Source: Lentilactobacillus sp. SPB1-3 (GTDB lineage Bacteria > Bacillota > Bacilli > Lactobacillales > Lactobacillaceae). Taken from it: DNA of 64,000 nt. Shown piece after piece: positions 1-64,000 of this stretch (position 1 is the first letter of the stretch; the number at the start of each line of letters is the position of its first letter). The stretch is taken from the NCBI RefSeq assembly GCF_026913205.2, contig NZ_CP168151.1, forward strand, positions 1,302,001 through 1,366,000. The letters are read 5' to 3'. The notes below the pieces were generated by a model that did not search any database, was not told the DNA's origin, and was given only the letters and a program-made list of their open reading frames with translations. Position numbers and translations under genes: made by a program.

Positions 1-211
1 CATCCCCGATATCGTCAAGTTGGCCACCGACTGCATTATCTAAATCATTAAGCATAGCAATACTTTCAGTATCTTTAATATCGTCATAAATGGCTTTATC
101 AAAAACTTTCATTAATCGCTCTGTCGGACTACCTGGAGTCGTATTAATTCGATTTGTTGGAATCGCTAAAACTTCATCTTCGTGGTACAACTCAAATTCT
201 GACTTATCCAT
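1..211 (-). CDS. Baseplate protein, DUF2612-like (partial)
   Basis: This is the N-terminal 70 residues of a gene that runs off the left edge. It begins at an ATG that overlaps the last codons of the baseplate J gene, which indicates translational coupling. The visible protein carries the run VGGQLDDIGD, the pattern I associate with DUF2612 proteins, which follow the J-like protein in PBSX-type contractile tails. It probably belongs to the wedge/outer baseplate. The family call is inference from position and one short motif. Confidence 0.6.
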   Translation of the reverse strand, partial: MDKSEFELYHEDEVLAIPTNRINTTPGSPTERLMKVFDKAIYDDIKDTESIAMLNDLDNAVGGQLDDIGD

Positions 212-1373
212 TTACTACCACCTCGATTGCTTCATCGTTAGTAATAGCAGTAGCAAAGTTAGAAAGTTGAATGTTACTTCGATTAAGATTTCCTTGATCA
301 GTACCCCAGGTTAAATCAGTGACATCATCAACACCTTCAACATCGTAAATAATACCGAATAGTTGAGTGTATTTGAGAATATCCCCCATTGAGAATTCAT
401 CTAACCAAACTTGGATATTATCCTTTATATCTGCAATGATTTCATCTTGAGTCGTGTCATCGACTGAAGCGAATGATACCGAAATATTCATATAAATGGT
501 TTGACTAGAGCCAATAGAAAACGCGACATGGTTTACATCACCATTATCTAAAGGCACATCAATTTTCTCAGTACCAGTTAAAGTAATTCCCAGAGCAATA
601 GTATCTGAAATAGTTTGAGCAATGACTTGTCTATCACCACCAAGCACATAAATATGAGTTGTATATGGCGGGTCACCAGCTTCATTAACTGATGAGCTGT
701 TGTTAACAACATAGCGAACACTTTTGACTCCTGGAATACCAAATAAAGCAGAAGATACTCCGTTTGGAGTTGAAGAAACTACACTCTTCTGTGCTAATTT
801 AATTCGTTGACGCAAAGCATAATCAGTTTCCATATCAGAACCACTAGTCGCCGGTTCCGGATTGGTAACACTAGTTATTTCTTCAACATAAGTTACTTGG
901 TCAGTGATCATATTGGCATCACAGTTATAATCCTCGCCAGTATCTTCAGCATAAACTCTAACTTCTGCTTTTCCATTTGAATCAATTGTTACTTCAGAAT
1001 CAGTGATATAGATCATATCCTGATTATTACTAAACATTGACTCTGCATCAATTACATATCCTGGAGTTCCAGTGATTTCAAGTATGGCCGTCGCATAAGT
1101 GGCTACACCTCTAGTTAGACCATAATTACTTGCTAGCCTATCTAAAGAAATGTTTTCGGCTAATGAAACAAATCTTGAATCGTAAACATCTTGCTTGGTT
1201 AAATCAGATTGTGCTAATTGTCTGGCTAAAGATTCGGCCATGTTTTCATAAAAAGAACCCGTTGATAAGTCAATATCGTTACCTATCTCAGGGTCTTGTC
1301 TCAAGTTTGTTTGCAATGAATTTAACCACTGGTCATAATCCCAGGGATCAAATCCTGTACTCAATAACGGCAT
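204..1373 (-). CDS. Baseplate J-like protein (XkdT type)
   Basis: 389 residues, near the usual length for J/gp47-like wedge proteins of contractile phage tails. The N-terminal half has the acidic, low-cysteine character of the family. The middle part around EPATSGSDMETDYALRQRIK is the typical baseplate J segment. A strong GGAGGTGA site precedes the ATG. It follows DUF2634 and DUF2577 genes in the order seen in PBSX (xkdR, xkdS, xkdT). It should form the baseplate wedge that links hub and fibres. Family and order are known; the exact role here is inferred. Confidence 0.88.
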   Translation of the reverse strand: MPLLSTGFDPWDYDQWLNSLQTNLRQDPEIGNDIDLSTGSFYENMAESLARQLAQSDLTKQDVYDSRFVSLAENISLDRLASNYGLTRGVATYATAILEITGTPGYVIDAESMFSNNQDMIYITDSEVTIDSNGKAEVRVYAEDTGEDYNCDANMITDQVTYVEEITSVTNPEPATSGSDMETDYALRQRIKLAQKSVVSSTPNGVSSALFGIPGVKSVRYVVNNSSSVNEAGDPPYTTHIYVLGGDRQVIAQTISDTIALGITLTGTEKIDVPLDNGDVNHVAFSIGSSQTIYMNISVSFASVDDTTQDEIIADIKDNIQVWLDEFSMGDILKYTQLFGIIYDVEGVDDVTDLTWGTDQGNLNRSNIQLSNFATAITNDEAIEVVVNG

Positions 1374-1386
1374 TTATATCACCTCC

Positions 1387-1770
1387 TTAAATTGCAATCG
1401 ACGTATCTAAATCTAAATTAGGATCGCCGTTATCACTAATTAAACTATCATCAGCTAAACGCATGGTTATCTTAATATCCGCTTTTCTATTTTTGTAATC
1501 AGGAGTTATATCTACTGAAAGCACCGATGCAACACGATCATCTTTTTCTAAAGCCTCTGATATCTTGTCAGATGCTAAATCAGTGTCTTTATAATCGCCA
1601 AAAAAGTCTAACCATTCGACGCCAAACTCAACATCATCAACTGCCCAGCCAACCTGAGATAGCAAGCGCATTTCTAATGACTGTTTAAGCTCATCGACTC
1701 CATTTACATAGTTTTTTCCATTGGTAATATCTGGGTTCCCATTCTCATCAAGTTTTACATCAGTACTCAC
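1387..1770 (-). CDS. Baseplate wedge protein, DUF2634 (XkdS/gp25-like)
   Basis: 127 residues. The segment LLSQVGWAVDDVEFGVEWLDFFG followed by a helix and a VASVLSVDI strand fits the XkdS/gp25-like fold, a lysozyme-like wedge initiator in contractile tails that contacts the first sheath ring. The stop is 14 bases before the next gene, and the start overlaps the stop of the DUF2577 gene by four bases (ATGA-type overlap), as expected in a coupled late operon. Confidence 0.82.
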   Translation of the reverse strand: MSTDVKLDENGNPDITNGKNYVNGVDELKQSLEMRLLSQVGWAVDDVEFGVEWLDFFGDYKDTDLASDKISEALEKDDRVASVLSVDITPDYKNRKADIKITMRLADDSLISDNGDPNLDLDTSIAI

Positions 1771-2135
1771 TTAATCACCCCCAGAATAATGCTCGAATCA
1801 ACACTATTGCGACGATTAGGGTCTTCACGGAAGTCTTTTCCTTTGGTGTAATTTTCGATGCTATCGGCAAATACAGCAACAACTACCTCATCGCCATTAG
1901 CTAATTCACGAGCGTGCCCGTTATCCTCTGAACCTTTAATATAGTATTCAAAATCTAATTGGCGACAATCTCTGACCGGCATTTTTTTACTACCATCATC
2001 ATCGAGTGCCTTTGGTTGAACGGTTAATGGCGAAGTAGAAATTATTCTGCCAAGATAGATTGTTTTCAAGCCGCTAACCGCAGCGTTAATTCGTTGATCT
2101 ATTAAATTTAATAATAGATTTTCTCCAATCTTCAC
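1767..2135 (-). CDS. DUF2577 baseplate spike-associated protein (XkdR-like)
   Basis: 122 residues. The protein has an OB-like beta core (TIYLGRIISTSPLTVQP), a middle PVRDCRQLDFEYY segment and a C-terminal SSIILGVIK. This is the pattern of DUF2577 proteins encoded between XkdQ and XkdS homologues. It most likely sits at the tip or hub of the tail. It overlaps both neighbours by four bases. Confidence 0.75.
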   Translation of the reverse strand: MKIGENLLLNLIDQRINAAVSGLKTIYLGRIISTSPLTVQPKALDDDGSKKMPVRDCRQLDFEYYIKGSEDNGHARELANGDEVVVAVFADSIENYTKGKDFREDPNRRNSVDSSIILGVIK

Positions 2136-3439
2136 TTCTTACCACCACCTTTATTACTACGTTTTTTTCGTTTCTTTTTAGTCGCACTTCGAGCAACTTT
2201 GTCCTTGGCCTTAGCATTTTTCTCACTTAATTTGGCCTTATCTTTATCCTTGGCCGCATTGGCTTTAGCTTTCTTAAGACTAGTTGCTTTTGCTTTTTTA
2301 TATTCGTTATATGATACGAATTGAAAGGTTACCGTACTGGTCGAAGTGGTGTATTCGCGTTGGCCACTTAACACCACACATTTCCCATAATTTTTTACGC
2401 CATCGTCAATATATAGTAAAGCTCCTACTTCAATCTCCTTACGCATCAACGATTGGACTTCAAACTTTTTGCCATCATAAGAACCATCATCTGATGGTGT
2501 AGGATGACTAATTATGCCTGTTTCTGGGGTTAAGTGTAGTGTTGCTTTTTTACCCGTTGTAATTTCTCGAATATAGAGCTTACTACCCGATATCACAATG
2601 TCAGTATTAGCACTATCAGCTACCTTTTTAATGGCATTTAATGGTTTCCCACTAACTGTATATCCGTTAGCATATTTATGATCGTAGTTAAGCTTTAAAG
2701 CCCCTAATGGAATATGTGCCCGTTTTGCAATGTCTTTAATGATTGTGGATGCCTTAGTACCTTTTTTATATGAGAGATTGGCGTATTTTATCTGCTTGGC
2801 ATAATGCGCCTTGTCTTTCTTTGTTTTAACTTTTTTAGAATATTTCTTCCGCATCCTCGAAGCATAAAGCTTGCGCTTATTGGTGAATTCCCTTTGTTTC
2901 TGTCCTCTTTGGTGGGAAGTCGCTTTAGGATTAGCTTTCAACCACTTCTTATATTCAGCGGTTTTCGCTTTACTGTAGGCGTTAATCAAATCTGAAACGC
3001 TAGTTGCTCCCGCCTTTTTACGATCTTGAGCTTTAACCGCAACTTTAACTTTAGTGATCTTTTTAACTTTGATAACATCTTCAGAAATATCCGGAAAATG
3101 ATTAAAGTTAACTTGAATTGAACGGTCGGTTCCATCAAGATTCATGGGTGTCATTGATTTAATCGTTCCTGTAGTAATCAAGCCACCATTCTTTGCGGAA
3201 GCATCCGAATTATAAAACCCCGCAGTGATGGCCACCTGCCGGTCCTTTTGAAAATAATTAAATTCATCCGGAGTCAGATCATACATAGTCAAGGAATTTA
3301 CATCTGGATTCACTCCCACCGTAAATGGTGAAGTCATTTCAATTTGTCGGTTATTTGGTGCTTTGTCCCATGATAAAAAATGTTTCTGCTTGCCGGACCA
3401 TTTAACATAAACTCTCAAATAGCGGTGAACGAACTCCAT
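2132..3439 (-). CDS. Tail hub protein (XkdQ-like)
   Basis: 435 residues, hub-like (gp27/gpD type). The N-terminal part (1-130) is beta-rich. A lysine-rich helical insert follows at about 135-225. The segment around SVSGKPLNAIKKVADSANTD (about 260-285) matches the second hub domain. The C-terminus is a very basic tail (KKKRKKRSNKGGGKK). In PBSX-like tails XkdQ joins tube and spike. The long basic insert is unusual in a hub protein and could be a strain-specific extension. Confidence 0.75.
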   Translation of the reverse strand: MEFVHRYLRVYVKWSGKQKHFLSWDKAPNNRQIEMTSPFTVGVNPDVNSLTMYDLTPDEFNYFQKDRQVAITAGFYNSDASAKNGGLITTGTIKSMTPMNLDGTDRSIQVNFNHFPDISEDVIKVKKITKVKVAVKAQDRKKAGATSVSDLINAYSKAKTAEYKKWLKANPKATSHQRGQKQREFTNKRKLYASRMRKKYSKKVKTKKDKAHYAKQIKYANLSYKKGTKASTIIKDIAKRAHIPLGALKLNYDHKYANGYTVSGKPLNAIKKVADSANTDIVISGSKLYIREITTGKKATLHLTPETGIISHPTPSDDGSYDGKKFEVQSLMRKEIEVGALLYIDDGVKNYGKCVVLSGQREYTTSTSTVTFQFVSYNEYKKAKATSLKKAKANAAKDKDKAKLSEKNAKAKDKVARSATKKKRKKRSNKGGGKK

Positions 3440-3909
3440 TAGACTTCACCTCGATCTTCAACAAAATCATCTAGCCCATCAAAATCATCATTAGATGGTA
3501 ATGTATCATCGTCATCCATCCCCATATTGGTATCATCACCGTCCGGATTATAGATACCTTCATCAGTGTTATTCGGATTTGTTTCATTGCTGAAAGTATC
3601 ATCAATGGTGATGAACATACTTTCATTAACGTTGGCAAAGTTAACACTCGTTTCCTTACCTGTTTCGTCCATTAGAACCAAATCTTCACTTGGTAAACTA
3701 GCATCGCCAATATCAGCAAATAATCTTTCTCCAGCAACCAATTTTTCATTAGTAACTAAAACTTTGCCATTTTCATCTGCCAAAGTTAGGTACAAGCGGT
3801 CGTTGGCTTCGTTGTATATCACTGTAATTTGATAGTCATTCCCACTCAGAGTTAAGTTAAATTTTTCCGGTAACTGGAATTTGTTAAATTGAATCGTATT
3901 TCTATACAT
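3439..3909 (-). CDS. Baseplate plug-like protein (DUF6983 type)
   Basis: 156 residues. The first about 105 residues form a compact beta-rich domain with the pattern LTLSGNDYQITVIYNEAND followed by a glycine-turn strand, as in baseplate plug proteins encoded between the tape measure and hub genes. The last 40 residues are extremely acidic (runs of D/E with GMDDDD) and probably disordered. Its stop and the hub start share the region at 3439. Plug is a family-level inference. Confidence 0.5.
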   Translation of the reverse strand: MYRNTIQFNKFQLPEKFNLTLSGNDYQITVIYNEANDRLYLTLADENGKVLVTNEKLVAGERLFADIGDASLPSEDLVLMDETGKETSVNFANVNESMFITIDDTFSNETNPNNTDEGIYNPDGDDTNMGMDDDDTLPSNDDFDGLDDFVEDRGEV

Positions 3910-3920
3910 AACAGTTCCTC

Positions 3921-4943
3921 CTACTTAACCCTGACTTTTTTACCAATTGGCAATTCTCTATCAGGATAACCATTCCAGCTTCGTAAATTAGCAATAGAAG
4001 AACCGAATTTTAGATGGTACGCCCAGTAGGTATCACCTTTTTTAATCGTTAAGTACTTACCGGCTTTAGGCTTCACCTTATCCCGATCACCTTTAGTTGG
4101 ACTCTTAGTGCCTGTATCGTTTTTGCTTTTATTATTCGATGAATTGCTTGAACTCGAACCTTTATTATTAGCCGATTTCTTTTTTGTGGCACTTTCAGCC
4201 CATCTAACATCTTGAAGTGATACCGAAACCGCTAAAGCATTATCGCGTGGTTGGTCAAAATTAGCTGTCACTGAAGTTAAAATGGCACTTGAACTATACT
4301 TTTGCCCATGAAATTCAACTTCGGTTCCATTCGTAGCCCACCTGCGTAACATATTAAATTGTTTTTTTAGCCCAGAAACTTTAGACAACGATGATCCGCC
4401 TAACTTGCCTTCAATTTGTCGTTGAATTGGCTGTGTCTGGGTGTAGTGGTTGATATATTGTCCTGGGGAAATTGTATTTGTAGTGACTTCGGTTGAAGCC
4501 GTCTCACTCTCACTTGTATTATCGATGAATACATAACTATTCGTTGAGCCTGGATACTTAGGAATCACGTATGGTCGCTTAGACTTCCAATAGCCGGGTT
4601 TGTCTTTTTTCATCTTGCTAATTACTTTAGTCTTGATTTTTAAAGCAGCCTTACGTTTTTCACTTGCCTGACTCTTTTTAAACATTGCTAGGTTACTTTT
4701 GGCTTTTGTATATGCTTTTTTGGCCTTAGTCACTTTATTTGTGGAAGCCTTTTTAGCCTTGTTAGCAGCGTCGAGCTTAGTTCTTAGCTTATCTTTCTCA
4801 CTGCCCTTGGCTTTTTTTAACTTGTCGTTCAGATTTTCAACCGTTGATTTATTGGTGGAGTCAATACGTTTGGCCTTATTATAATTAGTTTTTGCGTTGG
4901 TATAAGCTGTTTGATATTTTTTTAAAGTGTTCTTTGTGGCCAT
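3921..4943 (-). CDS. LysM-domain tail protein (XkdP-like)
   Basis: 340 residues. Residues about 1-115 are Lys/Ala/Thr-rich and strongly helical, probably a coiled coil. Residues about 130-240 form the XkdP-type core. The C-terminal 45 residues are a LysM domain (YLTIKKGDTYWAYHLKFGSS to LPIGKKVRVK). LysM proteins here connect hub and tube and may contact peptidoglycan. The long N-terminal coiled coil is an addition to the usual XkdP form. Confidence 0.8.
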   Translation of the reverse strand: MATKNTLKKYQTAYTNAKTNYNKAKRIDSTNKSTVENLNDKLKKAKGSEKDKLRTKLDAANKAKKASTNKVTKAKKAYTKAKSNLAMFKKSQASEKRKAALKIKTKVISKMKKDKPGYWKSKRPYVIPKYPGSTNSYVFIDNTSESETASTEVTTNTISPGQYINHYTQTQPIQRQIEGKLGGSSLSKVSGLKKQFNMLRRWATNGTEVEFHGQKYSSSAILTSVTANFDQPRDNALAVSVSLQDVRWAESATKKKSANNKGSSSSNSSNNKSKNDTGTKSPTKGDRDKVKPKAGKYLTIKKGDTYWAYHLKFGSSIANLRSWNGYPDRELPIGKKVRVK

Positions 4944-4978
4944 AACATATTTCCTCCCAAAAATTTAATTTATGTATG

Positions 4979-5011
4979 AAAAAAGAGCTCTCAACAAGAG
5001 AACTCTTTTAA
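4979..5011 (-). terminator. Intrinsic terminator after the tape-measure gene
   Basis: Read on the minus strand, AAAAGAG-T-TCTC and GAGA-G-CTCTTTT form an 11 to 12-bp stem with a TTGTT loop followed by a run of T. The stem starts at the tape-measure stop codon. It probably attenuates rather than ends the late transcript, because the baseplate genes continue on the same strand with no obvious new promoter. Confidence 0.65.
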
Positions 5012-8000
5012 AATTGTGCCATTGTTGCATTTAAATAATCGTTCATCATCGATGTAAATTCACGACGATCCTCAGTTAATCTTTGTGCGACAACCTTACC
5101 AGTTTGTTCTGGATCACTAGCACCCTCAATGTGAATCTCCGGATGATAGTTAAAGCTAGGTCTGATTGTTGCTGGTTTGGCTTCTGCTTTATCCGCTTTA
5201 ACAGAACTATTGAATTTAATTCTTGAAAGTTTCATTTTCTTGAACTCATTCTGCATCTTGGCGAATGCCTTAACCTTACCAAATAAACCATTAGGATCCT
5301 TAGATGCCCGATCACTGATAGCTTCCATGATTAACTTATCAGCAGTTGGCCGACTCGTATTAATAGCAACTTCATTTTGGCCCTTAACTTCACCAAAGAT
5401 ATTAACTTTGCCGTTTTGAGCCCAGCCGCCATTAGCATGTAGCGCTTTAGCGATTGATGTGGCACCATTAACATGTTGCTGTGTATATCCCCCACGTTCC
5501 CATTGGTTTGAGAATTTAGCAGCTAACGAGGCTACGGAACCTTCACCACGTAAGACACTACGCAACACGTTTGAATCGGTACTATCATGTGACAAAGCAA
5601 ATTCAAGTTGAACACCTGCATTTTTCCAGCTCTTGCCTTTACTACGAGCAAATCTGATTAAGTTGGCTTTACGTCCACCTAACCATTGGCCTAACCCAGA
5701 AGCTCCACCGCCTGAATTAACCGCACCTGGATTCAATTGTGATTCAAATTTCCAGTTACCAAGAACCGCAGCGATACCAGCATTAGTTGCAGAGGGATAA
5801 GCCTTTTTAATTGCAGCGGCTAATTGACGAGCTCTAGTTCCAATGTCACCAGCTAAGTTCATACTTCCTAAATCGCCTATGCTGTCATCACTAAATTTAG
5901 ACTCAAGTTTTCCTAAAGCTTTCTTTCCAAATTGATGTTTAAACAACTTTTCAAGACGTTTAGACGGTTTAGACCCGTTTGATTTTTTCTTAGCTGCATC
6001 ATGCAATCCTTTGACTCTAAAGTATTCATATCCCATGCCTTTATCAGCAGCAATTGAAGTAACTCTAGCTCTTGGTGGAGTTTCGTTGAACATAGAACCT
6101 GTTTTAGGATTCTTAATGATACCAACGTGCCCTGCGGCGCCTCCACCATGACCAAAGACAACAATATCTCCTGGGACAGTATTCTTTAAATCATGGCCAC
6201 GTGATTGGACACCAGCACTAGTTTGCATATCAACGGTTGTTCGACCTATGTCTACACCAAAATGTTTCAAAGCTGATGCTACCATGGCAGAACAATCATA
6301 ATATGTGGGTCCCATTGATCCCATGTTATAAGGTTTTCCCGTGTAATGCTCTTCAGCATACTTTAGAAATGCTTCACGAGTTCCACCTGCTCCACCAGAG
6401 CCTTGACTGACAATATCATTAATAACATTCCACGCAGCCAAATAGTATGGTTTCCCAGACTTGCCACCGCCGGCTTTAACACCCTTAGCAACGTTATTAG
6501 CAAACTTAGTTCCAATAGAACCAATTTTACCGGCAAAGTCATTTCCCCATGCCTTCGCAGGGTCAGCGGCTTTACTTGCAGCAATCTTTTCAAGTGCACT
6601 CTTAGAAACGCCGGAACCCTTTGCGTAGTGCTGAATAACACCCCTGTCAGCTAACTCTTTGGTTTGATAACCGTTAAGAACGGCATCCCCTCTTTGTAGC
6701 ATTTGGACAGTGTTATCGCCTTGCGGCAATTCAATTTGACCGTTATTTCTAACAATCGCCTCTTGCCTAGGTCCGACCGGCGAATCATTCAGCATGGCAA
6801 TTTGGTTGTTTGGAATCTTACCATTAGATCCCTTAGCGTACTTGATAGGTGTAAGCACTGAACCATTTCCGAATTGACCAAATGCCGAATTAATACCTCT
6901 AAAACCAGCATTAATTTGCTTTATAGCATTGGCCATACCAGCATGAGCGTAGTTATCTAACTTACCAAATATCTTGGCAAAGTCCTTAACAATCGCATTA
7001 GCTCCAGCGACTACGCCGGTATGCATCTGATCCATTTGTTTTTGAGAACCTTTTTGCATATCGTCAAAATCGCCAACAGTATTAGATTGAATTTTTTGAG
7101 TTTGCTTCTTGGTCGATTTAGTTAGCTCATTAAAGGTATCAATTGCATTATCTTGTAATTTATCAATGGTCTTTTTACTGCGTTTATTAGAATCATCATA
7201 GCCGTCAGTAATATATCCTGTTATGGATTTCATTAACTTCTTAGTAGCCTTCATAGTCTTTTCAAGACCGGTACCGTTAATTTTAATAGCGGCAGTTTGT
7301 GCAACTGTAGTCGCCTTAATTGAACCAGTACCTTTAGCATATCCAGGCAAAGTCTTGCCCCGACCCAGACCACCAGATAACAACTTAGCGGTATCTTTAG
7401 CGTTAATAATATGTTCACCAGCATGAACTTTGGTGATTGTTGGCCCGTTACCAAGTAATCTAAAGCGTCCTAAATTAGGGTTATAAGCTATTTCGGTACC
7501 GGCTTCGTTAACCATAGCCATGTGTGTCCGACTAATTAACCCACCAGTAGCATGACCAACACCAGTAGCTATATTTATTTTTTTGCTATCATAGTTAGCG
7601 GTTCTTTTAGGTTTATTCTTTTTACTATTTAGGTTTACGGTGGCACCGCTAGTAAAGTACCCTTTACTATTATTTGTGCTTCCAGTTTTAGGTGCCTTAA
7701 ACCATGATTGAATAGTTTGAATCGGATGTGCTAAAAACTTAGCAACGTTAGTACCAAAGTCCATTAACCCGTTCCACAGTGAAGTAAGAATATCCTTAAA
7801 AACATTTCCAATAGTGCCAAAAATTCCTGAAAATATCTGCATGGCATCTTTCCAAATATTTTTCCATCGGCCGTGGAATATATCACTAATTAACGAAACA
7901 ATCCCACTAATAGTTTTAATGAGTCCCTTTAAGATATCGGCTACTACGCTAATAGTAGTTTTTACTACCGCTCCGAAAACCTTAAAAGCGACTCCCGCTA

Positions 8001-9457
8001 CCTTCATAGTTGGAACCATTACAGTTTTGAATCCTTTAAAAACAGAAGTTAGGAATTTACCACCGTTTTTACCAGACAATGGTTTGACGACGTACTTGCT
8101 CCAAGTTTTACTGATACCTTTAGTACTACTATCCCAAACTTTTTGAATGCTTTTAATAGTTGATTGGAAAGGCTTAAGTAAAGCATTAAATACTTTACCA
8201 ATCGAATTAATAATTTTCCCAAGAGATTTACGAATCTTCTTAGGCATGGTCTTATCAATAGTTTGACCTAGCTTAGAACCAAGCGCATCACCAATTGCAG
8301 CCCCTGCCATACTTCCAATGGGTCCGAAAAGTGATCCGGCTAATCCTCCGGCCAACATACCAGCCGTTGAACCAACTTTTTTGCCAGCGTTGTTTTTATT
8401 AGTACCCAACATATTCATACCGACAGCTGCAATATCTAAAATAGGAACATTTCTAGCAAGTTTACCGGCTCCCTTAAGTACGTTGCTACCTTTGCCAGCT
8501 AACTTAGTTACTCTCGGAAAAGCCTCGCTAGCACGCTGAATTATGCTAGTTTTACCAAATCTACCAAGTCTGGTGGTAGCGTTAATATCCTTTACTTTAG
8601 TACCAAATATTCTGTTAGGAATACCTTTAATTTCTGCTGTTCCTTTGCCAACTAAATTTCTAATTGGTTTAGGAGTTATCATTTTTATGCCTCTGCCAAT
8701 CTTGCTAGCTCCACTCCTAAGGACCTGACGATTATAACTGCCACTGCTTAGCATGCTACTACCACGAAAACTTGGTTCTGTACGTTCTGCTCCCTTTCCC
8801 AAACCAGATATAAGTGTAGTTTTACCTAATTTAGAAACTACTTTATCAATACTACTTCCAACTTTTAAGAATGTTCCTGCTAAGATTGCTAGTGGACCAA
8901 TAGCTGCAGTTGCTACTGCTGCTAATCCAATAAATTTTTTTGCCGGTGTAGGTAGTGCTTGGAACTTTTCTAATAAATCTGCAGTCGCTTTAGCTAACTT
9001 GGTGATTGTTGGCATCCAAGCATTCGCAACCTGGACACTAGAGTTTAACAAACCATTTTTAATACGATTCCATTGGTTTTGAAGTGAGCCCAAGTTCTTT
9101 TTAGAAAGTTGTGCTACGTATCCTTCACCATTGTTCATATTTTGAGATTCTTTAACTTTTTTGTCTAACTCACTAACTTGCTTGTAGCTGGAACCTAATG
9201 CTTGAGCAGCGCTTGAAGCATTAACTCCAAACAGAGCTGCATATAGGCCACCTTTATCAGTCTTCGACATACCTTTCATACGAGCGTCCAATTTAGCAAA
9301 AATATCTTGAATTGGTAGTAATTCGTTTTTAGCATCCCTAAAATCGGAATACTTCATACCTAAGGTTTCCATTGCTTTAGGGGCCTTGCCTTTTTCAGGA
9401 GGATTAACTAATCTCTGATAAATTTGCCGCATAGAGGTCCCGGCTTGTGATCCATCT
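5008..9457 (-). CDS. Tape-measure protein, exon 2 (C-terminal 1,482 residues), with cell-wall hydrolase domains
   Basis: This is the second exon of a tape-measure protein of 1,795 residues after splicing (residues 313-1795). The exon opens in frame with DGSQAGTSMRQ, the conserved AGTS motif of tape measures. Alternating glycine/alanine-rich hydrophobic segments and Lys-rich helices follow. Near the C-terminus are an NlpC/P60-type peptidase (Cys1368 in YDCSAM, His1423 in AGHVGI) and a phage tail lysozyme-like domain (Glu1551 in NWKFESQLNP). These should open the wall during DNA injection. The ATG at 9432 lies inside the exon and is not a natural start. Confidence 0.9.
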
Positions 9458-9750
9458 CAATTTTGTTATCGCAAAGGCTCTTTATCCCTTGCTTCTACAT
9501 GTTTCCATGCAGTTCAGACTATATTTTCACCTACATCTTTAATGTTTAGGTGCTCCGCCTTCGTGGATATTTCACCATACAAAAAGCGCTCTTATCGAGT
9601 GCCTGATTAGGTTACTATATCTAGTCGTTACGCCTTACTAGTGTTTCCATCTAGTCTTGGTTCGGTCTTAGCATGCATAAATGTTTAGCCTTGAACCGAG
9701 TTAACGGAGTTTATTACGCAGCTGTTTCTAACTGCGAGGACAGTTTCCAA
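9458..9750 (-). ncRNA. Group I intron (293 nt) in the tape-measure gene
   Basis: The intron is on the minus strand between SNFGI and DGSQAGTS. P1 forms between exon GGGAU (9755-9751) and the guide GUCCU (9741-9737), with a U.G pair at the splice site. The intron ends in G (9458). P7 pairs GACUA (9626-9622, in an ACGACUAGA R-like element) with UAGUC (9521-9517, in AAAAUAUAGUCUGA, an S-like element). Splicing restores ggg-ata-gat; without it translation stops 12 codons into the intron. No endonuclease gene is present. Confidence 0.88.
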
Positions 9751-10688
9751 ATCCCAAAGTTACTTAAATCACCAATCGCTGATACTGTTTCATGAAGTGT
9801 TTGATTGGCTGCATGAGCGTCTGGACCAGCATATTTTAGAGCCTCTCCTAAGTCACCAAATGAAGTAGCTGTTAAGTCAGCACTGTAGGCCATTTGGTTA
9901 ATAGCTACTTTAGAAGCGTTAGCCATTCCTTTCACGGAATTGACCTTCATACCAAACTGTTCAATAGCACTAGCGGCGTTATTAACAACGTCTGTATAAC
10001 TATCACCGGATGCAATTGCACCTTGTAAATACGATTTTTGGGCCCCTAATGCTTGATTGGAGGTATAACCACGACGAACCAAAGTTTCGTAACCATCTGC
10101 AATCTTCTTGGTAGCAACACCATACTCATTTGAATACTTAGTACCATCTCTTTGCATCTGGTTAACGTTCTTTTGAACCTCGGCACTTTTCTCACCACCG
10201 GTAACCGCTAAGTTATTAATAATCTTATAGCGGTTTTGTAACTGAGTAGCGGTTTTTAAAGCTACGGCAGCGCCAGCAGTAAGACCCGCTGTCACCACTG
10301 TCGCCTTAGAACCAAAACTTTGCATTTGGCTGCCTAGCTTACCTAAATCTCTTGTATGCCGATTAAAAAAGGACTTCCCAAAGGATTTATCCATTGAGTT
10401 GCCCAGTCTAGTTGTTCTAGATTCAGTTGTATCAGCTGCTTTACCAGTTTTCTTTAAACTTTCGTTAATCGCATCAACATGCTTCTTATCCTTATCTAAG
10501 CCGCTGGTATTTCCTTTATTCATATCAGCATTTAGTTTATTAAGGCTATCGTTAGCACCTTTAACCGATTTATCTAACTTAGGCATTAGTTTATCAATCT
10601 GCTTGATAACTCTTTGCATCCCGTCGAGTTTAGAGAGACCATCAATATCAATTTTATAACTAATTCGATCGCCGGCTATTTCTGCCAT
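9751..10688 (-). CDS. Tape-measure protein, exon 1 (N-terminal 312 residues)
   Basis: This exon encodes the tape-measure N-terminus: a coiled-coil region (about 20-90), then an amphipathic region with the family signature YAGPDAHAANQTLHETVSAIG and SNFGI at its end. The reading frame enters the group I intron and meets a stop at 9714-9716 if unspliced. It starts at 10688, abutting the small chaperone-like gene. Its length together with exon 2 predicts a tail of well over 200 nm if the usual about 1.5 angstrom per residue applies (established rule, not measured here). Confidence 0.9.
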
Positions 10689-10966
10689 TAAGACCCCTCC
10701 TTACCGCCAAATGCTAAAGCAATTGCCATCGCTTGATTATAACGACTAGTTTTCAACCTCTCTTGAGTTGCGTACTGTAGAATACTTAGCTCGTTGCCAT
10801 TCATATGCCGTATCTCTTCACGAGTAATATTCACCGAACCATTGATATAAGCTGACCATTCCATTGCTAAACTGGGAATCTTATCGAATAACTTTTCAAT
10901 TTGTCGTTTATTGAAAAAAATATTACTATTCGAGGTAAAACGTAGCGATGATACCCATGTAATCAT
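10688..10966 (-). CDS. Second tail assembly chaperone frame (GT-like partner)
   Basis: 92 residues, helical, located between the chaperone and tape-measure genes, as the T part of G/GT pairs is. It overlaps the previous gene by 41 bases in the +1 (equivalently -2) frame. An AAAGG nine bases before its ATG would also allow independent initiation. A -2 or +1 shift would make a fusion as in some myophages, but I see no canonical slippery site before the TAG at 10926. Confidence 0.6.
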   Translation of the reverse strand: MITWVSSLRFTSNSNIFFNKRQIEKLFDKIPSLAMEWSAYINGSVNITREEIRHMNGNELSILQYATQERLKTSRYNQAMAIALAFGGKEGS

Positions 10967-11447
10967 CTAATTCAGCCTTTGTCATTCCAATTTCTGACAA
11001 GCTTTTAAAGGTAACTGTATGAAGTGGTGCTTTATCAACCAAGATTACTTTAATTAGTTTATCCATAATCAAGCTATAGACACTCATATTATTAATCGTT
11101 ACATACTGACTACCATCATTGTTTTGGTTAATTCTAACCGTGTTATCTGATAGTTCAGTACTGATTGCCAAATCTGGTTTAGTTACGGACGTCTTTAAAT
11201 TCTTACCATTTTTGAGTACATAGTCAAAGTTAAAGTTATCATCAACGGCAAGTGTTTCTTGTCGTTTGATTGATGGCATGTAGTCCAATACTTCGGGCTG
11301 AGTTTCCGCAGTCTTAGCTACTTCATTGCTTCCTTCTCCTTGATAGTCATCCAATGGTTTAACACCATCTTGATCACTTGCTGGAGTTGGTACTCCAGCG
11401 GTTGTCGCTTCTTCGTCTACTAATACATCATCAATGTTTTCAGCCAT
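10926..11447 (-). CDS. Tail assembly chaperone (XkdN-like)
   Basis: 173 residues. The N-terminal 60 residues are acidic and low-complexity. The rest resembles XkdN-type chaperones (IKRQETLAVDDNFNFDYVLKNGK, then SEIGMTKAELDDYMGI). These coat the tape measure during tube polymerisation. The position between tube and tape-measure genes supports the call. It may be expressed in two forms through the overlapping frame at 10688-10966. Confidence 0.75.
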   Translation of the reverse strand: MAENIDDVLVDEEATTAGVPTPASDQDGVKPLDDYQGEGSNEVAKTAETQPEVLDYMPSIKRQETLAVDDNFNFDYVLKNGKNLKTSVTKPDLAISTELSDNTVRINQNNDGSQYVTINNMSVYSLIMDKLIKVILVDKAPLHTVTFKSLSEIGMTKAELDDYMGIIATFYLE

Positions 11448-11460
11448 TAAAATTTACCCC

Positions 11461-11898
11461 TTACTTATTTTTATTTGGTTCCAATGCGATGTTGATACAT
11501 GAGAATGCAGCATCAACAGTTTGTGCTGTACCACCAACATTAATATCGGGATTCTTAGTTAGTAATGCTTTACCTGCATAGACATGCTCATATGGAGTTG
11601 AGATATCAATCTTGTGATAGCCGGTTGATACTCCATAACCCATAATGTCTTGCCAAGTATCTGATGCCCGGTTTAAATGCATGGTAATAGTCCCACGACC
11701 ATCATGGTTTCTTACCGCTGTACCAGATCCTTGAGCATCAATGTCCAAGGTAACGTTATCAGTAGTCCAAGAGATGCTAACCATATCATTACCATTAAAA
11801 TATTTAACTAATTTTTCGTCCAAATAAATCGCAACGTCAGCTGCGTCAAACAAAGGTTCGTCGTCTTCAAGTACTTGGTTTGCTAAATTATCTGCCAT
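11461..11898 (-). CDS. Tail tube protein (XkdM-like)
   Basis: 145 residues, usual for myophage tube proteins. The segment GNDMVSISWTTDNVTLDIDAQG followed by GRGTITMHLNRASDTWQDI is characteristic of tube subunits of the XkdM/DUF3277 kind. It directly follows the sheath gene with a 14-base gap and a good ribosome site. It forms the inner channel through which DNA passes. Confidence 0.88.
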   Translation of the reverse strand: MADNLANQVLEDDEPLFDAADVAIYLDEKLVKYFNGNDMVSISWTTDNVTLDIDAQGSGTAVRNHDGRGTITMHLNRASDTWQDIMGYGVSTGYHKIDISTPYEHVYAGKALLTKNPDINVGGTAQTVDAAFSCINIALEPNKNK

Positions 11899-11912
11899 TT
11901 CTTAATCCTCCT

Positions 11913-13103
11913 CTACATTACGATCGTATTTTCAATATAGGCGTCTTCGATCATGCCCATTGGTTGGTAAGATGTCTTGATGCCACGCATCTCACGTTTA
12001 GTTTCATAAGATTTAGGTAACAGACCAGGTTCTACATAATCAACACTATACTTAGGCTTACCGGTTTCTGAACCGTTCACATCTAACTCAGGAGCAATAA
12101 TGTCTAGATCAGCTGCATCGATAAATACTCCACGAATGACATTGATAATTGAATCGAAGCCAACTTCTGAATAAGGAATACCTTGCTTGGCATTTTGAAT
12201 AAACAGATTGGCAATTCTAGTTTGAATTTCATTTTGAATCCAATCCCAACCTAAGATAATATCAATATGCATCCCACTTGCTGCAGTTCGTGAACTAGTC
12301 ACACGTGGTGAATCAAGCACATAGGCATATGTGACAATGTTGTACTTATCAAGATCAGCTTGATCATCCGGCGTAAAGTCAAATCGATCCTGTGGCTTGG
12401 TGTAAGGCAATCCACCTAAGGCATATTTCCAAGCTGAATGTGGTTTACGTCCATAAACAGTTCCGACTAAAGCAGCATCGAATACATTGTTATAAGTGTC
12501 TTGCGTATCAGCGGTAGAATCATCGACTGATGGCAAGGTTAATAACAAGGTTTTCTTGTTGTCGGTATAGGTTTGCAATTTGGTTGCATCATTGGTATAT
12601 GCAACATAGACACCGGTATTTTGTAATTCAACAAAATTAGAAACCGCATGGGAAACTTCGTCATCGAACTCAGCAAGCATCCAGAATTGTGGACCGGCAT
12701 AGTAGTATTTTTTTAGTGCAGTAACCGCACCAATTGCATCAGCCGACAAGTTAGAGTTGTTTGTCACCACAGCATCTGCTTTAACAACTGCACCATCCTT
12801 AGTAGGTGTGGTGGTAATTCCAGTAGGAGCGACCACCTGTTGGGTATCACCAGGAGCATATGTTAGTACCAATAAACTTGATGCCTCGCCGTTAGCCGCA
12901 AAATATGCTCGTGCTTTTTTCCATAATGATGAATACATCTCATAATCGTCTGTAACTGAGTCTAAGTCGCTATACACTTTAATTCCTTGTTTGGTGCCTT
13001 TAACTAGCACACCCGCAAATGGAGCCTGTACCTCAGTAACAAACTGATTTGAAATATGAGCTGGAGAAATCCGGCTCAAGGTGCTAAATAATGTGTCTGC
13101 CAT
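11913..13103 (-). CDS. Contractile tail sheath protein
   Basis: 396 residues. The C-terminal part contains the sheath handshake region (LGWDWIQNEIQTRIANLF and IRGVFIDAADLDII), and the N-terminal part starts with the F.LSRISPAHISNQFV strand expected to join neighbours. This gene is what defines the prophage as myovirus-like. The size is typical of short PBSX/phiCD-type sheaths. Confidence 0.9.
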   Translation of the reverse strand: MADTLFSTLSRISPAHISNQFVTEVQAPFAGVLVKGTKQGIKVYSDLDSVTDDYEMYSSLWKKARAYFAANGEASSLLVLTYAPGDTQQVVAPTGITTTPTKDGAVVKADAVVTNNSNLSADAIGAVTALKKYYYAGPQFWMLAEFDDEVSHAVSNFVELQNTGVYVAYTNDATKLQTYTDNKKTLLLTLPSVDDSTADTQDTYNNVFDAALVGTVYGRKPHSAWKYALGGLPYTKPQDRFDFTPDDQADLDKYNIVTYAYVLDSPRVTSSRTAASGMHIDIILGWDWIQNEIQTRIANLFIQNAKQGIPYSEVGFDSIINVIRGVFIDAADLDIIAPELDVNGSETGKPKYSVDYVEPGLLPKSYETKREMRGIKTSYQPMGMIEDAYIENTIVM

Positions 13104-13114
13104 TATTTTTCCTC

Positions 13115-13603
13115 CTAATTGTTAAAATTAATGTTTGATATTTGATCAATTGGACTTTGGAAATGCCGAGAATAACGAATCGTGACATCAAATCCGTGAT
13201 GATGGACAGTGTCAAAAGGTAGATTTTCAATTGCTCGTCCTTGAATCGGACCAGCATCATCAATGACAATCTTGCCTTGACGTAATTCTTGGCGTACGTA
13301 TGGATCACTTAAATAAACATGTAATGCTCCGGCATACTTCATAGCATCAGATAACGTTTTACAAAAGATATCTAGAGAAATCGTTGATTCAAACTGGCCA
13401 TAATTAATAGTCGGGTCGGAATAAACGGGAATATCGTATGTGAGTGGATAGAAACTAACAAACGGTAATTTTTTTACCTTGGCAATCCGTTCATTTGGGA
13501 TAACTTCAAGACCAGTAATCTTGCCAACCTCTTGGATTAGGGTGCCTAAGACATCGTCATAATCGGTTGGTTGTTTATCAAATGGTTGGTTCAAGCGCAT
13601 CAT
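13115..13603 (-). CDS. Neck/tail terminator protein (gp12-like)
   Basis: 162 residues. A helical N-terminus (TDYDDVLGTLIQEVGKITGLEVIP) followed by strands with LPFVSFYPLTYDIPVYSD and a C-terminal FDVTIRYSRHFQSP fits the neck terminator family that sits just upstream of sheath genes in Gram-positive myophages. It should cap the tail tube and join it to the connector. Overlaps the upstream gene by 26 bases. Confidence 0.65.
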   Translation of the reverse strand: MMRLNQPFDKQPTDYDDVLGTLIQEVGKITGLEVIPNERIAKVKKLPFVSFYPLTYDIPVYSDPTINYGQFESTISLDIFCKTLSDAMKYAGALHVYLSDPYVRQELRQGKIVIDDAGPIQGRAIENLPFDTVHHHGFDVTIRYSRHFQSPIDQISNINFNN

Positions 13604-13988
13604 CCCCTTTCAACCTATATACGAATGCCCCGGCCATATGGTTATAGTCTGTGACGCTATCAATTTGTAAGATGTGGTTATCTACCTCAACCAAAATACC
13701 GGTTGTAAATTCATGCTGTGAGTACCAGATGTATCTTCTTGGGATAGTGTTCCCGCCTCCGCCAAGGCTTTGTACCAAAGCTAAAGTGGTTACTGCGTTA
13801 GATGATTCTGGAACTACTGGCTCTTCAAGTTTTATAACATCCAAATCATTTACCACATCATCATATTCAATTGGCACCAACTCATTTAATTTATTAAGTT
13901 TGCCGCCTTGAAGAACATTTAAATTTGGATGAACCGTAATTGGAATACTAAAACCATCTATCGCTTCGAAAAAGTCATCAATGATCAC
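13578..13988 (-). CDS. Head-tail joining protein, unassigned
   Basis: 136 residues. I do not recognise the family. It contains a central strand region (IPRRYIWYSQHEFTTGILVEVDNHILQID) and overlaps genes on both sides, so it belongs to the head-completion block between the gp10-like and neck-terminator genes. A minor structural or stopper role is likely from position alone. Confidence 0.55.
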   Translation of the reverse strand: MIIDDFFEAIDGFSIPITVHPNLNVLQGGKLNKLNELVPIEYDDVVNDLDVIKLEEPVVPESSNAVTTLALVQSLGGGGNTIPRRYIWYSQHEFTTGILVEVDNHILQIDSVTDYNHMAGAFVYRLKGDDALEPTI

Positions 13989-14436
13989 GTTTTGTCACCT
14001 TCTCATCAATTGACCGATATAATCCACCGGTGTCAACCAGCGGCTGATTACGTCCCTTGAGTTTGACGGTTGCTGCTGCATTAGGTGGACCAATGGTATC
14101 AATTTGCTTTCTAACATCATCGGCCATTTGCTTACCAACCATTTGATACGCTTGATTGCCGGTTAATTTTCCGTTTAAAACACTTTTCAGTGCAGTCCCT
14201 GCAACGAACTTCCAACTATGTTTACGATTACGAGCACTCGCTCCACGTAAAAAGGAACGGGCCGGTATCTTAGCAGTACCGAACTCGTTCCATCTCACAA
14301 TTTTCTGTAACTCTTCTGGCGTATGTTCGGGTACGTTCTTAAACGCGCCCACATTGGCCTGATTATTATTGAGCTGTTTTAATCGTCGCTGTTGCATTCG
14401 CAGCTTTTGGATAATTTCATCTGCTCCAGAACTCAT
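13978..14436 (-). CDS. HK97 gp10-like / tail completion protein
   Basis: 152 residues. It shows the two hallmarks of the gp10-like family: WNEFGTAKIPARSFLRGA in the middle and LVDTGGLYRSIDEKV near the end. These proteins fit the head-tail interface. It starts at an ATG one base after the stop of the preceding small gene and overlaps the next gene by 11 bases. Confidence 0.8.
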   Translation of the reverse strand: MSSGADEIIQKLRMQQRRLKQLNNNQANVGAFKNVPEHTPEELQKIVRWNEFGTAKIPARSFLRGASARNRKHSWKFVAGTALKSVLNGKLTGNQAYQMVGKQMADDVRKQIDTIGPPNAAATVKLKGRNQPLVDTGGLYRSIDEKVTKRDH

Positions 14437-14437
14437 A

Positions 14438-14668
14438 TTAGAGCACCAATGGAATCTTTAATACTCTTACACCGGTCAAATCATTAGTTTGTAACCCGTT
14501 GATAGTTTTAATGGCTCCAACTGTTGTTTTATCTTTGAATTTTAGCCAGAGGCTATACACAGTCTCGTTATCTTGTGGCCTATAGCTTGCAAAATCAACG
14601 GAACGACCATTTAAAATGGTTTGTCCAATAACCTTTAAAGCGTCTTGATTATTATTTTTCTTTACCAA
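14438..14668 (-). CDS. Small head-tail block protein, unassigned
   Basis: 76 residues with the run SVDFASYRPQDNETVYSLWLKFKDK. Short proteins of this kind lie between the connector and gp10-like genes in many Lactobacillus phages. It may be a stopper subunit, but I see no diagnostic motif. Spacing to both neighbours is 1-11 bases. Confidence 0.55.
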   Translation of the reverse strand: MVKKNNNQDALKVIGQTILNGRSVDFASYRPQDNETVYSLWLKFKDKTTVGAIKTINGLQTNDLTGVRVLKIPLVL

Positions 14669-14679
14669 ATTAATCCCTC

Positions 14680-15012
14680 CTAACTAAATCCGGTAACTTT
14701 GTTGGTATATCCATGTTCTGATAGGAAATCTAAGAAATCCTGCCAATAATTGTTTTTATTAGCATCATCGAATTTCGTATATTCACCGTCTTCAAGTTTC
14801 ACCGTTTTAAATTTGATAGAACTTTTTTTATAGTCCCGAAACAATAGGTTACATGCATACAGATAAGTTGCTCTACTAAGCAAATCATCACTTAATTGAT
14901 AACGTTTGATTATAGTTACAGCTTCATCAACCGCATCACTAACGTACGCTGCATCAAGCTTATTAAAATCAGGATTACGACCGATTCGCTCGATTATTTG
15001 TTGTTCGAACAA
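14680..15012 (-). CDS. Head-tail connector (gp6-like)
   Basis: 110 residues, mostly helical: ERIGRNPDFNKLDAAYVSDAVDEAV, then a tyrosine-rich helix LYACNLLFRDYKK. This is the usual profile of HK97 gp6/SPP1 gp15-like connectors that attach below the portal. Its position after the capsid genes supports the call. Confidence 0.7.
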   Translation of the reverse strand: MFEQQIIERIGRNPDFNKLDAAYVSDAVDEAVTIIKRYQLSDDLLSRATYLYACNLLFRDYKKSSIKFKTVKLEDGEYTKFDDANKNNYWQDFLDFLSEHGYTNKVTGFS

Positions 15013-15027
15013 GCTTATCCCTCCTAA

Positions 15028-15237
15028 CTATTTAGGGTCAGCAGCCGGCACAGTAAATCCTGGGACTGGAACCCGTTCAGACTCCGTTTGTTTACCAGTA
15101 TCATCTGTATTGGTGGCCTCATAATCTCCTGTAGCCACCACGGTTCCTGCAGCTAAGCCTGTAATCGCTACACCACTATTATCACCAGTGATAACTGGGG
15201 TTAATTGACCCTTTTTATAAAGATTAAATTTAATCAT
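15028..15237 (-). CDS. Small Ig-like or head-decoration protein
   Basis: 69 residues. The body is one beta-sandwich-like repeat (VITGDNSGVAITGLAAGTVVATGDYEATN) ending in a proline-rich tail. It resembles a single phage Ig-like/fibronectin-like decoration module. The family assignment is inference. It begins four bases after the stop of the frameshifted capsid extension. Confidence 0.5.
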   Translation of the reverse strand: MIKFNLYKKGQLTPVITGDNSGVAITGLAAGTVVATGDYEATNTDDTGKQTESERVPVPGFTVPAADPK

Positions 15238-15241
15238 TAGC

Positions 15242-15388
15242 CTAACTTTCCTCCTCTAAATACGACAGCAACTGAGCTTTAGTGTCAGTTGACTTGTAAG
15301 AAATATTTTGACCATCTAAGTACGTCTTAATTTGGTCATTTGTCCAACTTTCATCAGGCACGTCAGCCTTTTCAGCTGACGATACTAT
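15242..15388 (-). CDS. HeH/LEM-like domain, read as a -1 frameshift extension of the capsid protein
   Basis: This frame lies -1 to the capsid gene and continues from its last codons for 48 residues to a TAG at 15242. The end DESWTNDQIKTYLDGQNIS with KAQLLSYLEEES is a HeH/LEM (SAP-like) helix-extension-helix, often found as a separate small gene after phage capsid genes. Independent translation from GTG at 15361 (39 residues, AAAAGG nearby) is the alternative. The frameshift reading is favoured by the signal at 15361-15394 and by the flexible capsid tail. Confidence 0.65.
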   Translation of the reverse strand: MVSSAEKADVPDESWTNDQIKTYLDGQNISYKSTDTKAQLLSYLEEES

Positions 15389-15394
15389 TTTTTT
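15361..15394 (-). promoter_or_regulatory. Programmed -1 ribosomal frameshift signal at the end of the capsid gene
   Basis: On the minus strand the capsid gene ends gcA AAA AAA TAG, an in-frame A_AAA_AAA slippery heptamer (15394-15388) directly before the stop. A 6-nt spacer (15387-15382) leads to a perfect 7-bp hairpin CGUCAGC-UGAAAAG-GCUGACG (15381-15361). Heptamer, phase and spacing all match established -1 frameshift sites; use in this phage is inferred. Confidence 0.72.
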
Positions 15395-16575
15395 GCTGAG
15401 CCATCTGAAGTGGATGAAGTTGAAGCTTGTCCTGAAGGTTGGGTTGGTGCCGTTGGCTTAGCAATTGTCAAACGAAATACGCTTTGTGATCCTTCAAATG
15501 ATGGTAAGCAGTTCATCGATACTAAATCTTCGGTTTGAACCAAGTTTTGATTGTAATATTCATGATAGGCAACCCCAGTATCGAATAATTGAACCGTGTT
15601 TGAAGCAATCTTACCGTTACGCAGTCCAAGTTCTTCCGGCGTTGGTGCAAATGCCATATGACCGATAGTTGATGCTGATTGAACTAAACCAGTTGATGAT
15701 GAACCAGTTTTAGCGAATTGTGCAGGAATTGGAGCGTTCAAAAGAACTACCTTTCCGGGAGTTAAGAATGGTGTGAAATCATCAGTTCCTGTTGCTTCTT
15801 CATCAACAAATCCTTGATCATAAACAACGGGAATCACGTGAAGATTTGAAATGATGAAATCAACTGCTTGGTTTTCAGTCATCATCATTTTTGAAGTATC
15901 AAAGTTAGATGGCCATAGAGTTGTTTTGATACGTTCGTTATTTAAAATCAAACGGAATGTATCGTCATTCATCAAGATTTGGTTAGGAGTAATTCCCTTA
16001 TGCTTCATTGACGTAATTGCCTTACGCATATCTTCAATTGGATTTGAATTTTCAGTATCTGACCAATCAGTATCTACTTGAGAGTTCAAATCTGAATCAG
16101 ATGAATATGAAATGGTTTGTGTAACCCCGTTAGAATTTAAGGCAACCTGACCAGTCATAAGGGCTTGCATTGCCATCCATTCACGACGTGTACGCATACC
16201 CAACAACATCTTTGTCTTATCATCAAATAAACCTAAGATAAGTGATTTTACTAGTTGGTCATCCCCATTAAACAAGGCACGGTTAATTTCTTCTAAGTCA
16301 TTTTCGTTTAATACTGAACGTGAACGGAAGAAATTAGTTTGGAAATATTCCTTGCTGAAGTTTTCACGGTTCATAGGAGTTGGTTGAGCATCGTATGTTG
16401 AAGCCTCAGCCATTACTGGAGCACCTTGTTTTTGAGTTAGATATGAGAGCATATCAGTTGCAATCTTTGTCGCTGGAAAATAAGTTTCTCCCAAATATGG
16501 TGGTAGAGTTAGTAGCTTTCGTTCGTAATAAACCGCCATAGCTTGGAGATTCGTTAATTCATCAATGTTTGCCAT
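15385..16575 (-). CDS. Major capsid protein
   Basis: 396 residues, HK97-like. It follows the scaffold and a small head gene, and precedes connector genes. The core runs to about SVFRLTIAK. The last about 25 residues are a Pro/Ser/Thr linker (PTQPSGQASTSSTSDGSAKK) with no fold of its own, which makes sense if a fraction of copies is extended by frameshifting into the HeH-like domain. A strong GGAGGA site lies before the ATG. Confidence 0.88.
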   Translation of the reverse strand: MANIDELTNLQAMAVYYERKLLTLPPYLGETYFPATKIATDMLSYLTQKQGAPVMAEASTYDAQPTPMNRENFSKEYFQTNFFRSRSVLNENDLEEINRALFNGDDQLVKSLILGLFDDKTKMLLGMRTRREWMAMQALMTGQVALNSNGVTQTISYSSDSDLNSQVDTDWSDTENSNPIEDMRKAITSMKHKGITPNQILMNDDTFRLILNNERIKTTLWPSNFDTSKMMMTENQAVDFIISNLHVIPVVYDQGFVDEEATGTDDFTPFLTPGKVVLLNAPIPAQFAKTGSSSTGLVQSASTIGHMAFAPTPEELGLRNGKIASNTVQLFDTGVAYHEYYNQNLVQTEDLVSMNCLPSFEGSQSVFRLTIAKPTAPTQPSGQASTSSTSDGSAKK

Positions 16576-16588
16576 TAAAATATTCCTC

Positions 16589-16957
16589 CTAAACTAAAAT
16601 AATGTGAGTGAGTGCTTTTTGAATATCAGCAGTAAAGAGTGCTCGAACATCTTTATCCATATTCTTATAGACCACATCACCACGTTTGATTACAGTCGCC
16701 GCAGCTTGACCATTAGTAATATCGATATCATGCATAGCGACTACTTGAACAGCAGTTGCATCAGTTGTAGGTGTTAAAACAACGCCTTTATTTAACCGAA
16801 AATCTTTAGCAGCTCCTAATGGTGTCCCGGCTTTAATAATCTTTCGGCCTTCGTCATTTACGGTAGCGGCACTATTATCAACAGTTGCTGGTAAGGTTAA
16901 TGATTGGCTGAAATTCATTAGAATCTCTTTACCAGATGAATAAATTTTTCCTTGCAT
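16589..16957 (-). CDS. Small capsid-associated protein
   Basis: 122 residues, predicted as beta-rich: AGTPLGAAKDFRLNKGVVLTP and VIKRGDVVYKNMDKDV resemble the decoration-like proteins (DUF2190-like or lambda gpD-like) placed between scaffold and capsid genes. It starts behind GAGGAGGA. I infer a head-decoration or stabilising role from position and fold type. Confidence 0.55.
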   Translation of the reverse strand: MQGKIYSSGKEILMNFSQSLTLPATVDNSAATVNDEGRKIIKAGTPLGAAKDFRLNKGVVLTPTTDATAVQVVAMHDIDITNGQAAATVIKRGDVVYKNMDKDVRALFTADIQKALTHIILV

Positions 16958-16971
16958 TATGAATCCTCCTC

Positions 16972-17520
16972 TTATTTTTGTGGACCAAATTGTTCGTCCA
17001 AAATACTTCCTAAAAAGTCCTTGGAATCGCCAATTCTGTCGCTTCTAGTGGTATTGAAGCCAGTATCAGTACTAGCAGTTAGCGACTTCTTCAACGCTTC
17101 ATCATGAGCTTTCATATAGTCAGCAAATGACTTTACGTTAGCCTTAGTCGCATCGTCGTTGTCTCCCACAAAGAAGCTTTCAAGACCGTCAATTTCCAGA
17201 TCGGATTCCTTGGCAGTATTCTTAGCCAAGTTCAACGAATCGCGGTGCTTCTGTTCATTAAGTTGTTGTTTCAATTTATCTAATTCTGATGATTCCTGTG
17301 ATTCGTTTGGCTGTTCGGGTTTAGCATCATTAGTTTGATTAAATTTAGTAAATAACTGATCAATTTTTTCAGTTAAGCTATCAATCTTACCTAGCTTTTC
17401 ACGGAGTTCTTTTTGATCAACATTTTTAGGTTCGTTAGGTTGTTGAGAACCCTGCTCTTGATTTCCTTGTGTTGAATTTGATCCTTGATTTTCTTGTGTG
17501 TCATTTGTTTCGTTTTCCAT
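16972..17520 (-). CDS. Scaffold protein (DUF4355-like)
   Basis: 182 residues from the ATG at 17520, chosen because AAAGGAGA lies directly upstream; a longer in-frame start at 17562 would lie inside the MuF gene. Composition is Gln/Asn/Glu-rich with a central coiled coil (LREKLGKIDSLTEKIDQLF, then LDKLKQQLNEQKHRDS). The C-terminal FLGSILDEQFG helix fits the capsid-binding end of scaffolds. It should direct capsid assembly and leave the head. Confidence 0.82.
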   Translation of the reverse strand: MENETNDTQENQGSNSTQGNQEQGSQQPNEPKNVDQKELREKLGKIDSLTEKIDQLFTKFNQTNDAKPEQPNESQESSELDKLKQQLNEQKHRDSLNLAKNTAKESDLEIDGLESFFVGDNDDATKANVKSFADYMKAHDEALKKSLTASTDTGFNTTRSDRIGDSKDFLGSILDEQFGPQK

Positions 17521-17534
17521 GAGTAAATCTCCTT

Positions 17535-18458
17535 TTAGTAATAGATAACAAAGCACCGGCAACCAAAGTGTGGTTTGCCTGGTACATTGTCTGCGCTATA
17601 TGGATTAGCTCCTTGTAGTGATTGGCAAGCCTGACAAACATGCGAATCCTCAACGGTATACCAATCTGCCCGTTTTAACTTCCAGTGGGTAGCTAAAAAG
17701 GCACTGATAGCCGCAACTATCAATGCCTTTTCGTTTAGTAACAAAGTGTGTACATAATATTTAATTGTCGAATCGCTAATCGACTTGACTGAATCTTCAT
17801 TTAACTGACTTGTTTCATAAAATAGCTGATCATCTATCGAATTAACATCGATACCAGCCACTAACGCCTTATGAATGGCCTGGTTAATCTTAGCTGCTAA
17901 CGCATCAGCCTTTAGCCATATACGACTAGATAACGTTAAGTCTTGAGTTTCTCGGTTGATAAAGTTTTCAACAATATCATTAATCTGCCGGTCTAAGTCG
18001 CCATCGGGAATCCCGTTGATTTTAATAACATTCCCCTGAAATGTGACCTCTTTACCAGCCTCAGCTTGAATTGCTTGTTTAATGAACGTCTCGGCGTCGA
18101 TAGCCACTTTAGAGGTAATTATCTTGATGATTGAACTAAGCAGCGTCTCGCGGTCAAATCCAGCCATTTTTTGAGCTGTTTTAATTCGATACTGCGCTTC
18201 ACTATTGCCAGACAATAGCCGCTTATATTTTTTAATGAATTTCTTCCAAGTAGTTAAGTCATTAGTATTTGGAGCGGTTCGCATAGCGTTGATTGCTAAC
18301 ATTCCGTCTTCGTTGTAATTATCAACAAAATAACTCACGTATTGCCTAATATCAGCACTGGCACTAGTCAATAAGTTAGCCAGTGTATCAGCATCGCTAG
18401 AGTCATCAGCTTTGATTTCTCTTTCACGCTTCTTGGCTAATGATTTGCTAGGCTTCAC
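17535..18458 (-). CDS. MuF-like head morphogenesis protein
   Basis: 307 residues starting at a GTG that overlaps the portal stop (taGTG). The C-terminal region DWYTVEDSHVCQACQSLQGA and FGCRCFVIYY is the cysteine-rich signature of the Mu gpF/SPP1 gp7 family. These proteins bind the portal and are ejected or packaged in small number. No toxin or nuclease fusion is present after the MuF domain. Confidence 0.85.
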   Translation of the reverse strand: MKPSKSLAKKREREIKADDSSDADTLANLLTSASADIRQYVSYFVDNYNEDGMLAINAMRTAPNTNDLTTWKKFIKKYKRLLSGNSEAQYRIKTAQKMAGFDRETLLSSIIKIITSKVAIDAETFIKQAIQAEAGKEVTFQGNVIKINGIPDGDLDRQINDIVENFINRETQDLTLSSRIWLKADALAAKINQAIHKALVAGIDVNSIDDQLFYETSQLNEDSVKSISDSTIKYYVHTLLLNEKALIVAAISAFLATHWKLKRADWYTVEDSHVCQACQSLQGANPYSADNVPGKPHFGCRCFVIYY

Positions 18459-20029
18459 TAAGCATCACCGCCTTTTGGTGGCTCGTCTTGATCGTCATTT
18501 AAAGCACCTTCTTCAGAATCAGGTTCACTGAACATTGTCATACGTTTTTCAGCCTCTTCTTCCTCTGCCTTAAGTTCATCATCGATGTTCTGAACTCGGC
18601 TTAAGTAACTAATCAATGTTCGCTTAGAAACGATGCCATTAAGATTCTTAACAATAGTAGACTCATCCACTTCTGAGTGTGGAACGTTAGGTGTAAATTC
18701 AACTTTAATATCCCTTAAGATATCCGCCACATCATCATTAACAAATCCGTTGTATCTCAGAATGATATTAAGCAAGCGTTTAATGGTTTTCCGCATTTTC
18801 TCAGCCTTTGTTGCAGCAACCATTTCCATGGGTTGCATTCGCTGAGTTAAAGCAAACCCTGAAGCTGCAGAACTAATGCTTGGGTCAGCTAGGTTAACCA
18901 CCTGTGAACCATCATAAATCTTGTCTGATAAGTGTTTCATAGAATTTTCTTGTAATCCATCAGCATTTGGCTTGTCTAAATAATCAACCTCAGGATCAAC
19001 ATTTGGATCAGTATTATTGACCTGCATAACTCGCCAATGCTTAATTTCTTGTTTTTGTTCCGCTGTAAATTCCGCAACACCCTTAGTTAATAAAATTGCA
19101 TTGGAAAAGTTATCATTATCATCTATTTTCTCAGACAAAACCTTATCTTGAGCATCAATTAATGAAACTAAATCATCAAACATCCCTAAGCGTTCATCGT
19201 TCTCAGGTAGTTCAGTTATAAATTCCATACCTACAACGTTTCTAAAGATGTTATTTTTCCATTTCAGACTGGCCTCAAAACCACCTGAAGATTCCAAATC
19301 ATCACTATTAAATTTATAAATATTATTTGGTGTATGCAACATCCCGAATTGTCGATTATCCACGCTGTCAAAAGTAAAACCAAACATTGGCCGACTTTCT
19401 TCATTATTGCTATATACAATAAAGGCATTCTCAGGAGCCTTATGGGTGAACTTAAGTGTCTTGTCATCATCATTTGCAATGTAAGCTACCAAGTAACTAC
19501 GCCCATAAATATCAGCTTTTTTAGCTAGCTCATAGAATACATCATCGGAATCACTATCTGATAACGAACGAGAAATGATTTCATTAACTAGGTCCACTCT
19601 AGTTTGATTAATTTTCTTATCGCTATTTGGAGCATAGGTAATCTTAGGCGGAATACCAATAAAGAAACCGCTGAAAGTATTAACTAAATTTCTAGCAACA
19701 TTAACCACTATCCGGTTCTTCTCAGGATCAATAGCTGTATATTGAATTCGGTCACGGATAGTTTCATGGTCGCCCTTGTAATAACGCATCTTTCGGTGAT
19801 ACTGGTTACGCAGCATAGTGTCATAACTGCTTAACATCACACTGATTTCATCGAGATTGTTTTCAATGTTAAAATCCGGGGCGCATCTTGGAATGTCATT
19901 GTCATCCAAATAAACGTGCTCAGACAACCAACGACTATCTGAATTAGTCATTGATGTGACACCACTAATAAAACGACTTGGGCCATCTCTATCTTTCAAA
20001 AACTGCGATATAGTGCCTAACTGGGTCAA
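18458..20029 (-). CDS. Portal protein (SPP1 gp6-like)
   Basis: 523 residues with a TTG start behind AAAGGAGATGATTAA. It has the N-terminal MLRNQYHRKMRYYKGDHETI segment, the central strands (YGRSYLVAYIANDDDKTL), the crown helices and the acidic C-terminus (SEPDSEEGALNDDQDEPP) typical of gp6-like portals. It forms the dodecameric DNA entry vertex and the docking site for TerL. Confidence 0.9.
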   Translation of the reverse strand: MTQLGTISQFLKDRDGPSRFISGVTSMTNSDSRWLSEHVYLDDNDIPRCAPDFNIENNLDEISVMLSSYDTMLRNQYHRKMRYYKGDHETIRDRIQYTAIDPEKNRIVVNVARNLVNTFSGFFIGIPPKITYAPNSDKKINQTRVDLVNEIISRSLSDSDSDDVFYELAKKADIYGRSYLVAYIANDDDKTLKFTHKAPENAFIVYSNNEESRPMFGFTFDSVDNRQFGMLHTPNNIYKFNSDDLESSGGFEASLKWKNNIFRNVVGMEFITELPENDERLGMFDDLVSLIDAQDKVLSEKIDDNDNFSNAILLTKGVAEFTAEQKQEIKHWRVMQVNNTDPNVDPEVDYLDKPNADGLQENSMKHLSDKIYDGSQVVNLADPSISSAASGFALTQRMQPMEMVAATKAEKMRKTIKRLLNIILRYNGFVNDDVADILRDIKVEFTPNVPHSEVDESTIVKNLNGIVSKRTLISYLSRVQNIDDELKAEEEEAEKRMTMFSEPDSEEGALNDDQDEPPKGGDA

Positions 20030-20044
20030 TTAATCATCTCCTTT

Positions 20045-21508
20045 CTAATAAAAAAGCCGGTCATGACTGACGGCTACTTGTGCTGGTTGACTAACTATTT
20101 CCCTACTCAATGCTTGAGTCATTGAATCGACCTCATCATCATGTTCCATGTTAGGAAAACCAGTCCATTCATCTAACAATTCGTTAACCCACGGTTGCCA
20201 CTTGGGATGTGGCAAATAGATATTTCCAGCCTCAAAGAACGGTACTACTACATTAGCTCTGGTTACTTTGTCTCCCTTTGGGACAACCGGAATCACACCA
20301 GAAATAGCATTACGAATCGTATTAATAATTGCAGATCCATTAGCTTTATCTTCAATATAAATAGCCGATGCTTTAGGTTGTCGTTGATGCATGCTCATAA
20401 TCGCTTTTAACTGATCATTAAACGCCATACGGTCATGTACTCGATCAAGTAAGTAGAAGTTAGCTCCTTGCTTACCCCAAGTTTGACCAGCCACGTAATC
20501 GCTAGTATCTGACATTGTAAAGGTAAGATCCCAACTACTCCATGTTTTATCTAGCTTAGGTAAGATGGCTACTGAATTGTCATGGTCTAGTCCCAATTTG
20601 GTTGCAGTCGCTCCATCTGGTAGATAGTAATGTACTTGATCAGTTTTAAAGACGTTACCACCATCTAGCACTGGCCTTTGCTGGTACAATGCTGCCCATG
20701 TTTTAGAGCCTGATACTCTCATAGTTTGTTCCGCCCACTCTTTTCCCTTATTCATAGGTGGGAACGGACATAATGGTTCACCAACTTCACGACCTAACAT
20801 ATCGTTTTCTTCAGCAATCGCTGGTAATTTAATTTCTTCCCATGGCAATGCCATTTCTTTAAGCAATCTTCCCGCTAAATCATCAACATTCCATCGAGTC
20901 ATAATCACAATAACCGAACCAGTTGCTGATAAACGACTATAGAAACTGGCCTGCCACTCATCCCAAATCTTATTACGAATTGTAGTAGAGTTAGCATCTT
21001 GCATCCCTTTAATTGGATCATCAATAATCAATAAATCAGAATGCTTACCAGTAGCTGAACCTAGAATAGTAGTTGAATGCATAGCACCACGGTGGTTAGC
21101 AATTTGCCATTCATTACTCGTATGCTTAGTAGGAGAGCTGGTTAATCCATACATATCCCTACCGAATTCATTAAACTTAGCCAAGTTACGACTACCGAAG
21201 CGTTGTGCTAAATCATCAGAATAACTGGCTACCATAACTTCTTTTTCGGGATGCTTCATCAAATAATAACTGGGAAAGGTTTCCGTGATAGTAGTCGACT
21301 TGCCGTGTTGTGGTGGCATTTCAACAATTAAAAAACGACGCTCACCGTCAGCAATAGGCTGCAGAGCGTCGCATAATAACTTTGTATGTGGAAACAACCT
21401 CATTTGATAATCTTGGGACATTTGAAAGTAATCGGCGTAACTACGTCTGGATAACTCTAATCGGGACTGCTTTGCAATCGTTGCACGTTCACTCTTTGTT
21501 AGGCTCAT
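20045..21508 (-). CDS. Terminase large subunit
   Basis: 487 residues. The ATPase has Walker A in MPPQHGKSTTITETFP and Walker B in DLLIIDD, followed by the C-terminal RNase H-like nuclease with TWSSWDLTF as the first acidic motif and DEVDSMTQALS near the end. It motors DNA into the head and cuts concatemers. Start overlaps the small subunit by 20 bases. Confidence 0.92.
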   Translation of the reverse strand: MSLTKSERATIAKQSRLELSRRSYADYFQMSQDYQMRLFPHTKLLCDALQPIADGERRFLIVEMPPQHGKSTTITETFPSYYLMKHPEKEVMVASYSDDLAQRFGSRNLAKFNEFGRDMYGLTSSPTKHTSNEWQIANHRGAMHSTTILGSATGKHSDLLIIDDPIKGMQDANSTTIRNKIWDEWQASFYSRLSATGSVIVIMTRWNVDDLAGRLLKEMALPWEEIKLPAIAEENDMLGREVGEPLCPFPPMNKGKEWAEQTMRVSGSKTWAALYQQRPVLDGGNVFKTDQVHYYLPDGATATKLGLDHDNSVAILPKLDKTWSSWDLTFTMSDTSDYVAGQTWGKQGANFYLLDRVHDRMAFNDQLKAIMSMHQRQPKASAIYIEDKANGSAIINTIRNAISGVIPVVPKGDKVTRANVVVPFFEAGNIYLPHPKWQPWVNELLDEWTGFPNMEHDDEVDSMTQALSREIVSQPAQVAVSHDRLFY

Positions 21509-21965
21509 TAGCTAATCGCCTCAATTCTTCGGTACTTAACTCTTTTAAGTTAGGCATGTTTAAACTACCAGATACATCAATATCTTGCTTATCTCGCCAT
21601 TTTTCAGGCTGTCTATTCTTTAGCCAGAAAATTTGTGCCGTTGTATCTGGTGGAACTTCTTTTTCCACTTCTTTAAATATTTCCAGCTCACCAGTTTCTT
21701 CTGAGATAGATTTAGTGACTTCAACAGTTTTATAACCCAAAGCTCGTCTAAGCAACGCACTTTCAACTGCATAGTCTGTGACCTCTTTCCCCTTTTTTAG
21801 GGACTCTAGAATCTCTGGATACTTATTCTCCCAAACATATAAAGTAGCGGATGAAATACCCATATTTTGAGCAATTTGTTCATCAGTGAGGCCATCTCTA
21901 GCCCAACCTTCAATCTTGATTAGCCCTTCCGGTGTTAACCACTCTTGATATTTGCCTTTAGCCAC
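21489..21965 (-). CDS. Terminase small subunit
   Basis: 158 residues. The N-terminal helix-turn-helix (GLTDEQIAQNMGISSATLYVWENKYP) recognises the packaging site, and the C-terminal half (TTAQIFWLKNRQPEKWRDKQ) is the typical end of the phBC6A51/Terminase_2-like small subunit. It overlaps TerL. Confidence 0.88.
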   Translation of the reverse strand: MAKGKYQEWLTPEGLIKIEGWARDGLTDEQIAQNMGISSATLYVWENKYPEILESLKKGKEVTDYAVESALLRRALGYKTVEVTKSISEETGELEIFKEVEKEVPPDTTAQIFWLKNRQPEKWRDKQDIDVSGSLNMPNLKELSTEELRRLANEPNKE

Positions 21966-21991
21966 GACCTCACCTCCTCAATTCTGTCTAG

Positions 21992-22108
21992 CTATTCTTT
22001 ACGTTTGTCTTCTAATTCTTTATCAATTTTTCTATCGATCATTTCTTCTAAACTGCAGGCATAACCGTATTCGGTTTGACTCATGTGGCCGCTATGGTAG
22101 AGATCCAT
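21992..22108 (-). CDS. Small charged protein, unassigned (38 aa)
   Basis: A 38-residue frame (MDLYHSGHMSQTEYGYACSL start, then an acidic/basic helix ending in KRKE). It starts on a TGATG overlap with the stop of the tiny membrane peptide before it, so the two are translationally coupled. No family recognised. Confidence 0.45.
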   Translation of the reverse strand: MDLYHSGHMSQTEYGYACSLEEMIDRKIDKELEDKRKE

Positions 22109-22194
22109 CAATCCCACCAGCCTTTATAGTGGCCTAGCCACCAAATAAATGATTCAAATACTAAAGCTACTAAAATTGTTATTGCGGTCTGCAT
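22108..22194 (-). CDS. Tiny membrane peptide, unassigned (28 aa)
   Basis: 28 residues with a single hydrophobic segment (TAITILVALVFESFIWWLG) and a tryptophan-rich end. AAGGAGGTGGCC directly precedes the ATG, so translation is likely. It overlaps the next small gene by one base. Function unknown. Confidence 0.5.
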   Translation of the reverse strand: MQTAITILVALVFESFIWWLGHYKGWWD

Positions 22195-22218
22195 AGGCCA
22201 CCTCCTTAAAAATGGGTA

Positions 22219-22242
22219 TAAAAAAACAGCCCATTGGCTGTT
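22219..22242 (-). terminator. Intrinsic terminator
   Basis: On the minus strand ACAGCC-AATG-GGCTGT followed by seven T residues. It closes the small 35-residue gene. The terS block then needs either readthrough or a new promoter. Confidence 0.7.
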
Positions 22243-22348
22243 AATCTTTATTGATTATTTTAGAAAGTATTAAAAAGATTATGACTAATATGATAAGTAT
22301 TATGCCTGATTGAATCAAAAAATTGTTTGAGAATAGCTGTAAGCTCAT
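22241..22348 (-). CDS. Tiny hydrophobic protein, unassigned (35 aa)
   Basis: 35 residues, MSLQLFSNNFLIQSG followed by an Ile/Leu-rich membrane helix and a Lys-containing tail. A weak GAAGGGATG-type site lies upstream and an intrinsic terminator follows the stop at once. Size and layout recall type I toxins or small phage membrane proteins, but I see no antisense RNA. Confidence 0.45.
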   Translation of the reverse strand: MSLQLFSNNFLIQSGIILIILVIIFLILSKIINKD

Positions 22349-22409
22349 ACCTACCACATCCCTTCGCTAATAAAATCCTTTTTCCATCTTTTGAGGGATA
22401 ATTAGGCAA

Positions 22410-22452
22410 AGGCTAAGTGACGGAGTTGCACCGACATATCTACTCTTAGCCT
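22410..22452 (-). ncRNA. tRNA-like minihelix B (acceptor plus T arm)
   Basis: On the minus strand an 8-bp acceptor-like stem AGGCUAAG/CUUAGCCU encloses a 9-nt linker and a T-arm-like hairpin, GUCGG-UGCAACU-CCGUC, with one U.U mismatch. GGUGCAACUCC matches the tRNA B-box consensus at 10 of 11 positions. D and anticodon arms are absent. Confidence 0.5.
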
Positions 22453-22453
22453 A

Positions 22454-22531
22454 CCAGTTAGCTATCTAAATTAATGTATAATATATTGAAGGAGATATTA
22501 TTTGGTTTGGCTATGATTTTTCTAACTGGTA
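22454..22531 (-). ncRNA. Central stem-loop between minihelices A and B
   Basis: A 9-bp stem ACCAGUUAG/CUAACUGGU closes a 60-nt loop that contains a second hairpin, AUAAUAU/AUAUUAU, whose loop presents CUCCUU, an anti-Shine-Dalgarno-like sequence. It lies exactly between elements A and B, so the three may form one structured RNA of about 168 nt. It fills the gene-free stretch 22349-22654. Confidence 0.4.
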
Positions 22532-22533
22532 AA

Positions 22534-22577
22534 GTTGTCAGTCGGAATCGAACCAACTTAAAGCTCCTAGCGACAAC
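22534..22577 (-). ncRNA. tRNA-like minihelix A (acceptor plus T arm)
   Basis: On the minus strand a perfect 7-bp acceptor-like stem GUUGUCG/UGACAAC (one G.U) encloses a 13-nt linker and a perfect T arm, GUUGG-UUCGAUU-CCGAC. GGUUCGAUUCC is an exact match to the tRNA T-loop consensus. The 44-nt length rules out a full tRNA. It lies 78 bases after the ArpU-type gene. Confidence 0.6.
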
Positions 22578-22654
22578 TAAGGGTGTTTTTATATTTTTCG
22601 ACAATACCAATATAACCCCGTAAAACACATTGTGCCTGCACTGTAACTGCTCCC

Positions 22655-23095
22655 TTAATGCAATTTTTTAAAAACTATTAGATCATAATACATAAATGAC
22701 TCTGCAAACTGCAGCAGTGCTTTTGGCTTCCAATAATGAAAATAACTAGATGGACTATAATTTATAAATTGCCAGCACATTGTATCGGTATAGCCTTCAA
22801 GATAAAGCAAACTAAGTATCTGTTTACAGTCTTTATCACAAATACTGATAGCTTTGATAGCTTCTTTAACGGCTTGCTCTGCAGTTAATCTTTTAACGAT
22901 TGTTTCATCGGCGGTATTAGTCGAACTTGGTGCTTTAGGCATACCGTCATATGTAACAGCCCTTAATTCACTAGCAGATCTACCACTCATACGCATTAAC
23001 CCTGGCAATTCTACCTCTAGGAAATGTATTGCGTTTTTACGAGTTGCCTTTTCATCAATTTCACGAAATAAATGAATGATATTTTTGTCGTCCAA
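22655..23095 (-). CDS. ArpU-family late transcription regulator
   Basis: 146 residues with a TTG start nine bases after AGGGG. The N-terminal segment IIHLFREIDEKATRKNAIHFLE and the C-terminal helical CDKDCKQILSLLYLEGYTD with MCWQFINYSPSSYFHYWK (a sigma-4-like helix-turn-helix) are typical of ArpU-like activators that switch on late genes of Gram-positive phages. It precedes terS, as expected. Confidence 0.85.
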   Translation of the reverse strand: MDDKNIIHLFREIDEKATRKNAIHFLEVELPGLMRMSGRSASELRAVTYDGMPKAPSSTNTADETIVKRLTAEQAVKEAIKAISICDKDCKQILSLLYLEGYTDTMCWQFINYSPSSYFHYWKPKALLQFAESFMYYDLIVFKKLH

Positions 23096-23123
23096 TATAG
23101 TTACACCCCTGTTTTTAATAATT

Positions 23124-23210
23124 TTGTGAATAAAAAATAAATATGGTAAAATTAGGTGTAAACTTATACTTTTATTAATTGGTCGCCCCCGATAGGCGAT
23201 CTTTTTTATT
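23124..23210 (+). ncRNA. Candidate small RNA with its own promoter and terminator
   Basis: On the plus strand TTGTGA (23124-23129), a 17-nt spacer and TAAAAT (23147-23152) form a promoter-like pair. A stem GGUCGCC/GGCGAUC (23181-23201) with a T tract follows. The transcript would be about 50 nt, against the direction of flanking genes. It could equally be chance. Confidence 0.3.
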
Positions 23211-23403
23211 GCTTTGGTTCCAGAATATTGAGAACACGTTCAGTTAATCCCATGACCGTTTTTCTATTAGCACCATGGGATAGTAATTCGTGGCCAAATA
23301 TGACAGCGATATCAGTTAAATATTCAATTTCGTTATCATATCCGTTCATATCAATATCGAATCCTGCTTCACCATTCTTACTTGTAAAAGTAATCTTTTT
23401 CAT
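23206..23403 (-). CDS. Conserved small phage protein, unassigned (65 aa)
   Basis: 65 residues: a short beta N-terminus (MKKITFTSKNGEAGFDIDM) followed by a helical segment IEYLTDIAVIFGHELLSHG. No family recognised. Its ATG overlaps the stop of the preceding gene (TAATG), which couples the two. Confidence 0.6.
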   Translation of the reverse strand: MKKITFTSKNGEAGFDIDMNGYDNEIEYLTDIAVIFGHELLSHGANRKTVMGLTERVLNILEPKQ

Positions 23404-23549
23404 TATGCTAGCTCCAATTCTTTGATTGACCGTTTTCTAATTTCATTCTTGTAATCAACATCTAAATCTTGATTAATAAGAACTACATCTGGAAATACTA
23501 AGCTTTCAAGCCCTTTAGGCATTAACTCTTCAACAAATTTAATCTTCAT
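23403..23549 (-). CDS. Small phage protein, unassigned (48 aa)
   Basis: 48 residues (MKIKFVEELMPKGLESLVFP start), acidic then basic. GGAGAAC lies before the ATG and the stop overlaps the start of the next gene. It is short but the coupling on one side and the ribosome site on the other make translation likely. Function unknown. Confidence 0.5.
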   Translation of the reverse strand: MKIKFVEELMPKGLESLVFPDVVLINQDLDVDYKNEIRKRSIKELELA

Positions 23550-23605
23550 TTTTAGTTCTCCAATCAGGCAATCCGACCAAGGTACCTGTTTTTAGTCCTG
23601 TTCAA

Positions 23606-23815
23606 TTACTTATGATCAACTTGATTTTCCAAATATAAGTCGCTCATCCCTAATAAATCAGCAATGCTATACAAAGGTTCAGCAATCAGCTCCTGAATAT
23701 CCTGTTTTGTAGCATTTCTAAATTCGTCTTCACCAATCTTAGTCTTAATTTCTTTAGCTTCTGCAATTTCAATTGCATCCTTAAGTGCATTTCGTACGTT
23801 ATCGTAATCAGTCAT
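23606..23815 (-). CDS. Small phage protein, unassigned (69 aa)
   Basis: 69 residues, helical and acidic (VRNALKDAIEIAEAKEIKTK, then AEPLYSIADLLGMSDLYL). A GGAGAAAG site precedes the ATG. It follows the antirepressor gene with an 11-base gap and is probably co-transcribed with it. No function can be assigned. Confidence 0.55.
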   Translation of the reverse strand: MTDYDNVRNALKDAIEIAEAKEIKTKIGEDEFRNATKQDIQELIAEPLYSIADLLGMSDLYLENQVDHK

Positions 23816-23826
23816 ATTGCTTTCTC

Positions 23827-24621
23827 CTATTTATCTTCTTTATAATCTTGTTCAATCATTGGCATAATTCCATTTTTCTTTAATAACTGATAAATAAAAA
23901 TATGCCCCTTTTGAGTCCATTTAGTCTGTGGCTTAATATCTTTGCGACCATCGGTGTGATTATATGGGACTGGGATTGTGTGGGTATAACCGTTACTTTG
24001 ATATTTACTATACAAATACCAGCTACCAGATTGATTATATTGAACGCCAAGTTCATGAAGTTTCTTGTTTAATTGATTTGGTGTCATACCATAATTCTTA
24101 GCGATTGCAGTAACTGAAACTAATCCTTTATTTGCCAAAATACGGTCATAATAATTTGCTTTAGGCTGCAATTCTTTTATCTGTTGTTCTGCAATCAAAC
24201 GACCAGAACGTTCTGTTTTTAATTGCATTGCCAACTCGATAATCGTATCTGGGTTTAGTAGAGCTTCTTCAATCTTTTGATCTGTCATATAAGCGCCATG
24301 CTTACGGATAGATGGTAGGACTTCGTTTGTGACCCAATCTTGAAAACGTTCTGCCGTTTTGTTATTTGCTTTAATTGCTAAACGATACATTTGTGGTTCA
24401 GTGATGAAATCACCAGCGCCAAAAGTGGCGCCATTACCTAAATATTTATTAACTCGATTCCAACGGACTTTATTAGTTCCTTTTGAGTTATCTACCAACC
24501 CTACGCTCTTTGCCACTGTTTCTGCATCAAACATTAATTTGTCATTAACTAGCTTGACTGGAACTTCTTGCCCCTCAAACTTAAATGTTTCTGTCTTATC
24601 TAAAGTAGAAACTGTGTTCAT
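23827..24621 (-). CDS. Phage antirepressor (Bro-N plus KilAC)
   Basis: 264 residues. Residues about 10-110 are a Bro-N domain (FKFEGQEVPVKLVNDKLMFD, then NKVRWNRVNKYLG and the EVLPSIRKHGAYM end). Residues about 140-260 are a KilAC domain (YDRILANKGLVSVTAIAKNY). Such proteins relieve repression in induction. It sits behind a TTTAC-N7-GTAAA operator (24646-24662) matching those of the adjacent switch, so the nearby repressor probably controls it. Confidence 0.88.
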   Translation of the reverse strand: MNTVSTLDKTETFKFEGQEVPVKLVNDKLMFDAETVAKSVGLVDNSKGTNKVRWNRVNKYLGNGATFGAGDFITEPQMYRLAIKANNKTAERFQDWVTNEVLPSIRKHGAYMTDQKIEEALLNPDTIIELAMQLKTERSGRLIAEQQIKELQPKANYYDRILANKGLVSVTAIAKNYGMTPNQLNKKLHELGVQYNQSGSWYLYSKYQSNGYTHTIPVPYNHTDGRKDIKPQTKWTQKGHIFIYQLLKKNGIMPMIEQDYKEDK

Positions 24622-24645
24622 AATTAATACCTTCCTTTCAAATAA

Positions 24646-24662
24646 TTTACGTTTGTTGTAAA
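24646..24662. promoter_or_regulatory. Operator TTTAC-N7-GTAAA in front of the antirepressor
   Basis: A 17-nt inverted repeat with half sites TTTAC and GTAAA and a 7-nt centre. It has the same half sites and spacing as two copies at 24888-24904 and 24920-24936, which defines one regulon of the first switch. Confidence 0.7.
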
Positions 24663-24668
24663 CTTGTA

Positions 24669-24869
24669 CTATAAAATATTTTTCTTAAGCCAATTTCTGA
24701 CCAAATTGGCTGTTTTATTACTTACTTCTACAGAAGAGTCTGCATCTAAAACCTTGCGCAAGGTAAATTCTGAAATTCCCACTTCTTTTGATAATTGAAG
24801 TCTGGATTTCTTTTGCAAAGCGCTATTTACGATTAGTGTTTTTCGCTCCTCTTCAGTTATTGATTCCAT
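24669..24869 (-). CDS. Small helix-turn-helix regulator (Cro-like partner)
   Basis: 66 residues from ATG 24869, chosen for the AAGGAGAATTT in front of it. The run SRLQLSKEVGISEFTLRKVLD is a helix-turn-helix. It is divergent from the repressor at 24968, with two operators between them, so it takes the Cro position of a lysis-lysogeny switch. Confidence 0.65.
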   Translation of the reverse strand: MESITEEERKTLIVNSALQKKSRLQLSKEVGISEFTLRKVLDADSSVEVSNKTANLVRNWLKKNIL

Positions 24870-24887
24870 AAATTCTCCTTCTTTAAA

Positions 24888-24936
24888 TTTACACATCTCG
24901 TAAATTATTTATATTATAATTTACATTTTGCGTAAA
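24888..24936. promoter_or_regulatory. Divergent operator/promoter region of switch 1
   Basis: Two copies of TTTAC-N7-GTAAA (24888-24904 and 24920-24936) flank an AT-rich segment with TATAAT-like boxes readable on both strands. They lie between divergent DNA-binding genes. A third copy is at 24646. Confidence 0.7.
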
Positions 24937-24967
24937 TTCAAGCTTTTTATTTTATTTGAGGTGCATA

Positions 24968-25387
24968 ATGACAAACAATATTAAAAATGAGCGTAAACAA
25001 CTCGGTTTAACTCAAAAGGAATTGGCAAATGAATTTAACCAATACTTAGCTGAAAATCGCCCCAAAGCAAACCCTGTTTCCTATGCTGCAATTTCAAGAT
25101 GGGAAAATGGTGAAAATGATCCTAATTCCGATACATGGTTTTCGCTTGCATCATTTTTCAAAGTATCTGTTACATATTTGCAAGGATATTCTTCCGAAAG
25201 AGTCACTGATGAAATGACCATAATGAATGAATTGGACGAAATTACGTTTTCTGAAGATGCAAATATAAACGAATCAATTCATGAAGGACTTGGAAATATT
25301 TTTTTAGCTCTTATCGATAAGGTCGAATACTTAGAACGACAATTAGACGAACATAAGAACCCGGAAAAATATGAAGACTATGATTAA
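24968..25387 (+). CDS. CI-like repressor (XRE family), switch 1
   Basis: 139 residues from the ATG after GAGGTGCATA. The N-terminal helix-turn-helix (ERKQLGLTQKELANEFNQYL, then SYAAISRWENGENDP) is XRE-type; the C-terminal half is acidic and helical, with a coiled coil (IDKVEYLERQLDEHK). There is no peptidase-type self-cleavage domain. It is divergent from a Cro-like gene, and it is one of three such repressors in the prophage. Confidence 0.82.
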   Translation: MTNNIKNERKQLGLTQKELANEFNQYLAENRPKANPVSYAAISRWENGENDPNSDTWFSLASFFKVSVTYLQGYSSERVTDEMTIMNELDEITFSEDANINESIHEGLGNIFLALIDKVEYLERQLDEHKNPEKYEDYD

Positions 25388-25416
25388 CTTTTTTATTTTA
25401 GAAAGGTCGGATTTCA

Positions 25417-25581
25417 TTGACTTCAAAGTTACCAATGTTTGGACTAAGAATCCCTAGAGAACTCTTAGACAAGATTAAATATGTTGCTTCTTACAACGGT
25501 CGGTCTGCTAACAAAGAAATTGAACAATTAATTCAACATCATGTTGAAAATTTTGAAAAAGAACACGGTGAAATTAAATAG
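25417..25581 (+). CDS. Arc-like ribbon-helix-helix protein
   Basis: 54 residues from a TTG, with AAAGG upstream. The sequence KLPMFGLRIPRELLDKIKYV followed by NGRSANKEIEQLIQ is an Arc/MetJ-type ribbon-helix-helix DNA-binding domain. It follows the switch 1 repressor on the same strand by 29 bases and is probably co-transcribed from the prophage promoter. Likely a second regulator in lysogeny. Confidence 0.7.
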   Translation: MTSKLPMFGLRIPRELLDKIKYVASYNGRSANKEIEQLIQHHVENFEKEHGEIK

Positions 25582-25613
25582 TTATCAAGTCGCCTGCCGG
25601 GGTGGTATTTTTA

Positions 25614-25648
25614 TTGACAAATGTTTATTTCGTATTACAATGTATTAC
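25614..25648 (+). promoter_or_regulatory. Promoter and operator of the RelBE module
   Basis: A consensus TTGACA (25614-25619), a 16-nt spacer and TACAAT (25636-25641). Two direct copies of GTATTAC (25632-25638 and 25642-25648) overlap the -10 region, a plausible site for antitoxin autorepression. Confidence 0.75.
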
Positions 25649-25665
25649 GTAAGGAGATGATTATT

Positions 25666-25896
25666 TTGGCAATGATTACAGTTCGTGTTTCAGAATCTGA
25701 AAAAGAATGGTTACAATATATGGCTGACTTTTACGGTGTAACTTTATCCGACCTAATGAAGAACTATTCTATGGAACAACTCGAGGATGAGTACGATAAG
25801 CAAACAGCTGAAATAGCACATAAACGATTCATTGAAGATGGTAAGCAAACCGTGTCTATGAAGGATATCCTTGATGAATTTGGTGATTTAGATTGA
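25666..25896 (+). CDS. relB: RelB-family antitoxin (DUF6290-like)
   Basis: 76 residues from the TTG at 25666, ten bases after AAGGAG; an ATG at 25672 is also in frame. The N-terminal half is a ribbon-helix-helix (ITVRVSESEKEWLQYMADFY), and the C-terminal acidic tail should wrap the toxin. It overlaps the RelE start by four bases, the usual antitoxin-toxin layout. Confidence 0.82.
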   Translation: MAMITVRVSESEKEWLQYMADFYGVTLSDLMKNYSMEQLEDEYDKQTAEIAHKRFIEDGKQTVSMKDILDEFGDLD

Positions 25897-26159
25897 GTTA
25901 TTCACTAGAATTTACCAGGGAAGCTCAACGATCATTACGTAAAATGGATAAACACCAAGCAACGTTAATAACTCGCTGGTTGTATCAGCATGTAGATGGT
26001 ATTGATGATCCGCGATCTATTGGCAAAGGATTAACTGCCAATCGTTCGGGTCAATGGCGATATCGAGTCGGTAACTATCGAGTCATCTGTGAAATTGAGG
26101 ATGACGAATTAATTGTCACGGCCATAAATATTGGCCATCGCAGAAACATCTACGATTAA
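25893..26159 (+). CDS. relE: RelE-family mRNA interferase toxin
   Basis: 88 residues, the standard RelE length. Motifs are YSLEFTREAQRSLRKMDKHQ at the N-terminus and GKGLTANRSGQWRYRVGNYR with a C-terminal INIGHRRNIYD; the arginine and histidine positions fit ribosome-dependent mRNA cleavage. It is translationally coupled to RelB and closed by an intrinsic terminator. As a prophage-borne module it could stabilise the prophage or act against other phages. Confidence 0.88.
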   Translation: MSYSLEFTREAQRSLRKMDKHQATLITRWLYQHVDGIDDPRSIGKGLTANRSGQWRYRVGNYRVICEIEDDELIVTAINIGHRRNIYD

Positions 26160-26186
26160 GTCCACAGTAATGTGGGCTTTTTATTT
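26160..26186 (+). terminator. Intrinsic terminator of relBE
   Basis: GUCCACA-GUAA-UGUGGGC stem followed by TTTTTATTT, starting directly after the RelE stop. Confidence 0.8.
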
Positions 26187-26321
26187 ATCTTCTTTTTCAG
26201 TAACTTCTAAAATCACAACTTCACGCTTGCCCTCCATGAATGAAGGATCTTCAACCAGTCGATACTCTTGGCCACCAATCGTGATAATGTGGTTTTTGCG
26301 ATACTTAGCTAAACTATTCAT
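26181..26321 (-). CDS. Small early protein, unassigned (46 aa)
   Basis: 46 residues (MNSLAKYRKNHIITIGGQEY start, acidic end). The GGAGG six bases before the ATG and the ATGA overlap with the preceding 47-residue gene support translation. A small beta protein of unknown role in the early operon. Confidence 0.55.
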   Translation of the reverse strand: MNSLAKYRKNHIITIGGQEYRLVEDPSFMEGKREVVILEVTEKEDK

Positions 26322-26461
26322 TCGTCCGCCTCCATTAGTCGTTGCAGAACGTGTACAGTAGCAGTATCGATTCCGTCCTGCTCAGATACGCTGGCGATAC
26401 TGCCATACTTCGCTTCTAGCGGTATCAGTAACTCATACATAACTCTTGTACTTTTCCGCAT
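26318..26461 (-). CDS. Small helical early protein, unassigned (47 aa)
   Basis: 47 residues, starting MRKSTRVMYELLIPLEAKYG with a possible helix-turn-helix (GSIASVSEQDGIDTATVHVL). It follows the HNH gene by five bases, with GGAAG upstream. It may be a small DNA-binding protein, but this is inferred from pattern only. Confidence 0.5.
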   Translation of the reverse strand: MRKSTRVMYELLIPLEAKYGSIASVSEQDGIDTATVHVLQRLMEADE

Positions 26462-26466
26462 CGTAA

Positions 26467-27171
26467 TCACTTCCTAGCGTATCGTGCGTCCCAGTAATCC
26501 ATTTGTTTTTTCGTCATGATGCGCAAATTAATCAAATCGTCTTCGCCTAACGTGATTGGTTTAACGTGGAAATAATCTAGAAACGATTGCCCACCCATGC
26601 TGTGGATCAACTCGTGATGTTTCCGACAGAGGCATATAAACGATAATTTTCGATGATCGACTTGCTTTCGGCTCCGATTGCCCACTGCTTGATAGTGGTG
26701 GATGTCCGCATGCTCTTGCCCACAGATACAACACACACGGTGGCGCAAACATTCATACAAGTAATATTGTTCGTCCTTAGGCAATAGCTCATAACCCTTC
26801 TTGAACGGCACATGCCACTCGAACATGAAGTCGATAACTAGATCTAGTAACTGATTAACATCGCTCACGGAAGATTCTGAATCGTTTGACAGGCTGATCT
26901 CTTTTCCAGCTGTGTAAAAGTAAAACTGGTTGTAGAACATGGCCTTTAGAAAGTCCGCTCCTACCCACCAAAAGTGTCTCGTGATGTCATTTAATAATGC
27001 AAAGAACAACCGCCGTTGTTGTGGCCTGCTCCGTCTCGGGTCAGCAATCTCAAAGTCAACAAACAACTGGCCATTACCTCTAGTTACTGTCTCGATATGA
27101 TCGGCGTTCAATTCGTGTGGCAAATCGATAATCAACTTGCCGTCTTCAATTTTGGCGGGGGCTCTTTGCAT
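26467..27171 (-). CDS. Putative HNHc nuclease
   Basis: 234 residues. The C-terminal third carries the HNH core: CCICGQEHADIHHYQAVG, then HRKLSFICLCRKHHELIHSM, with the paired cysteine and histidine ligands visible. The N-terminal region (PQQRRLFFALLNDITRHFWW) is the usual lead domain of this family. Such nucleases accompany annealing proteins and resolvases in Lactobacillus phage replication blocks, so a role in recombination is likely. Confidence 0.85.
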   Translation of the reverse strand: MQRAPAKIEDGKLIIDLPHELNADHIETVTRGNGQLFVDFEIADPRRSRPQQRRLFFALLNDITRHFWWVGADFLKAMFYNQFYFYTAGKEISLSNDSESSVSDVNQLLDLVIDFMFEWHVPFKKGYELLPKDEQYYLYECLRHRVCCICGQEHADIHHYQAVGNRSRKQVDHRKLSFICLCRKHHELIHSMGGQSFLDYFHVKPITLGEDDLINLRIMTKKQMDYWDARYARK

Positions 27172-27221
27172 TTAATCACTTCCCAACAAGTAATATAATT
27201 ATGAAAAAAAGGAGAATTATC

Positions 27222-27563
27222 ATGTACTTAAATCTAAATGAAATTACCGTACTTAAATTCATCGCCCAAAGCTTTAACAACAATCCAACTAGCCACCCAG
27301 AGACAGCTATTAGCATGCAAACATCAATTTCTGAAAATAATGCTAGAGAGATTTTAGAAAATCTAATTGATCAAAAGTTAGTTAGACAGTTATTTAAAAA
27401 CGATGATAATAACAGCAGGTATGAGATTACTAATCGTGGCACAAATTTATTAAATGACATCGAAACCTCTGACAGAAAAGAAAAGATTAGAGAATTCCGT
27501 GATTGGGTTTGGCCGATTGTTACAGCAACGATTGCTGGAATTATTTCAGTTTTAGTTAAATAA
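27222..27563 (+). CDS. Winged-helix protein with C-terminal membrane anchor
   Basis: 113 residues from ATG 27222, directly behind AAAGGAGA. Residues about 1-85 form a winged helix (LNEITVLKFIAQSFNNNP, then SENNAREILENLIDQKLVRQ), and the last 20 residues are a membrane helix (WPIVTATIAGIISVLVK). It is on the plus strand inside a minus-strand operon, with a TAATATAAT box upstream, which marks it as an inserted, self-expressed gene. Function unknown. Confidence 0.65.
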   Translation: MYLNLNEITVLKFIAQSFNNNPTSHPETAISMQTSISENNAREILENLIDQKLVRQLFKNDDNNSRYEITNRGTNLLNDIETSDRKEKIREFRDWVWPIVTATIAGIISVLVK

Positions 27564-27638
27564 AACATGGAATAACCAGATAATTACTGCACTAACGATT
27601 ACTGGATATAACCACCTCATGATTGGACCTTGTTTCAT
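27552..27638 (-). CDS. Tiny membrane peptide, unassigned (28 aa)
   Basis: 28 residues with one hydrophobic helix (MRWLYPVIVSAVIIWLFHVL). GGAGG eight bases before the ATG makes translation likely. The stop lies within the end of the convergent winged-helix gene (overlap of 12 bases). Confidence 0.45.
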   Translation of the reverse strand: MKQGPIMRWLYPVIVSAVIIWLFHVLFN

Positions 27639-27704
27639 TTGTCATGCCTCCTCGTGTGATCTGATTTGCTTTTAAACTCTTCGATTTCGACGGGTTTAGG
27701 ATGG

Positions 27705-28127
27705 CTAACCTAAATCTTTGGCTTGCTTCCAAAATCCTTTATTACCCATGTTTTCCTGTTTACGATGATCCATAGCATGTTGGTAGCCGTATAAACCTAA
27801 CTCCAGCAATCGTTGTGACCTTATTTGCAGAATCCTGATACATAAATTATTTAAATCATCTGGTTTTAAATCGTAAAATTCACGTCTCCAGCTATATTCT
27901 GTCGCCACGTATTTTGGCCCTTCGTAATGCATAATTACATTAAATCTGTAATTCAGATGTTCTTTTCCTTGGTGATCACTTAACCGAATACTGTAGAGCA
28001 AGCCATAATCCAGCTTCAAATAGATGCTATTTGTTGAATAAGCGTCATATCTCATGACTTTAATTCCTTGGCTTTGAAAGAAGTTGATTAAAGTTTGAGT
28101 CACCTTTCGTAATTTCATAAAATTCAC
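27705..28127 (-). CDS. Conserved early protein, unassigned (140 aa)
   Basis: 140 residues, alpha/beta, with IKVMRYDAYSTNSIYLKLDY and YEGPKYVATEYSWRREFYDL. Similar proteins are common next to RusA-type resolvases in Lactobacillus phages, but I do not know a function. It overlaps the resolvase stop by four bases. Confidence 0.6.
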   Translation of the reverse strand: MNFMKLRKVTQTLINFFQSQGIKVMRYDAYSTNSIYLKLDYGLLYSIRLSDHQGKEHLNYRFNVIMHYEGPKYVATEYSWRREFYDLKPDDLNNLCIRILQIRSQRLLELGLYGYQHAMDHRKQENMGNKGFWKQAKDLG

Positions 28128-28501
28128 ATCTTCTCATGTTTCTTAATCTCGACTTCAACTCTTGGGTTGTCTTTATCCACCGAGAATTCGTCATAATAAT
28201 TGCCAATCTCTTTCCAGCCATCATTTTTAATCAAACCAGCCTGCTTCATGCCATCTTGGATAAACTTAATGGCAAACCGGATATTATCTTTGTCTTTACG
28301 TTTGTCCTTCATGTACCAGTGACAATAGATATCAATCTTGCCAGTCACTTTAAGTCCCTCGTGCATGGCTTTTTTGGTGTACATCGAACAGATAGTGGTG
28401 TAGTAGCGTTTTAAATTGCTACCGTGATACCGATTGCCCCGTTCGGCGTCGGAGTATTGGTTCAAAGCTAGGAGTTCACCTGGAATAACTATTTTGACCA
28501 T
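28124..28501 (-). CDS. RusA-type Holliday junction resolvase
   Basis: 125 residues. The core KDKRKDKDNIRFAIKFIQDG followed by GLIKNDGWKEI holds the conserved acidic residues (KDxDN and nD) that bind metal in RusA. The N-terminal strand IVIPGELLALNQYSDAERG matches the family start. It resolves branched DNA during phage replication. It overlaps both neighbours by one to four bases. Confidence 0.87.
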   Translation of the reverse strand: MVKIVIPGELLALNQYSDAERGNRYHGSNLKRYYTTICSMYTKKAMHEGLKVTGKIDIYCHWYMKDKRKDKDNIRFAIKFIQDGMKQAGLIKNDGWKEIGNYYDEFSVDKDNPRVEVEIKKHEKM

Positions 28502-28923
28502 TAGCGCCAGTCACCTTCGCTTTGTCGCTTTTCCATAGTTTCCAGTAGTTCAGCTAACTCCAGGCGTTTGCTTTCTTCGGGTAGCGCTTGGCTTAAATCG
28601 CCTTGGTATTTAGCAATCAGCGATTCTACATAGGCATCACCATCTTCTAATAATCGCCACCCCTGCCGTTTCTCCAGTCTGGCAGTTTCGATAGCTGACC
28701 ACACCATTTCAGCTCGCTTGGTATCTTCTTGCTTAACTAACTTATACAGAGTGTCGTTCATGCCCATTCTCGCAAATGATTTTTTCATCAGCTTAACGTG
28801 ATTGGCAAACCGTTTGGCACGTGATAGATAAGCATTCACTGCTCGGCTTTCCTCTAGTAATTCATCTTGCATGATTGCTTGATAATCTCGATAATTTAAT
28901 TTTTCCGCCACTGCATTCGTCAT
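28501..28923 (-). CDS. Helical early protein, unassigned (140 aa)
   Basis: 140 residues, almost wholly helical, rich in Glu/Arg/Lys, with possible coiled coils (EESRAVNAYLSRAKRFANHV). It lies between the DnaB-type helicase and RusA genes with overlapping ends. A helicase loader is not evident because no Walker motif is present. Confidence 0.55.
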   Translation of the reverse strand: MTNAVAEKLNYRDYQAIMQDELLEESRAVNAYLSRAKRFANHVKLMKKSFARMGMNDTLYKLVKQEDTKRAEMVWSAIETARLEKRQGWRLLEDGDAYVESLIAKYQGDLSQALPEESKRLELAELLETMEKRQSEGDWR

Positions 28924-30164
28924 CTAATTGCCTCCTTAGGGATTTCTTTGAAGCGCATTTTTTCTCGGTTGAAGTTCAGGTCAATATCTGCTAACCCACC
29001 CTCACGGTTCTTTTGAATTGAAAGACACTCGATGTTGCGAATCTCTTCATCTGGGCAGTACAGAAAGCCCACAGCTGAACTGTCTTGCTCAATGGACCCT
29101 GACTCTCTTAGGTCAGATAGTGTTGGACGTTTATCCTGCCGATTTTCAATTTGGCGACTAAGCTGGGCTAAAGCAATGATTGGGATATCAAATTCATTAG
29201 CAGTTTGCTTAAGTTGGCGAGTAACTTCCCCAACCTGCAAGTAGCGCTCTTGATTGCCCGGCACATTAACTAAACCGATGTAATCAATAATAGCAACATA
29301 TTCGTTAGGCTTAGACTTAGCAGCATTTTTACGAATGATTCGTAGAATATCTGGCAAGTTAAATTCGGTATCATACACTCGAATGAACTTTTTGCGGTAA
29401 TTATCAAGGCTTAATCGAATAAATTCCTTTTGCTTATCGTTTAGAAAATATGGATTTTTTAATGCTCCGGAATTAATCCCTGTCTCGATACTGACCATAC
29501 GGTTAACCATTTCTCGCTTCGTCATTTCTAGCGTGAAAAAGTCCACATGAACATTAGGTTTTTGACTAGTAATTTCATAAGCAAGATTAGCTGAAAAGGC
29601 TGTCTTACCAACCGAAGGTCTAGCACCAATCGTAAACAGCATGCCTCCGTATAAGCCTCCGTTAAACACCTTGTCTAACTGCGATAAGGTTTTAATGCCA
29701 GTTGGCCGCTCGTGGTCAATATCTTGCTCCAGTTGCTCAATGGTTTGCTGTAAATCGCCGTCATCATTGATTTGCTTCACGTTTTCTAGCAAGCCAATCA
29801 CGTTTTTCAGCTCTTCTAGATTTGCTGATACTGGGGCATTGATGTACTGGTTAGACTTATTTTGTAAGTCCTTAACCAAGTACCGATAACGCATCTGCAT
29901 CACATACATCTCTAGCTGGCTGTCAGTGATGAACTGGTTTTTAAGCTCATTGAGCTTGCTTGAAGATACGTCAGCGTTTGGGTGATTGTACTTAACCTGA
30001 CCCATAATCGTCAGCGAGTTAACCTGCTCTGGGTCTAGCTGCATAATGGCTTCGTAAACAAAGCGCAAAGTGGGTTGTTCAAACCACTCGGCATTTATCT
30101 TGGTCACCAGTCGGTTAGCTGGGCGGTTAAGCAAGATGCTGATTACTCGCTCTTCGTTATTCAT
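28920..30164 (-). CDS. DnaB-like replicative helicase
   Basis: 414 residues. The N-terminal domain (1-140) starts MNNEERVISILLNRPANRLV. The RecA-like core has Walker A in GARPSVGKTAFSANLAYE, Walker B in YVAIIDYIGLV, and a DnaB-type RESGSIEQDSSAVGFLY segment. It is the phage replicative helicase and pairs with the initiator encoded just upstream. Confidence 0.93.
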   Translation of the reverse strand: MNNEERVISILLNRPANRLVTKINAEWFEQPTLRFVYEAIMQLDPEQVNSLTIMGQVKYNHPNADVSSSKLNELKNQFITDSQLEMYVMQMRYRYLVKDLQNKSNQYINAPVSANLEELKNVIGLLENVKQINDDGDLQQTIEQLEQDIDHERPTGIKTLSQLDKVFNGGLYGGMLFTIGARPSVGKTAFSANLAYEITSQKPNVHVDFFTLEMTKREMVNRMVSIETGINSGALKNPYFLNDKQKEFIRLSLDNYRKKFIRVYDTEFNLPDILRIIRKNAAKSKPNEYVAIIDYIGLVNVPGNQERYLQVGEVTRQLKQTANEFDIPIIALAQLSRQIENRQDKRPTLSDLRESGSIEQDSSAVGFLYCPDEEIRNIECLSIQKNREGGLADIDLNFNREKMRFKEIPKEAIR

Positions 30165-30972
30165 TTAGGCTCACCTCATGACTATTAACTAATTCATTTA
30201 ATTTTCTAGCCCGTTCACGTTCAGCTGAAACGGTTTCGGTTGAGCGCTCGTTGCTATATTTAGGCTTGGATTCTTTGTCGTTCTCTAAAGCTTGCATCTT
30301 CATTTGGTCATAGTGTTTTCTAAGCTTGGTTGGTGACAGGATCACCTTATGCCAGAACTCATCTTGCTGTGACCAATCGATCATATTTCTTATCTGATTA
30401 GGCTTATGCTCATCACGTTCAGCCATTAGTCGAATGGTATTAGCCCACTTTTGTTCTTGGCTATCGGTCAGCGATTTGCGCTTCTCGTCATTGGTTTTGA
30501 TTTGCTCAAACAGATACTTAGCCAATTTCAGGTAAGGGGAATCAGCACCGTATTGGGGTGCATTCTTTTTATCTTTTTCTTTTTTAGTTTTGTTTAGTTT
30601 ATTTAATGTGCTACCATTCCGACTCTTTTGCGACTCTTTTACGACTCTAACTTGTGCACTATCTTGTACACTATCTTGTGTACTATCTGACGTGTAGAGC
30701 TGGCAAACGCTGTAGGCAGTGGCTTTTGATCCGTGGCTTTTAAAGTCGATTAATCCGTATTGTTTTAACGCATTTCTCGCTTTATTAACTCCTGATCGGG
30801 ATAATCCGCTCATCGATTCAAGGGTAAGATTTGCTGCTGTAAACCACTTAGCCCAACCGGTTTTGTTATTGATCCACATAAGTGCGTACCATAAACTAAT
30901 TTGACCGCTTGAGAGCTTTTGATTATACGTGAGAAAATCATTAAACCCTCGAATCTGTTGTAGATAATTCAT
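30157..30972 (-). CDS. Replication initiator with winged helix
   Basis: 271 residues. The N-terminal about 95 residues form a winged helix (LSSGQISLWYALMWINNKTG, then LSRSGVNKARNALKQYGLID) found in phage replisome organisers. The middle is a low-complexity linker and the C-terminal third is helical and charged. It should bind the origin, probably within its own gene, and load the DnaB-like helicase. It overlaps the helicase start by eight bases. Confidence 0.8.
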   Translation of the reverse strand: MNYLQQIRGFNDFLTYNQKLSSGQISLWYALMWINNKTGWAKWFTAANLTLESMSGLSRSGVNKARNALKQYGLIDFKSHGSKATAYSVCQLYTSDSTQDSVQDSAQVRVVKESQKSRNGSTLNKLNKTKKEKDKKNAPQYGADSPYLKLAKYLFEQIKTNDEKRKSLTDSQEQKWANTIRLMAERDEHKPNQIRNMIDWSQQDEFWHKVILSPTKLRKHYDQMKMQALENDKESKPKYSNERSTETVSAERERARKLNELVNSHEVSLNE

Positions 30973-31017
30973 GTTGAACCCCCTAAGAATTCCGACCTAC
31001 CTCCACTTGTTTAATAA

Positions 31018-31377
31018 TTAGAAGGGTAATTCGTCATCACTAATTTCAAGCTCATCATCTGCTTGATTCACCACCGGCTTAGCATCAGGTAAATCAAAGT
31101 CATTAACGTTGATGTTTAACTGTGGCTTGCCCTCATACTCGGTTAACTCGAAAGTACCAGTAACTGTTACGTGACTGCCTTTCTTGTAAAACTGCTCAAT
31201 GGTATTTGCTCGCTTGCCCCAAACGGAACATCTGAACCAATCGGTACCATAGTTGTTTGTGCCTTTATCAGGACGGTTCTTGCGAACAGCTACGCTAAAG
31301 TTTGCTACTGGGGTGCCACTAGTGGTATTAAGTAAGGGATCACTCCCTAAGTTTCCTGAAATTGTTATCTGTCGCAT
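31018..31377 (-). CDS. ssb: Single-stranded DNA-binding protein
   Basis: 119 residues. The OB fold starts MRQITISGNLGSDP and includes VANFSVAVRKNRPD and TDWFRCSVWGKRANTIEQFY. The last residues (DDELEISDDELPF) form the acidic tail that recruits partner proteins. It overlaps the annealing-protein gene by one base. Confidence 0.93.
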   Translation of the reverse strand: MRQITISGNLGSDPLLNTTSGTPVANFSVAVRKNRPDKGTNNYGTDWFRCSVWGKRANTIEQFYKKGSHVTVTGTFELTEYEGKPQLNINVNDFDLPDAKPVVNQADDELEISDDELPF

Positions 31378-32081
31378 TATTTGACCTCCTCTAAATCTAG
31401 TGCGTTACTGGTATCCATTAACTTTGTGGATTCTGCTTTGATTAAGTTCTTCATATCTACGGCTTGACTAGCACTCATCTTTTCCCAATTTTTAATTTTC
31501 AGGTTATCCATTAGTCGTTTTAGATTAGTTTTGTTATCTTGGTTGTTTAGCAACGATAGTGATTTAATCTCACTGATTAATTCATTCCTGTCTTTATCAC
31601 TTGCTAAAGTTGGCTGTGGCTTTGGTTTAGCTTGGTTATGTTCTCGTTCAGGCAAATCTTCACCGGCGTAAACATAAAGTCCTAATCCATGTAAGGCAGC
31701 AGCTTTAACGAAGCAACGTTGCTTAGCCTTGTTAATTTGGTCTTGAGTTGGTTCAAGAACTGCTTTGTTTTTGAAATCCATTACATACAGCGTTTCAGTT
31801 TCAGACTGACCCTTAATTGTCAGCGTGCATTCTACATATGTTCCAGTATCAGTCTTGCAGTAATCAACATCACGACCAGTTAATTGACCAGTTTTAAAGT
31901 CATATTCTTTGAATTTGGTATACTCACGTTTAGCATCTGGATCTATTTCTTTAATTTTCTGCCATGCCCAGACCCATGATAGATACTTCAGATTCATGTT
32001 GCCTTTATTTTCTAGATGGTCTGACACGTTGATTTTACTTAATTGTTCAAACAAGCTTTCTTTCTTTTTTGCTTCGGTCAT
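31377..32081 (-). CDS. DUF1071 single-strand annealing protein (Sak3 type)
   Basis: 234 residues. The sequence LKYLSWVWAWQKIKEIDPDA, then YVECTLTIKGQSETETLYVM and CFVKAAALHGLGLYVYAGEDLP are the conserved blocks of the DUF1071 family, which includes Sak3-type annealing proteins. Directly followed by SSB, the usual partner. It should promote phage recombination by strand annealing. Confidence 0.85.
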   Translation of the reverse strand: MTEAKKKESLFEQLSKINVSDHLENKGNMNLKYLSWVWAWQKIKEIDPDAKREYTKFKEYDFKTGQLTGRDVDYCKTDTGTYVECTLTIKGQSETETLYVMDFKNKAVLEPTQDQINKAKQRCFVKAAALHGLGLYVYAGEDLPEREHNQAKPKPQPTLASDKDRNELISEIKSLSLLNNQDNKTNLKRLMDNLKIKNWEKMSASQAVDMKNLIKAESTKLMDTSNALDLEEVK

Positions 32082-32092
32082 AACTACACCTC

Positions 32093-32578
32093 CTATAGGA
32101 TTTTCAGTTTGCGGTTGCCTTCTAGGCTTGCACCAGTGATTTCTTTACCCGCTTTAATGTCAGCTTGTATCTTGGCTTTATTGGCCGTGTATACGGTCTT
32201 TGAGTTGATATAATCGACTGGTAGTTTAGTCAAATCAGGTACTTCAACGTGGTAGGATAAACGCCCGAACCCTAACTTGTGATTATCGGTCTGTAGGTTG
32301 CTAATACCTGCGTCAGTCATCACATCAGATACATAACGTTTGAGACTATCAATCTTGTTTTGCTTATGTTTTTTATCATCTTGGTATTCTTTGGCTTTCT
32401 TGATATCCCAGTCGACATCCTTTTGTAGGTCATCTATCCAGTTGCTAATGTTATCTAGCTTCTGGTCTCTGGTATCTTGCAGACTGTCGAGAGTATCCTT
32501 AATTATTTCAAGTTCTAGATCGTCTCTACTTTTCAAATCGTTAATCGCTTGAGTTAAATCATATAAACTGGTTTGCAT
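32093..32578 (-). CDS. Siphovirus Gp157-like protein
   Basis: 161 residues. A long coiled coil (about 1-85), then LKRYVSDVMTDAGISNLQTD and RLSYHVEVPDLTKLPVDYI, which is the Gp157 pattern. Gp157 proteins lie upstream of annealing proteins in lactic phages, and some are thought to protect phage DNA. The protective role is family-level inference. Confidence 0.82.
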   Translation of the reverse strand: MQTSLYDLTQAINDLKSRDDLELEIIKDTLDSLQDTRDQKLDNISNWIDDLQKDVDWDIKKAKEYQDDKKHKQNKIDSLKRYVSDVMTDAGISNLQTDNHKLGFGRLSYHVEVPDLTKLPVDYINSKTVYTANKAKIQADIKAGKEITGASLEGNRKLKIL

Positions 32579-32596
32579 ATTAATTCCTCCAGATAA

Positions 32597-32713
32597 TTAG
32601 TTGTCCCATGAATCTTCACAATCTTTTGTGTACTTTTCTTCACGCTCATCAGCTGTCATGCTTGGCTCTTCATACTCATCAGCTAAGCGGTCATAGAATC
32701 TATCTTCGTCCAT
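32597..32713 (-). CDS. Acidic mini-protein, unassigned (38 aa)
   Basis: 38 residues, strongly acidic (MDEDRFYDRLADEYEEPSMT start). TTAGGAGG precedes the ATG. It follows a basic 53-residue gene with an overlap of 14 bases. Small acidic early proteins may mimic DNA, but nothing specific can be shown. Confidence 0.5.
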   Translation of the reverse strand: MDEDRFYDRLADEYEEPSMTADEREEKYTKDCEDSWDN

Positions 32714-32861
32714 GGATTAAGCCTCCTAACCATTGAAAACTGCGTTTTTTGGGAATATAATCAAAGGCATAAGATGTTTTGATAAGTTTTTTACTCGTTG
32801 AGTTGGACAGTGGCGGCTGTTCAGCTCTTTTTTTATGCTTATTTTGTTCCGAAAAAGTCAT
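32700..32861 (-). CDS. Basic mini-protein, unassigned (53 aa)
   Basis: 53 residues, rich in Lys/Arg/Ser (MTFSEQNKHKKRAEQPPLSN start). The GGGAGG nine bases before the ATG, inside the end of the preceding gene, supports coupled translation. No family is recognised. Confidence 0.45.
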   Translation of the reverse strand: MTFSEQNKHKKRAEQPPLSNSTSKKLIKTSYAFDYIPKKRSFQWLGGLIHGRR

Positions 32862-33009
32862 TAGTTAGTTCCTCCCATACGTCTTTGAACTTTGGAAAAT
32901 CAAACAATTCTTTACGATGCTCAATGACTAGTGTGATGCCACCGAAGATTGCTAAATAGATGATGAATGTAATGCCTTTACTAATTAACTCTTGTAAGAT
33001 GTCTAACAT
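32839..33009 (-). CDS. Small membrane protein, unassigned (56 aa)
   Basis: 56 residues from ATG 33009, chosen because AAAGGGAGC stands six bases before it. A single membrane helix (GITFIIYLAIFGGITLVI) and a soluble charged C-terminus (FDFPKFKDVWEELTNDFFG). The ends overlap both neighbours. Unknown role. Confidence 0.55.
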   Translation of the reverse strand: MLDILQELISKGITFIIYLAIFGGITLVIEHRKELFDFPKFKDVWEELTNDFFGTK

Positions 33010-33154
33010 GCGATAGCTCCCTTTCATTGTGTTTAATGATTTCTTGATTTCTTAGTTGCAGTAAGCCAGCGATTTGTTTTTCGTCACCATTTTGTTTAGC
33101 TTGGTAAATTCGACGATTTAAGACGCTGATTCTTTGATCGAAGTTATTAATCAT
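32981..33154 (-). CDS. Small coiled-coil protein, unassigned (57 aa)
   Basis: 57 residues from ATG 33154, behind TTAGGAGGCATATGT. The protein is helical and charged (MINNFDQRISVLNRRIYQAK start, HNERELSHVRHL end). It overlaps the next membrane-protein gene by 29 bases. No family recognised. Confidence 0.5.
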   Translation of the reverse strand: MINNFDQRISVLNRRIYQAKQNGDEKQIAGLLQLRNQEIIKHNERELSHVRHLTRVN

Positions 33155-33165
33155 ACATATGCCTC

Positions 33166-33495
33166 CTAATCCCAATTAATTTCTGACCAATGCTTATCGA
33201 TAAACTTGTTAAACTCTCTAGCTTTAAACCACCATGGATTACCGTTACCAGTTGATCTATGCAAATATTTATCAAGTTCCATTTGGTCAAGTTCTTTTTT
33301 AAACTTTGGATTGAACAAGATATTTCGCTTAATCCAACTAATACTCTTGTTTCCTAAATGCTTGCGTAAGTCATTCATTGTCCATCGCAATCCGGCTAAT
33401 GAGTCAGCTTGCATCTCTTGATACTCTGATTTATTAACTAGTACATATTGATCAGGTATTTGAATTGTTACCTTTGCACTTAAAGCTTGTGGCAT
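33166..33495 (-). CDS. DUF771 phage early protein
   Basis: 109 residues. The motif MNDLRKHLGNKSISWIKRNI and the end WFKAREFNKFIDKHWSEINW are the DUF771 pattern, a helix-turn-helix-like family common in early operons of lactic phages. It may bind DNA as an excisionase-like or regulatory protein. Confidence 0.8.
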   Translation of the reverse strand: MPQALSAKVTIQIPDQYVLVNKSEYQEMQADSLAGLRWTMNDLRKHLGNKSISWIKRNILFNPKFKKELDQMELDKYLHRSTGNGNPWWFKAREFNKFIDKHWSEINWD

Positions 33496-33498
33496 AAG

Positions 33499-34011
33499 TT
33501 AACCTCCAATCTTGTCGTTAACCTTTTCAAAAATCTTCATTGGGTCTCGCCGGTTGTAATCGCACTCGATAAAAAAGTTAGTAAGTTCTGCTGACATCTC
33601 TTCGGCGTATTCGTCAAAGTAGTTATCAATGATTTGTTCATCTTTAGATGTTCGATATCCATCCGACTTAATCATGCTTTGATAAGCTATTTGTTGCTTT
33701 GCAATTCGTTCACTTTCTTGTTGCTGTTGATCAATAACACTGGCAAACAAATCCGCTTTATGTCGTTTGTCATCTTTAAAAGATAACGTTCCGTAATCAG
33801 CTCTTGAGGCCGAGTAAGTGAAGAATGCGTCTTTTAATAATTTAGCGATAGGATGCATTACATCATGGCTCATTTTGCGATCGCCTTTTGACCACCTTGA
33901 TAAGGCTCCTCTAGTAGCTGGTACACTCTCAGCAACATCGCCTTTATTCACCCCCTTAGGTAATCTTCCTAATGCCAAACTTAATTGTTTGGCTTCTTTT
34001 CTTTCCCGCAT
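33499..34011 (-). CDS. Helix-turn-helix early regulator
   Basis: 170 residues. The N-terminal part holds a helix-turn-helix (KGDVAESVPATRGALSRWSKGD), and the rest is helical and Gln/Glu-rich (ASVIDQQQQESERIAKQQIA). It lies at the head of the early operon, with DUF771 after it. A regulator of early genes is likely; the precise family is not clear. Confidence 0.6.
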   Translation of the reverse strand: MRERKEAKQLSLALGRLPKGVNKGDVAESVPATRGALSRWSKGDRKMSHDVMHPIAKLLKDAFFTYSASRADYGTLSFKDDKRHKADLFASVIDQQQQESERIAKQQIAYQSMIKSDGYRTSKDEQIIDNYFDEYAEEMSAELTNFFIECDYNRRDPMKIFEKVNDKIGG

Positions 34012-34073
34012 TTAAATCACGCTTTCGTCAAAATATTTAGTTCTATTTGTCGAGCTATAATCGCATAATTAAT

Positions 34074-34226
34074 TTATGCAAAGGTTAGTTCCGTTAATTC
34101 TTGCTCGATTTGTTGATTAATAATTTGAACAGCTCTGCTTAACCCTTCGTCACTTAGCAAGTTCAAATCATCTGTCGTATTACTTGTGTGACGAATTAAA
34201 TAGTTAATCATTTCTTTACGTGTCAT
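34074..34226 (-). CDS. Small helical protein, unassigned (50 aa)
   Basis: 50 residues from ATG 34226, with AAGGAGGTGATCGC in front. Two helices (MTRKEMINYLIRHTSNTTDD, then LSRAVQIINQQIEQELTEL). It is the last gene of the block that follows the antirepressor. No family recognised. Confidence 0.5.
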   Translation of the reverse strand: MTRKEMINYLIRHTSNTTDDLNLLSDEGLSRAVQIINQQIEQELTELTFA

Positions 34227-34254
34227 GCGATCACCTCCTTTAGTTCTTTGACAA

Positions 34255-34545
34255 CTAAATAACACCTTTTAACTCTTCAAATACTTTGCGAGCATCATCA
34301 ATGTTGCTTTGGTTAATTGATGAAACATTAGAAATTCCTAAACTGAATCTGATAATGGTATAAATTGCTGTTTGTAGGCTGTAAGCTTTGACATTATTTA
34401 TGTCTGAATCATCTTTGGATAAGCAATAAATCCTGATTTCATCTTTAAGGCCTGGCCAAACTGAAACGTTTTTTGTCCGTTCAATTTGAGCCTTAAGTTC
34501 CTTGTTTTCTTGCTCCAACTTATCTAGCCGCTCTTCGTTAGTCAT
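34255..34545 (-). CDS. Small coiled-coil protein (96 aa)
   Basis: 96 residues. The first 25 residues are a coiled coil (MTNEERLDKLEQENKELKAQ); the rest is a small alpha/beta domain. It starts at the antirepressor stop (one-base overlap), so it is expressed with it. Function unknown. Confidence 0.55.
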   Translation of the reverse strand: MTNEERLDKLEQENKELKAQIERTKNVSVWPGLKDEIRIYCLSKDDSDINNVKAYSLQTAIYTIIRFSLGISNVSSINQSNIDDARKVFEELKGVI

Positions 34546-35258
34546 TACTTAGTCACCTCTTTAACTGCTCCATTAAGTATTATGTTAAATGCGCTTCTTC
34601 CTTCGGGAGTTATAAGCGTTTGCGGATAGCCTTGCTTATTATCCTTAATAGTGAAATAAGTGTTTGCATAAGCTGCTCTAGGCTTAATCACATGATGAGA
34701 GTTTCGGTAAATGTACTTATGGTCCAAAAGCCAATTAATAAATTCTTTTTGTCGTTTCCCAAGCATTTTGGCAGTGTCTCTAAAGTTAGTTAATGTACTT
34801 CTTTCCACCAAATCATCGAAATACGCTGCTTTAGGAGACATGAGTTCATTTTTTGCAGTTAACTTACGGTTTTCTGCTTTTAAATCATAATTTTCATCTT
34901 TTAAATACTCATACCCTCGCTTAATCACTTCGGCAGGATCATTCCACTTACGCTCAACTTCAATAAAGTAAGCTCTATATTTAGCTCCCATCTTAGTTTT
35001 ACTCATGAGTGCTAAGTTTTTAGCCATATCAATGGTAATAGCGTAGTCTTGAATATTCTGTTGCTGTCCGCTTGGATGGTTAGGATTGTAGGGCGTAGTT
35101 ACAACTACACCCTCAAAATCATTGCCTTCAATAAAGGAAGAGAAGTTTTGTGTTACCCACTGGCTAAATCTAGTTTTTACTTTCAACCCTTTGTATAAAT
35201 CTCGAGCAGATACGACCTGTTCATAATTTTCATTAACATCAACTTTGATTAATTCCAT
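34545..35258 (-). CDS. AntA/AntB-type antirepressor with KilAC
   Basis: 237 residues. The N-terminal AntA/AntB domain carries VSARDLYKGLKVKTRFSQWV and YAITIDMAKNLALMSKTKMG. The C-terminal KilAC domain has YDDLVERSTLTNFRDTAKML-like residues and GRSAFNIILNG at the end. It directly follows the Cro-like gene of switch 2 (one-base overlap) and should antagonise its repressor. Confidence 0.88.
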   Translation of the reverse strand: MELIKVDVNENYEQVVSARDLYKGLKVKTRFSQWVTQNFSSFIEGNDFEGVVVTTPYNPNHPSGQQQNIQDYAITIDMAKNLALMSKTKMGAKYRAYFIEVERKWNDPAEVIKRGYEYLKDENYDLKAENRKLTAKNELMSPKAAYFDDLVERSTLTNFRDTAKMLGKRQKEFINWLLDHKYIYRNSHHVIKPRAAYANTYFTIKDNKQGYPQTLITPEGRSAFNIILNGAVKEVTK

Positions 35259-35455
35259 TACTTAGTCACCTCTTCTGCTAATAGGTCATCTGTTTTAATT
35301 CCCAAAGCTTTAGCCAACTTGTGAGCCGTCGTTAGTGTTGGAACAGTACCTCTTTCGATTGAACTAATCGTGGTCTGCTTGACGTCACTCTTTAGCGATA
35401 AATCCGTTTGGGACATCTTTTGTTTTTCTCTGTAAAAACGTAATCGGTTAGACAT
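35258..35455 (-). CDS. Cro-like XRE repressor, switch 2
   Basis: 65 residues, one XRE helix-turn-helix (KQKMSQTDLSLKSDVKQTTI) with the family end KLAKALGIKTDDLL. It is divergent from the CI-like gene at 35612, with three operator copies between. Its position at the head of the lytic operon is the Cro position. Confidence 0.85.
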   Translation of the reverse strand: MSNRLRFYREKQKMSQTDLSLKSDVKQTTISSIERGTVPTLTTAHKLAKALGIKTDDLLAEEVTK

Positions 35456-35471
35456 TACATCACCTCCTTTG

Positions 35472-35543
35472 TTAGCAAAGTTTTGCTAACTGAATGATTT
35501 AATTATAACAAAGTTTTGCTGAATGTCAACAAAGTTTTGCTAT
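35472..35543. promoter_or_regulatory. Three operators of switch 2
   Basis: Three copies of AGCAAAGTTTTGCT-type repeats: a perfect palindrome TTAGCAAAGTTTTGCTAA (35472-35489) and two partial ones at 35505-35522 and 35526-35543. Centre-to-centre distances are 33 and 21 bases. Three operators between divergent repressor genes recall the lambda right operator. Confidence 0.8.
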
Positions 35544-35611
35544 AAATTAAATTTCATCATGTCTTGTTGTTACAATTGGTGTTAGCAATAAAATGTTAGG
35601 AGTGAACACTG

Positions 35612-35848
35612 GTGAAAACTGATTCTGAATTAATTGCGAGCCGTTTAATGGATATCATTAATGAACGAAACTTAACCATTAACAGGGTTGCAACTTTATC
35701 TGGCATGCAACAATCCTCAGTAAACGCAATTTTTCGAGGGGCTAGTGCAAGCCCAAAAGTTAAAACGCTCAGGAAAATTGCCGCTGGGTTGGACATGTCT
35801 TTCATTGAATTAATGAACTTCCCGCCCTACAACGAGGTGGAAAAGTAA
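35612..35848 (+). CDS. CI-like XRE repressor, switch 2
   Basis: 78 residues from a GTG behind AGGAGTGAACACTG. A single XRE domain (IINERNLTINRVATLSGMQQ, then SSVNAIFRGASASPKVKTLR). It lacks any oligomerisation or cleavage domain, so it is shorter than classical CI. It is divergent from Cro 35258 and translationally coupled to the membrane-protein gene after it. Confidence 0.8.
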   Translation: MKTDSELIASRLMDIINERNLTINRVATLSGMQQSSVNAIFRGASASPKVKTLRKIAAGLDMSFIELMNFPPYNEVEK

Positions 35849-36336
35849 TGGCTGCTTGGATTGTTCCTACAGTTACCATTATTTCTACCTATGTGATTGG
35901 ACGTCTCCAAGCTTCTCAAAGGCAAAGTGTAGCTGCTGCTAAAGAGAGATATGAGAAGCTGTACCTGCCATTTATGATGGTTCTTATTAACGGAAGATAT
36001 TTTTGGAAAGATGAATACACGCGACTTTATTTGAAAAATAAAGAAAAGCTGTTACCTATCTTGGATAAAAACGTTTCTATGATGGGTATTAACATGATGA
36101 ATTCCTACTTGGATTTTCAAAGATATAATTTTAATTTTGAATATTCCCAAAAGTACGGAAAAAATAGTAGCGAATATGTTGAAGCGGAATTTGTATATAA
36201 TGCAAGTTTTGAAAAACTTGTTGATGTCCTTCTCAAAGAAGCGGAAGAATTATCAAAAAAATTAAAATATCCAAACCTGCCAGGAGAACTTTTGCATAAG
36301 TTTTCGGCACGTAAGCATGTATTAGAATCAATATGA
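35848..36336 (+). CDS. Membrane-anchored prophage protein, unassigned
   Basis: 162 residues. An N-terminal membrane helix (MAAWIVPTVTIISTYVIGRL) is followed by a long soluble helical domain (FEKLVDVLLKEAEELSKKLK near the end). It overlaps the repressor stop by one base and is expressed in the lysogen, a profile shared by many superinfection-exclusion proteins. This role is inference from layout only. Confidence 0.6.
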   Translation: MAAWIVPTVTIISTYVIGRLQASQRQSVAAAKERYEKLYLPFMMVLINGRYFWKDEYTRLYLKNKEKLLPILDKNVSMMGINMMNSYLDFQRYNFNFEYSQKYGKNSSEYVEAEFVYNASFEKLVDVLLKEAEELSKKLKYPNLPGELLHKFSARKHVLESI

Positions 36337-36403
36337 AAGCAAAATACCAACCATATAAACCGGGATCTGCAAAAGAACTTAGCTGATTTATAATATCCTT
36401 CAC
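36233..36403 (-). CDS. Candidate two-helix membrane protein, antisense (56 aa)
   Basis: A GTG start at 36403 lies seven bases after AAAGGAGA. The frame of 56 residues has two hydrophobic segments (LYGWYFAFILILIHAYV and LLAGLDILIFLIILPLL). Its 3' end is antisense to the end of the 162-residue gene. Strong ribosome site and clean membrane pattern argue for a real gene; the antisense overlap argues caution. Confidence 0.4.
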   Translation of the reverse strand: MKDIINQLSSFADPGLYGWYFAFILILIHAYVPKTYAKVLLAGLDILIFLIILPLL

Positions 36404-36483
36404 TGGCTATCTCCTTTCGTTCTTTGAAACCTTAATATTCGTTCCTCCTTATGAGATAATTAATCTCGAAGGAGGTGATAACA

Positions 36484-36795
36484 ATGGTTGATGATTTTGA
36501 TCGGTTGTCTGGTATGATCGACAAGATGAAAGATATGGAAAGAAACGGAAAGCAAGACGTTCCATTTGAAGTTATTTTTCCTTCCGAATTTATGCTTGAA
36601 CACACAAACAATAAGTTCGATAACGTCTATGAATTCCTCGATTCTGGTAAATTTAACACAGACGATTTTGACTCAATTAACGAAGATCAGTTAAATGTGT
36701 TTATCAGTGAAAATACTGATTTCGAAAACTGGGAAGACTTTAAAGGTACTGGAACTGAAGAATATGTTTTCCGTCAATTAGGATTTGATAACTAA
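36484..36795 (+). CDS. Acidic prophage protein, unassigned (103 aa)
   Basis: 103 residues, very acidic (FNTDDFDSINEDQLNVFISE and DFENWEDFKGTGTEEYVF). GAAGGAGGTGATAACA precedes the ATG. The N-terminal 40 residues are helical. It lies in the plus-strand lysogeny block between two switches. Negative charge is compatible with DNA mimicry, but no motif proves it. Confidence 0.6.
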   Translation: MVDDFDRLSGMIDKMKDMERNGKQDVPFEVIFPSEFMLEHTNNKFDNVYEFLDSGKFNTDDFDSINEDQLNVFISENTDFENWEDFKGTGTEEYVFRQLGFDN

Positions 36796-36918
36796 TTCAA
36801 ATTCTTTAATTTCATCAAGATATTTTTGCAGTTGTTTGGCTTGCTTGTCGGCTTGTTCAAGCAACTGTATTAATTTACTTAAATTAGGAACTTCTATCTC
36901 TATGCCTTTATTCTTCAT
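36778..36918 (-). CDS. Small coiled-coil protein, unassigned (46 aa)
   Basis: 46 residues (MKNKGIEIEVPNLSKLIQLL start, then a Gln/Lys coiled coil). GGAGGTGAGGA lies before the ATG. It follows the Cro-like gene of switch 3 by 15 bases, hence likely co-transcribed. The 3' end overlaps the convergent acidic gene. Confidence 0.5.
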   Translation of the reverse strand: MKNKGIEIEVPNLSKLIQLLEQADKQAKQLQKYLDEIKEFELVIKS

Positions 36919-36933
36919 TTCCTCACCTCCCTT

Positions 36934-37179
36934 CTAGCTGGGTTGTTTCTCTTTACCCACATTTTCAATAACGGAATCCGTTAGTTTGTCATCGAAAAAA
37001 ATATTAATATCTACTCCTAAAAATAAGGCAATATTATTTAAATCATCAGTAGATATTGTCTTATTTATTTTCTCAATACGATAATATTTTTGACTATTGT
37101 AACCAAGAAAAGAAGCAACTGCACTTTGTTTAACGCCTTTAGCTTCTCTAATCTTGGCGATATTTCTTTGAACTTGCAA
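36934..37179 (-). CDS. Cro-like XRE regulator, switch 3
   Basis: 81 residues from TTG, eight bases after AGGAGG. The domain (IREAKGVKQSAVASFLGYNS, then YYRIEKINKTISTDDLNNIA) is XRE-type. It is divergent from the repressor at 37320. A perfect AACGGAATCCGTT palindrome lies inside its own coding sequence at about 36967-36981, matching the intergenic operators. Confidence 0.8.
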   Translation of the reverse strand: MQVQRNIAKIREAKGVKQSAVASFLGYNSQKYYRIEKINKTISTDDLNNIALFLGVDINIFFDDKLTDSVIENVGKEKQPS

Positions 37180-37217
37180 CCGATCACCTCCTACTTGATT
37201 ACAAATATAAGTATACT

Positions 37218-37295
37218 AACGGATTACGTTATTGTCAATAAAAAATTCCATAATTCCGTTATTTTTATCACGAAATCCGTTGTTTAGTTTATAAT
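37218..37295. promoter_or_regulatory. Operators and promoter of switch 3
   Basis: AACGGATTACGTT (37218-37230) and two half sites of the same type (CCGTT near 37256-37260 and ATCCGTT 37275-37281) lie between the divergent genes. A TATAAT (37290-37295) for the plus strand is next to the last half site, so repressor binding would overlap the promoter. The sequence is unlike the operators of switches 1 and 2. Confidence 0.7.
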
Positions 37296-37319
37296 ACAGA
37301 TACATAAGGGGTACTAAAC

Positions 37320-37718
37320 ATGAATAATTTAGGAAACAAAATAAAACAATTAAGAAAAAATAAACACCTTACTCAAAAACAATTAGGTGATTTAGTTCAT
37401 TTAACGCCTCAAGTGATTTCTAACATCGAACGAGGATACACATCTGCAAGTGCAGAAGATTTAGCCAACTTTAGTAGAGTATTTAACGTAAGTATTGATG
37501 AATTAAGTAAAAATGATATTAATTCATATGACCCATCCACACCTAGTTGGGCAACAGATAAAGATATTAATGATCTACATAACTTCTTAGCCGAAAACGG
37601 GAAAATGACTTATAAAGGTATGGATTTGACCAAAGAACAGCGTGAACGTGTGGATCAAATCATCACCCAAGTGTTTTGGGAAGAACTGGAAAAGGATAAA
37701 CGAAAGAATGAACGATAG
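37320..37718 (+). CDS. CI-like repressor (XRE), switch 3
   Basis: 132 residues. XRE domain at the N-terminus (IKQLRKNKHLTQKQLGDLVH, then PQVISNIERGYTSASAEDLA). The C-terminal half is a short helical domain instead of a peptidase. Together with the ImmA-like peptidase encoded next, this is the ImmR/ImmA-type arrangement in which the repressor is cleaved by a separate protease. Confidence 0.87.
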   Translation: MNNLGNKIKQLRKNKHLTQKQLGDLVHLTPQVISNIERGYTSASAEDLANFSRVFNVSIDELSKNDINSYDPSTPSWATDKDINDLHNFLAENGKMTYKGMDLTKEQRERVDQIITQVFWEELEKDKRKNER

Positions 37719-38121
37719 ACAACTTAAAAAATTAATTAGTTTTCTCGGTCAACGTTACGGTACTTTCGACCCGTTCACTATTGCTGAGAAGTTGAATATT
37801 GATGTTCAATACCGTCCTTTTTCAAAAAAGCCATTAGGCGATACCATTAACTTCTTTGGGCGCCCTATTATTTTATTGGCAGAAAGTTTAAAGGAGTCTA
37901 ATCAACGCTACTTTGTATGCGCTCATGAATTGGGTCATGCAATCGAGCATGCCAATATGCAGGCCTACTATGTATCAAATGACTTCGCTAAAACACACTA
38001 TGAAGTACAGGCTGATAAATTTGCAGTTAGTCTACTAGGACAACTATATGTAGAAGAAAATGGTCATATTCCCGATAATTGGATGGATCTAGTTCATGAA
38101 TATGGATATCCAAGTTTATAA
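37708..38121 (+). CDS. ImmA/IrrE-family metallopeptidase
   Basis: 137 residues from ATG 37708, overlapping the repressor by 11 bases. The zinc motif HELGH lies in CAHELGHAIEHANM, with the third ligand in the ADKFAVSLL helix. Members cleave the partner repressor after DNA damage (known for ImmA). Its coupling to the switch 3 repressor suggests that switch 3 is the one that senses induction. Confidence 0.9.
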   Translation: MNDRQLKKLISFLGQRYGTFDPFTIAEKLNIDVQYRPFSKKPLGDTINFFGRPIILLAESLKESNQRYFVCAHELGHAIEHANMQAYYVSNDFAKTHYEVQADKFAVSLLGQLYVEENGHIPDNWMDLVHEYGYPSL

Positions 38122-38202
38122 ACATCAATAACACAGACCGTTAATTCGGTTTTTTATTTAATTAAACATGTGAATTAATATACTATATCCGATTAATTAT
38201 AT

Positions 38203-38257
38203 TTACGAGCAATATTACTGATCCTCGTTAAAAGCTGTATATTGGGAGGAATTTATT
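38203..38257 (+). promoter_or_regulatory. Shared leader element L1
   Basis: CGAG-N-CTCG hairpin whose loop contains ATTACTGA, followed by TAAAAGCTG and a GGGAGGA site. This matches the leaders L2 (38692), L3 (40778) and L4 (41173), though L1 is the most diverged. Confidence 0.45.
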
Positions 38258-38632
38258 TTGAAATTAAAATTGAATATGTGGACCGCTATTGATGACATCA
38301 TCAATGTAATCCTATTTTTCTTTTCATGGTTTTTAATTATCGGAGCTGCTTTCAGTGATGGCGGTGGTAACCAGGCCGACAATATGGCTAACTTTTTACT
38401 TATTATGGCTTTAATTGGTTTAGCACTAAATATTATTTCATTGATTCGTAGCCATAAAGTAAACATTTCTATCGTTGGCCCTATTCTAGGAATTATCGGT
38501 AATGTAGTTTATCTGTTTGGAGCTTGGGCAGCATTTCCAGCTATCGTTTTGCTTATCATCGCTAGTGTATTTAGTTTCATGCAACATCCTGTAAAAAATA
38601 ACAACGAATCAAATAATCCAGTAGTACATTAA
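38258..38632 (+). CDS. Multi-pass membrane protein, unassigned
   Basis: 124 residues from a TTG behind GGGAGGAATTTATT. Four hydrophobic segments (about 12-30, 43-60, 68-90, 92-112) and a short Asn-rich tail. It is the first gene of the lysogenic-conversion cassette downstream of ImmA. No family is recognised; it resembles small DUF4064-type proteins only in layout. Confidence 0.6.
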   Translation: MKLKLNMWTAIDDIINVILFFFSWFLIIGAAFSDGGGNQADNMANFLLIMALIGLALNIISLIRSHKVNISIVGPILGIIGNVVYLFGAWAAFPAIVLLIIASVFSFMQHPVKNNNESNNPVVH

Positions 38633-38643
38633 CATAATTATTA

Positions 38644-38686
38644 CCCGCGTCTGGCGACTAAAACATGGTTCAATTCCACGTGCGGG
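38644..38686 (+). ncRNA. tRNA-like minihelix C (acceptor plus T arm)
   Basis: CCCGCG/UGCGGG stem (38644-38649 with 38681-38686) encloses a 14-nt linker and a T-arm-like hairpin CAUGG-UUCAAUU-CCACG (one mismatch). It begins 12 bases after the stop of the membrane-protein gene. GGUUCAAUUCC matches the T-loop consensus. Confidence 0.5.
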
Positions 38687-38691
38687 ATTAA

Positions 38692-38742
38692 CGTCCAAAT
38701 ACTGAAGACTATAAAAGCTGTACATATCTGGGGAGATAAATT
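38692..38742 (+). promoter_or_regulatory. Shared leader element L2
   Basis: GUC-CAAAUACUGAA-GAC hairpin, then TATAAAAGCTG, ACAT and CTGGGGAGATAAA before the ATG of the secreted protein. Nearly identical blocks occur at 40778 and 41173. Confidence 0.6.
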
Positions 38743-39642
38743 ATGAAAATATTTAAATCAATAATCGTTGGCGCTATTGCACTTGTTAGTGGTCTTACTA
38801 TTGCTAATAACAAGCCTGCAGAAGCAAAAACATATACAACTGTACCTACTTCATTAAGAGGACACTGGTATTCATACAATGGTGGATATAGTTCGATAAC
38901 TGCCAATAAATATACTTTTAGGACGTATTCAACGGGATATGGAAGTATTACCTTACATGGTAACAAATTCCCCCGATATGCTCGGGGACATAGTCAAATG
39001 TTCGTAGATAGAAATTCAAAAGGATACTATAACATTGGAAAGTACGCGTCAGATGAATGGCCATATTATAAACGTGTTAAACATTTGGGACATACCGCTA
39101 TTAGAATATTGTCATACGCCGGATATGGTGATTACAACGTTGGATACTATTACAAAACTAAATCAATTGCTAAACATCCTAAGTTAGGTAAGGCATACAA
39201 GTTTAGAACAGCCGACTCTACAGACTTTTTCTATAATACTTGGCGTAGTGCATATCTGGATCAAAGCTCTGAAAGTGCCGATTTATATAACTCTAAAGAT
39301 GCTGCTGCAGATGGAACCGATGAGCCAGATTACACATTAAAAAATCACACTACTAAGGTATACGTAAAGTGGCCAGCAAAATATGTAAAAGATGACGTAG
39401 TCCAAGTAAAGTTTAACGGCAAGATGTTCTATATGGACAATGAATTACATGACTTAAGACCATATAATGCTAGTAAAGATAGCACTGGATTTAGTTCTAA
39501 CTTCAGTCCTAATAGTAAAAATATAATTTTGCAACATGGTACTCATGTTTACAAAGGAACATATTGGTTTTGGTTTAAATCATTTTCATCTAACGACTCT
39601 ATTATGTACATTTTCAACGGTAAGCACTGGGTGAAACAATAA
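38743..39642 (+). CDS. Secreted prophage protein, lysogenic conversion candidate
   Basis: 299 residues. Signal peptide about 1-28 (MKIFKSIIVGAIALVSGLTI, cleavage near AEA). The mature part is Tyr/Lys/Gly-rich (VPTSLRGHWYSYNGGYSS), a pattern of small Lactobacillus cell-surface proteins with a lipocalin-like beta barrel, followed by a C-terminal beta domain (about 200-299). It is expressed in the lysogen on the plus strand. Function unknown; an effect on the cell surface is likely. Confidence 0.7.
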   Translation: MKIFKSIIVGAIALVSGLTIANNKPAEAKTYTTVPTSLRGHWYSYNGGYSSITANKYTFRTYSTGYGSITLHGNKFPRYARGHSQMFVDRNSKGYYNIGKYASDEWPYYKRVKHLGHTAIRILSYAGYGDYNVGYYYKTKSIAKHPKLGKAYKFRTADSTDFFYNTWRSAYLDQSSESADLYNSKDAAADGTDEPDYTLKNHTTKVYVKWPAKYVKDDVVQVKFNGKMFYMDNELHDLRPYNASKDSTGFSSNFSPNSKNIILQHGTHVYKGTYWFWFKSFSSNDSIMYIFNGKHWVKQ

Positions 39643-39700
39643 TTTTTAACTCTCTATGGTTCTTGCAGCGATTCGACTCCGCTGGGAAGTATTAAAAATT
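39641..39700 (+). ncRNA. tRNA-like stem-loop D
   Basis: A 9-bp outer stem AAUUUUUAA/UUAAAAAUU starts in the stop codon of the secreted-protein gene. Inside is a hairpin CAGCG-AUUCGACUC-CGCUG that holds a T-loop-like UUCGACU. It belongs with elements A, B, C and E but is the least canonical. Confidence 0.4.
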
Positions 39701-39717
39701 TTGCAAGGAGATATTAA

Positions 39718-40557
39718 ATGAGTAAATTAAAAGATAACGGTAAAAGTCCAAGGGAATACATCTATTTGGATACAGTAGAGATGAATTCATTATTAGCTCA
39801 GTTTGAAGATGGAATTCCTCAACTAATAAAGAACGTTCAACAAACCACAACATCTACATTGGAATCAAGTACTAAGCAAAAACATCACGAAGAAAGTGCT
39901 GGATTAAATTCAAATAAGGCATCAATGGGCAGATCTGCTATGGAAACAGGATCAGAAACTAATGGGAAAATGAATCAATTAGCAATTGATACAGTATACA
40001 ACGATTTCGCTGTTGATTTAGTAGAGAAAGAGCTTGAAGACGCTGAATTGTTAAAAGTAACTTCCAAACAGTCAGAAGGTTCTATTGTTAAGTTAAAGCA
40101 GCCTTTCTCGTTGTTAGATTTCAAATCATTGTCAGAAATAACTAGAAATAAATCTGCGATCCATTTAATGAAATTGGCTGACGATTTTGATGATTCCTGG
40201 GTTGAAGGATTTGACAGCTTTAAAAAATCAACAGACTTTTTAAACTCATTATTTCCAGATACAGTTATGTTCAAATTAAAAAGCTCTTTAGTGTTCGCTG
40301 AAACGTCAAATTTAAGAATGAACCTGACACAATTGCAAATGTTGGCTCTTAGTACTAGAAAAATAACTGTTCTCGGAGAAGTCGAGTCTATAATTGAGTC
40401 CGATGATTCTGCCGCTTATCAGCATTCCGATGAAAATAATATAACTGATGCCATGCAATATTTATTACCAGGACTTTCAGTGAATATACTATCAACTTTT
40501 ACAGGTATAAAAAAAGACGATCGGCTAATAAAGCCAATCGCTATCTATTTTGAATAA
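39718..40557 (+). CDS. DUF6414-like protein
   Basis: 279 residues, soluble. The N-terminus SPREYIYLDTVEMNSLLAQF matches the REYIYLD...NSLLAQ start of DUF6414 proteins, which are common on mobile elements of Firmicutes. Residues about 50-85 are a Ser/Asn-rich linker; the rest is mixed alpha/beta with no catalytic motif I can name. The position in the conversion cassette would suit a phage-exclusion factor, which is inference. Confidence 0.6.
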   Translation: MSKLKDNGKSPREYIYLDTVEMNSLLAQFEDGIPQLIKNVQQTTTSTLESSTKQKHHEESAGLNSNKASMGRSAMETGSETNGKMNQLAIDTVYNDFAVDLVEKELEDAELLKVTSKQSEGSIVKLKQPFSLLDFKSLSEITRNKSAIHLMKLADDFDDSWVEGFDSFKKSTDFLNSLFPDTVMFKLKSSLVFAETSNLRMNLTQLQMLALSTRKITVLGEVESIIESDDSAAYQHSDENNITDAMQYLLPGLSVNILSTFTGIKKDDRLIKPIAIYFE

Positions 40558-40729
40558 ATTTTATTCTTTTACTAACAGCACTCTCTAGTCGTTCATTTTC
40601 CATTTGTAATTGTTGACTCTTCTTATGGACCCGATGTATGTTATCAGATACTTTTCTTTCGAAGTAATCATATTCCTTTAGAGTGTTTTTTCTTCGCTTA
40701 GGTCTCATAAACATCACCATCTTCTTCAA
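40541..40729 (-). CDS. Small basic coiled-coil protein, unassigned
   Basis: 62 residues, Lys/Arg-rich (MVMFMRPKRRKNTLKEYDYF) followed by a coiled coil (IHRVHKKSQQLQMENERLES). Several ATG codons near the N-terminus make the start uncertain. It is convergent with the DUF6414 gene and overlaps its end by 17 bases. Ribosome site is weak. Confidence 0.4.
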   Translation of the reverse strand: MKKMVMFMRPKRRKNTLKEYDYFERKVSDNIHRVHKKSQQLQMENERLESAVSKRIKFIQNR

Positions 40730-40777
40730 AATAAATTATTGAACAATATGGACTTTTTGTCAATAAATAATGAGTAT

Positions 40778-40813
40778 TGTCCAAAAACTGACGACATTTC
40801 TGGGGAGATAAAA
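40778..40813 (+). promoter_or_regulatory. Shared leader element L3 (short form)
   Basis: UGUC-CAAAAACUGAC-GACA hairpin followed directly by ATTTCTGGGGAGATAAAA before the ATG. The TAAAAGCTG part is missing. The stem base pair U-A here and C-G in L4 (CGUC/GACG) is a compensatory change. Confidence 0.55.
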
Positions 40814-41161
40814 ATGAAGATAAGTAAATATGTATTAACGGGTGTTGCTGCTATGTTATTAGGAATCACCGCAATAGCAAATACTCCCACAAACACACAG
40901 GCTAGCAGTGCTGTACCTGCTAGAATGCAACACAGATGGAAAGCAAATAAATGGGGAATCAATTATCACCTCAATTGCTATAAGTACCATGCAAATTTTT
41001 ATGATGGCCGTTGGCATAAACTTTATTACACTAGGATTAATACCAATACATTTACTGCTAATCCTAAAGGAAACGCATATAACGGGATCACAATCAAATA
41101 CAAAGGACATCACAATATGACCGTTCTTTATGATGTAGCCCACTTGCACTTTTACAGATAA
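40814..41161 (+). CDS. Small secreted prophage protein
   Basis: 115 residues from ATG 40814. Signal peptide about 1-29 (MKISKYVLTGVAAMLLGITA, cleavage near TQA-SS). The mature protein is basic and Tyr/His/Lys-rich (VPARMQHRWKANKWGINYHL), with the same overall lead-in as the 299-residue secreted protein: VP, basic residue, W. The two may share an ancestor. It is preceded by leader L3. Confidence 0.6.
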   Translation: MKISKYVLTGVAAMLLGITAIANTPTNTQASSAVPARMQHRWKANKWGINYHLNCYKYHANFYDGRWHKLYYTRINTNTFTANPKGNAYNGITIKYKGHHNMTVLYDVAHLHFYR

Positions 41162-41172
41162 TTTTCTAGATT

Positions 41173-41224
41173 CGTCCAAATACTGATGACGCTAAAAGCT
41201 GGACATTTTAAGCGGAGGAAGTCG
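41173..41224 (+). promoter_or_regulatory. Shared leader element L4
   Basis: CGUC-CAAAUACUGAU-GACG hairpin, then CTAAAAGCTGGACATTTT and GCGGAGGAAG before the ATG of the lipoprotein. GUCCA and UGGAC could also pair as an alternative. Confidence 0.6.
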
Positions 41225-41644
41225 ATGAAAAAACATTGGAAAAGTATTTTAATTTTATTGTCATTTACCTTAATTATCACACCTTTATTAACAGCGTGTG
41301 GAACTTATAGCACCAAAAACGCCCAGGGGTACGAAATAGCAACGGTTAATTCTATAAATGGACAAATTTTTGCCGATGATAATCTCCATGACCCAAATGG
41401 ACATAAATTCGCATACTACTATGACCAGAATATAGATAAAAACAACGTCTATATAACTAGGGACGGACAATGGTATCGGTATAATTTACACTCTAATAAA
41501 AAGATAACTAAACCATTCCAAGGAAATATCCCTAATAAACAAGAATTACTTAAAAATCGTATATTGCTATCCGACAACTCTAGAAATGATTTTATTATCC
41601 AAGGCAATGTTAAAAAGCTAATGAACATGTTAAAACAAAAATAA
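41225..41644 (+). CDS. Prophage lipoprotein
   Basis: 139 residues. The signal peptide MKKHWKSILILLSFTLIITP ends in the lipobox LLTACG, so it should be lipidated and face outside. The mature part is mixed charged/beta (GYEIATVNSINGQIFADDNL). Prophage lipoproteins in lactic bacteria (Ltp type) can block DNA entry of other phages; no Ltp-type repeat is visible here, so the role stays open. Confidence 0.65.
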   Translation: MKKHWKSILILLSFTLIITPLLTACGTYSTKNAQGYEIATVNSINGQIFADDNLHDPNGHKFAYYYDQNIDKNNVYITRDGQWYRYNLHSNKKITKPFQGNIPNKQELLKNRILLSDNSRNDFIIQGNVKKLMNMLKQK

Positions 41645-41692
41645 TATTAATAGAATGGTATTCACGATGGTTCGATTCCATCGATGAGTATT
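41643..41692 (+). ncRNA. tRNA-like minihelix E (acceptor plus T arm)
   Basis: A 9-nt arm AAUAUUAAU pairs with AUGAGUAUU at eight of nine positions, enclosing a 13-nt linker and a perfect 6-bp T arm CGAUGG-UUCGAUU-CCAUCG. GGUUCGAUUCC is an exact T-loop consensus. It begins within the stop codon of the lipoprotein gene and is followed three bases later by a terminator. Confidence 0.6.
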
Positions 41693-41694
41693 GA

Positions 41695-41717
41695 CCCCTA
41701 TTTGGGGTTTTATTTTT
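41695..41717 (+). terminator. Intrinsic terminator of the conversion cassette
   Basis: CCCC-UAUUU-GGGG followed by TTTTATTTTT. It ends the plus-strand cassette before the integrase gene. Confidence 0.7.
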
Positions 41718-41789
41718 AAGTTCAAAAGAACATACGTGCCCCATAAAAGTAAAATGCAATACTTGAATTTGACAAAAGGAGATATAACT

Positions 41790-42917
41790 ATGGCATCCAT
41801 AACCAAACGCGGTAAAAAATGGCAAGTACGGATTGCTTATAAAGATGCTGCGGGTAATAAGAAATTTAAATCCAAAGGCGGATTCAACACAAAACGAGAA
41901 GCTGAATTATATGGTAATCAACTAGAGATTGATGTTAATAACGGTAACTTAATTAATGGCAAGACAGATTTTCCGGAGTATTTTTGGCACTGGTTTAAAC
42001 TATATAAAGAACCATCAGTCGGTCCAAGAACCTATCAGACTTATAGCCACTTTCATAAAGTGTTACAACGGTATTTTTCAAATATTTTTATAAGTGATAT
42101 GACTCGTAAAAGATACCAAGAATTTATTAATGATTTCGGGAATAGTCATGCTAAGTCAACTATTTTTAAGATGAATAGTTTAATCAAAGCCTGTGTCCAA
42201 AGTGCTGTTTATGAAAATGATTTAAAGAAAGATTTTACAGTCGGTGTTAAGTTAGTCTTTGATAAAACTCGCACGCAAAAAATTGAATACTTGAATATTA
42301 ATGAAATGACTGACTTAGTTTCATATATCATCACGCATCCTGACTATAAGTACACATCTAATTATATGATTCTAACTGCTGTATACACAGGTATGCGATT
42401 AGGTGAAATCCAAGCATTACAATGGGGTGCTATCAATTGGAATTTTAAGACAATCTCTGTTAAACAATCATGGAATAGCGAATCTGGCAAGTTTATTAGC
42501 ACCAAGAATGAATCATCAGTGAGAGTTATTCGTGTAAACAATACACTGCTAAATGAACTAAAACAGTTGAAAGAAGCACACAACCCTAGCGACAATCAAC
42601 AAGTGTTTGCCAATAATACCGGTAATATACCCAGTTCTGGCGCTGTGAATAAAGCATTGCGTAATTTAATGAAGAAAAATGATATTCAAAGAACTGGTTT
42701 TCACTTTCATTCGTTGCGGCATACTCATGTTGCCTACCTACTTGCTAATCACGTTGATTTGTATGTGATCGCAAAACGATTAGGTCATGCTGACGTGTCC
42801 ACCACCAGCCGAATTTATTCTTATTTGATCGATGAGTATAAAACTCAAGCTGATAATCAAATTGAATCAATCCTTGATAACATAAAAGGCGACAATTTAT
42901 CAGTGAGAGAAATGTGA
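41790..42917 (+). CDS. int: Tyrosine-family site-specific integrase
   Basis: 375 residues from ATG 41790 behind AAAGGAGATATAACT; a longer in-frame start at 41691 would lie in the terminator. Residues 1-55 are an Arm DNA-binding domain (KKWQVRIAYKDAAGNKKFKS), 60-160 a SAM-like core-binding domain, and 170-360 the catalytic domain with Arg203 (TGMRLGEIQAL), His307 and Arg310 (HSLRH), His333 (LGHAD) and Tyr343 (RIYSY). It integrates the phage at the ssrA 3' end just downstream. Confidence 0.95.
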   Translation: MASITKRGKKWQVRIAYKDAAGNKKFKSKGGFNTKREAELYGNQLEIDVNNGNLINGKTDFPEYFWHWFKLYKEPSVGPRTYQTYSHFHKVLQRYFSNIFISDMTRKRYQEFINDFGNSHAKSTIFKMNSLIKACVQSAVYENDLKKDFTVGVKLVFDKTRTQKIEYLNINEMTDLVSYIITHPDYKYTSNYMILTAVYTGMRLGEIQALQWGAINWNFKTISVKQSWNSESGKFISTKNESSVRVIRVNNTLLNELKQLKEAHNPSDNQQVFANNTGNIPSSGAVNKALRNLMKKNDIQRTGFHFHSLRHTHVAYLLANHVDLYVIAKRLGHADVSTTSRIYSYLIDEYKTQADNQIESILDNIKGDNLSVREM

Positions 42918-42927
42918 CACAATTTAT

Positions 42928-42982
42928 CGAGTTGCACAAAAAAGTTGCACAAATCGAAAATGTGCAACTTTTGTGCAACTCG
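42928..42982. repeat. Inverted repeat of integrase arm-type sites
   Basis: Four copies of GTTGCACA/TGTGCAAC, two in each direction, form a near-perfect 22-24-bp inverted repeat (left arm 42928-42951, right arm 42961-42982) about 110 bases from the attachment gene. This is where arm-type integrase sites are expected. A terminator is less likely because no T tract follows. Confidence 0.65.
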
Positions 42983-43023
42983 ATATTACTTTCTTATACT
43001 TTCTAGTCCCTTTTAAAAACAAC

Positions 43024-43066
43024 AAAAAAGCTCAAAACCTTGGTTTGATAGGCTTTGAGCTTTTTC
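43024..43066 (-). terminator. Terminator downstream of ssrA
   Basis: AAAAGCTCAAA (43026-43036) pairs with TTTGAGCTTTT (43054-43064); on the minus strand a T run follows. It also works toward the integrase. It lies in phage-derived sequence if the crossover is in the ssrA T arm. Confidence 0.7.
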
Positions 43067-43115
43067 TTATTGGTTCTAGTATATTCAAAACTGGAGTCGG
43101 CGGGAGTCGAACCCG
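43066..43115. other. Attachment site region (attR-like) at the ssrA 3' end
   Basis: The integrase, arm sites and the 3' end of ssrA lie in this order, so the crossover is expected in or near the T arm/acceptor segment 43093-43115. The second att copy is outside the window, so the core cannot be delimited here. Confidence 0.6.
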
Positions 43116-43457
43116 CGTCCGAGCATATCGGCACCTAGATATCTACGCTCATAGATCTACTATTTAAAATTCGCCATTGAAAACGCCGCAAATCAAGGCA
43201 CCCATCAATGACTAACCTGATTAATCTCTTCTATCTACTTCAGGTGGGAGCGAATAGCGTGAGTCCACTAAATTTAGGACCCAGATCTAACCCGTGGACG
43301 AAGTTAGGAGGATCTACGTTAAGCGCTTATTAGGCAGCTAAAGCGTAAGAATTGTTATTATTTTTTGCAGTTATAATTTAAACTGGACGGATTAACGTGA
43401 CGCCGCACGAAGCGCAATCCAGGCTCGACCTATACCCGTCGAATCCTTAACGACCCC
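43092..43457 (-). ncRNA. ssrA: Transfer-messenger RNA
   Basis: Minus strand, 366 nt. The acceptor stem pairs 5' GGGGUCG (43457-43451) with 3' CGACUCC (43099-43093), discriminator A at 43092; CCA is not encoded. The T arm is GCGGG-UUCGACU-CCCGC. The tag frame 43368-43330 reads AKNNNNSYALAA and a stop, starting from the resume codon GCA. It rescues stalled ribosomes. A TTGTGC-N18-TATGAT promoter-like pair (43510-43481) lies upstream. Confidence 0.95.
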
Positions 43458-43528
43458 GAAAAATACTGCACTAATACTTTATCATATTAGCCAACTTTAG
43501 GAAAGCACAACGTTTTTTAGGAACGGCA

Positions 43529-43897
43529 TCAATAAGTTTCCTCAATCAACTCCAACACGTGACTTAGAATCTCAGCTGGAGCTTGTTCAATTAACTCAAT
43601 ATTCCTATTCTCTGGATCAATTGCCCGCTCTTGATCCGTAAGAATAAATCCCTTAGTTTTAGTCCCTGTTAAAGGAACATTTAACGGAAAACTAGCTTGC
43701 CGTTCTGAAGAAGAAATGGCGACGATCTTAACCATTTTAGTGTACTTATAATATTCAGCATTTGATACGACTAACACCGGCCGTCTGCCATGCTGTTCAT
43801 GACCCAAAGTTGGATTTAAGTCAGACCAACAGATTGATCCCTGCTTAATTTCATCCCATCCCTGAGCATGATGAATATCTCCTTTAGACTCAGCCAT
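43529..43897 (-). CDS. mazF: MazF/PemK-type mRNA interferase toxin
   Basis: 122 residues. The fold core is visible: KQGSICWSDLNPTLGHEQHG, then RRPVLVVSNAEYYKYTKMVK and FILTDQERAIDPENRNI. The arginine after the first loop and the threonine/serine region match the active site. It follows its antitoxin by about 40 bases on the same strand. The size is slightly above the usual 110-115 because of an N-terminal extension. Confidence 0.88.
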   Translation of the reverse strand: MAESKGDIHHAQGWDEIKQGSICWSDLNPTLGHEQHGRRPVLVVSNAEYYKYTKMVKIVAISSSERQASFPLNVPLTGTKTKGFILTDQERAIDPENRNIELIEQAPAEILSHVLELIEETY

Positions 43898-43938
43898 TTA
43901 AAATCCCCCATTCAGAATAACTATTGCAATAGAATTGC

Positions 43939-44205
43939 TTAAAGCTCTTCTCTGCCAATTGCATCACCTAAATCAATTTCTCTAGTTTCTTGGCCATTGA
44001 AGTATTGTTCAACATCAAAACCGTCAAATCTCTTATCCAAAGGTGAGCGATTATCAGCTTTCCTAATAACAATTTCATTATTTCTAACATCAATTTCAAT
44101 TTCTTCGCCAACTGGATCGTCCAAACCAATTTGTTGTAACAAATTTTTTGGCAATCTAACACCCTGAGAATTACCCCATCTATCAACGGTTTTTCTAACC
44201 ATGTT
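43939..44205 (-). CDS. mazE: MazE-type antitoxin (AbrB fold)
   Basis: 88 residues from ATG 44205, chosen for the GGAGGGG before it. The N-terminal VRKTVDRWGNSQGVRLPKNL is the swapped-hairpin AbrB DNA-binding domain; the acidic C-terminus (FDVEQYFNGQETREIDLGDA) should occupy the toxin active site. It is the first gene of the pair, as usual. Confidence 0.9.
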   Translation of the reverse strand, partial: NMVRKTVDRWGNSQGVRLPKNLLQQIGLDDPVGEEIEIDVRNNEIVIRKADNRSPLDKRFDGFDVEQYFNGQETREIDLGDAIGREEL

Positions 44206-44241
44206 AACCCCTCCAATCACCTAATTTCGTTTTACGCCGAA

Positions 44242-44270
44242 AGTATACACCATGTATATCCGCCATACAA
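44242..44270 (-). promoter_or_regulatory. mazEF promoter and operator
   Basis: On the minus strand TTGTAT (44270-44265), a 17-nt spacer and TATACT (44247-44242). An inverted repeat TATAC-N5-GTATA (44244-44258) overlaps the -10 box, a plausible MazE binding site for autorepression. Confidence 0.72.
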
Positions 44271-44324
44271 TTAACTTGTCTTGTAAATGTGCTTACATAA
44301 TTAGCCAAAGAATCTAAAAAATAA

Positions 44325-44359
44325 AACTGATCTGTTAAACAAACAGACCAGTTCTTTTT
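44325..44359 (-). terminator. Terminator of the rsgA-type gene
   Basis: AACUGGUCUGUU pairs with AACAGAUCAGUU (one G.U), then TTTTATTTTTT on the minus strand, 11 bases after the stop codon. The reverse strand also has a T run. Confidence 0.85.
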
Positions 44360-44369
44360 TCATATTAAA

Positions 44370-45383
44370 TTACTTTTTTGCTATCTTCTTAACATTCTTT
44401 TTGAACCCTTTCATACCACCAACTGATTTAAACATTCGCTCAGTCTTAGCCTGTTCAATTTGCCGACCAGACATTCCAGAATATTGCAGTTCATGTTGAA
44501 GCTTCTGATAACTTGCTAACCTATCAGCTGACAATTCACCAGTTGCGACTGCTCGTTTAACGGCACAACCAGGTTCTGACTCATGCTGACAATCACTAAA
44601 TTTACATTCTTTAGCTAACTCAACAATATCACTAAAAGTTTGTTCAGCAGCGGACTGACTGACACCAACTATTCCAACGGTTCTGATTCCGGGAGTATCT
44701 ATAAGGCGAGCTCCATTAATCAGTAAATGCATCCTACTAGTAGTCGTAGTATGACGACCTTTGCCATCGTCCTCACGAATATCTTTAGTCTTTTCGACGA
44801 CTTGATTCATCAGCCGATTAATCAAAGTTGACTTACCTACACCTGAAGATCCGATGAATGCCACGTTGATTCCAGGAGTGAGATACTGACCAAACTGTTC
44901 AAGAGATGAAAGTTCATCCTTATTAGTAGTAACGATTGGAATCCCATAAGCATTGACTTCAATCTCAGCTTTATAATCTGCAAGTTGTTCATCACTAATT
45001 AAATCTGTTTTAGTTAATACTATGACTGGATTTGCCCCGCTATCCCAAACCAACGTTGTATAGCGGTCAAGTCTAGCCAAGTTAAAATCTTGGTTGACAG
45101 ACATAGTAATAAATACATAATCCAAATTTGCTGCGATGATTTGCTCGCGTTGATGTGAGCCTTCATTTTGGCGTTTCAACACACTTTTTCTCGGTAAAAC
45201 ATCCTTGATTATGACAAAATCGGTCTGAGATTCACCAATTATTTCATCGCCGACTACTGGACGTTTACCGTCATTCATAAGTTGCCCAGTGAGTTTAGCC
45301 ACAAATTCATTATTTTGATCATCAATTACTTTATAATTGTCCTGAGCCTGTAAACTTACTTGATATTTATTTTCTGTACGCAT
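44370..45383 (-). CDS. rsgA: RsgA-type ribosome-associated GTPase (paralogue)
   Basis: 337 residues. N-terminal OB-like domain (1-80), circularly permuted GTPase with LTKTDL (G4) before GSSGVGKST (G1) and DTPG (G3), then a zinc knuckle CKFSDCQHESEPGC. RsgA checks the maturing 30S subunit. The length is above the housekeeping form (about 295) and the gene lacks the usual phosphatase/kinase neighbours, so this is probably a paralogue. Its leader (45384-45469) looks like a ribosome-stalling attenuator. Confidence 0.92.
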   Translation of the reverse strand: MRTENKYQVSLQAQDNYKVIDDQNNEFVAKLTGQLMNDGKRPVVGDEIIGESQTDFVIIKDVLPRKSVLKRQNEGSHQREQIIAANLDYVFITMSVNQDFNLARLDRYTTLVWDSGANPVIVLTKTDLISDEQLADYKAEIEVNAYGIPIVTTNKDELSSLEQFGQYLTPGINVAFIGSSGVGKSTLINRLMNQVVEKTKDIREDDGKGRHTTTTSRMHLLINGARLIDTPGIRTVGIVGVSQSAAEQTFSDIVELAKECKFSDCQHESEPGCAVKRAVATGELSADRLASYQKLQHELQYSGMSGRQIEQAKTERMFKSVGGMKGFKKNVKKIAKK

Positions 45384-45469
45384 TGTGTTCCTCCTAAATT
45401 TTTTTAAATTGGGAGGCTGCCTGCTAGCCTCTAAGCTAGCACAATGCCCTTATTATTTAATTTATTCAT
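45384..45469 (-). promoter_or_regulatory. Translational attenuator leader of the rsgA-type gene
   Basis: On the minus strand, AGGAG and a leader frame of 12 codons (45469-45431, MNKLNNKGIVLA). Segment 1 (TGCTAGC, end of the leader) pairs with 2 (GCTAGCA); 2 (GAGGCT) also pairs with 3 (AGCCTC); 3 (CCTCC) pairs with 4, the GGAGG ribosome site of rsgA, with AATTT/AAATT extending the stem. Stalling on the leader would free segment 2, form 2:3 and release the ribosome site, as in erm genes. Confidence 0.7.
45431..45469 (-). CDS. Leader peptide of the rsgA-type gene (12 aa)
   Basis: MNKLNNKGIVLA with stop. An AGGAG site is six bases before the ATG. The last three codons lie in the first arm of the attenuator hairpin, so ribosome position decides the fold. 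Function as a sensor is inferred from structure. Confidence 0.6.
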   Translation of the reverse strand: MNKLNNKGIVLA

Positions 45470-45496
45470 ACAAATCTCCTTTATCTAATCTACGGT

Positions 45497-45523
45497 AATT
45501 GTAACAAATCAATGGTTACAATT
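45497..45523. promoter_or_regulatory. Palindrome upstream of the rsgA leader
   Basis: A perfect 9-bp inverted repeat AATTGTAAC-N9-GTTACAATT, upstream of the leader peptide. It lies in the presumed promoter region and may bind a transcription regulator. No T tract follows, so it is not a terminator. Confidence 0.5.
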
Positions 45524-45544
45524 ACTACTTATTCGCATCAACAG

Positions 45545-45574
45545 ATAAAAAACACCTCATCTCTGAGGTGTTTT
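45545..45574 (-). terminator. Bidirectional terminator after the NADH peroxidase gene
   Basis: AAAACACCTCA-TCTC-TGAGGTGTTTT, flanked by A and T runs, 14 bases after the stop codon of the minus-strand gene. Confidence 0.85.
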
Positions 45575-45587
45575 CATTATTTATAAA

Positions 45588-46958
45588 TTAAAACTTAGAT
45601 TCGCCTAAAGCATGTTGAGCAGCTAAGTTCATCAAACTCCATTGACGGTCAAAACCAGGTTGGAAGAAGAAGTCAGCTTCAGCAAGATCTTCAACCTTCA
45701 TTTCATTTTGAATAGCTAAGGCCAAAACGTTTCCTTCAGCTGTAATATCATAAGTCGATAGCACGCCGCCACCTAAAAGTCGGTGAGTTTGTGGATCGAA
45801 CAAAATTTTAACATAAACTTTTGGATTATCTTCGCCTTCAGGAACATAACTTGGGCGCAATGTGTCTTCATAGAAGCTAGAAGCAACTGTCACGCCATTA
45901 CGCTTAGCAGAAGCTTCGTTCAAACCACTAGTTGCAAAATGGTAATCAAAGACGCTAAGTGCACTAGAACCAACTAATCCCTTGAATGGAACAGATGGTT
46001 GTTTTTCAAATAAGTGTTGAGTGACATAACGAGCTTGACGACGAGCAACAGTAGCCAAAGCTATTGGCATCTTAGCTTGAGCAGCAATTGAGTAGGTCAA
46101 TGTTGCATCCCCAACAGCATATACATCTGGTAAGTTAGTTTGTAAGTATTCGTTAGTTTCAATAAAACCACGATCAGTTAGATTAACGATTCCCTTCAAC
46201 CAATCAGTATTAGGTTTAACCCCAGCAGCTTGGATGACGAAGTCTGAATCAAATGTACCTTTATCAGTAGTAACAGCCTTAACTGCACCATCTCCATCAA
46301 ATGACTTGATAGTAGCACCCATAACGACGTTGATACCTTTATCTTCCAAGTGTTTATTCAAGATATCAGTCATTTCAGAATCAAGATAAGCACCTAGTGG
46401 ACGATCTAGCATGTCTAGCAATGTCACATTTTTGCCTGCTTTACGGCTAGCTTCAGCAGCTTCGATACCAATGTATCCAGCCCCGATAATTGTGATATTT
46501 TTAACGCTGCTATCTTCCAACTTGCTCTTAATTGTGGTTGCCCAATCATAACCACGCATCAATGCAACGTTTTCTAAATCAGTTCCTGGAATTGGTAAAT
46601 TATTAGGTGTAACACCTGAACTTAAGATCAATTTGTCGTAATCGTAGTCGGCAAGTTCCCCACTCTTAGCGTCCTTAACTGTGACAGTCTTTTTATCAGC
46701 ATTAATCTTGGTAACTTCGTGATTGTTTAAGACATGAACACCTTGATCAGTAAATTGCTTAGGTTCAAAGTTACGAACATCATTAACGTCCGTAACACTG
46801 TTTTCTAAGTATAGTTCCATTCCACAAGACATGAATGAAACAAAGTCACCTGCTTCAAACATTGTAATATCAAGATTATCGTATCGGTGAAGTAATTCTA
46901 GTATCGCCTGATGACCTCCGTGTGAAGCACCTACTACAACAACTTTAGTTTTTGGCAT
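45588..46958 (-). CDS. FAD-dependent NADH peroxidase/oxidase (Npr/Nox family)
   Basis: 456 residues. FAD-binding GxGxxG-type start (VVVGASHGGHQAILELLHR), the redox cysteine in FMSCGMELYLE, a NAD site (TIIGAGYIGIEAAEASRKAG) and the second FAD motif (NLPDVYAVGDAT). Members reduce H2O2 or O2 with NADH via Cys-sulfenate. The presence of Cys42-type residue fits both peroxidase and water-forming oxidase; the PerR-type box upstream favours a peroxide role. Confidence 0.9.
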   Translation of the reverse strand: MPKTKVVVVGASHGGHQAILELLHRYDNLDITMFEAGDFVSFMSCGMELYLENSVTDVNDVRNFEPKQFTDQGVHVLNNHEVTKINADKKTVTVKDAKSGELADYDYDKLILSSGVTPNNLPIPGTDLENVALMRGYDWATTIKSKLEDSSVKNITIIGAGYIGIEAAEASRKAGKNVTLLDMLDRPLGAYLDSEMTDILNKHLEDKGINVVMGATIKSFDGDGAVKAVTTDKGTFDSDFVIQAAGVKPNTDWLKGIVNLTDRGFIETNEYLQTNLPDVYAVGDATLTYSIAAQAKMPIALATVARRQARYVTQHLFEKQPSVPFKGLVGSSALSVFDYHFATSGLNEASAKRNGVTVASSFYEDTLRPSYVPEGEDNPKVYVKILFDPQTHRLLGGGVLSTYDITAEGNVLALAIQNEMKVEDLAEADFFFQPGFDRQWSLMNLAAQHALGESKF

Positions 46959-47014
46959 ATGAAACTCCTCCTAAATATTAATAAATGTAAAGAGCAAACT
47001 CTATAACAATTACT

Positions 47015-47043
47015 ATCTTAGAATTGTTCTAAGCAAGAGTCAA
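47015..47043 (-). promoter_or_regulatory. Promoter with PerR-type box for the NADH peroxidase gene
   Basis: TTGACT (47043-47038), 17-nt spacer, TAAGAT (47020-47015) on the minus strand. The spacer holds CTTAGAACAATTCTAAG (47033-47017), which fits the Per box pattern TTAnAATnATTnTAA at all but one position. Binding would block the promoter. Confidence 0.7.
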
Positions 47044-47238
47044 GGCGGACAGAAATTTTTTGCTTCAAATTCGTCCAGACCCCTTCAATTCCATTATAGA
47101 AGTTTGTTACGAATTTTCATGTTTTATTATCTAAAAAAATCTTTGAGATTGGTAAAAGGCAGTTTAAAATGGTATATGGCCGTTAACACTGGTTTCACAT
47201 TAGAAAAAACAAATAATAATTTGATGGAGGAAAATAAT

Positions 47239-48423
47239 TTGTACATAAAAGACAATAAGCATCATTTAAAATTGACCAGAATGACGACGTTACTGGTTAC
47301 CATCCTGATGATTGGTGGTTTATTGACTGCTTGTGGATCGAGCAGTGATGCCACAAGCACTTCTGACTCAACAACAAGAACTGAGTCAGTTTCCAAAGAG
47401 AACACTAGCAATTCACATAAAAAGGCTAAAGTAACCAAATCAGTTAAGCAAAGACATACACCTGCTAGCACTAAAATTAATTCGCAGCGAAAAATAATTT
47501 TAACTAAACTTGTTAATTATACGAATAGTGAATCTGCGGGTCCCACTGGTAATTATTATTGGCAAAACGGTAAAGCCAGATTAAGTGGATTTAGTAACTT
47601 ACACGCTGGTGGTTATCGTTTCACTAGTGATAGTCAAGGCCGATCTGCTACCGCTCGCGCAGTCTTAACATATTCAGAATATCAATCTTCTGAAGGATCC
47701 CGCCAAGGTAGTCCACTTGATCCGCCCGCATGGCCCACTCCTAATCCTAAAGTCGCCATTTACTTTCATCTAACAGGTCGAACTTATCATGGGTACCTTT
47801 ATAATCGTAGTCACTCCATCGCTGACAGCTTATTAGGAAGCAAGTCATACACTTCTGAATACAACTTCACCACTGGAACCAGACCGCAAAACACCGGGGC
47901 TAATCAAAATGGTGGTATGAGATTTGCAGAAGAAACAGCCGAGAATTATTGGAAGAGTCATCCCCAGACGAACAACACTATTGATTATGAAACGACACCT
48001 GTATATGTAGGCAACGAAACCATTCCTAGAGGCTCTATCGTAGACATCCATTCTTCTGATAATAAAATCAATACAGAAGTCGTAGTAATAAATTCAGTTG
48101 AAGGTATTAAGATCAATTACAATACTGGTAGCAACAATGCCAAACCAATTGTCAGCTCATCAAACAATTACAGAACACAAACACACAGATCAACCAGTCC
48201 AACTCATACTACTGCCCCGTCATCCATTAACCAATCGAACTCATCAATCACAAAACAAGGTCAATGGTCAGTGGCAGCCACCAACATGGTATTTTTATCT
48301 GATTCAAACAAATTTTATTCTCGCGTAACTAATCCGAACAATTACCGTTATCTGAGCATTTCTCAAGCTCAAGCTGCCGGCGGTCAGCGTGCAGCTCGCG
48401 GAAATGAATATGCTCGACCATAG
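47239..48423 (+). CDS. Surface lipoprotein nuclease (DNA/RNA non-specific endonuclease family)
   Basis: 394 residues from TTG 47239, eight bases after GGAGG; longer starts lack a ribosome site. Signal peptide with lipobox GLLTACGSSSD. After a Ser/Lys linker, the nuclease domain has YNRSHSIADSLLG (DRGH-like catalytic His) and RPQNTGANQNGGMRFAEE (metal-binding Asn). The last about 110 residues are a Ser/Thr/Asn-rich tail. EndA-type surface nucleases degrade or process DNA for nutrition or uptake. Confidence 0.82.
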   Translation: MYIKDNKHHLKLTRMTTLLVTILMIGGLLTACGSSSDATSTSDSTTRTESVSKENTSNSHKKAKVTKSVKQRHTPASTKINSQRKIILTKLVNYTNSESAGPTGNYYWQNGKARLSGFSNLHAGGYRFTSDSQGRSATARAVLTYSEYQSSEGSRQGSPLDPPAWPTPNPKVAIYFHLTGRTYHGYLYNRSHSIADSLLGSKSYTSEYNFTTGTRPQNTGANQNGGMRFAEETAENYWKSHPQTNNTIDYETTPVYVGNETIPRGSIVDIHSSDNKINTEVVVINSVEGIKINYNTGSNNAKPIVSSSNNYRTQTHRSTSPTHTTAPSSINQSNSSITKQGQWSVAATNMVFLSDSNKFYSRVTNPNNYRYLSISQAQAAGGQRAARGNEYARP

Positions 48424-48424
48424 C

Positions 48425-48463
48425 AAAAAAGCTTACTCCGTTTTTGTCGAAGTAAGCTTTTTT
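48425..48463. terminator. Bidirectional terminator
   Basis: AAAAAAGCTTACT and AGTAAGCTTTTTT form a 13-bp stem between the convergent nuclease and Fe-S-family genes. Confidence 0.88.
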
Positions 48464-48467
48464 ATTG

Positions 48468-48863
48468 TTAGCAGATCATTTGACTCATTTTAACCATTTC
48501 TTGCTTACTCAATGGTTTTTGTTCATTAGCAATCGAGAATCGAACTGCGCTATCAAGGATTCCAGTATCATCTTTTAAAACAAAATTGCTTCCCTTGTAG
48601 TCTAAAGTTAAGCCGTTTTTCCAAAAAGTCAGCTCATCTTTAGAACTAAAGAAAATGAAATCTGTGTTGCTTTCAAGTAAATTACTGAAATCTTCATCAG
48701 TCTCAGAAGATGCGACAATTTGAAAACTATCTCCAATGGCGCAACTTCCTCCAAGATTAGAATACTTATTTGAGCCGTCATCCAAAATCAAATTAAGGAT
48801 TGGATATCCAGCAGCTCTTTCAGATAAAACTTTAGCGGCAGCGTCTTTTACAAATAACTTCAT
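48468..48863 (-). CDS. Iron-sulfur biosynthesis-family protein
   Basis: 131 residues from ATG 48863, with AAAGGGGATC in front. MKLFVKDAAAKVLSERAAGY and LNLILDDGSNKYSNLGGSCA resemble the HesB-like (Fe-S_biosyn) families of lactobacilli. Only one of the usual three cysteines is in place, so cluster binding is doubtful. Role uncertain. Confidence 0.65.
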   Translation of the reverse strand: MKLFVKDAAAKVLSERAAGYPILNLILDDGSNKYSNLGGSCAIGDSFQIVASSETDEDFSNLLESNTDFIFFSSKDELTFWKNGLTLDYKGSNFVLKDDTGILDSAVRFSIANEQKPLSKQEMVKMSQMIC

Positions 48864-49040
48864 AAAAAATGATCCCCTTTCTCTCTCGTTCGGCACATAT
48901 CAATTGTGCACAATTTAGTTTACATCAGCTCAGTTTGGAATGCAAACCACGGATCGATTAGCTTCAAGGTCAATTGGTTGCATCAGTGATGATAACAGGG
49001 TTTAATATACTAAAACATAAAAAGAAATGGGTTGATTATA

Positions 49041-49541
49041 ATGACTGAAAATACTAAGTCGACATTATCGTTTACCGATATTAATGAGGTTCGCCCATTG
49101 ATAGTTGATTTATTTGAATCGCTGTGGGGATCAGATGAAATGATTCTTTCTTCAGGTGTTTATAACATTAATAAACTTGATGGATTGGTTGCTCATGAAG
49201 GCGACGACATCGTAGGCATCGTAACTTATGAAATTAAACCAGATTTAGTGGAAATCGTTTCGTTGAACAGTTTTAGTGATGAAACAGGTATCGGAACCAG
49301 TTTGTTAGATCAAGTCAAATTGATTGCTAAAGATCATCATCTAGACACGATTAACATCATCACAACTAATGACAACGTTCAAGCACAGCAGCTTTATGAA
49401 TATCTTGGCTTTTCAGCAATTGATGTTATCGAAGGTGCGGTAGATGAAGCTCGAAAAATCAAACCAGATATTCCCATAATTGCCGATAACGCTTTAGAAA
49501 TCCATGACGAAATTCTGTATGAATTAAAACTAAATCGGTAA
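49041..49541 (+). CDS. GNAT-family N-acetyltransferase
   Basis: 166 residues. The acetyl-CoA site appears as VEIVSLNSFSDETGIGTSLL with a C-terminal AQQLYEYLGFSAIDVI motif. The substrate cannot be told from sequence. It is monocistronic between a divergent gene and a terminator. Confidence 0.8.
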   Translation: MTENTKSTLSFTDINEVRPLIVDLFESLWGSDEMILSSGVYNINKLDGLVAHEGDDIVGIVTYEIKPDLVEIVSLNSFSDETGIGTSLLDQVKLIAKDHHLDTINIITTNDNVQAQQLYEYLGFSAIDVIEGAVDEARKIKPDIPIIADNALEIHDEILYELKLNR

Positions 49542-49543
49542 AC

Positions 49544-49585
49544 AAAAATGGAATTAATTTCATACTGAAATTAATTCCATTTTTT
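49544..49585. terminator. Bidirectional terminator
   Basis: An 18-bp stem AAAAATGGAATTAATTTC/GAAATTAATTCCATTTTT between convergent genes. Confidence 0.88.
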
Positions 49586-50129
49586 ATTTAATAACAATCT
49601 TCGTACCATAAGGAATGGTTTGATACATCCACTTTGCATCTGCAACTGATAAGCGGATACAACCGTGAGAATGAGGCTTCTTACCAAGCAATTTGGCTTC
49701 AGAAGGTATGTATTTACCATTTCTATCTACTGGTACTGAATGGAATAAATAGACGCCATGGCCCTTCCATGATACCCAGTAGTTAGCCCCTTCTTTTGAA
49801 AATGGATTATAAAATGATAATCCCCTTTCGCGTTGAATGTGGTAAGTTCCCTTAGGGGTTGGTGATGATTTGGTTCCCGTTGAGCAGTACATAGTGTACA
49901 TCACCTTGTTATTACCATGAATGTAGACTTTTTGATTTTTAGTGCTGACGTACACCCATGGATTAGTCATGTTTGACCATTTAGGATAAGCAATTTTTTG
50001 AGATGGTTGCATCCATGTGGGTGTCGTAGTCTGAGCACTTGCTGCTTGAGCATCTTTCATACCGGATAATCCCATAAAAGAAAATACAGTCATTGAAAGT
50101 AATGCCAGTTTAATTATATTTCGTTTCAA
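49584..50129 (-). CDS. L,D-transpeptidase (YkuD family)
   Basis: 181 residues. Signal peptide about 1-29 (ending AQAAS). The catalytic motif HSHGCIRLSVADAKW is intact, with the Cys nucleophile and preceding His, and the upstream His in VYLFHSVPVD. It forms 3-3 peptidoglycan links or attaches proteins outside the membrane. There is no LysM or other wall-binding domain, so it is a minimal form. Confidence 0.92.
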   Translation of the reverse strand: MKRNIIKLALLSMTVFSFMGLSGMKDAQAASAQTTTPTWMQPSQKIAYPKWSNMTNPWVYVSTKNQKVYIHGNNKVMYTMYCSTGTKSSPTPKGTYHIQRERGLSFYNPFSKEGANYWVSWKGHGVYLFHSVPVDRNGKYIPSEAKLLGKKPHSHGCIRLSVADAKWMYQTIPYGTKIVIK

Positions 50130-50182
50130 AATTCTCTCCTCCTACTCATTTAATTCTACAACGTCTGGAAATGAAAGCAACT

Positions 50183-50198
50183 TGATAAATATTTATCA
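50183..50198. promoter_or_regulatory. Perfect 16-bp palindrome
   Basis: TGATAAATATTTATCA in the 196-base space between the divergent L,D-transpeptidase and YfcC genes. A dyad like this usually binds a dimeric regulator; the regulator is unknown. Confidence 0.5.
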
Positions 50199-50325
50199 TT
50201 TTCAATGCCAGTTTTCGACAATTCTGAAAACGTTTACAATATTGTGTTGATAGCTTTTGCTTAAAATTGTACACTAGGATTGAAAACAATTTATCACATA
50301 GTTTTAAATTTAGGGGGAGTTTTAC

Positions 50326-51858
50326 ATGAAAACTAAGCATCGTTTTAAATTACGAATGCCAGGGGCATTCGTAATCTTATTTATTTTAACCATTGTTGCC
50401 GTCGCTGCTACCTGGGTAATTCCAGCCGGTAGTTACTCCAAATTAGCTTATAGTAATTCGCAATTACAAATTACTAATCCATCTGGGAAAGTGGAACACG
50501 TTTCTGCAACTCAAAAAGAATTGGATAAATTAGGCGTTAAGATCGATATTAAACAATTTACTTCTGGTGGCATTAATCAAGCCGTTTCGATTCCTAATAC
50601 ATACCAACGATTGAAGCAACATCCAGCCGGTCCAGGAGCCATCACTAACGATATGGTTCGTGGAACGATCGAAGCAGTTGACATTATGGTCTTTATCTTA
50701 GTTCTTGGAGGTTTGATTGGGGTCGTCAAAGCCAGTGGTGCATTTGAATCTGGTTTAATGGCGCTGACTAAAAAGACCAAGGGTCATGAATTTATGCTAA
50801 TTTTCTTTGTCGCAATTTTAATGGTTTTGGGTGGAACTCTTTGTGGAATTGAAGAGGAAGCCGTCGCCTTTTACCCAATTTTAGTTCCGGTATTTATTGC
50901 GATGGGCTATGATTCAATTGTCTCTGTCGGAGCGATATTCTTGGCCAGTTCGGTCGGAACCTGTTTTTCGACCATTAATCCTTTCTCTGTTGTGATTGCT
51001 TCCAACTCTGCCGGAATCGATTTCACCCAAGGAATTGGTTTTCGGATTTTCGGTTGTGCAGTAGCAGCCGTCTTCGTTATCGGTTATCTTTACTGGTACA
51101 GCAAGAAAGTTAAGGCTGATCCTGCTTTTTCCTACTCATATGATGATCATGAAGCCTTTGATAAGATGTGGTCAGTTAGTTCAGGCAGTTCCAAAAACAA
51201 CAACAGTTTTACCATTCGTAAAAAATTAATTCTAGTCCTCTTCGTCATTACATTTCCTATCATGGTTTGGGGAGTTATGACCCAAGGATGGTGGTTCCCT
51301 ACCATGGCATCCTCATTCTTGACCTTTGCAATTATTATTATGATCATCACAGCTACTGGTCAAAATGGACTTGGTGAAAAAGGAGTCGTTGATGCATTCG
51401 TTAATGGAGCTTCAAGTTTAGTCGGTGTATCCTTAATCATTGGCTTGGCTAGAGGAATCAACATTGTCTTGAACGAAGGAATGATTTCAGACACGATTTT
51501 AAATTATTCTTCAAATCTGGTATCGCAAATGAGCGGTCCAGTGTTTATCTTAGTGATGTTAATTATTTTCTTCTTTCTTGGATTCATCGTTCCGTCTTCA
51601 TCTGGATTGGCCGTACTTTCGATGCCAATCATGGCACCCTTGGCAGATACGGTGCACATTCCTCGTTTCGCAGTTGTGACTGCCTATCAATTTGGCCAAT
51701 ATGCGATGTTATTCTTAGCCCCAACAGGATTGGTAATGGCCACCCTGCAGATGCTTAACATGCGCTACTCCCACTGGCTTAGATTCGTCTGGCCAGTTGT
51801 GGCTTTCGTTTTAATTTTTGGAGGTGGCCTGTTAGTTGCTGAAGTATTGATTTATTAA
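50326..51858 (+). CDS. YfcC-family (DcuC-like) carrier
   Basis: 510 residues with about 12 membrane segments. The N-terminus RMPGAFVILFILTIVAVAAT and the loops GGTLCGIEEEAVAFYPILVP and FIVPSSSGLAVLSMPIMAPL are the conserved family blocks with the paired GIEEE and PSSSG re-entrant regions. Members carry C4-dicarboxylates, amino acids or peptides; the substrate is not resolved. A GGGGGAG site precedes the ATG. Confidence 0.85.
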   Translation: MKTKHRFKLRMPGAFVILFILTIVAVAATWVIPAGSYSKLAYSNSQLQITNPSGKVEHVSATQKELDKLGVKIDIKQFTSGGINQAVSIPNTYQRLKQHPAGPGAITNDMVRGTIEAVDIMVFILVLGGLIGVVKASGAFESGLMALTKKTKGHEFMLIFFVAILMVLGGTLCGIEEEAVAFYPILVPVFIAMGYDSIVSVGAIFLASSVGTCFSTINPFSVVIASNSAGIDFTQGIGFRIFGCAVAAVFVIGYLYWYSKKVKADPAFSYSYDDHEAFDKMWSVSSGSSKNNNSFTIRKKLILVLFVITFPIMVWGVMTQGWWFPTMASSFLTFAIIIMIITATGQNGLGEKGVVDAFVNGASSLVGVSLIIGLARGINIVLNEGMISDTILNYSSNLVSQMSGPVFILVMLIIFFFLGFIVPSSSGLAVLSMPIMAPLADTVHIPRFAVVTAYQFGQYAMLFLAPTGLVMATLQMLNMRYSHWLRFVWPVVAFVLIFGGGLLVAEVLIY

Positions 51859-51871
51859 TTTTCTAAATAAT

Positions 51872-51906
51872 AAAGGGATACAAACCATATGGTTTGTATC
51901 CCTTTT
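51872..51906. terminator. Bidirectional terminator
   Basis: AAAGGGATACAAACC-ATAT-GGTTTGTATCCCTTT between the convergent YfcC and LtrA genes. Confidence 0.9.
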
Positions 51907-51908
51907 AA

Positions 51909-53054
51909 TTACTGACTTTCCAATACTTGACGTCGTTCCTCAATGAAGATTATTAAAGCTAAAAATACGTTAATAATCGTCAAAATAGATATTTCTGATA
52001 AATACCTGCCAATGATAAATACCGTAATACCCATTATAAAAGCCAACATCAATGAGACTTTGCCCTCTCTGCGAGCATAGATTTTTATACAAAAAATAAC
52101 CACGATCGATGCCAGCAAACTCAATATATACAGGATTAAAGTTAACTCACTTGGATCTTCTAAAACTTCATATAGAAACAATGCCATCAGTGCCAAAACT
52201 GTGATTAGTAACTCATGAAAAGAGTGAAGAATTTCTACCCAGATATAATGGCTAGGTCGAAGAACGATACTATCCATGAACGCATAGTATATCCACCAAA
52301 TTCCAATCACATTTAAGACCACCAATATAAAAACGACGATGTGAGTTAAATCAGATTTACCAGTCAAATATTCGGTAGCAATTGCCGTAGCTTCACCCAG
52401 AACAATCATCGCAAATTCACCGTAACGTTCCTCAATGGCTTCCGACTCTTCGATTTCTATTTTGCGCCGTTTCATTTCATTATTCATGAACGGACTATTA
52501 AACAACATCACAGAGTATTTAATAATTGTCACTAATACTAGCAATGTAATTTGCGCTTGATGACCAAAAAACAAGCATCCTATCAACATGAAGAGAGCCA
52601 ACCAAGCACAAATCAGGTAAAGTCTGGCGGACTCCCAATGCTCTGGATCAATTCTTAACACTAATGTCCAAAGATAGATCATTACAACCTGAACAAAAAT
52701 ATATATATAAATAAATGACCTCAGTTGTCCAGCAAAGATTAACGGAAATCTGGTAGAAATTGCTAAAACACTGATCATTTGAATTAACGTAATAATCGTC
52801 GTTCTTGCACTATGACTTCCGTGAAGATCAAAGAATAATGTAAAATCAGTCCAAATATAAAATGTTAACAGAAAGAACAAAATGAAATACCACACACTGT
52901 AATGGTGTTCTGCCCTTAAAAAACTGGTGATCAAAGTATGTAGCATCACAACATAAGCCAAATCTGAAAACAATTCCAACCACGATATTTTTCGATTAAC
53001 TACTCTATTAACTAATTTAAGTGGTGTCCCCCACCATTGTTGGAAACGATTCAA
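51909..53054 (-). CDS. ltrA: Low temperature requirement protein A (LtrA) family
   Basis: 381 residues from TTG 53054, behind GAGGGACTGATATTC; a longer ATG start lacks a ribosome site. The N-terminal VNRKISWLELFSDLAYVVML and the middle EERYGEFAMIVLGEATAIAT are LtrA hallmarks, and there are about ten membrane segments. Function of LtrA is poorly known; it was linked to growth at low temperature in Listeria. Confidence 0.85.
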   Translation of the reverse strand: MNRFQQWWGTPLKLVNRVVNRKISWLELFSDLAYVVMLHTLITSFLRAEHHYSVWYFILFFLLTFYIWTDFTLFFDLHGSHSARTTIITLIQMISVLAISTRFPLIFAGQLRSFIYIYIFVQVVMIYLWTLVLRIDPEHWESARLYLICAWLALFMLIGCLFFGHQAQITLLVLVTIIKYSVMLFNSPFMNNEMKRRKIEIEESEAIEERYGEFAMIVLGEATAIATEYLTGKSDLTHIVVFILVVLNVIGIWWIYYAFMDSIVLRPSHYIWVEILHSFHELLITVLALMALFLYEVLEDPSELTLILYILSLLASIVVIFCIKIYARREGKVSLMLAFIMGITVFIIGRYLSEISILTIINVFLALIIFIEERRQVLESQ

Positions 53055-53151
53055 GAATATCAGTCCCTCAATTAATTTAATTACCTTGATTATATAATAA
53101 ACTTTCCCAAAGTAGACAATTCTCCATGCTTCAAACACAATTAAACCATCA

Positions 53152-53199
53152 AAAAAATACTGTTGATAAATATTAATTAATTTATCAACAGTATTTTTT
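53152..53199. terminator. Long inverted repeat/terminator after the MMPL gene
   Basis: Perfect 20-bp arms (53152-53171 and 53180-53199) with an 8-nt loop; the outer six pairs are A-T and give T runs on both strands. It lies between the MMPL gene end and the LtrA start. It is longer than usual terminators. Confidence 0.8.
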
Positions 53200-53240
53200 A
53201 ATTAGTGTTTTGAGAAACACCATTCAATTTAAACAACATT

Positions 53241-55877
53241 CTACTTATTCTTTTTGCGAGATCTAAACAAATACATCATCGCAGGCAATATGGTTAAGGC
53301 ACAGATTAATGAGTAGGCAGTATCTAACACAGTAATTAAACCAAATGAACGTAATACTGGGAAAGAAATGAACATTAATGTGGAGAAGCCACCAATAACA
53401 GTTAATCCAGAAACCGTTATGGCTTGGCCAACCGAACCGATAGCAGTTTGAATGGCTGTTAATGTATCACCATTCTTCTTTTCTTCTTCCATAAATCGCT
53501 CAAGAATTAGAATTGTGAACTCAGTTCCGATTCCTAACACTAATGAACTTAGTGCAATAGTAACTGGATTATAACTAGTGTTCATTAGTTTAAGGGTCAA
53601 TGGTGACAGACCAAGCACGATAACAATTGGCATCAATGGATAGAATGCATCCCGAATATTTCGATAAACCAATAGCAAGACGATAAAGATAATTGCTAAT
53701 CCAGCAATTATGATCAGTCCATGGTTAGCCGTCATATTTTTAACACCTTGTAATGCCATTGATTGGTCTCCAGCTGTGACAATTTTGATTCCTTTAGGTT
53801 CATTTTTAATGTCGTGATTAATATCTTTCATCAAATCATATGACTCATTAGAACCTAAACCAGGATCAATCTTGAATGCAATGGAAGTGTACTTTTGGTC
53901 ATTAGTGATTAATGTGTCCTTCATTACTTTTGGCATATTCTTAATACCGGTATTAACCGCTGCATTATTGGTTGGTAATGTTGAATTACCACTAGTATCT
54001 TTTAAGGTTGTCGCTAAACTAGTAACTGATTGAATATGGTGATACTTATTGGCTTCTTTGCGACCAAAGCTATCAAGATATTTAACATCAGCGGTAGTTA
54101 ATTTATGATCACTTTTAACCAAATAAGTTAAGTTAGTGGTTGATCCAGCAACCTTTTGAACTGCATCTGTATCTTTTACGGCTGGCATGCTTTGTGGAAT
54201 CATCTTCATCATGTTGGTTTCAACAGGAATCGAACTCTCATAGAAGAAACCGATGCCACCTAAAACAATACCAACAAGTAAAACGATAACTGCATGATGA
54301 GCAACCCAAGTTGCATATTTTGAAAGTGCTTTTGATAACCATGAGTTTTCAGTTTTAATTTTGCTTAACTTACTTACGTCAGCCTTGCGATCACGAAGTG
54401 CTAATACACTAAACATGAAGACAAGCTCCACGATATAACAAGCAGCAACACCAATAGCTAAAGTTAATCCAAAGTAGTGCATCATTGGAGCCTTAGCAAT
54501 ATACATAGTTAAGAAACTAAAGATCATAACTGTAACTGCGGTTCCGACTGCTGGACCAGTATGGGTAATCGTTTCAGTCGTGGCCCACATGACATCATGA
54601 TCTCTACGGAATTCTTCTTCATAACGATTTAAGAATTGAACTCCAAAGTCCGTTCCAAGACCAATGATAATCGGTAAGGTAGCCATGGTGGCCATGGTTA
54701 AACTAATATGAGCCCATCCCATGATACCAAATGTCCAAATTAATCCTGGTAACACGAAGATCAATGGAAGCAAACGACGGCGAACTGGGAAAATCAACGC
54801 TAGAATAACAATCATTAAGACAACTGCCAACACGAGCATAATCATCATACTGTGAGTCATTTCATCACCGACAGTTCCACTAACGGCTGGCATACCACCA
54901 ATTCTGGTCTTAATACCGTCAGATTTGAGATGATTGTCTTTTAAAGCAGTGTTGATTTTCTTATACATCGCTTTTTGTGAATTCATTGAACCACCAGCAG
55001 CCATAGTGACAGTTACCAGTGCATATTTACCATTCTTAGGTAAAATCTGATTCATGCTTTTAGAAACTTTACCATCGTTACTGTAAATAAATTGATGGAT
55101 CAAGTTGTTGTCCATATTCTGAACTTTAGGCAACATCTTCAATGTTTCGGCTGCCATCATAGTTTTCTGCTTTTGGGTTAAAATGCTCATTGAATAAGCT
55201 TGAATTTGAGCAGTTTGACGCTTACTCATTTTAATAGCTTGCATCATTGTGTCAGGATTTGCCTGAAGTTGCGCAGGATTGGCGCCCTTAGCAACTGCAG
55301 CCTGCATTGCTTGTTGAGCGGCCATCTTTTGCTGAGTGGTCAAAATACCTTGAGTGTATTGTTGAATCTTTTGTTTTTGTGAACTGGTAAATGACTTTTG
55401 AATATCAGCTTGTAATTGTTTTTGCTGCTTAGCAGTCATTTGTTCATTAATTGCTTTTTGCAATTTTGGATTATTAGTCCCAAAACCACTTCCAGAACCT
55501 TTTGTAGTTTTGGCCTTATCCAACTGTTCATTCAAAATGTTCACAATACTTGTGGTTGAATGAATCGAGTTGTTCTTATCAATTTGTTCGGTGAAACCAT
55601 TAAGTTTCTTAAATGTATCAGAATTAACTACATCACCGGATTTGTTTTTAACGGAAATGACAAATGTTTGTCCGCCAAAATGTTTTTGGTACTCATTAGT
55701 ATTTTTATATAATGACGAATTCTTATTGACGAACATAGCATTACTCATGTCCATTTTAATTTGTGGCAAGCCTAATCCAATCAACACCGTTAGTATCAAT
55801 GTGACGATGATACTTAACAATGCGTGGTCGTGAATGGCCTGCCCGATCTTACTGAAAAATTTCTGCAAAAAAATCAC
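53241..55877 (-). CDS. MMPL/RND-family membrane transporter
   Basis: 878 residues. Two repeats, each with one N-terminal membrane helix, a large outer domain and five or six membrane helices. The first outer domain has a long Gln/Ala/Met-rich coiled insert (about 120-250). PIIIGLGTDFGVQFLNRYEE is the conserved proton-relay region of helix 4, mirrored by SSLVLGIGTEFTILILERFM. Likely exports lipids or amphiphiles. It follows a TetR gene on the same strand. Confidence 0.9.
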   Translation of the reverse strand: MIFLQKFFSKIGQAIHDHALLSIIVTLILTVLIGLGLPQIKMDMSNAMFVNKNSSLYKNTNEYQKHFGGQTFVISVKNKSGDVVNSDTFKKLNGFTEQIDKNNSIHSTTSIVNILNEQLDKAKTTKGSGSGFGTNNPKLQKAINEQMTAKQQKQLQADIQKSFTSSQKQKIQQYTQGILTTQQKMAAQQAMQAAVAKGANPAQLQANPDTMMQAIKMSKRQTAQIQAYSMSILTQKQKTMMAAETLKMLPKVQNMDNNLIHQFIYSNDGKVSKSMNQILPKNGKYALVTVTMAAGGSMNSQKAMYKKINTALKDNHLKSDGIKTRIGGMPAVSGTVGDEMTHSMMIMLVLAVVLMIVILALIFPVRRRLLPLIFVLPGLIWTFGIMGWAHISLTMATMATLPIIIGLGTDFGVQFLNRYEEEFRRDHDVMWATTETITHTGPAVGTAVTVMIFSFLTMYIAKAPMMHYFGLTLAIGVAACYIVELVFMFSVLALRDRKADVSKLSKIKTENSWLSKALSKYATWVAHHAVIVLLVGIVLGGIGFFYESSIPVETNMMKMIPQSMPAVKDTDAVQKVAGSTTNLTYLVKSDHKLTTADVKYLDSFGRKEANKYHHIQSVTSLATTLKDTSGNSTLPTNNAAVNTGIKNMPKVMKDTLITNDQKYTSIAFKIDPGLGSNESYDLMKDINHDIKNEPKGIKIVTAGDQSMALQGVKNMTANHGLIIIAGLAIIFIVLLLVYRNIRDAFYPLMPIVIVLGLSPLTLKLMNTSYNPVTIALSSLVLGIGTEFTILILERFMEEEKKNGDTLTAIQTAIGSVGQAITVSGLTVIGGFSTLMFISFPVLRSFGLITVLDTAYSLICALTILPAMMYLFRSRKKNK

Positions 55878-55962
55878 TCCCTTACTGTATTTACGAATTG
55901 TAAGTATATAACAGTAAAAAAGTGATTATAAGAATTAAAATGAACTGTTTATATCATTTTGC

Positions 55963-55982
55963 GACAAATGTCTGAATTTGTC
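55963..55982. promoter_or_regulatory. Candidate TetR operator
   Basis: GACAAAT-N6-ATTTGTC inverted repeat between the TetR stop and the MMPL start. It overlaps a -35-like TTCAGA that is 17 bases from a TATAAA on the minus strand, so a second promoter for the transporter may be controlled here. Confidence 0.5.
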
Positions 55983-55992
55983 TCATTTTTAA

Positions 55993-56580
55993 TTATGCCA
56001 CTTGGAAATCGCATATTAAATCGTCAATCATTTCATTCAAAGTTTCTTCTGATGCATCCGGAGTCTTCAACCATTCTATGAAAACCGTTAATAATGCGCC
56101 ACTGAATATCCGGACAGATAAAGAAACATTCTTAGACTTGGCAATATTATTAAACATAGGAAAATTGCTCAAATCACGATTATTTGGACCGCTAGTGGGT
56201 GCTAATAACCCCTCGACGATAATATCACTGACAATCTTGACCAATTGACTGTAGGAATCAAAAAATTCATTGTTAATGGTTATGTTTCTAAATAATTGTG
56301 CATCAGATGCCACAATCTTGATTAGGTATTTAATCACTTGAACATCTGATGTCGGTTCGCCATTTTCGTGAAAGTAGAGACCAACAATGTATTCAAGAGC
56401 ATTTTGCAGAAGTTCATACTTATTGTGATAATATCGATAAAAAGTGCTTCTATGAACCATGGCATCTTCACAGATATCATCAATGGTAATTTTTTCAAAT
56501 GACATTTTTTTCAATAAATGACTCAAACTATCAATTAAATCGCGTTGAGTTCGTTTAACCTCATATAAACTACCCATCAT
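55993..56580 (-). CDS. TetR-family regulator
   Basis: 195 residues. The N-terminal helix-turn-helix (FEKITIDDICEDAMVHRSTF, then YRYYHNKYELL) is typical; the ligand domain is helical. It lies upstream of the MMPL transporter and most likely represses it in response to an exported compound. Confidence 0.9.
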   Translation of the reverse strand: MMGSLYEVKRTQRDLIDSLSHLLKKMSFEKITIDDICEDAMVHRSTFYRYYHNKYELLQNALEYIVGLYFHENGEPTSDVQVIKYLIKIVASDAQLFRNITINNEFFDSYSQLVKIVSDIIVEGLLAPTSGPNNRDLSNFPMFNNIAKSKNVSLSVRIFSGALLTVFIEWLKTPDASEETLNEMIDDLICDFQVA

Positions 56581-56684
56581 ATAAATACTCCTCGGAATAA
56601 TAAATAATACCGATTATAGTCTATTGTTTAAAAAATGCCACTAATACTCATAACAAGCGTTCATATTTTACATGTGCTTAATCT

Positions 56685-57818
56685 TTAATTACCAAACCAG
56701 TATCCGTTTTCGATAACGTCCAACATCTTCACCAATTGAACCGTCTCATCAATATCGTGGACCCGCAGAATTCTACCACCATGAAGATACATATATGATT
56801 CTGCAACCAAGGTAACCGGCAAGCGATCATCTTTGTTTAAACCAAATAGTTTGGCACCGAATCCCTTTCTAGAAATGGCAACCATCATGGGTCTTCTTAA
56901 GTAATTAAATTGATCTATATTATGCATCATTGCATAATCTTGATAACCATCAGCAACTTTTGCATAACCAATTCCTTGGTCTAAAGCAATTCGTTCCCGA
57001 TCAATACCGGCACTCATCAACGCTTGTAGATTATCTTCAAAGAAGTGCTTCATTTCCATTGTCAGATTATCATAATCCTTTGCCCTTGCACTATGCATCG
57101 TCAATAGACCAACGTTAGTATCCTTAAGTAAGGCTAGTTTACGCTCGTCATCAGTAAAAGCATTAACATCATTAATAATATCAATCTGATCAATAATTTT
57201 TCGCAGAACATCGAACTTATAAGTATCCACTGCAATAGCCACATCATCGCTAAGAGACTTGATCATCTGAATCACTGGTAAAATTCGCTCCAACTCTTCA
57301 GCAGCAGAAATTTCCTTAAAACCTGGTCGAGTAGTCTGCCCACCAACTTCGATCACATCAACCCCACTGTTGATCATTTCCTGAATACGATTTTTAATCG
57401 CGGATTCGTCTTGATACCGGCCACCATCATAAAATGAATCTGGAGTGATGTTTAAAATACCATAAATCAATGGTTTTTCAGATAAATTGAATCGATGTCT
57501 ACCAGCCTGCCAGTAGATAGTTTGTTCAGCAACAATTTCACTCATTTGCTGGTTGATCTCATCATTAGGAAATGTTTTTTGTAGCTGATCCTGCAATGTC
57601 CGCAGACTAACCACTTTAATTTTAAACAATAATTCATTTTGGTTAACCTGCTGAACCAGGTCCATTTGTTCAATCAATTGTTGAACTTGTGCTAGTTGCT
57701 GTGAATCATTGGAGATGATTTTTAAAAATAAGTTCTGACTCTTGGATTGCACATCGGCTAAGACATCATTTACAAATAAATTTTCGGTATTAATTTGTTG
57801 TTCACTAATTTGCATCAT
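56685..57818 (-). CDS. folP: Dihydropteroate synthase with N-terminal extension
   Basis: 377 residues. Residues about 1-110 are an extra domain seen in lactobacillar FolP. The TIM barrel begins at LIYGILNITPDSFYDGGRYQ, with DVIEVGGQTTRPGF, DIINDVNAFTDD and the sulfone-loop MVAISRKGFGAK. It joins pterin pyrophosphate and p-aminobenzoate. It is the last gene of the operon and overlaps the preceding gene by 14 bases. Confidence 0.93.
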   Translation of the reverse strand: MMQISEQQINTENLFVNDVLADVQSKSQNLFLKIISNDSQQLAQVQQLIEQMDLVQQVNQNELLFKIKVVSLRTLQDQLQKTFPNDEINQQMSEIVAEQTIYWQAGRHRFNLSEKPLIYGILNITPDSFYDGGRYQDESAIKNRIQEMINSGVDVIEVGGQTTRPGFKEISAAEELERILPVIQMIKSLSDDVAIAVDTYKFDVLRKIIDQIDIINDVNAFTDDERKLALLKDTNVGLLTMHSARAKDYDNLTMEMKHFFEDNLQALMSAGIDRERIALDQGIGYAKVADGYQDYAMMHNIDQFNYLRRPMMVAISRKGFGAKLFGLNKDDRLPVTLVAESYMYLHGGRILRVHDIDETVQLVKMLDVIENGYWFGN

Positions 57819-58422
57819 TCTGACTCCTTAGTTGTTGTAACAAATTTTCGATTGCTTTTGTTCGGTGCAGTAATGGCATTTTTTCACTGTCGGATAATTC
57901 AGCTAGGGTTTTTACATAGCCATCTGGTTCAAGAATTTTGTCGAAGCCACCACCATTATCACCTGTTGGAACTTCACTGATGTGACCATTAAATTCTCCC
58001 TCAGCGAATACTTTAGTCCGGCCATGAATTGCCACCAAATAAGAACGCATCTGCACTTTTCTAGTCTTGTTAGCCACCAGATCAATAATCAGGTTGTTCA
58101 AATCATCGTCAGTCTTATATCTGCCGTTAAGTTGTCTAGCCGTGACGACTCCAAGTTGATTAGGATATGCCTGTAAAATCATCCCTGAATCATCACCAAC
58201 TACCCACTCGCCTGGCAATTGATTAGCGACGAACTGAGCCTTACCCGTGGCATTATCTACATAGCTTGTCGTTCCCTCGTCTGGAAAATTAAGTTTACCT
58301 AATAGTTGCTGATAAGAAATAGCTTCCTGCCCTAACCACTGGAAACACTTAATTAATTCTTGTGTCTTGGCCTGATTATTTGACGCAATTACAAATCTAC
58401 TTGGAATTTTCATGCCATCCAT
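57805..58422 (-). CDS. Non-canonical purine NTP pyrophosphatase (Ham1/RdgB), folate operon member
   Basis: 205 residues. RFVIASNNQAKTQELIKCFQ and WVVGDDSGMILQAYPNQLGV are Ham1/RdgB blocks. In lactobacilli this gene sits inside the folate operon and is thought to remove the pyrophosphate of dihydroneopterin triphosphate (FolQ-like role). It overlaps folC and folP. Confidence 0.88.
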   Translation of the reverse strand: MDGMKIPSRFVIASNNQAKTQELIKCFQWLGQEAISYQQLLGKLNFPDEGTTSYVDNATGKAQFVANQLPGEWVVGDDSGMILQAYPNQLGVVTARQLNGRYKTDDDLNNLIIDLVANKTRKVQMRSYLVAIHGRTKVFAEGEFNGHISEVPTGDNGGGFDKILEPDGYVKTLAELSDSEKMPLLHRTKAIENLLQQLRSQNDAN

Positions 58423-59695
58423 TCTCCAATTCCTTCACTAAGTAAAATGACCCGGTAACTACAATGATCGTTTTCTCATCCGCTAGCTGTCTTGCCTGTC
58501 TGAGCGCCACTTGCGCATTAACAGCTTGCTGAGTTGGTTTGGTAAATAATTTTTCTATTTCATTTGTCGTTAATGCTCGTTGATGATTATCAGGAGATAC
58601 AGCGATAATCTCAGTAGCCATTTGATCGTATATACGAGCCATCTTTTGATATTCTTTATCTTTTAGAAATCCCAAAATAAAAATAAACTTGCCATTTGGT
58701 CTTAGGTTAATTAACGTTTCGGTCAGTCTGCTAGCACCATCAACGTTGTGGGCCCCATCTAAAATTACTAATGGTTGACGTTCTAAAATTTGAAATCTTC
58801 CTGGAATTTGGATATCTCTCATCATTTTGATCAGCGAATCATTGCCAACAACCATTTCATGTTTTAACAACCAATTATAAACAGCGACGACTGTGGCTAG
58901 ATTATCTAACTGAGCATCCCCAATCAAGTTAAAGTATACGTCTCGGACAACTGTCTCGCCCAACTTAATGTCAACACGGGTGCCATTGAATAATGTTTCC
59001 TGATTGGCTGCCAATTTGGATGTCAGTATCAGTTCACTACCATGGTGTTTTTGATAAGTATCATCAATCCTCTTTATGGCCTCATCATGTTGATTAGGGG
59101 CTACAAACACAGTGGTGTCGGACTTGATGATCTGTGCTTTGTTAGTGGCGATCTCTGCGATGGTTTTTCCAAGGATGTTCATATGATCATAATCGATATG
59201 GGTAAAAATGGTAATCAAAGGTGCACTTATCGCGTTAGTTGCATCATTTAAGCCACCTAGACCTGCCTCAATAATTGCCCAATCAACCTGTTGGTCAGCA
59301 AAATATTGCAACATTATCAGAACAAACCACTCAAAAACAGAAATATCATTAGGGGTAATATCTGATGGTAATTGCGAAACGATTCTTTTATATGTATCAA
59401 CAAATTCATCACCATTAATCATTTTATTGTTGATGACAATTTGTTCTTTAGCATCATTTAATGCGGGACTGGCAAAATGTCCAATTTGGTAACCAGCATT
59501 GATTAAAGTTTGTGCTAGCATCGTTCCAGTTGATCCTTTACCATTCGTACCGGCCAAGTGCATAACTCGATAGTGTTGCTCCGGATGCCCAAGATTATCT
59601 AGAACGCGGCGCAGCAATGCTACGCGATCCGTATTAGCTGCCAACATTTGTTGATTAAGTTGTTCGATTAACTTTTCGTACGTTAATTTAGCCAC
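58397..59695 (-). CDS. folC: Folylpolyglutamate synthase/dihydrofolate synthase
   Basis: 432 residues from GTG 59695, behind CGGAGAATCAGC and overlapping the folE stop. The ATP loop is LAGTNGKGSTGTMLAQTL; further blocks are IIEAGLGGLNDATNAI and VILDGAHNVDGASRL. It adds glutamate to dihydropteroate and folates. Confidence 0.93.
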   Translation of the reverse strand: MAKLTYEKLIEQLNQQMLAANTDRVALLRRVLDNLGHPEQHYRVMHLAGTNGKGSTGTMLAQTLINAGYQIGHFASPALNDAKEQIVINNKMINGDEFVDTYKRIVSQLPSDITPNDISVFEWFVLIMLQYFADQQVDWAIIEAGLGGLNDATNAISAPLITIFTHIDYDHMNILGKTIAEIATNKAQIIKSDTTVFVAPNQHDEAIKRIDDTYQKHHGSELILTSKLAANQETLFNGTRVDIKLGETVVRDVYFNLIGDAQLDNLATVVAVYNWLLKHEMVVGNDSLIKMMRDIQIPGRFQILERQPLVILDGAHNVDGASRLTETLINLRPNGKFIFILGFLKDKEYQKMARIYDQMATEIIAVSPDNHQRALTTNEIEKLFTKPTQQAVNAQVALRQARQLADEKTIIVVTGSFYLVKELENGWHENSK

Positions 59696-60269
59696 GCTGA
59701 TTCTCCGTTTGCCGTAAAAATTCATTTTTTAAATCACGATCGTCTTTAAATACACCTGTGAATTTGGAAGTATAAGTTGACAATCCATCACGATTGATGC
59801 CACGCATTTCCATACACATGTGTCGGGCAGACAAGGAAACAGCGATTCCTTGGGGATGCAAAATTTCCTCTAATTCATCAACGATTTGGGTAGTCACCTT
59901 TTCCTGCATGCCAGGACGCTTAGATACAAATTCCACTAAACGAGGAATTTTACTGATGCCGATCACCTTGCCGTCTTCTGGAACGTAAGCCACATTGGCC
60001 ACGCCAAAAAAAGGTAGTAAATGATGTTCACACATCGAATAAAATGGAATTTGTTGTACCAAAATCATTTCTGGGTCTTCATCCACATGAAAGATTTTGT
60101 AGTCAGTAAATTCTTCTGGTCGATGATTTAAGCCGGCAAAGATTTCTGCATATGCTTTAGCAACTCGTTTGGGAGTCTCTATTAATCCTTCACGATTCGG
60201 ATCTTCTCCTATCGCTTCTAATAAGCTAGTTATTGATTCTTCAATTTTTTCTTCATTCAAATTATTCAC
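59688..60269 (-). CDS. folE: GTP cyclohydrolase I
   Basis: 193 residues. The motifs SMCEHHLLPFFGVANVAYVP (zinc ligands Cys and His) and AVSLSARHMCMEMRGI are intact. First step of pterin synthesis. It overlaps folK by eight bases and folC by eight. Confidence 0.95.
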   Translation of the reverse strand: MNNLNEEKIEESITSLLEAIGEDPNREGLIETPKRVAKAYAEIFAGLNHRPEEFTDYKIFHVDEDPEMILVQQIPFYSMCEHHLLPFFGVANVAYVPEDGKVIGISKIPRLVEFVSKRPGMQEKVTTQIVDELEEILHPQGIAVSLSARHMCMEMRGINRDGLSTYTSKFTGVFKDDRDLKNEFLRQTENQRG

Positions 60270-60765
60270 TCCCGGATTTATATACTCGAACGTTCATTTT
60301 GTCAGTAGTTTCTTTAAGTAATCTATCATTGATCGCATATAATTTAGAATCCGGTGATAGGACTTCTAGTAATGGCACTAAAACAAACTTGCGGTTAGGA
60401 ATTTCTGGATGAGGAATCTTCAAGCTATCAGTATTGATGTGATCATCATTGAAGTACAAAATATCCAAATCGATTGTTCTGGGACCCCAATGAATCAATC
60501 GCTTACGATGCAGGTCAGTCTCAATCGAGTGAATCACTTGCAACAACTCTTCGGGATTGAGATCAGTATCAACTGCAACCGCAATGTTCAAAAAATCGTC
60601 CTGGGGTACACCACCAACTGGTTCTGTTTCATAAATTTTAGAAACCCTTTGGACATCGACATCAGCATTCCGCAATAATTCCAAAGCATCTTTGAGATTT
60701 TGTTCCCGGTCACCCAAGTTAGTACCAATACTCAAATATGCTTTATTTTTCATCTTGTCCGCCAC
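60262..60765 (-). CDS. folK: HPPK (hydroxymethyl-dihydropterin pyrophosphokinase)
   Basis: 167 residues. YLSIGTNLGDREQNLKDALE at the start, then ETDLHRKRLIHWGPRTIDLD, the signature that binds ATP and magnesium. It follows folB with an overlap of 23 bases. Confidence 0.94.
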   Translation of the reverse strand: MADKMKNKAYLSIGTNLGDREQNLKDALELLRNADVDVQRVSKIYETEPVGGVPQDDFLNIAVAVDTDLNPEELLQVIHSIETDLHRKRLIHWGPRTIDLDILYFNDDHINTDSLKIPHPEIPNRKFVLVPLLEVLSPDSKLYAINDRLLKETTDKMNVRVYKSGSE

Positions 60766-61111
60766 TCACTTCAATTTCCACGTTATCAAAGATACCAGCA
60801 ATTGGCACACTATATTTTCTAATTCTTAATTTAACCCCTTCCAAACTAGGAAATTGGGTCAAAATTTGGTGGAGCAAGTTATTTGCCAAGCTCTCGATTA
60901 AATCATAATTATGATTTAATACAAATGCTTCGATTGCTTTGTAGACATCAGAGTAACTAACAGTTTCCTCTAAGCGATCATTTTGAACTTTGGTTTCAAT
61001 TGGATATGTTAATTCAGCATCAATTTCTAACCGTTGGCCTAATTTCTTTTCTTCAGCATGCACACCGTTATAGGTATGAAAACTCATATTATTAATTCGA
61101 ATTTTTCCCAT
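60743..61111 (-). CDS. folB: Dihydroneopterin aldolase
   Basis: 122 residues. It starts MGKIRINNMSFHTYNGVHAE, with the conserved HTYNGVHAEE and the C-terminal IPVAGIFD-like block (SVPIAGIFDNVEIEV). It is the first gene of the operon, with AGGAGAATTCACC before the ATG. Confidence 0.92.
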   Translation of the reverse strand: MGKIRINNMSFHTYNGVHAEEKKLGQRLEIDAELTYPIETKVQNDRLEETVSYSDVYKAIEAFVLNHNYDLIESLANNLLHQILTQFPSLEGVKLRIRKYSVPIAGIFDNVEIEVSGGQDEK

Positions 61112-61260
61112 TGGTGAATTCTCCTAACACAATTTTAATAATTACAATGATAGCATTAAACTACCACATAAAAAACGATATTACCGGTTTGAATTTTCTA
61201 AAATTAGCACTAGCAGTATTGATATTTGAAGATGATGATTGGTACGAATTCAAATTATTA

Positions 61261-61299
61261 AAGCGATAATCCTTCAAGGTAAAGGATTACCGCTTTAAT
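61261..61299 (-). terminator. Terminator of the phosphatase gene
   Basis: AAGCG and TAATCCTT pair with AAGGATTA and CGCTT; T-rich sequence follows on the minus strand. It separates the phosphatase gene from the folate operon promoter region (61112-61260), which has an extended -10 (TGCTATCAT) on the minus strand. Confidence 0.65.
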
Positions 61300-62052
61300 T
61301 TACTTAACATACATCTCAAACATACGATTTTCGAAATCTTTATCAAGTTGTAAAGTCGTATGAAGATAATCTTCGAAGCTTCCAGCATGATTATTAACTG
61401 TTTCAAAAAAATGTGCTAAATAATCTGTATTGACCTTTAGGGCTTGGCTTACGGCCAGCAATTCTTCATCCGTTGCCTGGTTCTTGATTGAATCTAGAAT
61501 TTGCTGATTTGCTGTCTTTCTTAACTCATTAGTTTTTAAATAATCATCAAAAATTTCACTATCATCTACTCCCAGAGTTTTTAAAATCAGTGCTGCTCCA
61601 ACCCCAGTCCTATCCTTACCAGCAAAACAATGAAAAATCAGTGGCTCATCGTTAGTTGAAACATCTTTTAAAAATTTTTGATAGCCAGTAATTGCGGAGT
61701 TACTATCTGCCAATTGCTCATATGTCATCATCATATTGTCATACACATTACCGCCATTAGTAATCATCCGACTAAGGCTAGCATTATTTTTAGTCGCATC
61801 TTTTAATATATCAATAGCTTGATAGTTGACATCTGCCCATGTGGAATCTGGAAATTGTTCTCGTTCCTCGGCACCACGCATATCAACAATTCGGGAAATC
61901 TTCAATTGATTAGCCAAATAGTCAATTTGCTGTGAAGAGAGTCCGTTCAACTGCCCACTTCTAAAAAGTTTGTCTTCTCTTACCGTTCCAGATTGGGCTT
62001 GGTAGCCGCCTAACGACCGAAAATTAGTAATTTCTTGTGTCATCCTTGTCAC
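61300..62052 (-). CDS. Tyrosine-protein phosphatase (DSP-like, LipA/IphP type)
   Basis: 250 residues. The P-loop is HCFAGKDRTGVGAALI (Cys-x5-Arg) and the N-terminal block is TNFRSLGGYQAQSGTVREDK. The family dephosphorylates tyrosine or phosphoinositides; bacterial members may act in capsule or surface control. Monocistronic. Confidence 0.9.
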   Translation of the reverse strand: MTRMTQEITNFRSLGGYQAQSGTVREDKLFRSGQLNGLSSQQIDYLANQLKISRIVDMRGAEEREQFPDSTWADVNYQAIDILKDATKNNASLSRMITNGGNVYDNMMMTYEQLADSNSAITGYQKFLKDVSTNDEPLIFHCFAGKDRTGVGAALILKTLGVDDSEIFDDYLKTNELRKTANQQILDSIKNQATDEELLAVSQALKVNTDYLAHFFETVNNHAGSFEDYLHTTLQLDKDFENRMFEMYVK

Positions 62053-62211
62053 CTATCCTTAGTCAGTTTCCGTATGGTGTAATTTTAACATGACTTATTT
62101 AACATAACAGTTTGTTTAACACTAGTTTTTAAAAGAAAGGCTTTGTCTTTTCCAAAATCTATAAAATGCGGTATTATTTTTGTGATCAAATTAATTAAAG
62201 AGGTGTGCCAA

Positions 62212-62496
62212 ATGAAAGTAATTAACGTTGAATTATCAGTTATTCCTGGTAAGCAATCTGAGTACGAAGCTTTTATTAATGAATTAGTATCTAAATCTCG
62301 TCAAGAGGAAGGAAATATCAGTTATGATCATTTTAAGGCTACTGACTCCGATGTAAATTACGAGATTATTGAACATTGGCAGGACGAAGCCGCCATTGCT
62401 TCGCATAATGATACCGAACATTTCCAAAAATTTTTAAATGGTATTGGAGATTTTTTGACATCTGATCCAGTAATCATTCGCATGGATGCTGAGTAA
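62212..62496 (+). CDS. Antibiotic biosynthesis monooxygenase-like protein
   Basis: 94 residues from ATG 62212, behind AAAGAGGTGTGCCA. A single ABM-type ferredoxin-like fold (VINVELSVIPGKQSEYEAFI, then NISYDHFKATDSDVNYEIIE). The physiological substrate is unknown; many members protect against quinones. Confidence 0.85.
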   Translation: MKVINVELSVIPGKQSEYEAFINELVSKSRQEEGNISYDHFKATDSDVNYEIIEHWQDEAAIASHNDTEHFQKFLNGIGDFLTSDPVIIRMDAE

Positions 62497-62533
62497 AAAA
62501 TATCTATGAATTTAATCACGAAAGAGAAATAAA

Positions 62534-62965
62534 ATGTCATTTTCAATTGTTCACCTAAATAGTCTAACAATTTCAGGAACACAATCACACCTATCTGATC
62601 CTGTTGATACTGATCTTAGCGTAATCAGCCAAGAGAAACAGACAGCATTAAACAATTTCGATTATTCAGATATTGATCAACCTTTGTTCGCAGTTAATTA
62701 CAGTGAAGCCGGTGACTCGGTTTATATATTGGGAACATCTAACAACGATAGTAATATCACCTTTGATGTGCCCGAAGGTGATTATGCAGAATTCACTATC
62801 ACGACTTCAAATCGGGAGGCAGCTGATCAAGAAATCAGCGTCATGTACAGCGAAGTTGGCATGTCCAAACAATACGCCATCAGTGATAATTTTTCATTAG
62901 AACAACTTTCCCCACAAGGAATTATAGAAAAATTCTTCATTCCCATTGTAAGTAAAGAAGCTTAG
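62534..62965 (+). CDS. GyrI-like/effector-binding-like protein
   Basis: 143 residues. The arrangement of strands (FSIVHLNSLTISGTQSHLSD, then YVLG-like VYILGTSNNDSNITFDVPEG DYAEF) resembles stand-alone AraC effector-binding domains. There is no DNA-binding part. Ligand unknown. It may be co-transcribed with the monooxygenase gene 37 bases upstream. Confidence 0.55.
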   Translation: MSFSIVHLNSLTISGTQSHLSDPVDTDLSVISQEKQTALNNFDYSDIDQPLFAVNYSEAGDSVYILGTSNNDSNITFDVPEGDYAEFTITTSNREAADQEISVMYSEVGMSKQYAISDNFSLEQLSPQGIIEKFFIPIVSKEA

Positions 62966-62992
62966 CCGATATTATCCGGCTAAGCTCTTTTT
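62961..62992 (+). terminator. Terminator
   Basis: CTTAGCCG-N8-CGGCTAAG followed by CTCTTTTT, overlapping the stop codon of the plus-strand gene. Confidence 0.8.
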
Positions 62993-63521
62993 AGTTTAAT
63001 GTATCTGATAATGATGTGATCTTTGCTCCGTACATATTTTGAACATAGTTAAGCGCATATTCATAATCGTCATCATTTAAAGCTTCAGTAGTTTCTTTGG
63101 GAATTGTTATTTCATACCCTCTAAAGCACGCATCGGCAGCCGAATGTTGAATACAAATGTTAGTTACCACTCCTGTCAAAATTACATTATCAACTTGTAA
63201 ATCTCTAAGAAGTGAATCTAATCCCGTCTGAAAAAAGGCGCTATAAGTCCGTTTTTCAAATGTATAGTCGTCCGCTTTAGGAGCTAGCTCTTCTGTAATT
63301 TGGCCGCCCCACGTCCCTTTCATACTGTGTTGACCCCAAATTTCGAATTCATGATCTTCTTTGTAATGGGCATCTGAAACATAAATTACCGGTACCGCCT
63401 GTTGATGAGCTCTGCCTAACAATTCTTTAATTGGTTGAATCGTTTTCAATGCCCGATCATTTTTCAGTGAGCCAGTTAAAAAATCATTTGTCACATCAAT
63501 TACTAATACAGCTGATTTCAT
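62991..63521 (-). CDS. Cysteine hydrolase (isochorismatase family)
   Basis: 176 residues. AVLVIDVTNDFLTGSLKND carries the catalytic Asp, a Lys lies in YTFEKRTYSAF, and the Cys in VILTGVVTNICIQHSAADA. Nicotinamidase-like enzymes have this triad; the exact substrate is not resolved. Confidence 0.88.
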   Translation of the reverse strand: MKSAVLVIDVTNDFLTGSLKNDRALKTIQPIKELLGRAHQQAVPVIYVSDAHYKEDHEFEIWGQHSMKGTWGGQITEELAPKADDYTFEKRTYSAFFQTGLDSLLRDLQVDNVILTGVVTNICIQHSAADACFRGYEITIPKETTEALNDDDYEYALNYVQNMYGAKITSLSDTLN

Positions 63522-63681
63522 TAGAATCTCCTCAATTATCAGAAAATAATTTTTATTTTCAATAAAGATATCATAGAACCATCGTTAAAAATAATATATG
63601 GCACTGAGTATTAGAAAATTAAGTTAATTTCACAATCTTCATGTATGATAAACCGCTATCGATTCAGAAATTTGAAATAAT

Positions 63682-63767
63682 TTTCACAAGTTTGTGAAAT
63701 AAGGATTGCATTTTCAATTCGATCGTAGTACATTTACATACGGACTTACAAAAAGTAAGCCAATCCG
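63682..63767 (+). promoter_or_regulatory. Pyruvate oxidase promoter region with palindrome and leader hairpin
   Basis: An 18-nt palindrome TTTCACAA-GT-TTGTGAAA (63682-63699) lies just before a TTGCAT-N17-TACATT promoter-like pair. The half sites resemble Rex or CRP/FNR-type sites. A hairpin (CGGA-CTTAC with GTAAG-TCCG, 63741-63767) lies in the leader. The rest of 63522-63786 shows nothing else. Confidence 0.5.
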
Positions 63768-63786
63768 AATTTAGGAGTGAATCATT

Positions 63787-64000
63787 ATGACAAAAATGAC
63801 AGCTGGTCAAGCCTTAGCAAAAGTATTAGAGAGCTGGGATGTTGATCATATTTATGGTATTACAGCCGATTCAATTAATAATACAGTTGATGGTCTATAT
63901 CAAGAAAGAGACCATATCAAATATATTCAAGTTCGTCATGAAGAAGTCGGTGCTCTTGCGGCTACTGCTGATGCCAAATTAACAGGTAAAGTTGGTGTTA
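63787..64000 (+). CDS. Pyruvate oxidase (N-terminal part)
   Basis: The first 71 residues run off the window. ALAKVLESWDVDHIYGITAD, then YIQVRHEEVGALAATADAKL is the thiamine-diphosphate domain of lactobacillar pyruvate oxidases, including the RHEE glutamate. The enzyme makes acetyl phosphate, CO2 and H2O2 from pyruvate, phosphate and O2. GGAGTG precedes the ATG. Confidence 0.88.
   Translation, partial: MTKMTAGQALAKVLESWDVDHIYGITADSINNTVDGLYQERDHIKYIQVRHEEVGALAATADAKLTGKVGV

Follow-up and report, generated by a model that had tools for sequence, protein, structure and literature searches.

Anticodon-less tRNA-like elements behind prophage genes of Lactobacillaceae: a covarying family with a putative role in the processing of phage operon RNA

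Several described systems resemble the elements reported here in part. The tRNA-like domain of tmRNA combines an acceptor with a T arm and has no anticodon arm, as do the present elements (mini-tRNAs below); our main covariance model, R3, nonetheless matches the T arm of tmRNA only (E = 0.2). In mitochondrial tRNA punctuation, tRNAs lie between genes. Real tRNAs sometimes take the same kind of slot in our material (tRNA-Met genes in JNU_P2, TMW 1.1365 P3 and locus L106), but most slots are occupied by anticodon-less mini-tRNAs. The mascRNA and menRNA at the 3' ends of MALAT1 and MEN-beta belong to animal nuclear non-coding RNAs, whereas the present elements are short, follow protein genes, and their processing is predicted. 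Plant mitochondrial t-elements are tRNA-like structures, not tRNAs, at gene boundaries; according to excerpts of PMC8003010 and PMC4919922, they define where RNase P-type enzymes and RNase Z cut between genes. The present case differs from them in that it concerns bacterial phage operons and one covarying family of fixed layout, for which cutting is a prediction. Phage C4-type antisense RNAs, which are phage-derived and cut by bacterial RNase P in the excerpts of PMC11143913, resemble our proposal in this pairing of a phage-derived RNA with the bacterial enzyme.

We analysed a stretch of 64,000 nucleotides from Lentilactobacillus sp. SPB1-3 (the window). Our main reading, to which we assign a probability of roughly 0.6, is that the elements are anticodon-less tRNA mimics in phage operon RNA that host RNase Z, probably together with RNase P, would process.

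Members of the family in the window and beyond

The first-pass annotation had proposed five related elements (E1 to E5, Table 1). A strict pattern scan of the window found E1 alone, against an average of 0.275 matches in each shuffle, and a looser one found E1 and E3 plus three matches at other places. Pattern scans thus detect poorly, and covariance models were adopted because of this. Models R1 and R2 include window elements, so their E-values in the window are circular and the claim rests on R3, which comprises 93 matches at loci outside this genome only; its members were aligned with R1, whose seeds include elements from this genome. With all filters off, the best four R3 matches in the window are E3, E1, E4 and E5, followed by the T arm of the tmRNA and two chance-level matches (E = 1.4 and 4.6).

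Table 1. Elements and neighbouring features in the window
Feature	Coordinates	Strand	Remarks
E1, mini-tRNA	22534..22577	minus	acceptor GUUGUC/GACAAC, short D-like hairpin GCU-AGG-AGC, T arm with GGUUCGAUUCC; R3 E = 3.2e-5
E2, degenerate tandem neighbour of E1	22410..22452	minus	acceptor kept, T loop UGCAACU, linker without GG
E3, mini-tRNA	38643..38687	plus	about 11 nt past stop of cargo gene 38258-38632; R3 E = 5.2e-8
E4, mini-tRNA	39649..39690	plus	6 nt past stop of cargo gene 38743-39642; acceptor imperfect; R3 E = 7.4e-5
E5, partial member	41643..41692	plus	R3 E = 9.1e-5; alignment limited to 41656-41683 (model positions 9-37), covering T arm and GG
Late transcriptional activator, phrog_248	22655..23095	minus	upstream of E1
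Cargo gene, phrog_11626 (unknown function)	38258..38632	plus	E3 directly downstream
Leader hairpin	38693..38720	plus	between E3 and next cargo gene; leader pattern matched exactly
Cargo gene, secreted-looking protein	38743..39642	plus	E4 directly downstream
Leader hairpin	41174..41201	plus	ahead of cargo gene 41186-41644; leader pattern matched exactly
Cargo gene	41186..41644	plus	E5 downstream; family search gave no match

The proposed five are therefore retained in part: E1, E3 and E4 match R3 (E4 within a wider interval first given as 39641-39700), E5 keeps the T arm and the linker GG and not the acceptor, and E2 is recovered by none of R1, R2 and R3. Energy folding of E5 prefers a 13-pair hairpin over the proposed acceptor, and the T stem of E2 has a U-U mismatch. 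Elsewhere in this genome E2 has a DNA relative (88% over 22402-22463); a second prophage-like region holds a relative of E2 with the same acceptor and a homologue of E1 (L006/L011). E2, in tandem with E1, is degenerate but nevertheless conserved.

The family is real and much larger than five elements. R1 found it in 58 of 397 Lactobacillaceae genomes and R2 in 3 of 398 genomes of a phylum sample, this genome being included in both counts. DNA relatives are few among phage records, and a 23-base piece of E1 has no exact match among viral contigs.

Rfam gives no tRNA (RF00005) at E1-E5, and the only window matches at or above the gathering score are a tmRNA and a group I intron; the low-threshold Rfam matches looked like chance. 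The 116 family matches have zero overlaps with the 62 ARAGORN tRNA or tmRNA genes in 90 sources, and in the annotation of three named phages that we inspected the elements are not marked as RNA; routine annotation thus misses them. A literature search, with most subscription journals outside its coverage, found no such element named in phages of lactic acid bacteria.

Covariation and likeness to tRNA

The 56 representatives to which the counts below refer were picked greedily among the 105 full-length distinct members so that identity stays below 80%. Paired cells make up 90% of the family alignment versus 59% in shuffles, and the covariation score is 0.779 versus 0.206 in shuffles and 0.112-0.202 when the alignment is slid. 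The first-pass annotation had named covarying homologues in related phages as its own test; they are present, the score without this genome being 0.741 (0.201 in shuffles). Counted by pairs, 11 of 12 show changes on both sides, a number that shuffles match (10.9), and in some rows of alignment A1 (L003b, L036b, L049b, L088) the acceptor is shifted by one column. Folding of single sequences is weak evidence for the elements: the z-scores of 11 sequences range from -2.77 to +0.32, and the minimum-energy fold departs from the model in E3, E4, E5 and the relative L003b. A competing long hairpin is possible in some members.

The count of cells changed on both sides (407, compared with 118 in shuffles) bears on whether these are decaying tRNA genes. 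In relatives, this region also contains longer tRNA-like pieces and one real tRNA-Ile, and E2 and E5 look degraded, all of which would suit such an origin; decay, however, would not preserve pairing, and we consider this origin very improbable.

The acceptor and the T stem are separated in the representatives by a linker of 9-14 nt with no anticodon arm. The elements had been described as lacking a D arm as well, which we must correct: a linker GG, placed like G18-G19 of the D loop, is present in 55 of 56 representatives and is usually closed by two base pairs. Both flanking pairs are formed in 36 of these 55 versus 14.5 in shuffles, with none of 2000 shuffles as high. The proposed T-arm-like hairpin with a UUCRANY-type loop is upheld, as all 56 representatives have TTCRANY or TCCRANY. 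Such loops are favoured by the selecting model, however, which partly imposes both the T loop and the 12-pair stack on the members.

The base at tRNA position 74, directly after the discriminator, is U in 52 representatives and A in 4, never C or G; among 105 distinct members U is found in 91, again with neither C nor G. For comparison, local tRNAs were anchored on U8 (88 of 90 placed; 3 that encode CCA were excluded), and U74 occurs in 73 of the 85 CCA-less ones. The 3' flank of the elements is A73-U74 and matches these tRNAs. At position -1, U is found in 21 of 56 elements and in 69 of 85 local tRNAs, G being rare in both. With the T loop, the D-loop-like GG and the A73-U74 flank, the likeness to tRNA is closer than was first claimed.

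These features also bear on a proposal of another kind, that the elements are hairpin recombination sites, similar to integron attC, which move cargo cassettes. With their leader and 3' hairpin, the cargo genes do resemble cassettes that can be exchanged, and a tyrosine integrase gene adjoins the element array; what is conserved is nevertheless tRNA-like (T loop, GG, U74), and a common core of the attC type was not seen by eye in the flanks of 106 distinct members. We regard such a function as improbable.

Gene context and predicted processing

The elements often trail diverse prophage cargo genes. A same-strand stop codon lies within 40 nt upstream of 36 of 56 elements, and an antisense one in 7 of 56, the random rate being 8.5%; for 20 of 56, no same-strand stop is that close. 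A boundary position on the transcribed strand is thus common to these elements and the t-elements. That each element of the window follows directly after a gene holds for E3, E4 and E5 and not for E1 and E2, which are 77 nt and about 200 nt past the activator gene. This activator, which we take to be ArpU-like, has a relative (E = 1e-11, 29% identity) encoded beside the element of L006, and the secreted-looking protein shares 61% identity over 153 aa with the product of the gene preceding the L012 element. Among 81 upstream proteins (one was dropped, its frame overlapping the adjoining element; for 24 elements the nearest 70 nt contained no open frame) are superinfection-exclusion and abortive-infection families.

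The elements might also be transcription terminators; a separate terminator-like hairpin, judged by eye in the case of E5, lies 3' of some elements (E5, L093, L194). Such hairpins are found within 90 nt downstream of only 6 of 56 elements, which is near the random rate of 7%, and a U-run directly follows the element in 2 of 56; we see hardly any chance for this explanation.

We now return to processing of the elements as tRNA mimics. The linker GG and the T loop are elbow features, which RNase P reads too. According to the excerpts of PMC8549757 and PMC7479834, the discriminator is the last base before the RNase Z cut, and a C immediately downstream suppresses cleavage. The elements have the acceptor and T arm of an RNase Z substrate and no C right after the discriminator (0 of 56), so that processing by this enzyme would fit well. 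They also have the acceptor-T stack with an elbow (stems and GG) of an RNase P substrate; processing by RNase P would fit the shape, although the strong preference for U at -1 in local tRNAs is missing from the elements.

We presume that the host would handle the elements as CCA-less pre-tRNAs. RNase Z would cut 3' of the discriminator base, and RNase P would probably cut at the 5' side of the acceptor. The upstream message would gain a 3' end near its own stop codon, and the downstream cistron would be freed, sometimes with a leader hairpin near its new 5' end; in this way the elements may form mRNA 3' ends and would amount to tRNA punctuation in a phage version.

Two alternatives to this reading should be weighed. 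It may be that RNase Z acts alone, so that the upstream mRNA keeps the mini-tRNA as a folded cap at its 3' end, to which CCA may be added, and is shielded by it from 3' exonucleases. The clear U74 signature (52 of 56) and the weak signature at -1 speak for this; the GG and the T loop, being read by RNase P as well, speak against it, and we find it rather unlikely. Slightly less likely still, the elements could mimic the tRNA elbow and bind another host or phage protein as a decoy or regulatory site, with no processing role. The T loop and GG alone could suit many tRNA-binding proteins, and in G019 and G020 the arrays are close to packaging genes; but the elements stand in cis behind many unrelated genes, and U74 falls outside the fold, so that its conservation has no easy explanation unless the 3' side is processed.

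More tentatively, and with the balance somewhat against it, processing by both enzymes can be extended to a tRNA-punctuation system of the Lactobacillaceae phages' own. Portable cassettes of a leader hairpin, a gene and a mini-tRNA would be cut by the two host enzymes, RNase P and RNase Z, to give messages of one gene each, whose 3' end is set and whose 5' end is structured; any cargo gene could then join the lysogeny operon without loss of expression. Since many acceptors are within reach of a ribosome terminating at the stop codon, this cutting may be coupled to translation, and the mini-tRNAs so released, about 43 nt long, would form a new class of small RNA.

If the proposal is true, tRNA-processing enzymes of ordinary bacteria would shape phage messages via a dedicated and widespread element, a bacterial counterpart to the organelle t-elements and mascRNA. 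The elements can also serve as a sequence beacon for prophage cargo genes.

Reach of the element family

The anticodon-less elements (acceptor stem, short linker, T arm) were searched for with three covariance models. R1, with 14 seeds picked by hand, gave 37 matches (E up to 2) across 87 sources; at E 0.01 it found elements in 11 of the 24 genomes from the genus, at E 0.001 in 58 of the 397 family genomes, spread over 15 of the 40 genera, and at E 0.0005 in 16 of the 395 genomes from the order, three of them outside the family. R2 was made from 116 matches, none of which overlaps any of the 62 tRNA or tmRNA genes detected in 90 sources. It matched 3 of 398 genomes of a phylum sample (E 0.001), although the contrast between family and phylum is only approximate, since R1 and R2 differ and the SPB1-3 genome (1.93 Mb, a single contig) is in every count.

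R3 was made from 93 matches, all from loci outside this genome. Its list in the window is headed by E3 (5.2e-8), E1 (3.2e-5), E4 (7.4e-5) and E5 (9.1e-5), followed by the tmRNA T arm (0.2) and two places at 1.4 and 4.6; over the whole genome nine places have E of at most 0.04, and the tenth (0.54) lies inside a tRNA cluster. The first-pass annotation had proposed five elements: four are retained, while E2 is degenerate and was not recovered by R3. E5 was credited with both acceptor and T arm; it is matched, but its acceptor is lost.

The window spans contig positions 1302001-1366000, and ARAGORN and Rfam give no tRNA at E1-E5 within it. Elements carry no RNA annotation in Latilactobacillus phage TMW 1.1365 P3 or in Lactobacillus phages JNU_P2 and LBR48; the LBR48 element shares the final 14 bases of an annotated gene. 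The sequence GGTTCGATTCC occurs 8 times in the SPB1-3 genome: in two tRNA genes (L002, L008), one open frame (L001), E1, E5, and three more mini-tRNAs outside the window (L003, L006, L007). Upstream of the L006 element lies an activator relative (29% identity, E=1e-11), and upstream of the L007 element a relative of the gene preceding E4 (61% over 153 aa).

Fold and flanking bases

Structure, covariation, position and the U at position 74 are established from sequence. Standard pairs fill 90.3% of cells in 106 distinct members (59.4% in shuffles, 36-51% when slid), with a covariation score of 0.779 versus 0.206 in shuffles; without SPB1-3, 85 distinct members give 90.5% versus 61.9% and 0.741 versus 0.201, all these counts being biased because the alignments had been fitted to the same stems. 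Pairs changed on both sides number 11 of 12, in line with the shuffles. Single-sequence folding was mixed.

The D hairpin lies outside the modelled stems and is a freer test than the acceptor and T stems. A D arm had been thought absent; a miniature one is present. Among 56 representatives (below 80% identity, from 105 full-length distinct members) the linker has GG in 55, of which 36 also form the two pairs that flank it, versus 14.5 in 2000 shuffles (largest 23): TC/GA 22, CT/AG 5, GC/GC 4, AC/GT 2, and TT/GA, CC/GG and TA/TA 1 each. The model divides the acceptor and T stack (about 12 bp in the first-pass annotation) 6+6 rather than 7+5. All 56 T loops read TTCRANY or TCCRANY, and in 54 elements the strand 3' of the loop has 12 nt; the model itself accounts in part for both regularities.

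CUCAC-type elements (L012 6675-6716, L010 10679-10720, E5 at 41656-41692) can form an alternative single long hairpin, GGUAUUC with GAGUAUU, which competes with the acceptor; of these two folds, E5 retains only the long hairpin.

Thirty-one of the 56 representatives have A as the first base past the acceptor. At the second, which corresponds to position 74, 52 have U, 4 have A and none has C or G (U 91, A 14 over the 105 members). The 85 CCA-less tRNA genes in the compared loci have A73 in 49, and U in 73 and C in 7 at position 74. RNase Z, according to PMC8549757 and PMC7479834, cleaves directly 3' of the discriminator, and C immediately downstream suppresses cleavage. At -1, G is rare (4/56); RNase P is less well supported, because U is less common there (21/56) than in tRNAs (69/85).

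Position among phage genes

Features of the window
Feature	Position	Strand	Remark
E1	22534-22577	-	
E2	22410-22452	-	
E3	38643-38687	+	
E4	39649-39690	+	
E5	41643-41692	+	
Terminase small subunit gene	21489-21965		
Late activator gene	22655-23095		phrog_248, ArpU-like
Repressor and metallo-protease genes	37320-38121		lysogeny module
Cargo genes	38258-41644		lysogeny module, 3' of repressor/metallo-protease
Leader	38693-38720 and 41174-41201	+	
Leader, partial	about 40779-40795	+	
Integrase gene	41781-42917		adjoins tmRNA gene, after cargo genes

E3, E4 and E5 are housed in the lysogeny module. E1 and E2, described earlier as just after a gene, adjoin no stop codon and lie between the late activator and terminase small subunit genes. 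With open frames of at least 50 codons, 36 of 56 representatives lie within 40 nt past a same-strand stop and 20 do not; the same criterion gives 7 of 56 for the opposite strand and 8.5% for random places. Among the matches listed for 80 upstream proteins scanned are superinfection-exclusion families (at least 7), DUF805 (at least 7), DUF4352 (at least 6) and Abi_2 (at least 1).

Between the activator and terminase genes, where the window carries E1 and E2 (22410-22577), the relatives L133, L138 and L204 show by eye whole arrays of tRNA-like pieces with inverted repeats in between; the inserts are longer in some of the pieces. L138 has a genuine tRNA-Ile at 1082-1156. A group I intron match at 9495-9767 (-), above the Rfam gathering score, lies beside late phage genes. 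The tmRNA 3' end at 43073-43136 has an inverted copy about 56 kb away, outside the window (contig positions 1288552-1288614, 86% identity), possibly a trace of integration.

Many phage cargo genes have the leader GTCCAAANACTGANGACNNTAAAAGCTG directly 5' of their ribosome-binding site; it occurs in 56 viral-contig stretches and, with at most 2 mismatches, in 18 of the 24 genomes from the genus. The pair just outside its GTC/GAC shows covariation, being formed in 63 of 80 versus 36 in shuffles. Rfam gives no match to the leader, which could be a promoter or fold as an RNA hairpin. It follows an element within 90 nt in 12 of 56 representatives, versus 1.5% at random. Through these 28 nt other species were reached, where diverged sequences at cargo-gene borders keep the mini-tRNA layout. 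A tRNA-Met is immediately 3' of an element in JNU_P2, intergenic in TMW 1.1365 P3 and 5' of the leader in L106; real tRNAs can sometimes occupy the element slot.

Putative role

The simplest mechanism would be that the operon transcript is cut at the elements; we presume, from sequence features, their transcription, their cutting and an effect of the cutting. Published analogues, as presented in PMC4919922 and PMC8003010, are the plant-mitochondrial t-elements and mascRNA, and PMC11143913 describes some phage-derived RNAs as processed by bacterial RNase P. The elements keep the features read by tRNA-end-processing enzymes, without those needed for decoding.
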